Shown here one piece after another: positions 1-64,000 of a DNA stretch of 64,000 nt. The stretch is taken from positions 4,165,341 to 4,229,340 of the forward strand of contig OY979730.1 in NCBI GenBank assembly GCA_963855995.1. Direction: 5' to 3'. The DNA comes from Muricea muricata. Lineage: Eukaryota; Cnidaria; Anthozoa; Malacalcyonacea; Plexauridae. The notes under the pieces were generated by a model, which saw nothing but the letters and a program-made list of their open reading frames with translations, searched no databases and had not been told where the DNA came from. Position 1 is the stretch's first letter, and every line of letters begins with the position of its first letter. The translations under genes and the position numbers were made by a program.

Positions 1-111
1 GCATACTGGCTGTACAACCCTCCCCAAAATAAAAAGCAAAAATGATAAAGATAATAATAAAGTTTAGAGAAGAACTCGTATAACTTCTATATTCATAAAG
101 TTAATTTATAC

Positions 112-402
112 CTGCTTCTTTGGTCTTGAATCTTTTACCAATGAATTTATTGTTCCATTGTAACACATCTCCAGTTCTAATATAAAGTGTATACACAGTA
201 TTCGCTTTAAGACCAGTGATATTGTATTGAGTTCCTCTAGATATGGTTCTGTGCCATAAATATCTCCCGTTGACATAAACACTGATCTCTAGTTGTGTTA
301 CATAACTAGAAGTGGTGGCAGTCGGTAGATTCCACGATACACTTGCCCAGTGCGCCCCTGATCGTGTAGTTCTTATATCGTGTACAGGTGCTGGTGTTTG
401 GG
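112..402 (-). CDS. Gene C exon: fibronectin type III domain
   Basis: This 291-nt phase 1-1 exon encodes AQTPAPVHDIRTTRSG, then ASVSWNLP, YNITGLKANTVYTLYIRT and KRFKTKEAG. The single Trp in the B strand, the L-x-x-x-T-x-Y-x-L/V-x-I pattern and the F-K-T G strand are diagnostic of FN3. The exon ends with a GTATAA donor after 112, so the gene continues beyond the left edge. In RPTPs, FN3 repeats usually lie between ligand-binding modules and the membrane. Confidence 0.85.
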
Positions 403-3400
403 CTAAAAAAACCACATTAGTAAGCAATGTTTAAAACATGTTTTTAATAAAAAAAAAGTCCAAACTTGACATTTCAATAGCGTAGGAATGAGATTCCAAG
501 TGGAATATCGACATGGCATAGCATTAAAATCTCCAATAACGAAGCAAAAGCTGTTTTGGGGTTAAGAAGCATGAAAAATATCATTCAAAACAAGAAAATA
601 AATTATGGGGATTAATAAAATAATACCTTCTCCGCAAAGTTGTATCCTAAGACAAAATTCTCGATTTTCAATTGAATTTATTTTTATATATCTCGCATTA
701 TAAATGTTAATATCTGTAGTTGTTGCTCGATATAGATAGCCATTCTGGTTTCCATTTATCTAAAAAAAATTCAAAATAATCATCCATGAGTGAATAGCTA
801 TGTAGCTACACTTATCAAATAATATATGCCCTGTAATTTGTTTACGGTACTTAGTTATTTGACTCCCCCCCCTCCCCGCCACCAAATATATACTGTATAG
901 TCTATATTTATCAGAATTTTATTCAAATGCAAACGAGTTAATTTAACATTGCGAAATTGTTACAATTACCTCTATTGGTTTAATGCTATCGAGTAAAGTT
1001 TGACTATGACTGTATCTCATTGAGCACGATTCACTCCATTTTGTCTGTTCGCTATTTCCCATCACCACAACTCGTGTTATGTGATATTCTTTTCCAAGAT
1101 CAATCAAAAGATAAGGAGCAGAACCCGACCCACACCAGCCCATTTTTTTAAACGAAGCCTCGTTGTAATTAGCGGAATGTCTGCCAGCAATCTTTTGTGG
1201 TTCTATGGGATTCTCACAAATTTTGCCTATAATAAAGTACAAATGAAACCGACTATGATTTTGATTCTTATAACGCAACAATATTAAAAATGTGTAAAAT
1301 ATATTTAACTCAAAGAAAAGGTGTCTATTTCCTTTAAGTTCTCTGGAGGTTGATATAAGCTACTAATTGATTTAATGCTTTCCTCATGTGATTATATTTG
1401 CATACTAAACTCTTTTTAATGTTATTTTTAAAAAAATTGACCCACCCATGCTAGATAAACATAAACGGCAACGACAAAAATCCAGCAACCCCAATACTAC
1501 AGGTTAGAAATCGGCTATCCAACACTAAACAACATTTGTCAATCATGAATGTACATAACTTACATCTTGCGTAAGATACCTCGACAATGTTTTTATTTTT
1601 ATAAGGTGTTAGATGAACACAACAGGACACTTCTTTTGAGGTAGGTTTATGACATATTAGGTGTCCAGTTGCAATATTATTTCCGCTACTTAATCTAGAT
1701 GGGGAGACTATCTCATTGCTCTTGCTTCCACTAAATCCTAAGTATTGGCAAAGCATTTTTTGACGTTTTTTATCCCAGTTTTCTTCTTTAACGTATCTCC
1801 ATGTTGAACCATCTTTTATTTGAATGGAACCTTCGTAGGATGATGCCAGCCTGATCTTGGAGGCTGAAACAAGATGCAACAAAAAGATGCAACATTTATT
1901 TTTCAAACAATATTATGATTACATTCATTTCACTAACTAGAGTGCTTCATCTTCTTTTTAAATTCAATATATATTTTTTCGGTTCAGTAAAACTCTGTAT
2001 GTGTTTAAAGTTCCGAGAATTTCAGCATTTTCTTAGAAACTCTTCCGTGGGTGGACGGAGGTTTTTATATAACTAAAGCACGCATTCCTATTATTCCTTG
2101 GTCAAACAAAATTTAGAACGTGCAAACAAAAAACATAATTTCGAGCTGCTACGTACGGCATAGTGTCAAACATCAGCCAAAATAATCTTTTCATTTTTAT
2201 TATTGAACTTTTTGTACGCTGTACCCTGTTTTAAAAAAATTAGTCTTTTATTCGATTTTTGTATTCTAAGCCAACACAAAATCGGTTTCGTGAGTGAGAG
2301 TGCGGTGGCAATTAATCTTGACAAAGACAAGTTAGGAAACTTGCACGTTGTATTCAGTGCATATAAGGGAGCTTAGTAGTGCGAGAAAGAAAAAAAAACT
2401 GTCTGTAAAATTGAGTTTTTAAAATGCTAAAGCAGAGATGAAGCCGACTATGATTTTCTTATACTGTAACAATGTTAAAAATGTGTAAAATTAATATAAT
2501 TAATTTCTGATTTTTTCCCCTTTCATATAATGTTTTGTGATTTAATCACTTTTATAAGCTTGTTTTTTAACAAGCATTTTCCTCACTCCATTTTTAAAGA
2601 GATCAAAGATTGGCAAATTTAAAAGCTCTAGAAGGAGTTTTTTGGATACGCTAATTATCACTTGGCATTTTCAAGATTTTCATAGGAATACTTTCCTCTC
2701 TTTTAAGAAGTGACCATATACTTGACAAAATTAGTTGCAATCTGATTGATCAAAGGAGTGTAATTATTTTATTAATTCTACTCCCCACACAAAAAAGCAG
2801 CATGTCGGGTTACGTATTGTAAGTGCAAAACATGTCTCTACAATTGCCTTATTTAAAACACATGCGATTGTTGAAGGAAACGAAAGAAAGCACAATGTTT
2901 TCCTTTTCACGTATGGCTGCACTGCAGTTCACTGCATCCGCGGGGCAATTGTGGACATTTTCTCATATAATATGATAAATAAATAGTCTTGTGCTGGCGG
3001 CTGGTACAATTTTGAAACATTTTTAAAAAATATGCACTCGTATAGCAGCTAAGCTATATGCTAGATCACAACTACATTATAGAATCTAGAGCAACGGTGA
3101 TTCTTTCAACTTTATTTGAAAGCTATATTTATGCAAGACACTCAGTTATTCCCAAGTACTTTACCTGATGTTATGGCGGTTGAGTTATAGAAATCCTTGC
3201 AAGTATACTTGGTGTAGATTTCTTTTGAATTATCTGAGCAATATGTTAATGTCAGTAAATCATTATCCATGCTCAGAGCACAGGATTTCATTCCACCACA
3301 ATGAGACTTTACTTGACAACTGGTAAGTGCGCTGCATTCACTATCAATATTTTGAACATCACTAAAGACACCATTTTGATTGAAATCCCCATAATTAGCG

Positions 3401-6400
3401 CTCTCAATCATCATATATTGCATAGAAGAACAGTGAACATTTTCCATTTTGGTTCCATATCTTGTCACTGACCCTAAAACAGAGTTATGTTATTACAGTG
3501 TTATGAAGTATGCCGTTCCAATAGCACTTATGCGAGCTTTTCAAGTATTATACGTGCAGAGGGCTGAGTGCTATGTTGGGGCTGTTATAATTACAAATCC
3601 CACTGATTAATTTCTTTTATGCTTAGTTTATTTTTTACTAATGATTAGAGCGAAATTGTACGAAGGAAGATCCGATGTGCGAGAGTCGCTTTTCTAAATT
3701 ATCACATGCAGTACTGAAACATAAATATTTCAGTTCAATGTTTGCTGGAGAATATCTATGTTCGCGTTTTCAAATGCCTAACCTTTCTTCGCTCACAGTT
3801 ACAAAGTATGGTATTCAAAATATGGTCACGCCAGTGCCGATAAATTGCAATAAAATCTGAAAAACGTGTGGGACAAAATTTATCTCGGAGTTTTTTTTTA
3901 AAGCTTTGTGACTCTCCTTCGCTCCCGTGTTTTTGTGACTTTCCGTGTTTTTCCGTAAATTTTATTAGTATTCCGGGGGGGGGGGTTCTGTAACTTTTGT
4001 ATGTCCTCTGACGACTGTGATTGTGGACGCAAGAGAAATTGAAAGAAAATTTGGAAAGAACCTCCACTAACATTCGGTAGAAAATGGCGCTAAACCGTGG
4101 GGGGGGGGGGGATGAAGGAGGGTACGTCTATCACGTCTATTACTATTCAGTCTTCGAGGTGTTTTTACTGATCTGTCCACTCTTATCACTGACAATTTAA
4201 TACATGAAAAGGTTCAAAATGATGCCCTACAGGAAGAGAATTGATCATGACCAAATAGTTAAAACAGATATATGAAAAATAAATGAATAAACATTGCCAT
4301 TTCTGTAAAAGTTTCGTTCAGGCTCTCCGCGTTTTATTTTTGATATGGTGTATACCTGTGTCTACGAGAAATTCCCCCCCCCCGAGTTAAAAAGCAATAT
4401 ATCTTTTTCGGGATATTTTTTATGATATCAATTTCACAATGAAATCAAACAAATTCATACCGAAGAGGTTTACTATCAATATAACTATTGTCATAAAAAA
4501 TAATATGAGATAGTAAAGATATTTGACGGTTTAAATCCAAATTGTCAGATCACGACCGGTTTGGGACAAATCACAACCAAGGTTTGGCTGAGGTTTCCTC
4601 CGAATGTTCTTTCAATTTCTTTTGCGCCTACAATTACAGTCGTCAGCGGTCATAACAAAAAATACGGAAAACCATAGGAGTTTAAGGAAAACCCGGAAAC
4701 CTCTGCGGAGGAGAGAGGCTTTGTGATGTGACACTTCTGAAGTCGATTCATGGTTGTCATATTCACTATATCAAAGAATATCAGTTATACAATAATTTTT
4801 ATAGTACGCGGGATCTGCTTGGCCAATGGCTTGTGCTTGGATCAGACCATTCAAACACGGAAATTTTAATTTTTAGAACTTGAAATGTTGTTAGATTGCA
4901 AAACAAATATCTAAGACTTGCGCACGCGAGAGCTATCGGCTGAGAAAAAATTGCTCGTGTCTGTTAGTTCAGCCCAAACTTCATTGTGCTAAGGTGGATT
5001 TTACTAAGTGTTGTGCCTTATGCAGACTTTTCTCTCATATCAAACATGTTTGATTCTCGAGAAAAGGTTGTATGAGGAATAAAACTCAATAACACGAGAG
5101 CTATCGGCTGAGCAAAAGCTTGTGCCTCTTAGCTCAGCCGATAGCTCATTATTTTGTCTGAATTTTGAACTTTTTCCTCAACCAGCCCTGTCTCTCATAT
5201 CCAACATGACTGATTGCTTGATACGCGAGAAAATGTTGCAAGAAGGATAAAACTCGGCTCAATTTAAGAAAAGCTTGAAAAACACATTCCTGTGGTCCGT
5301 GTTCTTATCTAGCTTTTCTTAACTCTCACAACCTCCCAAACGGCTTGGACCAGGCCATCCAAACACATAACAACATTAAGCATTTGACAAATAATTAGAC
5401 TGCGAGCAGTCCCTAACGGAGATGAGTTGATGAAAGGATGGACTGCGGAAAAGTCAGAAAGAAATGAAATATAGCTACGTGTCACTCATATAACGCAAAA
5501 TTGCATCCGTCAAAATCGATGAGTCCGTGCAAAAAATCATGTAGAGAATACTAGAATACAAGCAGTCTCTAAAGGAAAGAAGCAGACGGCTGAGGGAGAT
5601 AACACGGACGGAGGCCATAATAATTCCTTATATCCTGCGAGAACCGAATTCAGTAATTGTTTTATTATTTTTTGAAAATATTTTAAAGTCAGTTTAAACG
5701 CTTGCTTTGTAAGTAAGAAGACACAAGCTGCTAATAATGGAAACAGCATGAAGTTGTTTGAAAACTTTAATAAGCCAATCAGACTATGGAAAAAAATTCT
5801 TAAAACAATTGTCAAATTACGACGAAAGGTCGATTAACAAAAGTCAGTCGTAATGTCGTAATGAGTCATAATGTCGTATATTTATTTATAATATCGTAAT
5901 GAGTCATAATGTCGTATATTTATTTTCAAATCCAAATTTGGGCAACTACCAAGAGGCTATTACGATTTACCTTTAGCTCTTAATCAATCAAAACTTCTAA
6001 AATATTTTCTATGAATAATAATTGGTTTTATATATATAATTGTTCTTCTCAGGCAAATAACTTTAGCTGGTTTGTTTATACAACATGCAACTGACTTGTT
6101 ATTATATTTTTGACTTATCTACCGTTTAAGCTAAACGCCTTTGGCACAACCAGCCCCTGGTAGAAGTACAAAAATTAACAGTTCTTACACGTATTAATAA
6201 TTATTCTATTAATAATTCTATTAATGAAGGCCGAGTGCTCAATTAGCACTTTACTTACCAAACGTAAAATCCTGACTCTTTCTATCACATGTTGTACTTC
6301 TCTTTATGAATTTTGTTTCAGGTGCCGCACATACAGGTATCCTCATGTTATGAAAAAACAAAGATCCAGCATCAGTCTGTTTTAGACGATGATCAGAACT

Positions 6401-6678
6401 TTTTTGGTAATTTAAGCCATTCCTTGATACACCATGATACACGGTCAAACTACTATTGTAAAATGTGATTGAAGGTAGCGGGGATGCCAGCGTCCCATCC
6501 TTGTCAATATTGTGTAAAAGTTCGGTCTCAAGATAACGGAATTGTGCACTGGAGTTCAAGCAGTTGTCGGTCATCACAGCAAAGTAAGGTATAGCGTGAC
6601 CTGGATTATTGTATACAAGCTTTCCAGTTGTAATGCACTTTCCAGACTTATTGTGCCTGAGAAAAAGGTTTTCGCTTT
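112..6678 (-). CDS. Gene C: modular lectin/SRCR/F5-8C/FN3 receptor, extracellular part (partial)
   Basis: Six exons on the minus strand join in frame: 6259-6678, 3165-3473, 1564-1863, 970-1226, 627-759 and 112-402, about 570 codons. All have AG acceptors and GT donors. In order they encode a lectin-like Cys-containing domain, a SUEL-type galactose/rhamnose-binding lectin, an SRCR domain, an F5/8 type C (discoidin) domain split over two exons, and a fibronectin III domain. All inter-domain introns are phase 1. The 3' part lies beyond the left edge. Because gene A on the same strand ends in tandem phosphatase domains, and gene B starts like gene C, I infer a transmembrane receptor tyrosine phosphatase. 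The transmembrane segment and phosphatase domains are not visible here. No certain signal-peptide exon was found. An ATG at 6748 reads in frame through the apparent acceptor and gives a hydrophobic leader, a possible alternative start. Another secreted or membrane lectin receptor is possible. Confidence 0.8.
627..1226 (-). CDS. Gene C exons: F5/8 type C (discoidin) domain
   Basis: Two exons, 970-1226 and 627-759, encode one discoidin domain of about 130 residues separated by a phase 0 intron. The first carries KICENPIEPQKIAG, the Cys that opens the domain, then SAPYLLIDLGKEYHITRV, the L-I-D-L-G strand typical of F5/8C, and SMRYSHSQTLLD. The second carries INGNQNGYLYRATT, ARYIKIN and FCLRIQLCGE, the closing R-x-x-x-x-x-C-G strand. 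Such domains bind carbohydrate or phospholipid on cell surfaces. The two halves match the N- and C-terminal parts of the fold in the right order, which supports the splice model. Confidence 0.85.
1227..3164. other. Introns of gene C with small internal duplication
   Basis: This covers the introns flanking the SRCR exon. A block of about 55 bp just upstream of the discoidin exon (about 1243-1300) is repeated imperfectly in the same orientation at about 2436-2495. No other gene or RNA is recognisable. Confidence 0.5.
1564..1863 (-). CDS. Gene C exon: SRCR domain
   Basis: This 300-nt phase 1-1 exon encodes ASKIRLASSYEGSIQI, then a WRYV stretch, WDKKRQKMLCQYLGF, GHLICHKP, VSCCVHL and VEVSYARC. 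The start (IRL then G-x-I), the W-x-x-V, and the C-x-x-LGF pattern are those of the scavenger receptor cysteine-rich family, which binds polyanionic or microbial ligands on animal cells. The cysteine set is not fully canonical: there is a CC pair and one Cys is completed across the splice junction. The acceptor is at 1864-1865 and the donor GTAAGT follows 1564. Confidence 0.8.
3165..3473 (-). CDS. Gene C exon: SUEL-type (Gal_Lectin) domain
   Basis: This 309-nt phase 1-1 exon encodes about 103 residues: GSVTRYGTKMENVHC, then ESANYGDF, ECSALTSCQVKSHCGG, SCALSMDN, and a closing YTKYTC. The ANYG motif, the paired cysteines around the CxG-K-SC stretch and the terminal Y-x-x-x-Y-x-C pattern are the signature of the SUEL/rhamnose-binding lectin fold, in which these residues form the disulphide core and the sugar site. 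The acceptor is at 3474-3475 and the donor is GTAAAG after 3165. The homologous exon in gene B (53148-53284) is cut off just after the CSA tripeptide. Confidence 0.85.
3900..4745. repeat. Inverted-repeat (MITE-like) element in a gene C intron
   Basis: The segment around 3900-4070 pairs imperfectly with the reverse complement of 4590-4740. The best block is about 65-75 bp and includes the core gacgactgtgattgtg. A roughly 500-bp loop lies between. It holds poly-G runs at 3975-3985 and 4100-4111. It is non-coding and probably a decayed fold-back transposon. I could not fix the target duplication. Confidence 0.5.
4920..5260. repeat. Degenerate tandem duplication with hairpins
   Basis: Two copies of a unit of about 165-175 bp begin at about 4925 and 5096. 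Each starts with gagagctatcggctgag, continues to a ctctcatat-aacatg block, and ends in gaataaaactc or its equivalent. The second copy contains a hairpin in which gagctatcggctgag pairs with ctcagccgatagctc at 5100-5150. It lies in the intron between the lectin-like and SUEL exons of gene C. Confidence 0.55.
6010..6162. repeat. Partial copy of the palindrome-arm MITE (family M1)
   Basis: The sequence from about 6030 to 6157 matches the right half of the 242-bp MITE at 24448-24689: it shares the ttgttcttctcaggcaaata-like block, the tttgtttatacaacatg block and the terminal accgtttaagctaaacgcc. The left terminus is missing, so this is a 5'-truncated or decayed copy in a gene C intron. Confidence 0.6.
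6259..6678 (-). CDS. Gene C exon: lectin-like N-terminal domain
   Basis: This 420-nt exon begins after an AG acceptor at 6679-6680, completes a split codon with two bases, and ends before a GTAAGT donor (phase 1 out). It encodes about 139 residues starting with SENLFLRHNKSGKCI and containing the motifs AVMTDNCLNSSAQF, NIDKDGTL and TTCDRKSQDFTFG. Aromatic/Cys spacing and the SGKCI and NID-GTL patterns suggest a compact beta-rich, perhaps beta-trefoil-like, ligand-binding domain, but I do not recognise a named family. The same domain occurs in gene B at 53411-53827 with the same exon phases, so it is a real, conserved module. Confidence 0.75.
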
Positions 6679-6759
6679 CTAAAATTAAACAAAAAACATT
6701 TATATCAACTATATAGGCGTAAAATAGGCACGCTTTGCGTACATGCATCTGCGAATGTG

Positions 6760-7900
6760 GTAAATTTGATTCATCAGAAGTTGTTTAAAGATAAAGTCAG
6801 AGAGCCAAAGTTAAGTACATTATGGCTAAATTGGGAAAGTGACATTATGTGAGCACAGTGACACAGATATAGCGCAGTGTGAAGGTGTGCTCTTATCAGA
6901 ATTAAGAGTAAACATCCTTTTAATAAAATAATCTGTTAAATAACACTTATTTTTCTAGCAAAATATAAACTTCATTTGTAATATGCTAATGTTATAGTAT
7001 TTTAAAATATAGATGTTAACTTTCCAAAATTACACAAATCATTATGTCTTTTTAATTTTTGAATGTCGCTAATTACGTCCATTGCATCACCAAAAAGCAG
7101 GAAATTATACACAAGCACAATACAAAAAACGAGAACAGTTACAAACAAAGATAAGTGCAAGTGTACAAAAACTGCACAAGTGGTAAAATCAATTACAATT
7201 TTTTATTCTTATTTTATTTTCTTATAAAACGACATATACAAAACACAATATAATATGGTACAATACCATACAATCGGGGAGGGACACCACAACAGTTAAA
7301 ACCCATTACGTACTGTGGGTCCTTCTAATGCACAGTTGCAAAATTATTCAACCCCCAATTAGCTTTCTATAGAATGGAACCACTGCAACAGTGGCATTCC
7401 ATTAAGATTGTAAAACTAAAATTTCAACTTATGTTTTTAAAACATTACACAGACTACCATTTTTTAGCACTAGGCCATAGCTAAATTATTCAACTGCCCC
7501 CCCCCCCCCTCCCCCCAATTGATCACGAATGAATATGCACGATAAAAACTCAAATGCCTAATGCACACATATTTAAGTAAAATGCTTTATGGGCTACTTG
7601 CACTATTTGACAGTTATTCTACGAACTCGAGTTGTATATGAGCTGATAGCCGACGAGGTGCGTAACACCGAGTCGGCTATCGCTCATATACGACGAGAGT
7701 GAGTAGCATAACTGTTTTATTATATAGACAACAACTGCAACTAAAAAACTTCCCAGTGCAATTATATTTTAGTAAGATATACTTATTAGTCAGTTTAGCA
7801 ATTTATAAACTCATCAGAAAATATTCTTTTGTTTTTCGTCAGTTTCTAATTTTCCCGTAATAACCTTCTTCATCCTAAAAGCAGGCGGTGGTATTTGAGT
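6760..7900. other. Upstream region of gene C lectin exon, no exon recognised
   Basis: I searched the minus strand here for a signal-peptide exon with a phase 1 donor like the one in gene B and did not find a convincing one. The stretch contains a poly-C tract at 7498-7516, a pair of direct aaattattcaac blocks near 7340 and 7482, and a short hairpin at about 7638-7695 in which gagctgatagccgac pairs with gtcggctatcgctc. Confidence 0.4.
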
Positions 7901-7914
7901 TTTCCGGGGGAAAT

Positions 7915-8045
7915 GCGGGGTTGAAGGTTATTACGAAAAATAATAATCGGTTACTGGGTTATTACGGAAAGTAATAACCGGTTACTGGGTTATTACGGGA
8001 AATAATAACCGGCTACTGGGTTATTACGGAAAATAATAACCTCAG
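7915..8045. repeat. Short minisatellite, unit about 37 bp
   Basis: Three to four tandem copies of a unit built around ggttattacggaaaataata are seen between 7925 and 8043. Each unit is internally palindromic because ggttatta and taataacc alternate. Unit differences are single bases. Confidence 0.75.
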
Positions 8046-8503
8046 AAAACTTTACGTTCAAAATTAGCTTATTACAACAAAACTCACTCAACGTATACTT
8101 CAACTCTTTCAAATCTTAATTGGCCACGTATTATACACATCTTCGAATGAACAGAGTATCCAGTACATAGACTATGTAAAGCAAACCAAGCCATGCAGTG
8201 AGTTCTAACTTCAAAAAGTGATATCGAATCATTGAGCTGGGCCGGCGACACGTACTGTAAAGTCATCGGAAAACAGCGAATACACTTACCGCCCATTCGT
8301 CTTTGTAACGAGTTGCTAAAGGAACAGACTGTATAATAATTCGTTTATCAATCTAAGTCAATCAAATCTGTCCGCAATTTAATTATAAACATCGTCCCCA
8401 AAGATAACATCACTTTCTGCTATTTCTGAGATATCAGATAAAGTTCTTCGTCACCGTCGTCCATGACCGGCCGCACACAATTAGGACAAGGTTTATGCGA
8501 TCT

Positions 8504-8871
8504 ACAGGGTGTCCCAAAAAACCCCAAAAACTGTTGAAAATGATCTATTGTTAGAATTTCAATGCCTAGCACTAAATTGAACCCACGAGTGGATAAAGTA
8601 TTGACATAACCGTCATAGTTAATAGTAATACCATTTTTATGCCAGACAAAAAAACTAAACCTACGAGTGCATATTAAAAATGTAATCAAATTTTATTCAT
8701 GTTTATTTGATTTAGAGAAAGCAATTTACAAATGTAAATTCCCATGAGCAAAACAAACGCACTTTACCAAGATATTTTAATTTTTTAACAAGTGCTAGGG
8801 CATTCAAATGTGCACAATAGATCATTTTCAATAGTTTTTGGTTCTTTTTGGGACACGCCTATTGTACATGA
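8504..8871. mobile_element. Tc1/mariner-type MITE
   Basis: Inverted termini of about 60 bp face each other. The left end reads cagggtgtcccaaaaa, continuing through ctgttgaaaatgatctattg. The right end is the complement, ending in tttttgggacacgcc. The left end follows TA, and the terminal cagggtgtccc motif is widespread in Tc1/mariner-derived MITEs. The roughly 240-bp interior carries no transposase. Confidence 0.65.
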
Positions 8872-9129
8872 ATTCATGATGCCTTGGCTTGACAACTGCA
8901 ACAACAGAATTAATTTTCCTTTACAAATACAACAATAAACCTATTCAATTATCCCTATGAAACCTATCATAACCTATATCATAACCTATGAAATTAAACC
9001 TATTCAATATATAGTTCCCCAGTTCATAAAAGATTTATGCATAAACAATTAACGAAACGCACTGTAGAAAAAATATAGAGAAAACCTCCGAAAAACAAAA
9101 GAATATGGTCTCATGAGCATATAAACAAG

Positions 9130-9930
9130 TTAAAGCCCTCGGGTATCGGTTTTTATGTAACTGTAAAGACCTCGGTTAATTAACTTCACAGTTAAATAAA
9201 AACCTCTCCCTCGTGCTTTAACCTATATGTAAACAATTTGAGCTAATACCGCATGAAACACTACTTATCGTTATTTAAAATTATGTTTCAAACAAATTTT
9301 TCCAAATGTTCCAAATTCTTAAAAAATATAAATGTTTTGGGCGAAATAAACGCTTGTTTACCTCAAAATTGAGCACAGTTTTTGTTATTATATTAATTCA
9401 AACCAATTATACTCTTTCCCAGCTCTTTCGGGAGGCTTATTCAGTATTAATTCGTAAAAAAAACTGTATTTTATACTTGTTTAGGAGATATTTAAATCAA
9501 GTACTAACCTTCAAAAACTTTATCTAAGTTTATGTGTTGTACATATGGCCAAGAAAGGCTGCCAAAATGCTCAAAACAAGATTTTTTGCGATCGAAAAAT
9601 TTTCGGCCGCCATCTTGTTTTCTTTACTATAGTAGGATATATTTAACAATTAGTTTTGATTACAAGCCTATATTCACTGAGGTGAAGTGAATACATGCTG
9701 GTAATCACCGAGCCTGAGGCGACTAATTGTTTTAGTATAAATTTCCAGGTGTTTACAAATAATAATCAACAAACTTTATAAAAATTCACTTCAAATATGT
9801 TACTGTATAAAAAAACAGCAAATGCAAAAAGCTATAGTCACTGGCCAGTGACTATCACTTCAGAGACAGTGAATCTTGACCAATCAGAATGCAGGAAAAT
9901 CAATAGTCACCTGGAAATTTATACTAAGAG
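9130..9930. repeat. Cluster of small fold-back elements
   Basis: A hairpin at 9130-9226 pairs gttaaagccctcg with the complement ending in gctttaac. A second IR pairs 9649-9665 with 9700-9729. A third pairs tttagtataaatttccaggt at 9731 with its complement ending near 9927. These look like nested or adjacent MITEs. No coding sequence is recognised from 8872 to 10055. Confidence 0.5.
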
Positions 9931-10074
9931 CTAATATGATCCAACTAGTAGCGAGCCAATCAGATTACAGAATACTTAATATCCGATGGCAGTCTATGTA
10001 ATAATATGTCATATTCATGTCCACCTAATAATTTACATGCCCTTTACATGCCCAACTAATTTACATGCCCTTTG

Positions 10075-11065
10075 CTCTCTGTTGGCAAAATGGTGAAAGT
10101 AAGAGAGTTGTCCCAAACGTTTAGAGAAAGTGGGGACAAGGAAATATCTAAGCTCTTAAAAGTTCCCGAAGACACTGTTGGGAGCATTATTCGAAAGTTC
10201 GTGTGACGTGGACGAGAGAAGAAGTTGTCAGCAGTCACAGCAAAATTCCTGAGAACACAGGTGGAAGAACATACGGATTACTGCTAAGGCCGAAGGAAAG
10301 CTTAGCTGAAAAAGGAACATGTGTTTCAGTGGCCACAATGCACGGCACACTTCATGATGAAGGGCGCAATGCCAGAACTCTCGAGACATACACCGATGCT
10401 GAAGCCACAGCACAAGAAAGGTCGCCATCAGTTTGCTTAAACCAACCTATTAAAGCCACAGAAATTTTGGGATACTGTTCTATGTCTGATGACACAAAGC
10501 TTAATCTCTTCTGTTATATGGACGAGCTGCTGTGTGTCTGGCGCTGGAAGAGCGAAGCGTACGAGGAGAAGAACACCTTGTCTACTGTGAAGCATATTGG
10601 TGGATCAGTGATGCTGTGGGTGCGTTTTTCTTCTAATGGTACTGGGAATTTCCACTGTGTTAAATTCAAACAAGTACTAAGATATTCTGGTAAACAATGT
10701 CGCCTAGTCCGTGAAGAATTTGAAGCTTGGAGTCATTGGACATTCTAGCAAGAGAATGACAAACATACATCAAAATCCGCAGAGGCTTGGTTAAAGAGAA
10801 GGGCTGGACGCTTTTTGAGTGGCCATCAAAGTCTCCTGATTTAAACCCAATAAAAAATCTGTGGTGGTAGCTGAAGAAAGCATTTGCGGCACGTAAACCT
10901 CAAAACATTACTGAGCTGGAAGCAATTGCACACGGGAATGGGGCAAAAATGCCCAGCAAGCGCTGCCAGAAACTTGCGTCAGTCTACCGTTTCCGTCTGC
11001 ATGCGCAAAACGCCAATGCTGCAAAGAGGGTGCTACACGAAGTATTAAAGACAAAAACCTAAAGG
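10075..11065 (+). pseudogene. Decayed Tc1/mariner transposase
   Basis: The plus strand encodes, across several frames, the recognisable parts of a Tc1-family transposase. An N-terminal helix-turn-helix region starts at 10090 (MVKVRELSQTFRESGDKEI). A middle block has GGSVMLW and SSNGTGNF. The C-terminal block has SPDLNPIKNLWW at about 10833-10868, followed by LKKAFAARKPQNITELEAIA. In functional members the NPIENLWWELK motif supplies the catalytic acidic residue; here it is NPIKNLWW followed by a stop. A stop right after the HTH region and frame changes show the gene is dead. I did not locate its inverted termini. Confidence 0.85.
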
Positions 11066-11224
11066 GGTTGAAAAATTTTTCAAAATATTTTTTGTGTGAA
11101 CCTTGCAATTCTTGATGAATTATCCAATAAACATTGACTTTTGTTATGTTAAAAATTGAAAAAGTATTCTCTTATCCCTTATATGTTTATTAATGTGGTC
11201 AAATTTCAAATTGTGGTCTTCTTA

Positions 11225-11740
11225 GTGTGACAAGAAATCGGACTACCACCTGACCAATGATGACCCTACCAACACCTCAATCATCAACAAGCGAACCGCC
11301 AAAAAGACCTCGGAGTTTTTATCACCACAGATCTCAAATGAAACCACCAAATATCTGCAGTGTGTACTAAAGCCAACAGAATGCTGGGATTTGTAAAAAG
11401 ATCTACCGTCAACATGACCAACTCTCGACTCTCGTATCCGTTGTACACTATACAAGACGTAGTACGAAGCCACTTCGCATACGGCTGTCAAGTCTGGTCA
11501 CCACAGTATGTTTCGCTAATCCTTGATATGGAAAAGGTTCGAAGACGAGCAACAAGGTTTATAATGTCGCTGCCCTATCAATCCGAAACCTGCTACAAAG
11601 ACCGACTGCTAAAAACAGGGCTACTCCCTTTGAGCTACTTTAAAGCAATATTGAGAAATGATCAAAATATTACACCTAAGTTAAGTAATCGTGCCACTAG
11701 ATAAATAAAAGTAAATAAAAATAAATAAAAGTAAATAATG
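11225..11740 (+). pseudogene. 3' fragment of a non-LTR retrotransposon reverse transcriptase
   Basis: The stretch 11360-11704 is open and reads KANRMLGFVKRSTVNM, VRSHFAYGCQVWSPQ and KVRRRATRFIMSLP, then RLLKTGLLPLSYFKA. This is the C-terminal (thumb and beyond) part of a LINE reverse transcriptase of the CR1/Jockey-like type. The upstream part (11225-11360) is frame-shifted remains. The fragment ends in a short taaataaaag microsatellite (11701-11740), which fits the simple-repeat 3' tail of such LINEs. 5' truncation is usual for these elements. Confidence 0.8.
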
Positions 11741-11749
11741 GCTAGCAGT

Positions 11750-12490
11750 TGCAATCTTTTCCATTTTACCTAAATATATAAAATATATGTGGGGTCCATT
11801 TCCTAGCCATATCAACATATGAATATGAAGTGATCCTCTCTGCTGATATTCAACCCTGTAAAAACAGTCTGCATTTTTCCCAGAGGCGCTGCTATACTTA
11901 TTGACTTATTTGATAATCAAAGTGTCTTGCACATGTTGCTGCTGGGTCACTTAATCTGGGGTGCTTTTTTCTCCAACTGAGGTTTTCAAGTTCAGTATCA
12001 GTATATTCTTTGTTATCAACATGTTACCTAGGATTCTAAGTAGATGAACCGATCCACTGTGTTTCAGCAGAAGAAAAACAACAGAATAACGCAGGTTGCT
12101 TGATCATTGCAAATATGTCTTTTTGGCTTTTTCTAAAAGATGAAGGTGAACTTCTCAAGACTTTCGGAAATTTAAATCCCTCATTATGATGAGTCATGTT
12201 ATCTTTCGCTTCAGGTCGTTTTAGTTGACCTGCGGTAATTGCGCGATTATTTCGATAACTGCCCCAGAAAAACTTAGCTAGGTTTGAAAAAATATTTTCA
12301 ACACACATTGCTTCCCTTCGGTCTGACCTTCTTAGTTCTGACTTGCGAATCTCACCATAATGAACATCGGTTAATTGTATTGTCAGCCAAGACGTTTCTG
12401 TCCTAGAAATACCCCAAGATATGCCAATTCTTCAGAATATTTGTCTCTTAACATACTTATAGGTCTATTAAGTTTATATTTGTTGACTTG
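11750..12490 (-). pseudogene. Helitron Rep (replication initiator) fragment
   Basis: On the minus strand, reading from about 12450 down, one meets DKYSEELAY-like and LRRSDRREAMCVENIF sequence, then NMTHHNEGFKFPKVLRSSP, KSQKDIFAMIKQ and FSSAETQW (open frame 12036-12308). After frame changes comes DCFYRVEYQQRGSLHIHMLI near 11800-11850. These are successive blocks of the Helitron-like N-terminal/Rep region. The HIH triplet corresponds to the HUH-type metal-binding motif of the rolling-circle nuclease. Frameshifts and stops show it is inactive, and no helicase domain follows. Confidence 0.8.
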
Positions 12491-12499
12491 GCTTGGTAA

Positions 12500-15400
12500 T
12501 TCAAATTTGTCTCTTGTCAAAGAGAAAAATATTACTGACACAAATCAGTTGGTACCCAGGGTGGCCTGTCTCATTTATACAACCCCTAAGATTATTGCTT
12601 GCCGTATGAAACAGAATTTGTGTGTTAGAATTAGTATCCTTTGTTCCTCTTTAGACAATAACACTTAATCATGAAACGTTAACGAAGTGTGTGAATCCCT
12701 TTAATTTATAACTTTGAATGTCCAATTAATACTGAATGTATGTCCATAAGTGGCTTAAATGCTAATGTTTTGTGTAACGAAATTCATGCCACTAGCATGC
12801 AATAATGCTATGAATAGAACTAATAATATGTTACCAGCAATGTTGTGTTTGAGAGACAAGTATAATTACAGCTAAAAAGTTGCCTTAAATTTGACCAAGA
12901 GTAGGTAAAAATCGATGATATTTCACTTCATCTTGCATTCATCACTGTACATAACAATCCGTGGACGGTTCCGGCAATTTTGAATTCAGGAATTTTTTTA
13001 AGTAGAAGCTGAAAATTGTAGCAAATTCGTCTTTTCAACTCCTTTATCTCTATGGGAAAGACAAAACCATACTCTTTTCAAACTCATAAGTAAATTCTCG
13101 AAAATTCAAAAATAAGCGTTATCTTTTTTCTCAAAAAATCTATCCTTTTTCATTGTTTATCAGCAAACGGCAACGCACTATTTACCGCACTTTTTACCCT
13201 TTTTTGTCGAAAACTGATTTATTAATGCTTTTCTACCAATAAAACATTCTCCGAAAAGTTGAAAAATGGGATAGCATTAACGAGGGGTTATGCTTGCTTG
13301 CAAAAGACTAAAAGGGGTTTTTGTCAATTTGCTATTGTGCAACAAGACGGAAAAAGGTACCCTTCAATATATATTTTGCTGTCACTTAAAAAGGTTGACA
13401 AGGGTGCCCATAATAAACACCCACTCGAAAAACCAATAAGGGCACCCTTGCTAAATTACCTGACACTAAACAAACGACGACTGGGTATATCCTTTTCTAA
13501 TTCACTGAAAGGCGCAAATCTGAGCCGGTGTTTGTTTCAAATAAAATAGCTAAAAAGAATATATTGTACGTGATCCTCTGAAATTGCTGAATGTCCTGAA
13601 ACATCATAGCGGTGTACTTTTATTACTGCTCATTCATCATAGCAGTGTACTGCTCATTTATTAGAGGTAGATAATATTATTCAGCGATCTATATAGACGA
13701 GGTACGTGTCATTGTTGCGCACATATACGATAGCAAATATTTGAAAGAACTTATATCGTTTACAAACCTGAAATAAGAGCACGTAATTCTGATTGCCTTT
13801 TTTCGGAATACAACCCTAACCCTTATTGCTTTTTACTGTACCCATCACTAAATGGGTATAGTGTACATTTCAATAATACATGCATATATAGTTTCTCGCA
13901 GTTAGCTATAACGATATAATAGTATATTTATCATGCGAAATTGTTTTTAAAAGTTCCTGTATACCTTGATGACCGAACCTTTCCAGGACTGACTATTTTG
14001 TACTTTGCATTACCAGGAACTTATTTTAAGTCAAGGTGGCTCTGCTCAAGTTATATTTGCTATAACACACACGTGTGATTTTTCATTAATACTTCTCGGA
14101 CCGTGTAATTTTCTCTATACATATTACATAGTATATAGCTTTCTCGCCATCACACAGTATAGCATTGGATCTATTTCTCAATGCATTTTGCCATATGCAT
14201 TTCGAATTAAACATGCCTTGATTCTATATGCTTTTCAAAGGGAATTAGTAAAGTCATAGGCATAGTTGACCGAGGTAGCATTGCTACCTGTGCTTGTATA
14301 ACAACACGCTCGTAACATTATTGCGATGTAATATCATAAAACTTTCAGTTCCTTAATTCGTAAAGATTAGAGTCACTATTTGCTTTTTGTTCCGGCGGCC
14401 GTGTTGATTCTAACATTATTCGAAACACGCATTCATCTCGCACTGTGAAATCCTTGTATCCCTGCGGGTTAACCTATAATAATTATTATTATTCATATGT
14501 ACATAAAATCCCGTTAGGCTGAACATAACCCGGGTGTAAGGACGGATGTCAAACGGCTGTTAAGCCCGTTTTTACACTTCTATCGCATCGTTCTGTTCTG
14601 TTTGAGTGTTCACGAACAATGACTGAATACGCTACGTTTCGCTACAATATGATTGAAGTGAAAAACCGGCTTTAAACGTCATGCAGAATGTACAGGCTAT
14701 CAAGTTAGCATAGACGATGCCACGATTTTAGACAAGAAAGTACATATAATTGATGAAAGCGAACATTCCTCGAGTCACTGCACTCAGTTTTTGACAATAA
14801 AACGATTAAATAACATAAATAATTTCGATCAATACAATAATTTAGTGAACTTAAACTCTGATGAAAGTTGCAGTTAGCAACCGAAAATGATGGATTTTAA
14901 CTTTAGCTTTTATAACAAAAATCATCATTACTTGTAATTTGTTCTTCACAAAACCAATTTCTATAGTTCATTGTCTTTTATTGTTATATAACTAACCACT
15001 CACAAAGCTTGTTAGTATATGTTGCTCGCGACCCTAATATTTTTTTGTTTTAGTTTGTGCTATAATCGTGCTTATGTCGCATATTACGACCATAAGCTAT
15101 ACTTGCAGTAGAACGAAAGGAAATTCAAAACAATTTTTTTCTGCTTTGCCTTCATATAAACCTCTAGGGAAAAGTTATCCTTTGTTATTTTGGCCATCTT
15201 ATGTCGCTAGTAAGCGACCAGGCTTAAAGCCGGTTCAAACCTAATTAGTTTCACCTGACTTCAGCTCAATGCTCAAATTTAAGGACCAAGAAAAAAAGTC
15301 GCTTCGCCCGAGAACAGTCAATAGTGGAGAACTGGCTTGAAACAGGCCTAATATATATACAGAACCTACCTTTGAATAAGAATGTCACACCATACATGAG

Positions 15401-18050
15401 TAACCAGAGATATAATAGCGACGACATGCTGCATTTGTTTTCCAAACTGATCGAGCAAATGCGAAATGACCAAAGTTTTATCGTGTGTTCCTCGCCTTTG
15501 TATATACTTCCGCGTTTTAGTGCAAAAGAAACCAAAATGAATATCTCAACCACACTTCATTGAAATGCAATGTTTATCATCTCAAGTGGTTTCCGGTCGA
15601 CCATAAATTAAAACCATACTTGGAAATTCTGATATGCATTTTAAATCATTGAGCGCAGCAACAACAGTTTGTCGGTATGCGGCTTGGTGAACAATATACC
15701 AGTCACTTTTTCGAAGAAAACATCTTCATGTCATGCCAGTTGTTTTCAAAAAGCTTTCGATGTACACGTGAGGTCGTTGGAGGTAGAGTTGTGTCCAAAA
15801 ACGGCCATCTTTTGAAGTCTCGCGCTAGTTCGGCGAGTTCGAATTTGGATGGTCTCCACTATGAGCCCATTCTGAGTTAACATTTATGTTTCAAAATTGT
15901 CTGCAATAATGTTCTACGCATTCTTAATTTGGCTCATTATGCAGTTAAAGCATTCAAATTTAAACGTGCAGCACTGGCGCTTGACTTTAAACTTCAAAGG
16001 GTAGCCTTTTTTGGAAGGCACATTGTACGTATTGTACATCTCTTACACCTTGTCTAGACTGACGGCAGCAACATAACAAAGGAAAATTTTCCTCAGAGGT
16101 TTTCAAAGACAAAGTAGAAAGAATTTTCTTTTGAATTTGCTTTTGTTCTGTCATGGCTTATGCTCTTAGCCTTATGCTTAATTGTGCTTGTTATAGCGAT
16201 AAAGTGCACACTTGACTTCATTGCATTTCTTCGTTTTCTCCTTTGCTTTAGCCTGTGCTATGCCACTAGTGAGCATTTTCATATCCGAAATCATCTGCAT
16301 TTTCTTTGGGCCTAAACTCTTTTGCCATAAAACAAAGGATTTTTCGCATCAGTAAAAGCCTTGCAACCAAATGCCACGACACAAAGGCGCATTCTTCTAT
16401 GGCTTATCAGACCTAATTGCTGCCGATCATAGGGACGCAGCACGCAATTCTTGACGCTTTGTTCTCGTACCAGTCTCTTTGCCCGAGCTATATATAGCAA
16501 ACAAAAATTTCGATTTTCAACTCGATCGGATGTTTGTTAGTTGCATTGCGCAATAGATATAAACACGCATTCAAAACATATTAGGTAATGAGGTAAGCAT
16601 GGATTTATTTCTATTTTCAGATATACGATGAACATTTTGTACAGGGCTCAAATATTATTAAAATTTCCAGATTTGTCAGCTTGTCTTTATCTGTTATATA
16701 TGCTACATCCGTAGATGCCTGCTAAGTAACAACACCTGCCAGGCTACTGATTAAAGTTAGTTATGTTCAAAGTTCAGCATTGTCATAATTAATGCAAACA
16801 CACAATTTTTTTGCCCAGTGTCTCCTGAAGATTGTATAAATTAAACTGAACTGCCAGTATCAAGTCAAATAAATTTAACAATTAGCTAAAAGATCACATG
16901 CAATATTGTAATCAGTCTTGGTGTTTTGTTGCGATGAACTTTGTTTTCATATGTGGACTTTTGCGACCCCAGTTTTTCATGAATTTGACTAGCGCATTCT
17001 GTTACCTAATAATGATCTCATTTTGATGTCTCTTGATGGTCTCATTTTCATACTATCTACAGGAAGGGTCACATTCCTATACCCAGCCTAATAGAATAGA
17101 TTTCATTAGTTACGACGTTATCGGTTCCTAATAATATATACATAATAATTCATATTTTCATGTAGCTTTAAAATTCTGAGGACTGCTACTTAAGAAGTTG
17201 ATTTTTATTCCAAGAAAATATTTGTCATTCTAAATAAACTTTAATATGAAATAACCCATATTTCCAGGATTTATCACAAAACTTTTTAGACCTCATTTGC
17301 ACAATACCAGATTCACATGGTCACAGAAATCTCCCCCCCCCCCTTTGACAAGGGGAAAATTGGTATGGTATAGATCTTTCCAAAAAAAAACCCGCCTAGC
17401 CTTTATCAAGTTCTGAAACTATTGAATTTGATATTGTGACCAATGATTATACTGACCATGCAGATCCAATATGACATGAAAATGGGTCTTATTATTTGAA
17501 AATAATGAAGGCAAATTAAATGTTAAAACGATAAAGGGAATACACATATTAAAGAAAAGTACTATATGGACTATAGTCACACTATCGCTATTTATTTAAA
17601 ACTTGCAACAAACAAGTTAATTTACAATGCAATGCCTTAAGCATTGACATATAGATTGGCTGTTTAAATACTGGATCGGAGCCAACAACCTTGTACAATC
17701 AAAGTGCACTTTAATAAACTATATAGCAGTTAAGGCATTTTGTAAATTTCAATCTTTTTAAAACAAAATAACTCATTAATATACAATAAAGACATCGGTC
17801 GTGCGGCGGCAGCTTCCTTACCATAGTAACTTCTAGTAGTTAGAAAAATAGTCGCTTGCCAATATGCTGTAACAATGCACAATAAGAATCTTGGGAGAAT
17901 ATGAGAAAATGGTGTAAAACGCCAGGCGTAATCGAGTGTTCTAAACGATTCTCCAGTGCTCTCACAACATTACCCGAGTGCACCACACAGCATTAATTGT
18001 ATATACATTAGGCAACTTCTGTCAAATTACAATTGCTATCCGGCTAATTA
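12500..18050. other. Long non-coding stretch, nothing recognised
   Basis: I see no exon with convincing splice signals, no RNA gene and no named transposon. A short hairpin at about 13398-13452 pairs caagggtgccc with gggcaccctt. A poly-C tract lies at 17334-17343. Open frames such as 13259-13549 (plus) and 16312-16500 (minus) are below 100 codons, resemble nothing known and lie in sequence of intergenic composition. Confidence 0.45.
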
Positions 18051-18455
18051 CTCCGCCTGCCGTAGGCGAGGCGGAGTTTTAAATTCGCCCCGTTTCTGCT
18101 TTTTTTTTTTTTTTTTTTTTTTTCGGTGTCAGAAGTCGGTGCAGCGCTCATGGGTGATACCGCTGGCACAAACCGCGTGAGCCGACCTAAACACGGCGTT
18201 TAAACTCAATTTCTAGCGAAATGTGTCAACAAAACACGCATTTAAACGTGCATGCTAGAACATCTAAACCGCAAGAAGGTTTTACGTGCAAAGATTCTCA
18301 TGCAAAATGCTTTAAAACGACAAATTCCAGCGATGTGTCGCGGTGAAGTTTTGAGAGCGTGTTTCCGTCATTTTCTGGTTTATTCCTACTTTTAAGGAAA
18401 TTTAGAAATTTCTACACAAGAATCAAACGCAAATTCTACTGAAATATCTACATAC
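18051..18455 (+). repeat. Dispersed repeat X, left copy (no MITE)
   Basis: This block begins with actccgcctgccgtaggc, continues through gaggcggagttttaaattcg, a 22-T tract and ggtgtcagaagtcggtg, and ends at ctacatac. It is nearly identical, in the same orientation, to 45571-46317. Its first 28 bp are a near-palindrome (actccgcct ... aggcggagt). This copy preserves the uninterrupted ccgtagg site at which the right copy carries a MITE, so it is the empty allele. Its class is unknown; it could be a SINE or a transposon end. Confidence 0.7.
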
Positions 18456-19171
18456 ATACAAAATGAAGATCGGTGAAGGAACTTCGCAAAAATATTCATT
18501 TTTGTACTTTCGAACGGCGTTTTTCCTATGCTTTTGACTGAAAACACGACGAACGACACTTGCCAGAGCAATTTGCGTGGCGCGTGGAATGACGTGAGCA
18601 CGGGGACACAAAAATTGAGGTTATTGAGTGCGAGTTCCCTATCTGTATATATCTGATCTGTGATACAGCTTCTTCTGAATCAGGAACAAGGAACTTGCTC
18701 GGAGCATGTCGACACAAAGTGGTAGTTTCGGCGTTCCTCGGAATTCGTCGGTTTCCGACGCTGCTCGAAGATTTTCCGAATACTATTTTTTCAAAATTTT
18801 TCTCTAGCTCGAAGATTTTGCTCCTTGAAAGTCCTCTAAATTTTCATGCATCCTAACTTTGTTTTAAGGTAATATGCTTTATTTTCTATCATTATTTGTA
18901 GCAAAGTACTTAGATTGTGCATAGAGATCGATTTTTGAGAGATCAGACTGGAAATAAGTACAATTTTCGAGTATTGTAAGTTTGTGCTTTCCAAGCATGG
19001 CTATGGTCGCATGTAAGATTAAGGCTACCGTTTTCAGTTGAAGTTGGTTCGATAATAATACCATGAAATCCGCTATAGAAACTGAATGAGGTCTTGAATT
19101 GTTGAGATTGTCGAAGAAAGTATGCTGAGACAGTTCTATGTATAGAGTTGGTTCTGGTTCAAATTTATTGA
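18456..19171. other. Unique stretch between repeat X and the palindrome
   Basis: About 715 bp has no counterpart on the right-hand side, where repeat X abuts the palindrome arm directly. No gene or known element is recognisable. Confidence 0.5.
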
Positions 19172-19755
19172 AAAAAGGCAATTTAATTTTAATTTTGTGA
19201 ATTTCGATTACAAAACATGCCTTGGACTGTCGACCAATTGATTTCGTCAGGCGATTACAGACTTGTGAGAGGAGGGGGGTAGCCTAATTACTAAAATGTA
19301 GTGAAAAAAGGACTTTCCATCTAATGGTGGGAGCAGGTTGGCGGGAACACTGGAGAATAAAGGTCCTGTCACAATGCAATTTTTCTTGCAACTTGAAATG
19401 CAATTCTACTATTGGGAGATGTAAAATTGGCAAATGCAAGTTTCCATCACAGTTTGCTGGGGTTTTTTAACGTACCAAACATTTGTCACAAATTTACTTA
19501 AGAGTAGATTTTCCCTGTAGCAAAAAAGATGGCAAATGTCGATTTTACCAGAGTGCATGGCAGTCTGAAATTGTTTAAAAAGGCAAATTAACGTCTTTTG
19601 AAGAACAGACAGAAGACAATAGGTTATTTTCACACTTGTGTTAAAATTTCAATCCAGTAGCTTTGTTTCTTGTCATGTTTTCCCACGTATTCTTTCTTGA
19701 TACCTGCAATGCATTCTGGTAAAATCGACATGTCGCCATCTTTTTTGCTACGGTG

Positions 19756-19905
19756 AATGCAAGGAAAAGTGCACCGTGTGACAGGGCCTTAAGGGTAAGA
19801 GGTGGATAGAGAAGGAGACGGAGCAGTTACAAGTGCAAGAAAAATTGCACCGTGTGACAGGGCCTTGAGGGTGGGAGGTGGATAGGAGGAGACGGAGCAG
19901 GATGT
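19756..19905. repeat. Tandem duplication of about 75 bp, left arm only
   Basis: Two consecutive units each contain gcaccgtgtgacagggcctt (starting 19771 and 19847) and a ggtggata-gga-gacggagcag block. The right arm has one unit at about 44918-44990, so the duplication arose, or was lost, after the arms separated. Confidence 0.85.
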
Positions 19906-21176
19906 GGGAGTCGTGCAAGGTCGGGATGTTAAAAAAGAACAAGGAATGTTATGTTTTTAATGCCTTTTAGACTTTTCTTGAGGCAATTAAAATTCAAACT
20001 GTCAAATCCAAACACTGTACAGAATGGCCGACTTTACGTGGTCTTTAGTTTTTACACAACCACTTGCATTGTTATCTTTTGCAGTTTGTTTACCATTTCA
20101 GTTATCTATCTTCAATAGAATTCTTTGAAATTTGTTTGTAGATTGACAAAATGCTTAACCTCCTCTCAACAACTGGCAGATTATGAAAAATGAAATTGTT
20201 AAAGGTATTGGAATATTGCATGTACAATATTGAATATGGGACAATTTGGGACAGTATAATTTTGGACATGACGGTTTCATTCTCACCTAATTTGACGATT
20301 ATTTTGTGGGTACACATACCGTGGAATCTCATGTGCTCCAGAAGCATTTTAATCTTAGAAAAAGTCAAATAATGATGAACTGTGTTTTAAAAGAAAGTTA
20401 GAATCTTATTTGGTTCAAATCAATTGAATTACGGCCCAAGAGTTCATGAAAACACATACAAAAGGCTTTCTTAAAAAACTGAAATATCAAATCTAGCAAT
20501 TTTATATGTTATGCCTCTAAACAACACAATTCTGTTTCTAAAAATTGGTACCCTACTAGACCTATATGCATGATTATACTAATTTGGACATATTTATTTT
20601 TACCCATTAAAATATAAATTTGTGTTTAATCATTCGTGTTTGTCATTATTTGACTTTGTAATGTTGGTTAAACATAAGGAGATTGAGGTGACTTTGCCAG
20701 AAACAAAAACATCCATTATTATACTAAAATTTCAATATATGTAGCAATTAAAACTAACCACAGGAAATATATTTCTACTTTTTAATTGAAATGTTTCTGT
20801 TATATGCACTATATCATATTTTTGATAAAAAATTACAACACCTATGTTATTTCCTGGTTTACTATCTCAATCATCTTTTGTTTAAGCTGGCTTTGAGTGT
20901 TCATTTGAAAGTTTGGAAAGTTCATTTGAAAATCACAATAGTTCTCAATGTTATATTGGACCCTTTAAAGTTAAAAAAATACTTTGTAATATTTTATACT
21001 ACTGGTAATTTATCTTAGATACAGACTTTGTGATTTTGTACTAGAATGTTGACTTTCAAACTTTAAGATGAACTACTTATTAAGGACAAAATAAGCTAGC
21101 ATATTGTCTTTTGTTTACAAAGTGGAACTTGTTTGGAATTGAGATGAACTGATGCAGTTGTTCTTTAACTTTATCA

Positions 21177-21379
21177 ATTAATTACATATCTTAAATGAAA
21201 AAGAAAACCACAACTTGCCAAATAAATTCTGTGGGCTCTTTTTATTAGCAAAGAAAAGATGTGGCAGATGTAAGAATTTAAGAGTAAAAAAGTTTCCTTG
21301 GACTAAAAAAATTGACAGTATGCCAGATTTTCTAGATAAACAAGCAGTACAGATGTTGGCCAATAATAAGTATAAGTAA
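21177..21379 (+). CDS. Unrecognised open frame, mirrored in the right arm
   Basis: A 67-codon open frame ends at TAA 21379 and includes KFCGLFLLAKKRCGRCKNL and KKFPWTKKIDSMPDFLDK. The Cys spacing (CGLFLLAKKRCGRC) is vaguely zinc-ribbon-like. The mirror copy at about 43436-43638 stays open and differs by an Arg to Gly change between two cysteines. It has no ATG near its start, so it could only be an exon or a pseudogene piece. The function is unknown and it may be fortuitous. Confidence 0.2.
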
Positions 21380-22924
21380 CTACAATTTTTAATTTTAAAA
21401 GTTTTCTATTGATGCCTGGATACAGTAAATACTTTACCAGAGTTCTTCGTATTACATCGACTTGAAAAAGTTTTAAGTCACATGAAGCTTTTAGTTGATA
21501 CTATGCAATTTCAAATTTTACAGACTTCTTAATTAACATGCCAAATTTACCTTGTTGAACATAAAGTCTTTCCTGAGAAAAAGTAAAACTGTCTGGCATT
21601 ATATGGAGTAGAATAATTTAAATTAGTTTGAGACTTTGATTTGATAACAATTTTGATTTGTACTATTTACAATACAAGTGACCGGGTTGTATCGGATATA
21701 CAAACCCAAGCTGAAGGCGAGATATCTGACATACACAGATGCGAATGTTGTAAATGGCTTGTGAAACTCGTCAATTTTATACATCAGATCTATAGCAAAG
21801 TGATTTTGAAAATACCGATTCTGTAAGATGAGAAAATGATTTCTTTTGTGTTTCCTGTATGATTTATTACTTTATAAGTTTCTTAATTAAAATTACAACA
21901 TATTGCCTACTGGAACTTTTTATATTGTTTGGTTGTGGTGAATTTGTATTTTGGCAATTGAAATATTTCTGAATTTGTATGTGCATTTCCTTTGCTTCAG
22001 TTCAAGTTTACATTTCAAATATTCCACTTTGTAATACTTGCGTGGTAATAATAATATAAGAAAACAGGTTTACATGGCTCTTGAATATAGTCTTTTCAAC
22101 AAGTAAGTAAAGATGAATTTATACTTCAAAGAGATATGTTCCTAACCTGACAATGGTACCTTCCAAAAAGACTAAATTTAAATTGATTCTTCGAATAAAT
22201 TTTTTACTTTTCAATCCAAGATCAATCTAAGTTATGTATTTCTACTTTTATTTTGGTCTCTTTAACACTGAAACTATCAATTGTATATAAAGCAACTTCA
22301 CTATCGAGTGACTTCATTAGTTGCTGGGCAAAGCCAAAGCATTGATTTTTCGGCTGTTTTCAATGAAAAATAGAATTTTGCCCAAAGTTATCTCAAATAA
22401 ATTATCACAATTTGAACAAAAAGCTTCTGTTCTTGTGCCCACCAGAAAAATGAGATGTCTGAGACTTTCTTTGTATTTTTTTGCGAAAAATAGATCGCAT
22501 GCACTGTTATGCAAAGAAAAGTGTAAGAGATTGGTTTCTGGAAAATGTCGTGCTACACACAATATTCTAAAAATGCTTTGTTTTTATTCTATGTATTTTT
22601 GAATTTTTTGTTACAAAAAATAAAGGTAGCAATGTTTAGTGCATTTCACATTGTCAGGTTAGAAACGCAATAAGAAAAATGTGGCTCCGAACATTACAGC
22701 TTGGTCAATTTGGAATTTATAAAAAAATCGTTTCTTCGTTGTTTTTCGACGTTTTGAAGGGTTGTTTCGAGTACAAAAAAGTATTTTTAGGAAGAATTAT
22801 GTGCCCACGTTACATGTCTCAAAGCCATCAAAATTCGTTGGTAATTCGTGCATGTATTTTTTCTGACTTATAAAAGCACAATTGATTAAAAATAATATTT
22901 TTCTTTTGACAAAAATACCTTTCT

Positions 22925-23045
22925 TCTGTGAGGCTGGCTGTATTTGAAAAAGCGTTGGTCAACGCTCCGCCAAAACTCGTGGGTTTTCTCCGGGTACTCC
23001 GGTTCTTCCCACTGGGAGAGTTGACAGGGTAGTTACATATGGTTA
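22925..23045 (+). repeat. SINE-like 3' fragment (left arm)
   Basis: The stretch gtgggttttctccgggtact followed by ccggttcttccc is the conserved core/tail sequence that recurs in tRNA-derived SINEs of many invertebrates, and a related string lies in the SINE at 28521-28700. No A/B box precedes it. The mirror copy is at about 41770-41890. Confidence 0.45.
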
Positions 23046-23075
23046 TAAAAATGTGACTAACTTTTGAAAACCTTT

Positions 23076-23323
23076 CTACTTAGACTTGTTAAGCCTTCTC
23101 GTCATCTCTATCAGTTGCATGTTTTGAGCCACATGTTTTTCTTTGTAATTGTGAAACAACTCGTTATATGCTGGGTAAACCTTTGCAAAACTCTCAAAAT
23201 TTATCACTTCAAGTTGTTTCATTGTTATAATATATTTTGAAGTATAAACATTTACTTACGTTGAGAAGACCCAAGTTTTTTAGGACTTTGTTCATTCACT
23301 TGTGTTATTGTTCTCTCTGCCAT
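23076..23323 (-). CDS. Candidate small two-exon gene (left-arm copy)
   Basis: This is the mirror of 41492-41739. An ATG frame of 21 codons (MAERTITQVNEQSPKKLG at its start) runs into a good GTAAGT donor. About 40 bp on, a second frame of 48 codons is open to TAG. It is preserved in both arms apart from one residue in the first frame (Ser here, Phe in the right arm). There is no pyrimidine tract before a possible acceptor and no homology known to me. Confidence 0.2.
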
Positions 23324-23514
23324 GTTCTGTTTTCTTCTGTTGTTATTTTAATAAGTACAATGTGTGGTAGTTAATCTCTTTTTATTGTTATTCAAATTGT
23401 ATGTAATCTTTACAAATTTTTTCAATAAATTGTTTACAAAATTTACTTGTGACCCCTTTTTAATTAAAAATTCAATTCCCATGGGAATTGAGAAATTGAA
23501 TAAGCTCCCCAAGT

Positions 23515-23590
23515 GCCACTTCCACCTAAGTAGAAGTACTTATACATGTAGTACAAGTACTTCTACTTATTCACGGTGGAAGTAGCACTC
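23515..23590. repeat. Hairpin, both arms
   Basis: The strings agtagaagtacttatacatg and its near complement acaagtacttctactt form a stem of about 18 bp, flanked by a longer imperfect stem (cttccacc and ggtggaag). The right-arm counterpart lies at about 41215-41280. It sits next to the 20-bp indel that distinguishes the arms (about 24 bp, ending aatccccctaccccgg on the complementary strand, absent from the left arm). Confidence 0.65.
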
Positions 23591-24447
23591 GGAGAACTGG
23601 CCGGGGTAGCCGGCAAAGAGAAGACCAACTTTGCAAGTGCTAATACAATTGCTAAGTTGATCTTCCCTAGAGAGCAGCCGCGCGTACCTAACAAATTAAA
23701 ACAACAAACGTTAGTGACTTAAGTACTTAGCATGCAAATTTGATTCCCAAAGCCAAAATGTCAAGTGCCCCCCGCTGATCCTACCAACTGCCTACCTGCC
23801 TCAGTTCTAAGCTGTCTTCCTCAGTTCTAAGCTCCTGCATTCCATTCGTTACCTTCACTTTCCTCACCATCGCACAGTCACTCACAGCTGATAAATTAAC
23901 CCGCATGCACCACCACCACCCCGACTGCCACCCAATTTCGAAAATTAAAAGAGTTAAAATTTCGGTAAAGTATGCATTTTAAATGCAATTTATTTGGATA
24001 TTTTAGATCAAACGTAAACAGAAAAAGCTCGTACATAAAAACAGGTGAGAATTCTATTTAAAATTTGCTTGCAAAATATAAAACTTAATTCGCATTTTTC
24101 TTAGTTAATAGTATAGATCAATTTAGTTGATGTTGAAACCTACTCTTAACTGTTTTGTTAGAAGTGACGACAGATTTTGGTTTTTAAGCATACTTTCAAA
24201 AATTTTAATTCCTTTAATAAACCTAACCCCATGCAACTTACACACGGCGCACACCCTCGCAGTCCATACATTTAGCTAATAAATTACGTTATAAACAAAA
24301 AAGCAAAATAAAAAGATAAATTACGTTATCTCTAGCTACTTAAACCCACTTAGACTGAGTTTTTGATTGAATTTTCAAACGTAAAACCTTAGCTGAATGG
24401 GCATGGGCTTTTCGTTGTGTTAACTGTTCCGGAGTAAATATAAACCT

Positions 24448-24689
24448 GGGGCCGGTTGTATCAAAGGCGTTTAGCTTAAACGGTGGATAAGTGAAATTTA
24501 AAAATCAGTTTTACACCTAGTACGGAACCGAAATTATGAGTTGAAATAGAATAAATATTTAGTTTTATATATAATTGTTCTTCTCAGGTCAAATAACTTC
24601 AGCTGGTTTGTTTATACAACATGGAAACGTGTTTCATATTTTTGACTTATCCACCGTTTAAGCTAAACGCCTTTGATACAACCGGCCCC
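24448..24689. mobile_element. MITE family M1, left-arm copy
   Basis: This 242-bp element has near-perfect terminal inverted repeats of about 45 bp beginning ggggccggttgtatcaaagg and containing gcgtttagcttaaacggtgg. The interior is AT-rich and non-coding. It is present at the same site in the right arm (40107-40348), so it predates the duplication. A decayed copy lies at 6010-6162. Confidence 0.85.
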
Positions 24690-26329
24690 TGATACTTACC
24701 AAAGTCCAAGGCTGGGTCAAATAAGCATGAGAATTAGGCAAAAATAAAAAGCAATTGAAACTCAACAGATTCACTAAAGTTGTTTTTTTTTTTGGCAACT
24801 TATATCCTTAAGTGTAGATGACATGCAATTTTTAATGCCGTAATTCTCACACTTATTTAACCGAAACGCCTTCATTTGCATGGTACCTCGCAGCTGCTCT
24901 CAAACCACCTTCGTAATTTGCTTTAGTGTACACAAACAATGACTTCATTGTTCCTGCTTACCAAAACAAATCTGAAAGCACCAAGATACTTATCATATTA
25001 ATAATCAAAGAGGATTCGCATTATGCAGTAATTACCATAAACAGACGCATCACCATTGAAACAAAGCATGCCGTATTCCCATGGGAATTTAAAATGCACA
25101 AAAAAATATAATGATCCTACTGATTTGCATGGATGTATGAACCAAATTAGCTAAGAAACAAAGAAATGATATATTCCCTTGGGAATTTAATGTAGCAAAA
25201 AGATGGCGGGTGTTGATTTTACCAGAATGCCTTGCGGTCTGAAATCGTTTAAAAACTTAAGGTAAATTAACCTCGTTTGAGGAACAGACAGATAGGTTAT
25301 TTTGTCACTTGTGTTAAAATTCCGTCCATTAGCTTATCTTAAATATCATTTCACTGGTATTCTTGATTGATACCCGCATTAAATTCTGGTAAAATCGACA
25401 TGCCACCATTTGTTTTGCTACGGTGAATTGGAATACAAGTCACATTTTCTCGCTTTTTAACCAGAGAACACATTCTTTAAAGGTAGAACGACGGAATTGA
25501 TCGTTTGCAATCGACGCCATCTTTGTTGACGTTTGAAACACATGGCAACCACAAAGTATCTATTCATTATATCTGATCCTATCGAGCCATACATCTTTAA
25601 AGTATCATTCATAATACGCTAAAACTAACGATGAAATAGTAAATTGACACTAGTGTTTCGCTGTAAACAGCTGAAGTAATCTGCAGAGTCAACCAAGATG
25701 GCGCCCAATGACACGAAATGACGTCATGTGCAAACCAAGAATAGTGACAAAATGCATCAACTATAATTTAGTGGCATTATTACGAAACTTATTTTTGTAA
25801 AACGTTCAATCCTACATGTTATTTTGTTTTGTTTTTAGAAATATCCAAATCCAAATGTTAGAGACGAAATTTCCAGGCGTTAAGGTATTGTTTCTTTAAA
25901 AAATATTGTCGACATTTACCATATTTTTACCTGTTTTTTGACTCGAAAATTGACTGCCAAACTCCTAGATATTCTATTTAATTATTTTGTTGAATGTATT
26001 TGATATCAATGTTATTTCAATCCAATTTTTTTCACTTAATTTGCTGTCTTTTCTTTTTCATTAACGAGAAATATCTATTAAATCCTCTTTGATCCCTCAA
26101 TAATAAGTATCTTGTTTTCTACTAACTTGCACATTACCACTACTTTCTATTACAATGTCGTGTCTTCTCATTCTTGTGGATTGTTGTTTTGTGGGTCTTG
26201 CCGTCCAGGATCGTTCATTCTTTTCTCTTCTTGTGCGTTTTTTTCACATCCCATCACCCTTTGCAATAGTAGAAAGAATTAAATCATGAGATGATAGTTA
26301 CGAGTAATTTATAAACTATAACATATTAA

Positions 26330-26475
26330 ACAATTATTGGATGAGGTTTTTGTGATATGCGGAATTATCAATGTCGAGGTAAGAGTTATCAGCCGAGCCG
26401 AAGGCGAGTCAGATAACTCTTACCGAGAGATTGATAATTTTGCATATCACAAAAACCGAATCCGATAATTGCTTT
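26330..26475. repeat. Fold-back element with nested hairpin
   Basis: The outer stem pairs ggtttttgtgatatgc with gcatatcacaaaaacc. The inner stem pairs ggtaagagttatc with gataactcttacc around a short agccgagccgaaggcgag loop. The right-arm copy is at about 38185-38325. Confidence 0.75.
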
Positions 26476-26654
26476 ATTATACATTTTAAGTCTTTTTCCT
26501 CGAGCAATTGACGCATTTCGCCCTCGGAAGAGCTTAAAAAGGAAGATGCCATAACATGAAACAGAAAATATCGAAAAAATGTTGTTGCCATGCCAACCAT
26601 TGATGCCAACGAATACCGCATACTGTAATAATCTGCACCGTAGGCTCAACATCC

Positions 26655-26694
26655 AGATAACTCAGTTATCTGCTAGCAGATAACTGAGTTATCT
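26655..26694. repeat. Perfect 40-bp palindrome
   Basis: The half-site agataactcagttatctgct is followed immediately by its exact reverse complement. In the right arm the same palindrome was the target for a 225-bp MITE (37748-37972). Confidence 0.85.
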
Positions 26695-28452
26695 GCAGAT
26701 TGTGTGATAGTCGCATTTATCTGCATACAACTGATCAATCACAACGCATAAAACAACTGCAATGTATAATAAAATAGTTTATTAATTAGGCCGGCCAAAT
26801 TATTGTGTAAGCTGTTAATATGAAATTTTTTTATTAAAATCTCGAGAATCATTAGTAAATCGTGAACAAAACACAAAAGAAAATCATAGCCGTGAAGGAG
26901 TCTTTATTTCTCACACGCACACAACTTGCAGCTACCCTAATTTATGATTTTAAATCAAAATATCTCGAGAATTAAACAACACGTAAGGAATGTGTAAATT
27001 CTTAAAGCTCTTTCAAACAATAAAAATTAATATCTCGCACTAATCTCTCTCAAAAGCTCTCTCAAATTTATTAGCAATATCTCTTCAACTATTACTTTGC
27101 AGGTGAAATGTAACTTCTATCAAAACTAGCTTACTTCAAGTTGTTTGGGAATTAAGATTTTACGTGTCAACGAGATCAAATATGAATCTAAGATGGCAGA
27201 CAGCGCATTAAATTTCTATCTTTACGACCAACTCCCCAGCGAAAGGCTTTAATTCGCTCGAAAGTCGAATTTTGTTTTTTTATTGTTTAATGTAGTGAAA
27301 GATCCTGTGTGCTTTTTACAGCACTGCCAACACTAGCAACGTTAGTGCGAGATGTTAATTTTTATTGAAACGAAAGCTGAACTGCTAAAGAAAATAGAAA
27401 CGACAAGATAAAATCAAAAAACTTACTTTCACTCTATCTTTGGATCTTCTTGGCTTCGGTTGTTCTCGTTTCATCATGCTGTTTATGGTTTCATCTGGTT
27501 GGCGCACTCTCTTCATGGAACATCACGCCGGTCCAGTAGGTAACTAGCTCACTCGTGTCCAGTCAACCAACATAAAATAAGGAGAAAATTAATGTTACAA
27601 AATATTTTAGAATATAAGACACTAAGCGTTAATTGAAATTGACTTTAACAAACCGTACATTGTGATAGTATTTGCATCTTAACATCTGATGGAGACGGCT
27701 TGTGATTTACTTCTTATGTCGATATGAATTCTTTCCCATCTTGTTGCGTCATTAGTTGATGGTTGTTGTATTCACTTTTTACTTGGCATTCTTTGAAAAA
27801 AAAATTACGATGTTCAGAAAACTGTTTACAAGATAAGCAAAGAAAACTACGTTCACAAGCATTAGAGAGGACTAAGTAATTATAATAGGCGTGACAGGTC
27901 ACAGAGGTTAGTCGACGAAGAAACTCATGGACAAATTCCCGGCATGATGATATTCCGATAGCAAGAAGTACAGCAAGTGTAGAACGTGTACGTGTAAGCT
28001 TAAACTGTATCTATGCAACTCCAAGAAAAGCGCAACACAAAATGGCGGAATTTAAAGACATTTCTGGTGTCATTTCCAGTTCCCTAACTTTCGCGGACAA
28101 ATATATTTATATATTTTTCTCAAATTTTTTTGAAGTAAATCTAGATGGATTTTGTGAATAAACAAATTGAAAAAAGTATTGCCCACGTTAGGAAACTAGA
28201 ACGGGCGCCCAAGAATGCCCACAATTTCTCCAATCTGGATTATATTTATTGATTGCGCAAATGACTGATAAAAAATAAGAGAGTAATAAAATACCAAATG
28301 GTTTCCTCTTCAAGATAGTGTCATACATGCGCGCGGCATTTCGGGATATTTGGGAAAACTCATGTTGAAGTTGAACCTAAGGCAACATGCCAAGTACATG
28401 GATGACGCTATCCTGCTCAGGAAACTATTTAGTAATTGTCTTACAAAATGAT

Positions 28453-28778
28453 TACAGTGAAACACAAGTCAACGCCACGGCATTTAAATTTCTCGTGTAG
28501 GATTGTTTGATCCTGCACAGTAATAGCCAAGTGGCGCAATCGTCAGAGCAAACGCCTATCACATGTGAGGTCGTGGGTTCAATCCTTACTTCAGACTCGT
28601 GACACCCATGTGAGGAGTTAGTCAGTCGTGGGTTTATCCCGGGTACTCCGGTTTGCGAATGTTGACTGGATGGTTAAAATTGTAAAATATCAGTAATCAC
28701 CGGAACACGGGTACTTAACTAAACTGCTGACGATGAGGCGGAACTCATAATGAATTAATGAAAATGTGTTTCACTGTA
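28453..28778. mobile_element. MITE with tacagtgaaacac termini, carrying a nested SINE
   Basis: Inverted termini tacagtgaaacac (28453-28465) and gtgtttcactgta (28766-28778) bracket 326 bp. A tRNA-derived SINE lies within. The right arm has the same arrangement at about 35285-35615, so both insertions predate the arm duplication. Confidence 0.6.
28521..28700 (+). mobile_element. tRNA-derived SINE (left arm)
   Basis: An RNA polymerase III A-box-like string (agtggcgcaatcgtcagagc) at 28530-28549 and a B box ggttcaatcc at 28576-28585 have the spacing of a tRNA head. A conserved body follows with gtgggtttatcccgggtact at about 28630. There is no intact cloverleaf and it is followed by SINE body, so it is not a functional tRNA gene. 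The minus-strand mirror has its B box at 35482-35491. Confidence 0.75.
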
Positions 28779-28861
28779 GTTATCATATAATGTAATTGCC
28801 AAGCTGAATGAATAATTCTCCAGTAACTACGTCATATGAATAATTTACAATTATGAGAGTA

Positions 28862-29110
28862 GTGGGGGGGGCAGCATAAAGATTGAAGTAGTGTCAAGGA
28901 AGGGGTACTACCCTGACGGGTACTAGGCGAAGAAGTAGAGTAAACAGGAGGAAGAAAATTAAATTGGAGTAAATAAGGGGGATTGGGGTAAAGAAGGGGA
29001 GAAGCAGGATAAAGAAACCAGTGGAAGGGGGTGCTATCCTGGAAGGAGTACCCGGGAAAGAAGAGGGTGAACAGGAGGAAAAGTAGATTGGAGTACAGAA
29101 AGGGGAAATT
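28862..29110. repeat. Polypurine block, duplicated unit
   Basis: The plus strand is strongly purine-rich. Two diverged units of about 90 bp (about 28898-28985 and 29023-29108) share gtgaacaggaggaa-type and attggagta blocks. The mirror lies at 34948-35200, where the adjoining poly-C tract has expanded to 20 bases against 8 here. Confidence 0.6.
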
Positions 29111-30800
29111 AAACGGATCAGGAAATTCAGACTTGCAATTCAAATGAAAGGCAGCTCATTGGTCATGTAAACACTCGTTAAATCATGGTTCTCGCTTGCC
29201 TTTAGCTTGGAATCATCTTTGAATTTGAACTGAAAGTCTGAATTTGCATGTTTCTTGTATAGAGTGCAGTGTATCAGAACAGAAGAGGTTTTGAAGAAAA
29301 AGAAAGAAAGAATAAAAGTAAGTTAAAATTTGTAAAGAATAATGAAGAAACTATTGGTACAGCACTTGATACATGATGATAATCATCATTATAAACTCTC
29401 TATTAATCGGGGGGGGGGGTATAATAGAGAATTTGCAATGATAGTAAGTATATTGTAATATTTGGGTTTTTACCACTAAATCCTCTTGAAAGTTCTTTTT
29501 GGCTGTGGCTTCTCTCATCACAGTTGTCTGTGCTTGTCTTGCAAAATCTCTGGAATATCTATAACGTGAAGGTCAATATTTAAGATTAGAAAAATAGAAA
29601 CCGTAAAATAGAAAGAAATTAAAATCGTGGCGAATACTTTTTACGGTCTTGCTGGCATGACAAAAAGAGAGTATAGATTTATAAGATCATGTTGATTTAT
29701 CCTTTATCTGAACTATATTTAACTTAGATTTTAAAATAGATTTCACCCTGGTAAGCAGACCGAATGGGTTTTCAAACAAGATAACATTTAATGACTAAAA
29801 CGTGCACAGAATAGTTAGAGAATGCTTACATGTCGAATAAAAATCCAATACTTTTAATGTCCAACTACACAATAGCGATTTTCGTTGCATTTCTAGACTG
29901 GAGAAGAAGACGACGCCATTTTGATTTTGATTTCTCCCGACAACGGCAGATTTGTCTTCGCAATTTTTTTCGATTTCTTCGTCGTTTCAGCTCCAATTTG
30001 CTCGTTGTGTTTCTTTCGTACCTTCCTCGCCATTTCCGTACAACCAATGGACATTTATACTCAAGATTAAGACTGTATTGAGACTTTCAAAATGTTCGTC
30101 AGGAGACATAAAAATCGAAGCTTCTTCTTCGGGTTGCAGAAGCAAATGACGTCAGACGACCTTTGTCCGCCAGCAAATACCCGTATGTATAACATTCAAT
30201 GATCTTTTTAGGAAGCTGAAAATCGGTTTTTATTGCGCGAACGAAGTGTTTTTGCCATTATTTCTTACTCAGGTCTTTCTTCTGCTACTTTACTTCATGT
30301 TTACTTAGGTAACTTGCCAAAAGAAACGCCTGTAAGGGACAATTTTGCAATTTTTTTTATTTGGATGCTGATGAACAAGGGAAGACTCGTTAAAGCTTTC
30401 ATTGGCAAATATCTTTCCCTCCGTGGCCGAGAGGTAAAGACAACTGTCTTGACTTCGATTTTGGGTGGATCGAGGACCGGTCCAGTTCAACTGAGTTTGG
30501 TAAGAATTTAATTCTGATCGATGCTCGATCCACCCAAAACTGAAGTCAAAGCTGGGCGTGGAGTGCAGGAAAACACTAGGCAGTACCGCGAGGCCGAGGA
30601 GGCAAACGTTATTTCCCAGCGTTGTTAACTAATATTTAAGCAAATTTCATTAACTTGACTGTTGGGGACAGACCTGTAGGGTTGGTGCATTGAAGACTTC
30701 TCGTCGTTATTTCCCTTCGTTCAAGAAGACAAGTTGTCTTCATCGAGAAATAACGACGAAAAGACTTCAAGACACCACTAAACCACTACACTTTAAAGCT

Positions 30801-30838
30801 ACAGTGTAGTGGTTTAGCTAGCTAAACCACTACACTGT
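30801..30838. repeat. Perfect 38-bp palindrome
   Basis: The string acagtgtagtggtttagct meets its exact reverse complement at 30819/30820. It is preserved in the right arm at about 33219-33256. A further partial copy of the stem (aaccactacact) lies 15 bp upstream. Confidence 0.85.
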
Positions 30839-30929
30839 GCCAATAATATATGGCTGACTTCTTCCTAACGCTTACGGTACGACCATGGATGCGCAAAGAT
30901 GCGCAAACACATTAAAGCCTTGAAAGCAA

Positions 30930-32310
30930 GTGTTTTCTTTTAGGAAAGAATCAAGGACGACAACGCTTACTAAATCAAAGCCGTCTAGTCATGTTTTAAG
31001 TACTTCAGCTGTTTAACGATCTTTTACCAGATCTTTGCAAGAGGAAAAGTAAAATTTTGCATCATTATTATTAACTTTCCGTCAGTCGTTTCTTTCTTGA
31101 TCGAGCATTATATGCCATTGTGTTCAGTGTTTTTGATATAGGAGCCATATACTTATGGCCTTGGGTTTAATTCCCAAACACTGAATGGCAGTGTTTTGCT
31201 CTTCCAATGAGATAACAAGATGGCACTGTAGAACGCGTGGTTTTATATAAGCTACGAGCGTCAAGATATCCTTGATAGGTAACTATTGATCCTACAATGG
31301 CACTTATGTTCACTGCCAATAGGAACGTTTTCAACTCACAGCTTGTACATAATGGCTTTTATAGGTTGTGTCACAAGGAAACTGCAGTTCGGTCGTAAAA
31401 TCAACTTGTTTTCAAGGTTGCCGGGTTTTAAACATTACTGACACTGTTAATGTTGTAGCTCGGAATTGTAAAACAACGGCGGCAATGCAGTTTTCTTGTG
31501 CCATAACCTGTAAAATGGGTGGTTTTATCATTTATATAAGCTACGACCGCCAAGCTTTATCCTTGATAGGAAACAATTGATCTCACCAACGACATTTGTA
31601 TTCTCTACCGATAGGAACGTTTGAGACTTACAGCTTGTACATAACGCATTTTATCGGTGAGTCGTAAAACCAACCTGTTACTGCTCAGCAAACTACCATT
31701 TCCCTCGATCAACGATAGTCGATGAAGCTTGGCGCTCGAGTTGTTCAGCTAAGTTAAACGATCTTTTATGGCGAGGTCTTTTCAAGAAGGCATGAAGCAT
31801 AGATGCGCAAACACTGTACAGCCTGTAAAGAATATGTCTTCTTTCGGGAAAGAGTCAAAGACGATAACGCTTATTAAATCAAAACTGTGTAGGCATGTTT
31901 TAAGTTGCTCAGCTATGTTTAACGATCTTTCATGACCAGGCCTTTGCAAGAAGGAAAGTCGAAGTTTGCATATACTATTGACTTTCCGTCGGTCGTTTCT
32001 TTCTTGATCGAGCTTTATATGTCATTGTGTTCAGTGTCCTTGATATAGGAGTCATGTATTTATGGCCTTGGGTTTGATTCCCAAACACTGCATGGCAGTC
32101 TTCAGCTCTTTCAAGTAATAAGATAACTTTGGAACAAGATGGCAATGCGTTATTTACTATATGCCTGGTCATGCTGTAACTAATCATGTAGTATATTCTA
32201 CAAACCTTAACTCAGAACGTTGGCTGTCAGTTTCTATTCGTGGTTGCTTTGAAACATTGCAGATACTGCTAACCTGGCTATAACCTGTAAAATGCTTGGT
32301 TTTACACAAC
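30930..32310. repeat. Degenerate direct duplications around the palindrome centre
   Basis: The block 30940-31215 recurs in the same orientation, diverged, at about 31845-32130 within the spacer (shared strings include gtcgtttctttcttgatcga and atggccttgggttt). A smaller block at 31230-31350 recurs at 31520-31650 (ttatataagctacga, taggaacgtt, cagcttgtacataa). The inner ends of the arms were therefore already tandemly repetitive. Confidence 0.7.
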
Positions 32311-32313
32311 CTA
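31739..32313. other. Single-copy spacer of the giant palindrome
   Basis: This is the 575 bp that is not mirrored. The left arm ends at gcgctcg (31732-31738) and the right arm begins with its complement at 32314. Much of the spacer is a diverged direct copy of 30940-31215 rather than foreign sequence. No gene or RNA is recognised. Confidence 0.85.
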
Positions 32314-35300
32314 CGAGCGCCAAGCTTCATCGACTATCGTTGATCGAGGGAACTGGTAGTTTGCTGAGCAGTAACAGGTTGGTTTTACGACTCACCGATA
32401 AAATGCGTTATGTACAAGCTGTAAGTCTCAAACGTTCCTATCGGTAGAGAATACAAATGTCGTTGGTGGGATCAATTGTTTCCTATCAAGGATAAAGCTT
32501 GGCGGTCGTAGCTTATATAAATGATAAAACCACCCATTTTACAGGTTATGGCACAAGAAAACTGCATTGCCGCCGTTGTTTTACAATTCCGAGCTACAAC
32601 ATTAACAGTGTCAGTAATGTTTAAAACCCGGCAACCTTGAAAACAAGTTGATTTTACGACCGAACTGCAGTTTCCTTGTGACACAACCTATAAAATCCAT
32701 TATGTACAAGCTGTGAGTTGGAAACGTTCCTATTGGCAGTGAACATAAGTGTCCATTGTAGGATCAATTGTTACCTATCAAGGATATCTTGACGCTCGTA
32801 GCTTATATAAAACCACGCGTTCTACAGTGCCATCTTGTTATCTCATTGGAAGAGCAAAACACTGCCATTCAGTGTTTGGGAATTAAACCCAAGGCCATAA
32901 GTATATGGCTCCTATATCAAGGACACTGAACACAATGGCATATAATGCTCGATCAAGAAAGAAACGACTGACGGAAAGTTAATAATAATGATGCAAAATT
33001 TTACTTTTCCTCTTGCAAAGATCTGGTAAAAGATCGTTAAACATAGCTGAAGTACTTAAAACATGACTAGACAGCTTTGATTTAGTAAGCGTTGTCGTCC
33101 TTGATTCTTTCCTAAAAGAAAACACTTGCTTTCAAGGCTTTAATGTGTTTGCGCATCTTTGCGCATCCATGGTCGTACCGTAAGCGTTAGGAAGAAGTCA
33201 GCCATATATTATTGGCACAGTGTAGTGGTTTAGCTAGCTAAACCACTACACTGTAGCTTTAAAGTGTAGTGGTTTAGTGGTGTCTTGAAGTCTTTTCGTC
33301 GTTATTTCTCGATGAAGACAACTTGTCTTCTTGAACGAAGGGAAATAACGACGAGAAGTCTTCAATGCACCAACCCTACAGGTCTGTCCCCAACAGTCAA
33401 GTTAATGAAATTTGCTTAAATATTAGTTAACAACACTAGGAAAATAACGTTTGCCTCCTTGGCCTCGCGGTACTGCCTAGTGTTTTCCTGCACTCCACGC
33501 CCAGCTTTGAATTCAGTTTTGGGTGGATCGAGCACCGACCAGAATTAAATTCTTACCAAACTCAGTTGAACTGGACCGGTCCTCGATCCACCCAAAATCG
33601 AAGTCAAGACAGTTGTCTTTACCTCTCGGCCACGGAGGGAAAGATATTTGCCAATGAAAGCTCTAACGAGTCTTCTCTTCTTCATCAGCATCGAAATAAA
33701 AAAAAAATGCAAAATTGTCCCTTACAGGCGTTTCTTTTGGCAAGTTACCTAACTAAACTGGAAGTAAAGTAGTAGAACAAAGACCTGAGTAAGAAATAAT
33801 GGCAAAAACATTTCGTTCGCGCAATAAAAACTGATTTTCAGCTTCCTAAAAAGATCATTGAATGTTATACATACGGGTATTTGCTGGCGGACAAAGGTCG
33901 TCTGACGTCATTTGCTTCTGCAACCCGAAGAAGAAGCTTCGATTTTTATGTCTCCTGACGAACATTTTGAAAGTCTCAATACAGTCTTAATCTTGAGTAT
34001 AAATGTCCATTGATTGTACGGAAATGGCGAGGAAGGTACGAAAGAAACACAACGAGCAAATTGGAGCTAAAACGACGAAGAAATGGAAAAAAATTGCGAA
34101 GACAAATCTGCCGTTGTCGGGAGAAATCAAAATCAAAATGGCGTCGTCTTCTTCTCCAGTCTAGAAATGCAACGAAAATCGCTATTGTGTAGTTGGACAT
34201 TAAAAGTATTGGATTTTTATTCGACATGTAAGCATTCTCTAACTATTCTGTGCACGTTTTAGTCATTAAATGTTATCTTGTTTGAAAACCCATTCGGTCT
34301 GCTTACCAGGGTGAAATCTATTTTAAAATCTAAGTTAAATATAGTTCAGATAAAGGATAAATCAACATGATCTTATAAATCTATACTGTCTTTATGTCAT
34401 GCCAGCAAGACCGTAAAAAGTATTCGCCACGATTTAAATTTCTTTCTATTTTACGGTTTCTATTTTTCTAATCTTAAATATTGACCTTCACGTTATAGAT
34501 ATTCCAGAGATTTTGCAAGACAAGCACAGACAACTGTGATGAGAGAAGCCACAGCCAAAAAGAACTTTCAAGAGGATTTAGTGGTAAAAACCCAAATATT
34601 ACAATATACTTACTATCATTGCAAATTCTCTATTATACCCCCCCCCCGGATTAATAGAGAGTTTATAATGATGATTATCATCATGTATCAAGTGCTGTAC
34701 CAATAGTTTCTTCATTATTCTTTACAAATTTTAACTTACTTTTATTCTTTCTTTCTTTTTCTTCAAAACCTCTTCTGTTCTGATACACTGCACTCTATAC
34801 AAGAAACATGCAAATTCAGACTTTCAGTTCAAATTCAAAGATGATTCCAAGCTAAAGGCAAGCGAGAACCATGATTCAACGAGTGTTTACATGACCAATG
34901 AGCTGCCTTTCATTTGAATTGCAAGTCTGAATTTCCTGATCCGTTTAATTTCCCCTTTCTTTTCTCCAATCTACTTTTCCTCCTGTTCACCCTCTTCTTT
35001 CCCGGGTACTCCTTCCAGGATAGCACCCCCTTCCACTGGTTTCTTTATCCTGCTTCTCCCCTTCTTTACCCCAATCCCCCTTATTTACTCCAATTTAATC
35101 TTCTTCCTCCTGTTTACTCTACTTCTTCGCCTAGTACCCGTCAGGGTAGTACCCCTTCCTTGACACTACTTCAATCTTTATGCTGCCCCCCCCCCCCCCC
35201 CCCACTACTCTCATAATTGTAAGTTATTCATATGACGTAGTTACTGGAGAATTATTCATTCAGCTTGGCAATTACATTATATGATAACTACAGTGAAACA

Positions 35301-35366
35301 CATTTTCATTAATTCATTATGAGTTCCGCCTCATCGTCAGCAGTTTAGTTAAGTACCCGTGTTCCG

Positions 35367-35546
35367 GTGATTACTGATATTTTACAATTTTAACCATCCA
35401 GTCAACATTCGCAAACCGGAGTACCCGGAATAAACCCACGACTGACTAACTCCTCACATGGGTGTCACGAGTCTGAAGTAAGGATTGAACCCACGACCTC
35501 ACATGTGATAGGCGTTTGCTCTGACGATTGCGCCACTTGGCTATTA
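35367..35546 (-). mobile_element. tRNA-derived SINE (right arm)
   Basis: This is the mirror of the SINE at 28521-28700, on the minus strand, with the B box complement ggattgaacc at 35482-35491 and the A-box complement near 35520-35540. Confidence 0.7.
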
Positions 35547-35965
35547 CTGTGCAGGATCAAACAATCCTACACGAGAAATTTAAATGCCGTGGCGTTGACT
35601 TGTGTTTCACTGTAATCATTTTGTAAGACAATTACTAAATAGTTTCCTGAGCAGGATAGCGTCATCCATGTACTTGGCATGTTGCCTTAGGTTCAACTTC
35701 AACACGAGTTTTCCCAAATATCCCGAAATGCCGCGCGCATGTATGACACTATCTTGAAGACGAAACCATTTGGTATTTTATTACTCTCTTATTTTTATCA
35801 GTCATTTGCGCAATCAATAAATATAATCCAGATTGGAGAAATTGTGGGCATTCTTGGGCGCCCGTTCTAGTTTCCTAACGTGGGCAATACTTTTTTTAAT
35901 TTGTTTATTCACAAAATCCATCTAGATTTACTTCAAAAAAATTTGAGAAAAATATATAAATATAT

Positions 35966-36352
35966 TTGTCCGCGAAAGTTAGGGAACTGGAAATGACACC
36001 AGAAATGTCTTTAAATTCCGCCATTTTGTGTTGCGCTTTTCTTGGAGTTGCATACATACAGTTTAAGCTCACACGTACACGTTCTACACTTGCTGTATTT
36101 CTTGCTATCGGGGTATCATCATGCCGGGAATTTGTCCATGAGTTTCTTCGTCGACTAACCTCTGTGACCTGTCACGCCTATTATAATTACTTAGTCCTCT
36201 CCAATGCTTGTGAACGTAGTTTTCTTTGCTTATCTTGCAAACAGTTTTCTGAACATCGTAATTTTTTTTTCAAAGAATGCCAAGTAAAAAGTGAATACAA
36301 CAACCATCAACTAATGATGCAACAAGATGGGAAAGAATTCATATCGACATAA
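35966..36352 (+). CDS. Unrecognised 128-codon open frame, right arm only
   Basis: The frame starts MSAKVRELEMTPEMSLNSAI and has a hydrophobic stretch (ILCCAFLGVAYIQF) and several cysteines. In the left arm the same sequence is disrupted, leaving only the last 62 codons open. I recognise no family. Asymmetric preservation and the lack of splice or promoter context make chance likely. Confidence 0.15.
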   Translation: MSAKVRELEMTPEMSLNSAILCCAFLGVAYIQFKLTRTRSTLAVFLAIGVSSCREFVHEFLRRLTSVTCHAYYNYLVLSNACERSFLCLSCKQFSEHRNFFFKECQVKSEYNNHQLMMQQDGKEFIST

Positions 36353-37299
36353 GAAGTAAATCACAAGCCGTCTCCATCAGATGTTAAGATGCAAATACTA
36401 TCACAATGTACGGTTTGTTAAAGTCAATTCAATTAAAGCTTAGTGTCCTATATTCTAAAATATTTTGTAACATTAATTTTCTCCTTATTTTATGTTGGTT
36501 GACTGGACACGAGTGAGCTAGTTACCTATACTGGACCGCCTTGATGCTCCATGAAGAGAGTGCGCCAACCAGATGAAACCATAAACAGCATGATGAAACG
36601 AGAACAACCGAAGCCAAGAAGATCCAAAGATAGAGTGAAAGTAAGTTTTTTTATTTTATCTTGTCGTTTCCATTTTTTTAGCAGTTCAGCTTTTGTTTCA
36701 ATAAAAATTAACATCTCGCACTAACGTTGCTAGTGTCGGTAGTACTGTAAAAAGCACACAGGATCTTTCACTACCTGAAACAATAAAAAAAAACAAAATT
36801 CGACTTTCGAGCGAATTAAAGCCTTTCGTTGGGGAGTTGGTCGTAAAGATAGAAATTTAATGCGCTGTCTGCCATCTTAGATTCATATTTGATCTCGTTG
36901 ACACGTAAAATCTTGATTCCCAAACAGCTTGAAGTAAGCTAGTTTTGATATAAGTTACATTTCACGTGCACAGTAATTCTCAAAGAGATATCGGCAATAA
37001 ATTTGAGAGAGCTTTTGAGAGAGATTAGTGCGAGATATTAATTTTTATTGTTCGAAAGAGCTTTAAGAATTTACACATTCCTTACGTGTTGTTTAATTCT
37101 CGAGATATTTTAATCTAAATTCATAAATTAGGGTAGCTGCAAGTTGTGTGCGTGTGAGAAATAAAGACTCCTTCACGGCTATGATTTTCTTTTGTGTTTT
37201 GCTCACGATTTATTAATGATTCTCGAGATTTTAATAAAAAAATTTCATATTAACAGCTTACACAATAATTTGGCCGGCCTAATTAATACTATTTTATAA

Positions 37300-37653
37300 T
37301 ATACTGAGTGTCAAAGTTCATTTATTCCTGTTTCTTATTGGTTAAGAACGTATCACGTGATAGTGGAGAAATTCTATTGTCTCCCTGGCAACGTAGCTAA
37401 GCGGTGGACATTACTTTTATTCACCGGTAGACAACAAATCCACAAAGCCTCACGTAGCCATGTCAGGTAAAAGGTAATCCTTTTTACACATGTTTGATTG
37501 ATTTGTGGTACTTTTCTTCTCTTTTGGCACTCAGTATATAATAAAATACTTATTGACTGAGACCTCGGGAAAGCAGTATGTTTTGTGGACCCTCGACATC
37601 GACAGTCTCTGGTCCACAAAACATACTGTTTCCCTCGGTCTCAGTCAATAAGT
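37300..37653. mobile_element. Right-arm-specific insertion: MITE plus adjoining hairpin
   Basis: Against the left arm (around 26745-26790) about 360 bp is extra here. The first part (about 37300-37538) has inverted termini tatactgagtgtcaaa and ttttggcactcagtata and sits in a TA-rich site. The second part (37548-37653) is a 106-bp hairpin starting acttattgactgagacc with stems of about 42 bp including cagtatgttttgtggacc. Whether these are one or two insertions is unclear. Confidence 0.7.
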
Positions 37654-37747
37654 GTTAATTACTATACATTGCAGTTGTTTTATGCGTTGTGATTGGTCAG
37701 TTGTATGCAGATAAATGCGACTATCACACAATCTGCAGATAACTCAG

Positions 37748-37972
37748 TCATACAATAAGAATACATAGAAGGGCCACTCAGCAGTGCAACATGTCACACT
37801 ATGTTTATGCAGTTTACTGGCTGCCACCAGCCAGTTCAGCATTCCTATTGGCCAGAAAATGCAATTGACTGGCTGAGAAAATGCTAATAACGTGCGTAAT
37901 GCGACATGCGCGGCTTCAAAAACTCCAAAGGCTCCGACGCGAGTGGCCCTTCTATGTATTCTTATTCTATGG
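37748..37972. mobile_element. Right-arm-specific 225-bp MITE with 5-bp target duplication
   Basis: The element has inverted termini (inner part aataagaatacatagaaggg on both sides) and is flanked by ctcag at 37743-37747 and 37973-37977. The left arm retains the uninterrupted target inside the 40-bp palindrome at 26655-26694. The insertion is therefore younger than the palindrome. The 5-bp duplication limits the superfamily, but I do not assign one. Confidence 0.85.
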
Positions 37973-38348
37973 CTCAGTTATCTGCTAGCAGATAACTGAG
38001 TTGTCTGCATGTTGAGCCTACGGTGCAGATTATTACAGTATGCGGTATTCGTTGGCATCAATGGTTGGCATGGCAACAACATTTTTTCGATATTTTCTGT
38101 TTCATGTTATGGCATCTTGCTTTTTAAGCTCTTCCGAAGGCGAAATTCGTCAATTGCTCGAGGAAAAAGACTTACAATGTATAATAAAGCAATTATCGGA
38201 TTCGGTTTTTGTGATATGCAAAATTATCAATGTCTTGGTAAGAGTTATCTGACTCGCCTTCGGCTCGGCTGATAACTCTTACCTCGACATTGATCATTTC
38301 GCATATCACAAAAACCTCATCCAATAAGTGCTTAATATGTTATAGTTT

Positions 38349-38432
38349 ACTTATTAAGCTTTGTGGAAACACCACGTAAATTTATTATTGCAATAATAAA
38401 TTTACGTGGTGTTTCCACAAAGCTTAATAAGT
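38349..38432. repeat. Perfect 84-bp palindrome, right arm only
   Basis: Forty-two bases beginning acttattaagctttgtgg and ending aaatttattattg are followed with no spacer by their exact complement. The palindrome lies in an insertion of about 134 bp flanked by the 13-bp direct repeat atgttatagttta (38337-38349 and 38471-38483), of which the left arm has one copy. Confidence 0.9.
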
Positions 38433-40106
38433 ATATTGTATTCACCATGCAAACGTACAAGAAACTTATCATGTTATAGTTTATAAATTATTCGTAACTA
38501 TCATCTCATGACTTAATTCTTTCTACTATTGCAAAGGGTGATGGGATGTGAAAAAAACGCACAAGAAGAGAAAAGAATGAACGATCCTGGACGGCAAGAC
38601 CCACAAAACAACAATCCACAAGAATAAGAAGACACGACATTGTAATAGAAAGTAGTGGTAATGTGCAAGTTAGTAGAAAACAAGATACTTATTATTGAGG
38701 GATCAAAGAGGATTTAATAGATATTTCTCGTTAATGAAAAAGAAAAGACAGCAAATTAAGTGAAAAAAATTGGATTGAAATAACATTGATATCAAATACA
38801 TTCAACAAAATAATTAAAAAGAATATCTAGGAGTTTGGCAGTCAATTTTCGAGTCAAAAAACAGGTAAAAATATGGTAAATGTCGACAATATTTTTTAAA
38901 GAAACAATACCTTAACGCCTGGAAATTTCGTCTCTAACATTTGGATTTGGATATTTCTAAAAACAAAACAAAATAACATGTAGGATTGAACGTTTTACAA
39001 AAATAAGTTTCGTAATAATGCCACTAAATTATAGTTGATGCATTTTGTCACTATTCTTGGTTTGCACATGACGTCATTTCGTGTGATTGGGCGCCATCTT
39101 GGTTGACTCTGCAGATTACTTCAGCTGTTTACAGCGAAACACTAGTGTCAATTTACTATTTCATCGTTAGTTTTAGCGTATTATGAATGATACTTTAAAG
39201 ATGTATGGCTCGATAGGATCAGATATAATGAATAGATACTTTGTGGTTGCCATGTGTTTCAAACGTCAACAAAGATGGCGTCGATTGCAAACGATCAATT
39301 CCGTCGTTCTACCTTCAAAGAATGTGTTCTCTGGTTAAAAAGCGAGAAAATGTGACTTGTATTCCAATTCACCGTAGCAAAACAGATGGTGGCATGTCGA
39401 TTTTACCAGAATTTAATGCGGGTATCAATCAAGAATACCAGTGAAATGATATTTAAGATAAGCTAATGGACGGAATTTTAACACAAGTGACAAAATAACC
39501 TATCTGTCTGTTCCTCAAACGAGGTTAATTTACCTTAAGTTTTTAAACGATTTCAGACCGCAAGGCATTCTGGTAAAATCAACACCCGCCATCTTTTTGC
39601 TACATTAAATTCCCAAGGGAATATATCATTTCTTTGTTTCTTAGCTAATTTGGTTCATACATCCATGCAAATCAGTAGGATCATTATATTTTTTTGTGCA
39701 TTTTAAATTCCCATGGGAATACGGCATGCTTTGTTTCAATGGTGATGCGTCTGTTTATGGTAATTACTACATAATGCGAATCCTCTTTGATTATTAATAT
39801 GATAAGTATCTTGGTGCTTTCAGATTTGTTTTGGTAAGCAGGAACAATGAAGTCATTGTTTGTGTACACTAAAGCAAATTACGAAGGTGGTTTGAGAGCA
39901 GCTGCGAGGTACCATGCAAATGAAGGCGTTTCGGTTAAATAAGTGTGAGAATTACGGCATTAAAAATTGCATGTCATCTACACTTAAGGATATAAGTTGC
40001 CAAAAAAAAAAAACAACTTTAGTGAATCTGTTGAGTTTCAATTGCTTTTTATTTTTGCCTAATTCTCATGCTTATTTGACCCAGCCTTGGACTTTGGTAA
40101 GTATCA

Positions 40107-40348
40107 GGGGCCGGTTGTATCAAAGGCGTTTAGCTTAAACGGTGGATAAGTCAAAAATATGAAACACGTTTCCATGTTGTATAAACAAACCAGCTGAAGT
40201 TATTTGACCTGAGAAGAACAATTATATATAAAACTAAATATTTATTCTATTTCAACTCATAATTTCGGTTCCGTACTAGGTGTAAAACTGATTTTTAAAT
40301 TTCACTTATCCACCGTTTAAGCTAAACGCCTTTGATACAACCGGCCCC
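40107..40348. mobile_element. MITE family M1, right-arm copy
   Basis: This is the mirror of 24448-24689, with the same 242-bp length and intact inverted termini, at the orthologous position of the right arm. Confidence 0.85.
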
Positions 40349-41491
40349 AGGTTTATATTTACTCCGGAACAGTTAACACAACGAAAAGCCCATGCCCATT
40401 CAGCTAAGGTTTTACGTTTGAAAATTCAATCAAAAACTCAGTCTAAGTGGGTTTAAGTAGCTAGAGATAACGTAATTTATCTTTTTATTTTGCTTTTTTG
40501 TTTATAACGTAATTTATTAGCTAAATGTATGGACTGCGAGGGTGTGCGCCGTGTGTAAGTTGCATGGGATTAGGTTTATTAAAGGAATTAAAATTTTTGA
40601 AAGTATGCTTAAAAACCAAAATCTGTCGTCACTTCTAACAAAACAGTTAAGAGTAGGTTTCAACATCAACTAAATTGATCTATACTATTAACTAAGAAAA
40701 ATGCGAATTAAGTTTTATATTTTGCAAGCAAATTTTAAATAGAATTCTCACCTGTTTTTATGTACGAGCTTTTTCTGTTTACGTTTGATCTAAAATATCC
40801 AAATAAATTGCATTTAAAATGCATACTTTACCGAAATTTTAACTCTTTTAATTTTCGAAATTGGGTGGCAGTCGGGGTGGTGGTGGTGCATGCGGGTTTA
40901 TCAGCTGTGAGTGACTGTGCGATGGTGAGGAAAGTGAAGGTAACGAATGGAATGCAGGAGCTTAGAACTGAGGAAGACAGCTTAGAACTGAGGCAGGTAG
41001 GCAGTTGGTAGGATCAGCGGGGGGCACTTGACATTTTGGCTTTGGGAATCAAATTTGCATGCTAAGTACTTAAGTCACTAACGTTTGTTGTTTTAATTTG
41101 TTAGGTACGCGCGGCTGCTCTCTAGGGAAGATCAACTTAGCAATTGTATTAGCACTTGCAAAGTTGGTCTTTTCTTTGCCGGCTACCCCGGCCAGTTCTC
41201 CGAGTGCTACTTCCACCGTGAATAAGTAGAAGTACTTGTACTACATGTATAAGTACTTCTACTTAGGTGGAAGTGGCACTTGGGGAGCTGGCCGGGGTAG
41301 GGGGATTTTTTTTATTCAATTTCTCAATTCCCATGGGAATTGAATTTTTAATTAAAAAGGGGTCACAAGTAAATTTTGTAAACAATTTATTGAAAAAATT
41401 TGTAAAGATTACATACAATTTGAATAACAATAAAAAGAGATTAACTACCACACATTGTACTTATTAAAATAACAACAGAAGAAAACAGAAC

Positions 41492-41739
41492 ATGGCAGAG
41501 AGAACAATAACACAAGTGAATGAACAAAGTCCTAAAAAACTTGGGTCTTTTCAACGTAAGTAAATGTTTATACTTCAAAATATATTATAACAATGAAACA
41601 ACTTGAAGTGATAAATTTTGAGAGTTTTGCAAAGGTTTACCCAGCATATAACGAGTTGTTTCACAATTACAAAGAAAAACATGTGGCTCAAAACATGCAA
41701 CTGATAGAGATGACGAGAAGGCTTAACAAGTCTAAGTAG
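41492..41739 (+). CDS. Candidate small two-exon gene (right-arm copy)
   Basis: Exon 1 (41492-41555) would encode MAERTITQVNEQSPKKLG plus three residues and end in phase 1 at a GTAAGT donor. A downstream frame (41593-41739) encodes 48 residues including NFESFAKVYPAYNELFHNYK, then a Met-rich helix-like end and TAG. Joining at an AG at 41607-41608 keeps frame and gives about 64 residues. Composition is protein-like and the left arm keeps both frames with a single residue change, but recent duplication alone could explain that, and the acceptor is poor. No family is recognised. Confidence 0.25.
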
Positions 41740-44700
41740 AAAGGTTTTCAAAAGTTAGTCACATTTTTATAACCATATGTAACTACCCTGTCAACTCTCC
41801 CAGTGGGAAGAACCGGAGTACCCGGAGAAAACCCACGAGTTTTGGCGGAGCATTGACCAACGCTTTTTCAAATACAGCCAGCCTCACAGAAGAAAGGTAT
41901 TTTTGTCAAAAGAAAAATATTATTTTTAATCAATTGTGCTTTTATAAGTCAGAAAAAATACATGCACGAATTACCAACGAATTTTGATGGCTTTGAGACA
42001 TGTAACGTGGGCACATAATTCTTCCTAAAAATACTTTTTTGTACTCGAAACAACCCTTCAAAACGTCGAAAAACAACGAAGAAACGATTTTTTTATAAAT
42101 TCCAAATTGACCAAGCTGTAATGTTCGGAGCCACATTTTTCTTATTGCGTTTCTAACCTGACAATGTGAAATGCACTAAACATTGCTACCTTTATTTTTT
42201 GTAACAAAAAATTCAAAAATACATAGAATAAAAACAAAGCATTTTTAGAATATTGTGTGTAGCACGACATTTTTCAGAAACCAATCTCTTACACTTTTCT
42301 TTGCATAACAGTGCATGCGATCTATTTTTCGCAAAAAAATACAATGAAAGTCTCAGACATCTCATTTTTCTGGTGGGCACAAGAACAGAAGCTTTTTGTT
42401 CAAATTGTGATAATTTATTTGAGATAACTTTGGGCAAAATTCTATTTTTCATTGAAAACAGCCGAAAAATCAATGCTTTGGCTTTGCCCAGCAACTAATG
42501 AAGTCACTCGATAGTGAAGTTGCTTTATATACAATTGATAGTTTCAGTGTTAAAGAGACCAAAATAAAAGTAGAAATACATAACTTAGATTGATCTTGGA
42601 TTGAAAAGTAAAAAATTTATTCGAAGAATCAATTTAAATTTAGTCTTTTTGGAAGGTACCATTGTCAGGTTAGGAACATGTCTCTTTGAAGTATAAATTC
42701 ATCTTTACTTACTTGTTGAAAAGACTATATTCAAGAGCCATGTAAACCTGTTTTCTTATATTATTATTACCACGCAAGTATTACAAAGTGGAATATTTGA
42801 AATGTAAACTTGAACTGAAGCAAAGGAAATGCACATACAAATTCAGAAATATTTCAATTGCCAAAATACAAATTCACCACAACCAAACAATATAAAAAGT
42901 TCCAGTAGGCAATATGTTGTAATTTTAATTAAGAAACTTATAAAGTAATAAATCATACAGGAAACACAAAAGAAATCATTTTCTCATCTTACAGAATCGG
43001 TATTTTCAAAATCACTTTGCTATAGATCTGATGTATAAAATTGACGAGTTTCACAAGCCATTTACAACATTCGCATCTGTGTATGTCAGATATCTCGCCT
43101 TCAGCTTGGGTTTGTATATCCGATACAACCCGGTCACTTGTATTGTAAATACTACAAATCAAAATTGTTATCAAATCAAAGTCTCAAACTAATTTAAATT
43201 ATTCTACTCCATATAATGCCAGACAGTTTTACTTTTTCTCAGGAAAGACCTTATGTTCAACAAGGTAAATTTGGCATGTTAATTAAAAAGTCTGTAAAAT
43301 TTGAAATTGCATAGTATCAACTAAAAGCTTCATGTGACTTAAAACTTTTTCAAGTCGATGTAATACGAAGAACTCTGGTAAAGTATTTACTGTATCCAGG
43401 CATCAATAGAAAACTTTTAAAATTAAAAATTGTAGTTACTTATACTTATTATTGGCCAACATCTGTACTGCTTGTTTATCTAGAAAATCTGGCATACTGT
43501 CAATTTTTTTAGTCCAAGGAAACTTTTTTACTCTTAAATTCTTACATCCGCCACATCTTTTCTTTGCTAATAAAAAGAGCCCACAGAATTTATTTGGCAA
43601 GTTGTGGTTTTCTTTTTCATTTAAGATATGTAATTAATTGATAAAGTTAAAGAACAACTGCATCAGTTCATCTCAATTCCAAACAAGTTCCACTTTGTAA
43701 ACAAAAGACAATATGCTAGCTTATTTTGTCCTTAATAAGTAGTTCATCTTAAAGTTTGAAAGTCAACATTCTAGTACAAAATCACAAAGTCTGTATCTAA
43801 GATAAATTACCAGTAGTATAAAATATTACAAAGTATTTTTTTAACTTTAAAGGGTCCAATATAACATTGAGAACTATTGTGATTTTCAAATGAACTTTCC
43901 AAACTTTCAAATGAACACTCAAAGCCAGCTTAAACAAAAGATGATTGAGATAGTAAACCAGGAAATAACATAGGTGTTGTAATTTTTTATCAAAAATATG
44001 ATATAGTGCATATAACAGAAACATTTCAATTAAAAAGTAGAAATATATTTCCTGTGGTTAGTTTTAATTGCTACATATATTGAAATTTTAGTATAATAAT
44101 GGATGTTTTTGTTTCTGGCAAAGTCACCTCAATCTCCTTATGTTTAACCAACATTACAAAGTCAAATAATGACAAACACGAATGATTAAACACAAATTTA
44201 TATTTTAATGGGTAAAAATAAATATGTCCAAATTAGTATAATCATGCATATAGGTCTAGTAGGGTACCAATTTTTAGAAACAGAATTGTGTTGTTTAGAG
44301 GCATAACACATAAAATTGCTAGATTTGATATTTCAGTTTTTTAAGAAAGCCTTTTGTATGTGTTTTCATGAACTCTTGGGCCGTAATTCAATTGATTTGA
44401 ACCAAATAAGATTCTAACTTTCTTTTAAAACACAGTTCATCATTATTTGACTTTTTCTAAGATTAAAATGCTTCTGGAGCACATGAGATTCCACGGTATG
44501 TGTGCCCACAAAATAATCGTCAAATTAGGTGAGAATGAAACCGTCATGTCCAAAATTATACCGTCCCAAATTGTCCCATATTCAATATTGTACATGCAAT
44601 ATTCCAATACCTTTAACAATTTCATTTTTCATAATCTGCCAGTTGTTGAGAGGAGGTTAAGCATTTTGTCGATCTACAAACAAATTTCAAAGAATTCTAT

Positions 44701-45570
44701 TGGAGATAGATAACTGAAATGGTAAACAAACTGCAAAAGATAACAATGCAAGTGGTTGTGTAAAAACTAAAGACTACGTAAAGTCGGCCATTCTGTACAG
44801 TGTTTGGATTTGACAGTTTGAATTTTAATTGCCTCAAGAAAAGTCTAAAAGGCATTAAAAACATAACATTCCTTGTTCTTTTTTAACATCCCGACCTTGC
44901 ACGACTCCCACATCCTGCTCCGTCTCCTTCTCTATCCACCTCTTACCCTTAAGGCCCTGTCACACGGTGCACTTTTCCTTGCATTCACCGTAGCAAAAAA
45001 GATGGCGACATGTCGATTTTACCAGAATGCATTGCAGGTATCAAGAAAGAATACGTGGGAAAACATGACAAGAAACAAAGCTACTGGATTGAAATTTTAA
45101 CACAAGTGTGAAAATAACCTATTGTCTTCTGTCTGTTCTTTAAAAGACGTTAATTTGCCTTTTTAAACAATTTCAGACTACCATGCACTCTGGTAAAATC
45201 GACATTTGCCATCTTTTTTGCTACAGGGAAAATCTACTCTTAAGTAAATTTGTGACAAATGTTTGGTACGTTAAAAAACCCCAGCAAACTGTGATGGAAA
45301 CTTGCATTTGCCAATTTTACATCTCCCAATAGTAGAATTGCATTTCAAGTTGCAAGAAAAATTGCATTGTGACAGGACCTTTATTCTCCAGTGTTCCCGC
45401 CAACCTGCTCCCACCATTAGATGGAAAGTCCTTTTTTCACTACATTTTAGTAATTAGGCTACCCCCCCTCCTCTCACAAGTCTGTAATCGCCTGACGAAA
45501 TCAATTGGTCGACAGTCCAAGGCATGTTTTGTAATCGAAATTCACAAAATTAAAATTAAATTGCCTTTTT

Positions 45571-46317
45571 ACTCCGCCTGCCGTAGGCACAGATTACTAT
45601 TGTACCAGATGTCTATCTTCGTGTTTTCGCAAGGTAAATTTGTGTTCTCGATTTTCACTCTGATCACGAATTGCACTCGTCATTTTTCGCAATATCACGT
45701 ATGTTGCGCTTACTAAGAACATGGCGGACACTTGCGTCAGACTCGCGTCCAGGCCAGGCCTTTGTCAGACATGCATAGGTTTTAGACTCGGTTAGACTGT
45801 TGCTTTCGTTGTATGGCGTGGATTGCGCTTACTAAGAACATGGCGGAAATCTTTCGTCAGCTCGCGTAAGCAGTCAAAAACTTGTAACAGATATTTGGCG
45901 AAGATAGACATCTGGTACAATAGTAATCTGTGCCGTAGGCGAGGCGGAGTTTTAAATTCGCCCGGTTTCTGTTTTTTTTTTCGGTGTCAGAAGTCGGTGC
46001 TGCCGCTAATGGGTGATACCGCTGGGCACAAGCCGCGTGAGCCGACCTAAACACGTCGTTTAAACTCAATTTCCAGCGGAATATGTCAACAAAACACGCA
46101 TTTTAACATGTATGCTAGAACATCTAAACCGCAAGAAGGTTTTACGTGCAAAAATTCTCATGCAAAATGTTTTAAAACGACAAATTCCACCGCGAAACTT
46201 TACCGAGGAGCGATGAGAGCGTGCTTCCGTCATTTTCTGTTGTATTCCTACTTTTAAGGAAATTTAGAAATTTCTACACAAGAATCAAACGCAAATTCTA
46301 CTGAAATATCTACATAC
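45571..46317 (+). repeat. Dispersed repeat X, right copy (interrupted by MITE)
   Basis: This is the direct-orientation copy of 18051-18455, with a 9-T tract where the left has 22, and several substitutions. It abuts the outer end of the right palindrome arm at 45570/45571. A 345-bp MITE (45588-45932) splits it after ccgtagg. Confidence 0.75.
45588..45932. mobile_element. 345-bp MITE (family M2), 7-bp target duplication
   Basis: The element has 34-bp inverted termini beginning cacagattactattgtacc. The 7-bp duplication ccgtagg lies at 45581-45587 and 45933-45939. The left copy of repeat X has the unduplicated site. The interior contains two diverged direct copies of gcgcttactaagaacatggc (about 45706 and 45827) and the intact string gacatgca at 45768-45775, which in the related copy at 48035-51313 is the target of another transposon. 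It has no coding capacity. Confidence 0.85.
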
Positions 46318-46759
46318 AAAACACAATTTTTAACATGTAATAGTCAACAAAAAGGGACAGGAAGGTTCTTTATGAAAAAATTGCTCCAGAAATGTTTTAA
46401 AACGGCAAATAAAAGGTAAGAGACATTTTACATTCCAATTCCAGAAATACATATGTTAGTCTAAAGTTCCCAACAAATTATATCGTGGAGACTTCAGACT
46501 TAATAGCTTAGTCTAATTTTTAATTTTTGTTGTTTTTATGAGCGATTTTAATACTTGTTTTGTTAGAACGTCACGTTGAATAGTTGACTCAGAGAAAGGA
46601 TTTCAAATTGGATATCACAGAAAATACAGATCACAGAAATACTTTTAAGTCGATTACTGTAAAGATTGTTGCTATAATTATTAAAATAGCAAGAAAAAAA
46701 CTCAAAAATGCAAAATAAAAAAAAGAACAAAATTTAACTTAAATTTAGTAAAATTTCAA
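46318..46759. other. AT-rich spacer, no gene
   Basis: There is no recognisable gene. The string cccaacaaattatat with tggagacttcag at about 46469-46500 recurs just beyond the minisatellite at about 47357-47390, so the minisatellite is flanked by a direct repeat. Confidence 0.5.
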
Positions 46760-47360
46760 CTGGCACTTTCTTAATTTGCCAAAACTTTATCAGACACCCT
46801 GCCTATATACCAATGTTTTAACTGACACCTGAAGCTTTCTGGAAGTAAATACTTTGTCAGCATGTCGAAAGTCTAACTGACAACTTGTGGGCATGTACAG
46901 GTCAAAGTCTAACCGACATCTTGTCAACAAGCCAAAAGCCTAACTGATATCTTTTCAACAAGTGAAAAGCCTTACCGACATCTTGTCAACAAGCCAAAAG
47001 CCTTACCGGCATCTTGTCAACAAGCCAAAAGCCTAACCAACATCTTTTCAACAAGCCAAAAGCCTAACTGACATCTTGTCAACAAGCCAAAAACCTAACC
47101 GACATCTTGTCAACATGCCAAAAATCTAACTAGGAGCATATCAACATGTCAAAAGTCCATTTCAAAGCTTGTCCACATATCAAAAGACTAACTCAGATCT
47201 TATCAACATGTCAAAAGTCTGCTCGAAAACTTGTCAACTAGTCAAAATCCTTACCAACATTTTATAAACATGCCAAATATTTACCTGACACCTTATCAAC
47301 ACATCAAATATCTAATTCAAAGCTGGTCAATATATCAAAAGGCTAGCCAACATTTTCCCA
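46760..47360. repeat. 31-bp minisatellite, about 19 units
   Basis: Tandem units have the consensus gacatcttgtcaacaagcca followed by aaagcctaacc. The most uniform units are at 46915-47110, with more diverged units at both ends. There is no open reading frame through the array and no spacer structure. Confidence 0.85.
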
Positions 47361-48222
47361 ACAAATTATATAGTGGAGACTTCAGGCAGTGTGCTACAGA
47401 ATAGATTTAATAAATTGATGGATTTAATAGACTGATGTATTGTATACACTTTTAGTAAAATTTTCTTTACTTGCAAAATAAAACAGCTATTTGTTGGTGG
47501 CATTATGGCAAAAGAATCTTGTTTAACATATGTACTATTAAAGTCTTTAATCTAAATTAAATTCTAAAAAATGCAATCCTACTAGGACTCTGGACAGAGT
47601 GCCTGGCAGGTCACTCAGACATTGATTTTTGGTTATCTTAGTGATTGCATGAGATGTGCTAGCAATGTCTTAAAATGCCTTGGAAGGTACCGTAATAATA
47701 ATTGATTTAAAAAGGAATTAGTTGGACAGAACATAGGCGGCCCAATTCAGTGTGTAGTTTCATATAGAGATCAGTGCGCGCGTAAACACACTTCGTAGTT
47801 TATGATATAGTTAATTTCCTAAGGTTGGCAACTCTTTGAACTTTTTGAAATACACGGCACGAAATAAATCCGTAGTTTATCAAAACCAGAAAGAAAACAG
47901 CTTTAAAAACAACACAAATATAAACTAGGATAATTTTACTAACCTGTTAGCAACTTTTCTTGTCAAAACACGGCTTTAAACGGTCCGTATTTGAACGAAA
48001 TATAAAGGTATTTTGCCGATTTCTCGTCTGTAACCACAGATTACTATTGTACCAGATGTCTATCTTCGTGTTTTCGCAAGGTAAATTTGTGTTCTCGATT
48101 TTCACTCTGATCACGAATTGCACTCGTCATTTTTCGCAATATCACGTATGTTGCGCTTACTAAGAACATGGCGGACACTTGCGTCAGACTCGCGTCCAGG
48201 CCAGGCCTTTGTCAGACATGCA

Positions 48223-51148
48223 CACTGAGCTTTACTAATATATCTGGAGGAGCGGCTCGGCATGAAAAAGTGTCGCCAAAAACATGGCGGATTTTGGCCT
48301 TTGCTGACGCCATATGGTTCCTCAGCCTACAGGTATTTACCACTGACCAACCGCGATCCCGAGCTTTTAAGAAGACCTTCGCCCCCCTGGTTTTTGCAAA
48401 AAACTTTATGGCTTGGTTGTTTTCGGGGAAAAATCAAAGAAAAAATAGGGTTTTTTTCGCTCGTGGACGCAAGTATTTGTAAAAATAATGTGGAAATGTT
48501 TCTTCTAGCAGGTAAGAATCTCGAAACTTTCAATTTTATATCGTTTTACTGGCTAAGTTTGCATTTTGATTCTCAAAGTTTACAGAAATGATGCAAAGTC
48601 TGTTTATTTATTGGGTATTTCCGTATAAACAGTTCTGTCTTCAGCATCAGGCTCTGACTTTTACTTTAATAGAGCTGTTTTTGATGTTATTTATATGGAC
48701 AACAAGTTTTCCTTGATGAATGCCTATAGTCATGTATCCATGATTTAATGTTTGCCCATTTGCAGTTTGATACTGAAGTTAATTATATCACTTGACAGTG
48801 TGGAACAATCTCTCTGTGCCTGCTAAAAACATCTATGCCTCTGTGACCTCTGTTGGCATAGTAATTGTAGATTGAAGTGCAGAGAAACAGATAATTAATT
48901 CAGCTTGTTTTTGAAATGCAATGTAGTGTCAGTGGTGCATAACATAACATTTTAGGTCATGCCTCTAAACCCCATAAAATTTACATTGTGCAGTTTTTTT
49001 CCCTTTTTTGAGTAATGTGTTGGGTAAGATGCATTATGGATCTCATTTCTTATTTTGCTGTCTAACACCTGATGGTTATTCATCATGGAAAGTGCTGGAC
49101 ACTCAGTGGTTTTAATTATTAATAGCCTTGCATGTTTCTATACATTAATTGAACACAAACAAGGTAGTAAATTTGTTTTTCATTTTATTGCAGATTTTAA
49201 TGTGATGTACCAAGAACTAGAGCAAAACACTCCCACTCTAACTTATTATGTATTCTAATATGTAGCTACAGTCAACATGGATATCTGTCATATATGTGTA
49301 ATATTTTGTGCAGTACAGCTGTTTTCTTCAAATGTTGCACTAATAATCTGTTATCAATACCACATCAAAATTGAGAAGAGATCAGAAAAGCCCATTTGGA
49401 CAACACAATGATAGTTATGTCATAGTCATAATAGTATACAATGTAGTTTTAGGCATTATGGTAATGTCAGAGAACATCTGCACCACCAATGCAGAGATGG
49501 GAGATTCATGTCATCCTCAACCTTCAGATGATGTAGCATTTTTACCATAGTATCAGCATAATATAATATCCTCATCCCACTCAGGGAGCATACATTGCTC
49601 AAGTGGAGTTAGGATTACTCTTGCTAAATGTGGAGTTGGTGTTTTTCTTCAATGACTCATTGTTAGTTTAAAGTACTTAACTTTGAATTTTTTCATTTTA
49701 AATAATATAACTAAGAATTGTATCACTGTGGATTGGTTTTGTAGTAAACAAAAATACATTTTTTAAAGAGTTGTTCAAAAAAGCCAAAAGCAGTAGAATA
49801 ATAAGGGGAAAAGGAGGGGGGTGCACAAGATGGATAATGGAGAGATGAGAGCTTCATTGGGGATTAGGCATCTTAATACTGTACTTTTATTGACAGCAGT
49901 CAATTCCCCTAATCCATATCATATTATATTTTTGTGTGGAGTATTTATCTCTGTGGAGTATTGGTAGTGTAAAATTATATCTTACCTATTTAAGTAATTA
50001 AACAAATAATATATCTCAGCAGTATTGTTGCGGAATAGTTCTGAGGTGAACAAGAATGGTAGTCAGATTATATACTGGCTATTTAAACAAGCATAAATAT
50101 TAAGCTTAAACATAGGGGGAAATGAGAGAGAAAGCTTGTCTCAAGCAAGCATGCTTGAACTATGCTTGAACTTCGTGAGCAAAATTATACACAATATAAT
50201 TTGCAAAAAATACTTTACGAGACGCAAAAACATTTTGTGAAATGCACGACTTTTCTACCATCTATAGTAAACTATAAATGTTCAAGACAGTTAAGAAACA
50301 AAAAGCCTTGATTTATACAGTGGCGGATCCAGGGTAAGTCAGAATAAATTATAGCAGCTCAATTTCAAATTCAAAATAACTTTATAACAATGTCATAGGT
50401 TATGAATTTCAAAAGAATAAAATCTAACCAATGAAGGTGCTTTGAAGGTATTTTAAAATGTAAATATATCCTAGAATGAGCTGTGGTAATTTATTTTGAC
50501 TTACGCTAGATCCGCCACTGGATTTATATAACGGTCACAAGATGGCATTCAATAAAAACATTAAAGCATGATTGTAAAAAACGGGTAAAAACATAGCCAC
50601 ATAACAAATGCTGATGTACAACAAAGCGGCTTTAAAGACAAAAACTCTCGTTTCAAAAGCTCGTTGTTAAAAATACGTTTTACTCAACAATTTTAGCCGG
50701 AAATATTTTGTTTTTTCCTCGTGAATATAAACTGCAAAATTCTTCGGTTTTATACCAATCCAATTGTCCCTTGAAATGTTGTTTTTGCCAATACATTTCG
50801 AGGTTTTTTGTCCTTTCCTGGCCGAGATAACTTGTAAAACTTGCAAATATGTTTTTCAAAAGTTCGTGAAGCGTCCAGCAAACGTGAAAAAAGCTTTTAA
50901 AACCCCCAAAATTTACAGCGAAAACTAAAAGACAAAACAAAATTTTGCAAAAAAATAAAAGGGGGGTGTGAAAGATGAGCCTGCTTTACAATTGAGCCCA
51001 GTCAGTGGCAAATACCTTTAGGCTGAGGAACCATATGGCGTGGATCTGGCGTCAGCAGAGGCCGAAATCCGCCATGTTTTTGGCGACACTCCGATTACTG
51101 AAGCAAGTATAGGAGCCGCTCCTCCAGATATATTAGTAAAGCTCAGTG
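48223..51148. mobile_element. 2.9-kb non-autonomous transposon, 8-bp target duplication
   Basis: The inverted termini start cactgagctttactaatata and extend about 120 bp with some divergence. The target duplication is gacatgca at 48215-48222 and 51149-51156, and the empty site is seen at 45768-45775 in the sibling MITE. An 8-bp duplication with CA...TG ends is compatible with hAT, but I see no transposase. The interior (48600-50300) is AT-rich with only short frames (48262-48591 is 109 codons at one end). Internal strings such as aacatggcggattttggcc recur inverted at the right end. Confidence 0.8.
50318..50520. mobile_element. hAT MITE, 203 bp, 8-bp target duplication
   Basis: The termini cagtggcggatccagg and its near complement (gatccgccactg) are the familiar ends of hAT-derived MITEs. 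The eight bases gatttata are duplicated at 50310-50317 and 50521-50528. It is the innermost and therefore youngest visible layer of the nest. Confidence 0.9.
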
Positions 51149-51791
51149 GACATGCATAGGTTTTAGACTCGGTTAGACTGTTGCTTACGTTGTATGGCGT
51201 GGATTGCGCTTACTAAGAACATGGCGGAAATCTTTCGTCAGCTCGCGTAAGCAGTCAAAAACTTGTAACAGATATTTGGCGAAGATAGACATCTGGTACA
51301 ATAGTAATCTGTGCTGTAACTATGCGGGATGCCCTCATCCTGCTACTTTAAATGACGAATCCGTGCAGCGATTGGCTTGTCAAAGTTTTAACGTTAAAAA
51401 TTCATAGTTAAGCCAATCGCTGCACGGATTCGTCATTTAAAACTCTTTCCAGTAGCAGGATGAGGGCATCCCGCATAGTTACAGACGAGAAATCGGCAAA
51501 ATACCTTTATATTTCGTTCAAATACGGACCGTTTAAAGCCGTGTTTTCACAAGAAAAGTTGCTAACAGGTTAGTAAAATTATCCTAGTTTATATTTGTGT
51601 TGTTTTTAAAGCTGTTTTCTTTCTGGTTTTGATAAACTACGGATTTATTTCGTGCCGTGTATTTCAAAAAGTTCAAAGAGTTGCCAACCTTAGGAAATTA
51701 ACTATATCATAAACTACGAAGTGTAGTGTTTACGTGCGCACTGATCTCTATATGAAACTACGCACTGAATTGGGCCGCCTATGGACAGAAC

Positions 51792-53147
51792 AGAAATAAG
51801 TGAATGTACCCCACCCCCAATGAACTCTCTAGTTACAGCCCTGCCTGGCCTTGTGCCCATTTTCGTTTGGCAGGCGGAGTGAACGCCTTAGCAGGCGTCT
51901 TGTTTGAATATGAAAGGCATCAGGTTTTTTTTACTCAGGCTGTATAAGAAATAGATATTAGATATTAAATAGAACACTGAGACAAAATACTTCAATACAA
52001 TCACTGACAAAACGAACTGCGATATATGGGAGATATAGCTAAGCTTTAGGGTTTATACAAAAAAAATTAAATCCGTTTCGTCTTTCTTTTATTCACTCGT
52101 GGGTTCAATATAAGAGTTCTAAAAAACAAAACTATAAACAAAAGGCTGTTTCAAAAACATTTACGGACACACGATCGATATTTGAAAGTGTTTTAATAGC
52201 AAAGTTTTATTTATCCTTGTTATATAACAATGTCAAAGTTCTATTATTTGATATATCTGGTTAAATTAAATGCTTTTGGAATCTCGTTTTGAAATTGATG
52301 ACGTTCAGTGAGCAATAGTAAAAATGAGAGAGCAATGGAAATTGAGTTCGATATTCGAGTGTTTGTCGTAGCCAACAAAACATATTGCAAAGAACGAAAA
52401 AGAAAGCAAAACGTCACTTTCTAACACGAGGTCATCTATATATTGTGCTGACGAAATATTGGCCCAGGCAGACGTGTTGTTTTTATCAAGATGATTTTCA
52501 ACTTTTCTGCCAGCTACAGTACCCAAAGTGGCAAAGCCAGCCCGAAAATTTGGTCATGCTATGCAAATTTTATTTAATCATCATTATTCATTTCTTCAGA
52601 AGTTGATCGTTTCCATTGCTATGAAGACGAAAATATTTGCATATGCATGACCAAATTAGCTAGCTTACATCGACAGTGAGAACCTATACGGAACTAATTC
52701 CTCTTTGTAAAAGTAAGAAAATATTTATATATCTTCGAGGGCCGTTAAGATTGGGCCTAGACAAACGGCGTATCTGATCTCTCTTGGTTTAGGTCAGACA
52801 TCGCTTTTGTGCTAATATTTCCCACTAAATTTCATTTTGCGACACAGTTCATATGTGCTAGACCTATAAGCAAGGCAATATACTCCACTTTGATTGAACG
52901 AGATCTCAGGTGACCAAGGATTCATGGGTCATAGAAGCGTTACCACAGGGTATAGAATCTTGTGCAGGAATATAATGGAGTCGTGTTAGTGTGTTTCAAT
53001 TATCCTTTAATATGTCGTCGACTGAGCTCGATATAAAAAGTGTACCTGCTATTATTTTAAGCCTGGAATACACCAGTCTACCCTGTGAGCAGAGCCTTAT
53101 TTGCTTTGTTTTCTAGCGCTGGGTGTAGCGAAAAAATAAGCACTACA
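51792..53147. other. Region replacing the rest of gene B
   Basis: No coding exon of gene B is recognisable. The block adjoining the broken SUEL exon (about 53040-53147) carries ccagtctaccctgtgagcag, which looks like repeat sequence. A second probable repeat lies at about 52740-52800. Open frames at 52305-52606 overlap on both strands and look fortuitous. Confidence 0.45.
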
Positions 53148-54983
53148 TGTTGTATTCACATTTAAATCGTCATGAAAGACACCACTCTTGTTGAAATCTC
53201 CATAATTCGCGCTTTCGACCAACATATATTGTTGCGGAGAGCAGCTAACATTCACCATTTTGGCACCATAGTTGGTCACCGAGCCTAAAACGTATGTATT
53301 ATGTATGTATTATATTATTATATGTATTACCATTAATTAAAGCTGGTTTTCATAAATTCTAAATAACGTGTGAAACAAACGCGTCATGTGAGCTTACTAA
53401 TACCACATACCAAAAGTAAAATTTTGTCTTTTTGTGTCACAAGTTGTATTCTTCAAAACATAAGCAGGTGTAGGATCAGCACAGCCGCTCGCGTTCATCT
53501 TGTAGAACGACAAAGATCCACCTTTTGTTTGTTTTAAACTGTGTTCATGTTTACTCTGGAACTTTAATGGAGCGTCTAGTACGCCTATTAAGAATGCGAA
53601 GCGATTTTTACAGATCTCGTCACTGAGAGATACGAGTGTTCCTTCCTTATCGATATTCAGCAAGAGTCCGGTTTCGAGATAATTGAACTGCGCACTAACG
53701 TTCAAACAATTGTCAGTCATTGCAACAAAGTAAGCAAATGCATAACTTGAATTGGTGCACACGAGCTCTTCCGTCCTTGTTATGCATTTTCCTGAGTCGG
53801 TATGTCTGAGAAAGAAAGTTTGACAATCTGGAAACAAAAAGAAAGTATATATATTAATTACGACCAATTGGAAAGCTCTGAACTTTTTCAAATTAATAAT
53901 ACGAAAAAAACAAAATACTCTAAATGTATACATATGAGAATTTAATCGAGAAATTGAACTTGCTCTCTCGCGAATTGTACTCTCGCGAGTACATGCAGGA
54001 CCTTGTTTCTCATATATGAATGTGCCCCAATCTCCAGTTGCAATCGCACCCATGCCGAAATTCAACAAGCAATTGAGAAACAGTTGAAAAATTCACCATC
54101 TATAGGTCAACGACTAAAGCCTACACGAATTTAACTTAGCTTTTGGCCGGCTGCTGGATCGTTAAGTGGAGGAGTGGAGGGGGGGGGGGAGGGGTTATTG
54201 CACTCAGGCTTTATTGCCAGTGATCAGTGATTGAAAAACCTTTTGCAGTTCTAAAATTATCTCCTCCACTGACCTCCCACAATAGGTTGGCGAAGAATTG
54301 CGATACTGAAAACCAGGATTATAAGGGAAGTAGCTATAACGACATGTGTGCATTACTTCCGCTCTAATAAGACAAATTTACTCATGGGCAATGCATGTTG
54401 AGTTTTGGTCTATAGGCAAAAACGATGAAACCGATCACTATACATGTGGTGATTGGAAAGATTGGTTGGAGAGCTTTCAAAGATTAGTAACGAAATTTTA
54501 TAAAAATACGGAAGATATAGCCTATAGTGATGCCACGCAAGACTTTTGCTGGGCGAAAATGATAACAGTAACCCACCTTTATTCAAAATATCTACAAAAT
54601 ATTTGCAAATGCGTTAAATTCCAAAAAAATCGTGTCAGAGTACATCTAGTCGACGATTCTTTTTTCAACAGTTTCCGGCTTAAGTTTTGATATTTGTGTA
54701 TGATTTCTATTAAAGTTTAAATTGGATTGGTCAACTTGCGCTCTAACACATACAGTAGTATAACCCTCTTAGCTTTATACATTACAATTAAATTACTGTT
54801 TTAATTTTATATATAGCTTACTAAGTAAACTGCACTTGGGCTCTATTACAGTATTTTAGCAAATGGTCTGTATCAATATATCAAAAGTTGACACGCAAAT
54901 AGGATAAAGCAGCATTACTCACCTCTGAAAACAAACAACAGCGTACCACACATAATTAACCATCGATAAACGAATCTCAACAT
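53148..54983 (-). CDS. Gene B: paralogous lectin receptor, 5' end, truncated
   Basis: Exon 1 (54923-54983) encodes a 20-residue signal peptide, MLRFVYRWLIMCGTLLFVFR, ending in phase 1 at a GTGAGT donor. Exon 2 (53411-53827) restores the codon and encodes the lectin-like domain: FFLRHTDSGKCI, AMTDNCLNVSAQFNYLETG, NIDKEGTL and TTCDTKRQNFTFG. Exon 3 starts at 53284 with GSVTNYGAKMVNVSC and ESANYGDF of a SUEL lectin, but after CSA (about 53148) the homology to gene C stops and a stop codon follows 18 codons later. The rest of the SUEL domain and all downstream domains are missing nearby. It is either a truncated gene (it would make a short secreted lectin) or the start of one very long gene that splices on to exons at 6678 and below. 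Confidence 0.8.
54346..54690 (+). CDS. Open frame of 114 codons, antisense in gene B intron 1
   Basis: The plus-strand frame includes DWKDWLESFQRLVTKFYKN and CVKFQKNRVRVHL and has a protein-like composition. No promoter, splice context or known family is visible. It could be a fragment of an inserted retroelement or chance. Confidence 0.15.
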   Translation: MCITSALIRQIYSWAMHVEFWSIGKNDETDHYTCGDWKDWLESFQRLVTKFYKNTEDIAYSDATQDFCWAKMITVTHLYSKYLQNICKCVKFQKNRVRVHLVDDSFFNSFRLKF

Positions 54984-55064
54984 TGTCTTGCTGATTTAGA
55001 GGACTGGCAACAGAACGCGCTAACTTAATTGTGATTTCAGCCCTCGCGTTTAGAAAAGCAAAAG

Positions 55065-55074
55065 CTTTTATATA
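55065..55074 (-). promoter_or_regulatory. TATA box of gene B
   Basis: On the minus strand tatataaaag lies about 82-92 bp upstream of the ATG of gene B at 54981-54983. The spacing allows a short 5' leader. It is the only TATA-like string in the immediate upstream region. Not tested by any transcript evidence. Confidence 0.5.
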
Positions 55075-55084
55075 ACATGAGGTT

Positions 55085-57000
55085 ATTTCTTTTTGCATCT
55101 ACTTCCGCATTTTTATCACTTGGAAAACGAAATACGAATATATACAGTAGTTCATTTAAATTTATTTATCTAACGATCTAATGTGCTTTACCCGTTTTGG
55201 ATATTTGCGCCTGCAGTAAATGCAGTTTCTGCTAAAATATACACCCTATTACATGACGACACAGCACTAACAAATAATTTTTTAAACTCCACGCTCCGTG
55301 GGGTGAATTGTGACTTCATAGTCTTGATATAATTGAATTTTTTGCTGAAACTGAAAGACACCGGTAGTTTGTTTTGGAATCTGTACCAAATGTTTCCAGA
55401 CTTTATAGCTACTATACTTGTTTCTCATAATTACGTTGGGTAAAAACACAAGGTCTTGTACTCAAGAACGGGGAAAAACTGGTGTGGAAGAACTTGCATG
55501 TGAGCTTTAAGAGCTGTCGAATTACGACAATGCGTTATATAGTTAATGTGAATTTGAAAGGGTTTAATTTTTTGAACACCCTCAAAAACATCTTCTATTT
55601 CTCTAACTTGAAGCCAAACAATTTCAGTCTCAATGGCAATTCGTGAATCGCAACTCCTAGTTCTGATCAAAGCCTGTCCTTGTTTGACCTTAACGTAGAT
55701 TATGGGATATTATAATAGTATACCCTCGTGTATATGAACATGATAACAATGACAACGAAACCACAGGATCGGAGTGCATGCATACAGTAGCTATGCATAA
55801 TACATCTTTGTGTTGTTATCTGTTGATAGATCTATATACCTTCTGTAGGCAGTGCTTTGAAATTTGTTATGTTTTCTCTTATATATTAGATAGACAGGTC
55901 GTGCACGCCAAGAAGATATCGGTTATAATGTGTTAAAATGCACTATACGCCTTATCATGCAGGGATCCCGCCGGCACTAAGTGTTAAGCAAAGTAGAAAA
56001 AATAGTATAAAATTAAGTAAAATATTTCTTACCATGTCTCGATGTCATCTTCTGGTATACATTTCTACTGATAGCTAACGTTCTACAGGGTGTGTAAAAA
56101 AATGTAGACAAATCTGAAATCGTTCTCTGTTTTGCAAAGCGCCACAATGTACGATTTTTTTTATTAAAATAGATTGTTTTTGTACTTATAATCTAGAATA
56201 AACCAAGAAATACCCGGCGGGGGGGGGGGGGGAGGGGTTGTGTCTTTTACTTCAAGTTAAAAATGCCTTGGAAAATTTGTCGGGTGTTGTATTGCGGTAC
56301 AAAATTTCAGAAAATTTGCTCGAGTCTAAGCCGTTCAAAACGTCGCGCGAACTTCCATATTTTTGGCAAAATTAGCTTTAAGCATATTTAATCTATGTAT
56401 TTACCTAATTTGCACGCAACTCCCAAGGGACAAAAAATTGGAATATTTCCTCAGAAACATGATTCTTGTCGACAAAATACACTTAAACCCAATCAAATTT
56501 CTTAAAATTTTGAACAGCGATAAAAACCGAACATATTTTCTAACTACCAACTAAAAATTACTGTTAAGCATTTAAATTTCGCGCGCAAGCATTTCAATCT
56601 ATTGCGGTAACGCCGTAAGTATCCAAGAAATGTAAATTAATAAAAAACTTCATACTTCAAGCCGCTTCGAGATGTTGAGAGCCGTTTCAAAATTGTCTAC
56701 TTTTCTACACCCTGTGGTTATCCAAAAGAATATATTTTCTTATGAAAACGAAACTATAGTAGCTATTAACAAATATTGTACTTCTACACTACATGCATGT
56801 AATGTGATCATTTATTGCAGTTTCAGCACTTAAAAATTTAAAAGATACTTAACATTTTTCTTTAGCGACAACTGAGTGTCTCAAGCTAGGCATAATTATT
56901 ATCATTATTTCATATTACTTCTGTATTGTTACTGTTAATTACGTTCCCCCGTCTTATCATGATGATATTATTATACTTGATAGATTTACGTGTCAGCATG
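55085..57000. other. Intergenic region between genes A and B
   Basis: This holds the gene B upstream region, a MITE at 56094-56716 and unremarkable AT-rich sequence. A minus-strand frame of 79 codons at 55431-55670 (with EIEDVFEGVQKIKPFQIHIN) is unrecognised. Confidence 0.45.
56094..56716. mobile_element. MITE with cagggtgt termini
   Basis: The left end acagggtgtgtaaaaa with atgtagacaaatctgaaa pairs with the right end, which contains ttgtctacttttctacaccc. It is about 620 bp and non-coding, with a poly-G tract at 56218-56231. The terminal motif resembles the MITE at 8504-8871, but the target duplication is not clear. Confidence 0.6.
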
Positions 57001-57005
57001 CACAA

Positions 57006-57011
57006 TTTATT
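57006..57011 (-). terminator. Polyadenylation signal of gene A
   Basis: AATAAA on the minus strand lies about 145 bp after the stop codon at 57155, an ordinary distance for an animal 3' UTR. Confidence 0.5.
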
Positions 57012-57154
57012 TTAAACAACACATTTATGTAAACCATCTAGTTAAAATATGTTTTTCATTTAGATGTATGCATTTAAAATTATTTTCTCATTAAAACTTA
57101 TCATATCATATAGCTATAATTAATATTGTTTCAGAAATTCTTTCACTTCTTTAG

Positions 57155-60100
57155 TTACTCGAAGTTTGCATAATCACTGAAGCCATCCACGTAGGTAGTG
57201 ATAGCGGTGTAGCAAAACTGATACTGTTCCTGCGGAAGAAGACATGTTTTCATTTTTATAAAACCGTAATTTCTAAGTAGAAACATATTCTGAATAATCA
57301 TACCATATTAATATTTTCGACACTATTACACTTTCGACTCCATTTTGAAGTAATCATTTTTCAAGCAATGTGCCAGTCATTCTCGTAAATTTTCTGCTGT
57401 AACCTGGACTTAAATTCCCAAATTAAAATAACTTCTGTTAAAAATTGAAATCATTACGTTTCATAGGCTGTTGTATATTTTGTATGCGGTATCCGCTGAC
57501 GTCATGAGCCCACAGAAAAAAATTGGCTCTTTGGAATCAGCATGCAAACTGGCAAAGTACATTTGCAGTTAAAACTTTTAAAACCTGGACTATTTCACAG
57601 AAAATAAAAATGTATTTTGTTCATAACAGCAATTCACATCGACTCTTTGTTTCAATATAATCACAATATTCAAATATGTCAATCCCTGTTGCTATGATCA
57701 GACATGTCGGTTGCTATGAACTCCCTTTGTACAACATGGTTCTATCCCATGCTGGGAAATGTACCAAATTTAAAAAAATATTAAAGTGCAAAATTAAAAC
57801 AAAAAAATTATTACACTGAGAAACCTATTAATTATCGGAGAGTAAATTGAGGTGTTTTGTATTGCCTAATCGAATAAATAGGTATCGCGTATTGGGGCTG
57901 GAGCTCTGTGGGGAATATCTGTCATTCATGACAAAGTTTGTAAATAAATAAATGCTTCTCATGTTTTTTCATGTGAATTATCCCAATGCAGTCTTGGTTA
58001 AAGCGTGTGAAATATACTGAAACGTGAATTGCGATTGAAATGGAAATCATGCTTCAAACTATCCGAAGTTCAAATTAATTTTTATCCAAACTCCTAAAGT
58101 AAACAGTTAAAGTTATATTTTGGAGGAGAATCAGTTTCTTGCATTAGATTATCGATCCCTATGGAGGAGCTGTATGTACTTACAACATTTTCCACAAATT
58201 GTGGTCTTGTTCCTCTGATGATTTTTATTGCCTGAAAGACATCCACTGTCTGTTCAGTTTTCATTCGTTCCAGAAGATTTGAAATGGCGATATAGGTTCC
58301 CGTACGTCCTGCTCCATCACTGAAACATATGAAAAAAGATTAATATATATCAAAAACAATTTAACCTGGTGGAATGCATATGACACCATATTAGCTGACG
58401 TGGTATTTTTTCTAGGAAATATTGAAAACATATCTTTAACTATCATTAATGATTCATAAAATTATTGCGAATCATGTCAACCATAATAGGTCATGTGAGG
58501 TGGCTTTATACTTGATAATGTGCTAATTAGGATGACAATTTGTAGAATATAATCTGTCACGTTCATGAATATTCTTCATGCAATGTTGCATCATAATTAG
58601 CATTACAAGGCGGCGTATCTGAAGTCATTTAATACATCCGAGCTAAATAATATTCCAACGCTGCTATAAAATAATTTCCACCGGGTTCTCTGAGTTCTTC
58701 GGGTAAATACCAACCTAAAACGATGAGGCTTTGTGATTGGCCCAAAAGCCATCTTTATATATAGTTCGTTCTTTAGAAAATCAATTTTTATAGTATATTG
58801 ACTTTCATTGTTATTCCAACAAACAACTCACAAAGCCGGTTAGTTGGTAGTCGCCCATTTCTTCCCGAAGGATCGAAGGGTTTGCTTTGGTAACGATTCA
58901 CAGTAAATTTTCTATGCAGATATAGTTATCCTATATACATAGAATTAAATTTGATACAGTAGCAGAATATCTGGAAAAATTCGTGTCACAAACATTTTAA
59001 CGACGTACCCACAAACGACAACTATTGGTCCTTGACCAAAATTCTTTCTTGAATTCTCCACCAATGACGTCAGTGTAACGACAGCGTCTGCTTTGGGAGG
59101 AGCCTGTTGATCTGGCCACTTCATGTAGTGGAAAATGTTTACAACTTGACCGTCGGATAAATCCTAAATATGAATTACCTTGTATAGAGTTTTTATCGGT
59201 TGCAATAAAATACATAGATACCTATGATTGTTGTCATGGTTTTCATTGTGATTGGATTAACAGGAATTTCTTTATGCTTTAAGGAAGTCGCTGAAGATTT
59301 TGATATCTAATCACATGACCACGAAGGACCATATTTTTGCATACATTTTGACCAACATATATAAATACTTGTAATTATTAATTGTAATGTAACTAATATC
59401 ATGCAAGGGCTAGTTTTATAAAATAATTAAAACCTACTGGATAAGGAGACAGGATGAACTTTCTGGCCCATATTCCATCTGATTCGGCTTTTTCGGAGTC
59501 CAGTTGAACTGTCAAACTGCCATATTGTGTTGGCTTCCCTCGTTGTGAAGGCCAAAACTTCGGGAACGACTAAAACACACCAAACAGAATTTTAATGGGA
59601 GAAAATTTCAATAAAATGTGCATAGTTTCTAATCGTTAAATTCTGCTCTTGAACTTTGCAAAGAACTTGGACGTTTGTAGCTAAATTTACCCAAAATTAA
59701 TATTATATTTTTTAAAAAGAAAGACCTCTTTTAAAAAATAGCATGGATTAGGCGTACCGTTCCTTCTTTCACGTTATTCAACAAGGCGATGGTGGAAGAT
59801 TTCTGTGAGTGAATCATTCGCCAAAAGTCATTGACTGTATTTGCCAAAGGACTTTGCGTGGCGATAAAATAGTTGTTGCCAAGGTAACCCTGAAATAGGA
59901 CAAAACGGTCAGAGAATTATCGAAACTAAGGATCTGATGTAAAACATAACTGTTTTGTTGTCAAATTAATAAATATAAAGAATAAAAAAAGCTTAGAACA
60001 ACAACAGGGCATTTTATTCAGTATGTGATAAATACACTGCAAGTTGCAGTTTCTCGTCTTTAATAATGCGTCTTACATTAATGGAATATTTTGGATAAAC

Positions 60101-60915
60101 ATGTCTAATGAAAATTTCCAATAGTAACCTCATTTTCCTTTTAAATTTGGCTGTCAATTCGTAACATTTCGCAACAAAATAGCCGTCATAAGTCTTCGTA
60201 TGCTAAAGCTTTTGGAGTTAATTTTGAGAAGTTATATGCCAACGCAAAACATCGAAATGCTATGTGCTGAAATCTTGACAGATCTAACAATGTTATCTCA
60301 TGCATTATAAATATTGAGTTGCTGAATTCAAAAGTACAGAATCAAGAAGTCAGTTATCCTGAATAAAAGTTAGGCACACCCTTTCCTTTGTGCATTTAAT
60401 ATCTTAGGTAATGCATAAAGTACCAGCTTAGTGTTTATGTTAACGTTTTGGGCAGGTTACTGTTAATTACGCATCGTTAGATACATACAGGAACAAACAC
60501 AGCATTAATGTAGTCTGAATCTTCCACTCCATCGATGTATGGGATAGGCACACGGCTTCGTTCAGCTAAAACAAAACATTAAAAAAGGAAATTAATGAGT
60601 GATATATTTTGAAGCTGGCGTGTCTTTGAGTCTGAGTATAAATTACGGTGCAAAGCAAGGTAAAATAATCGCTAACTCACGAATATTATTAACAGATAAA
60701 GCGTTTGAAATGTGGTCAAGTCTACTTTATCCATATTTTCTGCGCATAATATTATGTTTCAGCCATAGAAATGTCCAGAACTGACTTGACTAGCACTTAA
60801 GCTTCAGTTAAATACCTGGGCAGATGTTTTTCCTACGATTCTTTTTCTTATTTCCCTTCAACAATCCAGCAACGCATTCATCGGGAGAAAGTTTCGGTGA
60901 AATTTCGCCCAATCT
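57155..60915 (-). CDS. Gene A, membrane-distal phosphatase domain D2
   Basis: D2 spans the last seven exons. It keeps SDYINAVFV, FIATQSPL, WRMI, a WPDQQAPP loop with the Asp that most D2 domains have lost, and a P-loop VCGDGAGRTG with Cys and Arg. It differs from D1 in the His before Cys (Val), in the Ser-Ala after Cys (Gly-Asp), in the KNRY loop (replaced by NRRKNICP) and in the Q-loop (RPQFVEN instead of MVQT). It is probably regulatory or weakly active. The missing pTyr loop argues against normal substrate binding. Confidence 0.9.
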
Positions 60916-63900
60916 CTGAAATAACAATAGACTACATTGTTCTAATATTTATTTTCAAAGTACATTTATTTTTAATTACTTGCTTCTTTTATTATTTTTT
61001 ATCCAAGAATGGCAGTTACAATGATTATATATATTTACGATAAGTTCAGATAGTGAACACTTTGAAAAATTTCAAATAAGAATCCGGAACAAGGTCAAGC
61101 AAATTCTATATAAAAATCTGTTGACATGTCTATTATCAGTTCAGTTTTTGTTTTTTTATTATTTTTGCTTTATATTTATATAATGAAAATATTAATATAT
61201 TAAAAAAGAAAGAGGCTGGAAGCATATTCGAAACCATTTTGTTTGTGTTACAGTTGTCTGTTTGTTTCTCTGCTTGTCAATGATTTTTTGTCTGTTTGTT
61301 AAAATATACATTATCGTAGTGTATCACCAACCTTAAATTTCTCCTCAAATCCTGTCATGCCACTGTCTTGCACCACCGCAAGGTTTTCGATTTCTTTCCT
61401 GATTCTAGCAGAATCCACCTCGTTTATACCACACAAGATACTCTCCAAAATAGCTTCGTGAACAAACACGAATTGCTCCTGCAAAGATTAATTGAATAAC
61501 GAAACAGTGCTGGTAAAGAGCGTTTCAGTAATAATATTTCCTAGTTTATTCTGACACCAAAATATCCTACCAAAGTTTGAACCATGTTCATTCTTCTTTC
61601 TCTCATCGCACAAATTTCTCCAAACACGTCGATAGAATTGATGACACTTTTTTCAAGTTTAGTAAGGATCATATCGATAGCAAGGAAGACGCCAGTTCTG
61701 CCAACGCCAGCGCTGGAAAATAAAAGCAGCGAATCATGAATTTGCACCTTTATTTTACTACTGTAAAGTTACAAAATATTTTTCTTAATTTTTCTTTAGC
61801 TCTGCATTTACATTTCAACCCAATTTTATATACTGCTACGAAGCGAAGATGTATACGATGAAAATTTCCTTAAGTTTTGATCTTTTTATATGATTAGCGG
61901 TGTGAATCACACGAAGAGTTGCAAAGGTTAACATTGGGCCTTCTTTATAGTTGGCTCACGACTTTCTCGATGAGAAAGCAATGTTCGACAAATGTACGTA
62001 TATTGTAACATATTTTCTGAGATACGTATATATATGTTTTCATTTTGATATTCCTACAGAGCCTTTAAAATGTACTAGGGAGAAAATTCCTACCTGCAAT
62101 GTACGACGATGGGTCCGGACTGTTCCACATGATGGTGCCTAAAATGTTTTCTGAATGCAAGGAGTTGGGTGGGATATTCAGGTACACCATGATCAGGCCA
62201 AGATTGAAAGTAATGATGTTGTACTTCGCGTTCTTCTCTATCCTAAGAAGGTTTGTTCAAATATATTCAGTGTAATTTTTTTCTGTCTGAGCAGCAATAC
62301 TAATACTGTTTCAGCAATAGTACACAAATATATGAGGCAACAACTAGGATATGTGTTATTTAACAACTACTATGTGTTATTAGAGAAATCAATGACGTCC
62401 ATATGAAGAATATATGGCACATAAGTACTTAATGGTGGACGAACTTGCAAAGAAATTTCCTACCTTTTTAATTAGAAAAATATGCGTGACATGATAGGCA
62501 AACTCTTCAGTCTTCGTCAAAGTTACTTCAATATCTCCGTACTTTTGAGTTCCTTCGTCTGGCCAATATTTCTCACATTTAGGCTGCAAAACCAATTGTT
62601 CCAATCACTTGCAGTGCAATAGTATAGAAAATACCAGTACAGACACACTTACCTTGCCAAGTTCAGCAAGAGAGGTGACCATCACAATGGAATAACAACG
62701 TTGTTCCCAAATCATTCGCCACATATCATCCACAGTTACTGGAGTGGGACCTTTCATTTTAAAATAGAAGTTAAAGCCAATCGTTGACCAGTTGTGCTCT
62801 ATATTGTATGATTAGCAGGGCAAAAGTTTTCGGGGTACACATTTTTGTTGGAAAATTTATCTCAAAGTGATAAAACAAGCTGACAACTATGAAGATTTAT
62901 CAAATACTGTCTGTACTCTCTCGTAGCTATCAAGCGTTTTACTTGGCGGAAATACACAGAGGAAACTATATATGTTTAAAAATCAAAAGAAGCTTGGTAT
63001 GGTTAGAGTTACATGTAAACTGTCGTTTATACTTAGCCTCCCAAGTTTCAACCATAAAAATAATTTACCACTGCTGCTGGAATAGTATAGTCATTCAAAT
63101 CGCTTGTTTTTTAAATTAGATAGCCACCGCAACTTACCTTGACTAGCAATGTACGAGTTTTCATTTATGCCCTAAAAATCGATGTTTAAAGTAGGTTTAG
63201 GAAAGAGAGTATAACAAAAGCCATCATTAGAATTATTAATCTAACAACTACGAAAATTCAGGTGAAGTCAAAATTAATAAGCGAGCCATTACGTCTATGT
63301 AGCTGGCGTTGATGTAATCTTCCGTTTCGTCTCCTGAGAGAACAACTCGACAATGATCGTCTGAAATAATTACAGAAACATTTGGTTTAAAACCCTTAGC
63401 ATATACAATACACAGTGTGATATGATAAAACATATTCCGAAAAAAATACAGGCATCATTCTCTCTGATGATGGCTTTGAAAGGAAATCGAAATATTACAG
63501 TTTCAATTGTATCAGGTTGTTTAACTCGTGTATTAAGTTTTTTACTTTTTGGAATATGCTCTATTATCTTCTACTTTCAATAAATTGTCGTCACCTCATG
63601 GTTTACATTACGTAAATTTCATACAGTACATGTTACGATATTTCCATATCTGTTTTTTATCTTGTTGAAAAGTTTTTTCGACACTTCCCACGACGTTTTC
63701 ATGGTTTTCGGCAAATCCTGTCAAGAGAAACGTATATGTTTAAATTTCTTTCCTTTTAGGCATATGCTTAAATTGTAAGACCAAAATTTAAGTTTAAATA
63801 AATGAACTATTTCCTAGAGAAACGAGACAATTATATAATTATTAAAGAAGTTGTCTTTCTTAATATAAGAATGCTCCTACAGGGGGATGCCGTCGTGCTT

Positions 63901-64000
63901 ATTTCAAAAATTGATAATCAAAGACGAGCCGCAAATTCACATTTCTTATTTGTAAACCTACCTCGTATTCTTTCTCGAATTCGTAATTATCTTTTGCCTT
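57155..64000 (-). CDS. Gene A: receptor-type tyrosine phosphatase, D1 and D2 domains (partial)
   Basis: Sixteen exons join in frame to 563 codons plus TAA: 63962-64000 (cut by the edge), 63630-63717, 63293-63360, 63138-63171, 62653-62750, 62464-62583, 62094-62242, 61571-61712, 61332-61478, 60816-60915, 60489-60565, 59758-59889, 59438-59569, 59009-59163, 58184-58319 and 57155-57229. All have GT/AG borders. They encode two consecutive PTP domains and end FSDYANFE. Tandem cytoplasmic PTP domains define class I receptor phosphatases, which remove phosphate from tyrosine on signalling proteins at the plasma membrane. The extracellular and transmembrane parts lie beyond the right edge. The first exon shown begins within the usual KDNYEFEKEYE region before D1. 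Confidence 0.95.
61332..64000 (-). CDS. Gene A, membrane-proximal phosphatase domain D1
   Basis: All catalytic elements are visible in order. The pTyr-recognition loop is KNRYGNI (63630-63717), followed by DYINASYI (63293-63360). The WPD loop is WPDHGVPE (62094-62242). The P-loop is HCSAGVGRTG, formed across the 62094/61712 splice junction, with nucleophilic Cys and phosphate-binding Arg. The Q-loop is MVQT, followed by EQFVFVHEAI (61571-61712 and 61332-61478). D1 should therefore be an active enzyme. Confidence 0.95.

Follow-up and report, generated by a model that had tools for sequence, protein, structure and literature searches.

Rolling-circle transposons are believed to move via a single-stranded DNA stage, and instability is expected of long palindromes. 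Among the rolling-circle elements closest to the one presented here, Helentrons and the non-autonomous HINEs are described as carrying 12-15-bp palindromic subterminal inverted repeats, with the 5' copy 2-4 nt from the end, as well as a 3' stem-loop near the end, and as inserting into T-runs with at least 2 T on each side and the target otherwise unmodified (PMC4067079). In the mite HINE families treated in the same source, about 38-60 bp separate the 3' subterminal repeat from the 3' end. Galileo, by comparison, is assigned to the cut-and-paste P superfamily (PMC2775673).

Here, we analyzed a stretch of 64,000 nucleotides from Muricea muricata (hereafter the window), which contains a 26-kb palindrome. 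Its ends, copies, and insertion sites suggest that this palindrome probably represents the body of a giant, non-autonomous rolling-circle transposon of the Helentron type (HINE).

Architecture of the palindrome and the mobile unit

Self-BLAST and a global alignment bore out the preliminary description of a palindrome with 12.6-13.3-kb arms and a 575-bp spacer. The left arm (arm A; 19172-31738, 12,567 bp, + strand) matches the reverse complement of the right arm (arm B; 32314-45570, 13,257 bp, - strand) with an identity of about 99% where aligned (131 mismatches in 12,636 columns, summed over five collinear BLAST pieces). Relative to each other, arm B carries inserted blocks of 134, 230, and 363 bp and arm A a single insertion of 74 bp. 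The divergence is patchy, amounting to ~0.4-0.5% in the outer 7 kb; in blocks of 500 columns, it peaks at 26.0-28.2 kb (1.6-4.9%) and at 30.2-30.7 kb (3.4%). The spacer (31739-32313, + strand), with the short inverted match CGAGCGCCAAGCTT at its edge, includes a diverged copy (31797-32114, 83%) of an arm unit located at 30893-31207. The whole window is free of N. A Pfam search of 11 arm ORFs (83-130 aa) yielded no match above cut-off, and neither tRNAs nor RNA families at gathering scores were found in the window.

The outer edges at 19172 and 45570 did not hold as limits of the structure; they are rejected as element ends because copies stay homologous out to 18048 and 51904. Instead, the comparison with other copies, together with the boundaries TT/ACTCCGCC...CTTG/TT (slashes marking the ends of the unit), delimits a mobile unit at about 18048-51904 (+ strand), with a size of 33.9 kb, or about 29.4 kb once nested transposons are left out. 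In this form, designated LR, the unit consists of a 5' end (L), the palindrome, and a complete HINE with a 3' end (R). On the left, TT is followed by the 12-bp palindromic subterminal repeat ACTCCGCCTGCC, which is located 2 nt from the 5' end and lies inside a 28-base imperfect palindrome (ACTCCGCCTGCC-GTAGGC-GAGGCGGAGT; 18050-18077, + strand). The corresponding HINE 5' part (18050-18456, + strand) shares 98.3% identity over 412 bp with a free HINE on scaffold C1. It is adjoined by the outermost arm sequence, X (18457-19171, + strand), which copy comparison placed on both sides in copies with two L ends (LL), while the right-side X has been lost in the window copy.

On the right, the complete HINE (45571-51904, + strand) is joined to the T6 run of the arm and provides the 3' end; the palindrome is thus bordered on the left by the 5' end of a HINE and on the right by an entire HINE. 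Within this HINE are a 31-bp minisatellite (46904-47277, + strand), an inverted 3' copy of the subterminal repeat (GGCAGGCGGAGT; 51869-51880, + strand), and a 3' hairpin (ACGCCT-TAGC-AGGCGT; 51883-51898, + strand) 4-6 nt from the 3' end. Two nested transposons (no strand assigned) were also recognized: a MITE with inverted ends ACAGATTACTATTG, flanked by the 9-bp direct repeat GCCGTAGGC (45589-45931), and a 4-kb transposon with ~300-bp inverted ends, flanked by the 11-bp direct repeat TGGACAGAACA (47734-51781), which is missing at that point in 4/4 other LR copies read. The arm/HINE junction pattern occurs at 176 places genome-wide and the 34-bp 3' end pattern at 1212 places, with no occurrence of either control.

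The boundaries TT/ACTCCGCC and CTTG/TT were found in 6/6 R-bearing insertions read, and TT/ACTCC and CTTG/TT in 4/4 free HINEs; all four further 3' ends that were read belong to ordinary HINEs of 1.2-2.2 kb. Immediately next to both boundaries, the repeat consists of TT in 9/10 cases and of TTT in 1/10, a 2-bp TT duplication being indistinguishable from T's borne by the element. At one empty site, the joined flanks are contiguous with a young arm, and T5 is present compared to T7 in the occupied site, although this run length is weak by itself since the old arm is only ~65-83% identical to the young one. Hence, the features described for Helentrons are found in the subterminal repeats (TT-ACTCCGCCTGCC at the 5' end and the inverted copy at 51869-51880), in the 3' stem-loop, and in the T-run insertion of 6/6 R-bearing palindromes, 4/4 free HINEs, and one empty site. 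Between the 3' subterminal repeat and the 3' end there are 24 nt, which is outside the 38-60 range; PMC4067079 gives this range for mite families and does not appear to state it as a superfamily rule. For a HINE, an autonomous Rep/helicase(-endonuclease) element with matching ends is expected in the same genome. Helitron_like_N matches abound (150 of 352 candidates were scored), but on C1, 0/83 exact 3' ends were linked by position to any of the 105 Helitron_like_N matches listed (element side, within 40 kb), and viral contigs contained no exact match to the 3' end. The lack of a Rep/helicase linked to the exact C1 3' ends and the position of the 3' repeat at 24 nt both count against the Helentron reading.

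Dispersal, copy forms, and arm similarity

The center junction of the palindrome has 270 matches in the 453-Mb assembly (reversed-pattern control, 0), and the 801-bp center was matched in full length at 40/40 scored places, including the window (40 of 1328 first-look candidates were scored). Furthermore, the whole palindrome was present at different loci in 5/5 other copies fetched. The structure is therefore not due to chance, and its previous interpretation as an inverted duplication at a single locus is contradicted; rather, these matches indicate a giant palindromic mobile element with about 270 copies, to which the window palindrome belongs. Among the 100 exact centers listed, none lies on the two largest scaffolds. 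While the L and R ends are unlike in the LR copies read (the window and 4/5 others), copies of the LL and RR types were also seen, and the orientation of the spacer relative to the R end is split 40:17. For 30/88 exact centers, no exact HINE junction was found on either side, which may just reflect a mismatched junction. In an older palindrome of the same family, the arms are 74-85% alike, and the palindromic form is therefore old; a second old palindrome has a 528-bp arm (72%).

At 6/6 selected LL loci with the L end read, the flanks are inverted, i.e., the palindrome extends into locus-specific flanking DNA. The inverted flank measures ~0.5 kb at C8:11768k, 2.6 kb at C8:11157k, and 3.7 kb at C7:5138k; at C6:12171k, it extends to roughly the limit of the 5 kb retrieved. 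At C7:5138k, a 3,842-bp inverted match (99.97%) starts inside the L end and is followed by a short stretch of filler similar to the minisatellite next to it, a HINE remnant, and a HINE 3' end; a HINE remnant is kept only here among the 5 LL loci with flanks followed. Taken together with an exact HINE junction outside the LL end at C7:4112k, some LL copies therefore have the appearance of LR copies that were converted. Although an LL copy lacks a 3' end, at least one (C9:11121832) is located between flanks without similarity, which counts against the Helentron reading.

For 12 arms from six copies, all 10,395 possible pairings were ranked by similarity. The true arm pairing ranks 1st of 10,395 at 19930-21900 and is among the best 303 at 22900-26300. 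At 28500-31700, by contrast, 8265 of the pairings are as good as or better than the true one; these inner arms are no more alike within a copy than between copies, an observation that also counts against the Helentron reading. Even at 19930-21900, the own partner is nearest for just 8/12 arms and for neither window arm, the latter being 5.1 per 1000 apart compared to a mean of 5.0 between arms of different copies. Across the six copies, the ranking indicates that outer arms resemble those of their own copy more closely than those of other copies, with the exception of the window. Of the earlier suggestion that a real inverted duplication is kept alike by arm-to-arm conversion, the reality of the structure and the conversion within the family were thus retained, whereas the arms of the window itself are no closer than those of different copies.

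Possible origins of the palindrome

If the unit is a Helentron-type transposon, a Rep/helicase acting in trans would start at the left 5' end and stop at the HINE 3' hairpin, carrying along the whole 26-kb palindrome. The palindrome may have arisen by fold-back priming at the short inverted match of the spacer edge, and a symmetric form with 5' ends on both sides would have been devoid of a 3' end until a HINE landed. Remodeling by break-induced copying between the arms could have homogenized the outer arms and flipped the spacer; the same process might also swap end types (LR, LL, and RR) and, at some loci, run out into host DNA. It is mechanistically awkward that a 29-kb palindrome in single-stranded transposition would fold on itself.

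Other explanations have to be weighed against this scenario. A unique inverted duplication at the window locus, formed by fold-back repair and with conversion keeping the arms alike, would be in line with the arm-to-arm conversion in the family and with the 575-bp spacer and its edge match CGAGCGCCAAGCTT, which resembles the fold-back duplications described in PMC3907307. However, about 270 centers share the junction and five whole copies are located elsewhere, rendering this explanation extremely improbable; by these sequence comparisons, fold-back duplication is refuted as a single-locus event and would survive only as the origin of the family ancestor. An assembly artifact, be it the head-to-head haplotype join considered in the preliminary description or an assembler fold-back at a non-palindromic repeat, appears very unlikely as well. 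While the inverted flanks at 6/6 LL loci look like a fold-back contig at first sight, three of them come to an end (after about 0.5, 2.6, and 3.7 kb), at C7:5138k at the filler junction with the HINE remnant. Moreover, the flanks of the window are not inverted copies of each other (their inverted similarity is confined to one 31-bp match), identical center and arm/HINE junctions are repeated at separate loci, and N is absent from every locus examined. The arm differences, which are mainly substitutions and large insertions, and the existence of an old palindrome with diverged arms in this family likewise leave a false haplotype join without support.

Long inverted arms, dispersed copies, and the lack of recognized coding capacity in the ORFs tested would also suit a cut-and-paste DNA transposon similar to Foldback, such as Galileo or FB, with terminal inverted repeats of extreme length; for such elements, a target-site duplication of more than 2 bp is expected. 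Yet the flanking repeat never extends beyond TT in the 6/6 R-bearing insertions read, the empty site differs by the T-run alone, and LR copies have two different, non-equivalent ends with the anatomy of HINEs, which makes such an element highly improbable. It is also conceivable, albeit distinctly unlikely, that LL copies represent the true transposition unit, with two 5' ends and hairpin-type replication, and that LR copies are derivatives. This is suggested by the LL copy with dissimilar flanks at C9:11121832 and by the 30/88 centers without an exact HINE junction, but the latter may carry only a mismatched junction, and both the HINE remnant at C7:5138k (1/5 LL loci followed) and the exact HINE junction at C7:4112k speak against it. 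Finally, we regard it as unlikely, though worth some consideration, that the giant palindrome is the working part of a long-lived transposon lineage, i.e., a double-ended (5'-5') element with self-primed hairpin replication that regains its 3' end from HINEs, rewrites its flanks through copying between arms, and occurs in only one class of host chromosomes.

Comparison with known systems

The occurrence of a 26-kb palindrome with Helentron-type ends at about 270 places implies that such transposons either carry giant hairpins or use another route. The copies serve as natural replicates in which conversion gradients along the arms, flips of the spacer, and end swaps can be followed, and the overruns into flanking DNA have left at least one readable repair junction. 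Since these overruns can resemble assembler fold-backs, animal assemblies with such elements need care. In the literature on palindromic, giant, or inverted Helitrons, as judged by titles and the beginnings of abstracts and with most subscription papers and preprints outside its scope, no such element is described.

Like the window family, sex-chromosome palindromes are kept alike by arm-to-arm conversion, but they are often gene-bearing, locus-specific, and immobile. Galileo makes target duplications, and its arms are much shorter than those of the window palindrome. Galileo and Foldback of Drosophila share with the window family long inverted arms, a high recombination potential, and first-described elements that are non-coding (PMC2775673), whereas the window family is distinguished by T-run insertion and by two different ends in LR copies. 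The short inverted sequence at the spacer boundary is reminiscent of human fold-back inverted duplications, which are described as one-off chromosomal events in contrast to the dispersed mobile family found here (PMC3907307). The closest resemblance is to HINE/DINE-1 elements with respect to the 12-bp palindromic subterminal repeats, the 5' repeat 2 nt from the end, the 3' stem-loop, the T-run insertion with at least 2 T on each side, the internal tandem repeats, and the fact that coding capacity was not found (PMC4067079). Apart from the 24-nt distance of its 3' repeat from the end, the unit differs from HINEs in measuring ~29 kb, with a 26-kb palindrome as its body, compared to 1.2-2.2 kb in the four free HINEs read.

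A dispersed family of palindromic elements

The 26-kb palindrome proposed in the preliminary description was confirmed by self-comparison and global arm alignment, with arm A at 19172-31738 matching the reverse complement of arm B at 32314-45570 around a spacer at 31739-32313. Summed over five collinear pieces, the arms differ by 131 mismatches in 12,636 columns, and the divergence is uneven: the outer 7 kb differ by approximately 0.4-0.5%, the blocks at 26.0-28.2 kb by 1.6-4.9% each, and the stretch 30.2-30.7 kb by 3.4%. Indels between the arms include blocks of 134, 230, and 363 bp by which arm B is longer and one block of 74 bp by which arm A is longer. Since substitutions exceed small indels, these differences are unlike raw-read error.

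Across the assembly (453 Mb, 74 contigs; the window is C15:4165341-4229340), 801 bases around the centre, including both inner arm ends, matched over their full length at 100% (rounded) at all 40 scored places, the window among them; this is not a copy count, as 40 of 1328 first-look candidates were scored and copies give partial matches. A 37-base pattern at the left arm/spacer junction was found at 270 places with up to 3 mismatches, compared to 0 for a reversed-pattern control. Furthermore, five of the 40 scored places were fetched with 40 kb around each, and all five contained the whole-length palindrome, with ~95-99.9% identity in each aligned piece and minor gaps and insertions. The palindrome in the window is a member of a repeat family.

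The outer edges at 19172 and 45570, as first described, had to be abandoned, since homology among copies extends beyond both. Comparison across copies places the left end (L) at 18048-18077, reading TT|ACTCCGCCTGCCGTAGGCGAGGCGGAGT. In the window and 4 of 5 other copies, a second sequence begins after the arm end at 45570 and runs to a right end (R) at 51869-51904, reading GGCAGGCGGAGTGAACGCCTTAGCAGGCGTCTTG|TT; the copy C9:11121832 carries L on both sides. L and R correspond to the 5' and 3' ends of a HINE, a non-autonomous Helentron, and copies are referred to as LR, LL, or RR by their end types. The R part of the window is broken by a MITE (45589-45931) and a 4-kb transposon (47734-51781; ~300-bp inverted ends, 11-bp direct repeat around it), without which the unit measures ~29.4 kb (29,456 with slightly different boundaries of the nested pieces). 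The 4-kb transposon itself carries a 3.3-kb transposon (48035-51318) and a self-complementary stretch (51314-51484), and the MITE is apparently an internal-deletion derivative of the 3.3-kb transposon, with ends 98.8-100% alike.

The arm/HINE junction pattern occurs at 176 places and a 34-base R-end pattern, with up to 3 mismatches, at 1212 places (controls, 0 each). All 4 further R ends inspected (3 on C1, 1 on C2) belong to free elements of 1.2-2.2 kb that start with TT|ACTCC and finish with CTTG|TT, and one of these matches the L part of the palindrome at 98.3% identity over 412 bp. The palindrome is probably the body of a non-autonomous giant Helentron-type (HINE) rolling-circle transposon.

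Proposed origin of LR copies, and overruns into the flanks

Three outer arms that were read and lack the HINE have GCCTTTTTTCAATAAA at this site, like arm A of the window, and R-type junctions read GCCTTTTT|ACTCCGCC. Read against the HINE-free site, these junctions place a complete HINE exactly in the T6 run of the arm, as HINEs insert. Beyond the HINE, all distal sequence of R-type arms is gone, namely 715 bp of outermost arm sequence (18457-19171) and the second L end. On the simplest inference, a symmetric L...L palindrome would have received a HINE in one arm, and a rolling-circle event starting at the far L end and stopping at the HINE 3' end would then have produced the LR unit.

Of 923 candidates for the outermost arm sequence, 40 were scored, and these 40 rows contain seven pairs of L ends at a distance of 28 kb, selected by way of the search for identical ends. 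At all seven loci, the 301-base stretches retrieved match each other in inverted orientation (99.3-100%), and at the six where the L end was read, the inverted similarity takes in the flank; at C6:585k, the stretch lies within a copy of another transposon (1,941 bp, 100%) and is uninformative on the flank. Inverted flank amounts to ~0.5 kb at C8:11768k (82% over the whole match) and ~2.6 kb at C8:11157k (96.8%, partly a satellite). A satellite-like array with copies ~82-84% alike (C8:11137000-11142228) adjoins an overrun palindrome. At C6:12171k, the inverted flank spans ~4.6-4.9 kb (99.6%, then 96% and 84%) and reaches near the end of the fetched sequence. At C7:5138k, it extends over 3.7 kb, within a 3,842-bp match (99.97%) starting inside the L end, and is followed by a short filler resembling the adjacent minisatellite and then by the rest of the HINE with its 3' end CTTG|TT. 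This flank belongs to an older palindrome, so that "host DNA" takes in old family members. C7:4112k has an exact arm/HINE junction ~1 kb beyond its second L end.

The latter two loci look like LR insertions altered by break repair: a break on the HINE side would have been repaired with the other arm as template, outwards past L and on into the adjoining flank, followed by end joining. Such fillers are characteristic of polymerase-theta joining. An assembly artefact, either a head-to-head join of haplotypes or an assembler fold-back, is very unlikely. An assembler fold-back should continue past a filler junction such as that at C7:5138k. Confidence in the transposon reading is slightly lowered, and the artefact made slightly less unlikely, by the one of seven LL loci without a demonstrable overrun and by C6:12171k, where the end of the inverted flank was not reached. 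Overrun alone does not explain the LL copy C9:11121832, whose flanks (~5 kb each compared) share no detectable similarity. At the LR copy C9:12986k, parts of the two flanks match in inverted orientation (95% over 418 bp, then 88%), in repetitive sequence and with an offset of ~200 bp.

Exchange between arms, age, and genomic distribution

The suggestion that arm-to-arm gene conversion keeps the arms similar was examined by enumerating all 10,395 pairings of the 12 arms of six copies, and it holds for the outer arm of several copies, not for the inner arm or the window's own arms. At 19930-21900, the true pairing was the best of all, with the own partner being nearest for 8 of 12 arms, none of them from the window, whose arms are 5.1 per 1000 apart (between-copy mean, 5.0). 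Pairings equal to or better than the true one numbered 303 at 22900-26300 and 8265 at 28500-31700. These ranks indicate conversion of the outer arm in several copies, with the inner arm keeping two arm types that copies share. The 88 exact centres listed on C3-C7 comprise 57 with an exact arm/HINE junction on one side only, 1 with such junctions on both sides (C3:19905871), and 30 with none. The 57 one-sided centres show two spacer orientations relative to the R end, in a ratio of 40 to 17; the window has the rarer one. The spacer flips and the RR copy alike would be accounted for by crossing-over or copying between the arms.

Two diverged palindromes indicate that the family did not acquire its palindromic form recently. 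At C7:5117964-5123802, the arms are 74-85% identical to each other (four main pieces, ~2.1 kb per side) and 67-85% identical to young arms; in a second, within C7:10357427-10364926, the left arm covers only 528 bp (72%). Both are centred at one arm position (reference 12735), ~520 bp outward of the young centre. At the edge of the young spacer, a short inverted match, CGAGCGCCAAGCTT, fits fold-back priming of the sort described for human inverted duplications (PMC3907307), but it may be a trace of a later change of centre. The young copies C4:1388k, C7:5138k, and C7:10379k have inserted into or next to diverged arms that belong to older family members.

Among the first 100 exact centres listed, C3 holds 2, C4 14, C5 28, C6 24, C7 20, and C8 at least 12, and neither C1 (124.2 Mb) nor C2 (71.7 Mb) holds any. 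The first 100 exact arm/HINE junctions listed are likewise absent from C1 and C2 (C3, 3; C4, 15; C5, 19; C6, 10; C7, 16; C8, 8; C9, 19; C10, at least 10). The listed copies are thus absent from the two largest scaffolds (196 Mb together) and rare on C3, a distribution read from the exact matches listed. Exact HINE 3' ends were found 83 times on C1 and at least 17 times on C2, so this HINE family is shared among the scaffolds. C1 carries 105 of the 150 scored Helitron_like_N matches, many of them within open frames 1000-2700 aa long, which concentrates rolling-circle transposase genes on a scaffold without listed palindromes. An autonomous partner was not found when the 83 exact 3' ends on C1 were compared with the 105 listed C1 Helitron_like_N matches, none of which lay within 40 kb on the element side of such an end. 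Paralogous minus-strand exons (~45-65% protein identity) occur at 1-15000 and 53100-59000 of the window, those of the left flank with SUEL lectin and SRCR domains above the Pfam cut-off and F5/8 type C below it, a set of domains in keeping with an animal, perhaps a cnidarian. The palindrome element seems to be located amid a tandemly repeated gene family, either between copies or inside one.

Comparison with known Helentrons and HINEs

The repeat that borders the element on both sides is TT in 9 of the 10 insertions read (six R-bearing palindromes, four free HINEs) and TTT in 1. The palindrome at C7:10379k lies inside the arm of an older element, for which a young arm serves as empty-site comparison: the flanks are contiguous, and the T-run measures 7 in the occupied versus 5 in the empty site. 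Judged from sequence, the TT-flanked insertions would also be compatible with a 2-bp TT target duplication. One study of Helentrons and HINEs (PMC4067079) describes T-rich targets with at least 2 T at each end and the target unmodified, palindromic subterminal repeats of 12-15 bp that lie 2-4 nt inside the 5' terminus and, in mite families, ~38-60 bp inside the 3' terminus, a palindrome close to the 3' end (~8-35 bp from it in mite families), and tandem repeats in some copies. The palindrome element shares the features described there except for two 3'-end distances, with the 3' subterminal repeat lying 24 nt from the end and the 3' hairpin 4-6 nt from it, compared to ~38-60 bp and ~8-35 bp, respectively, in the mite families (PMC4067079).
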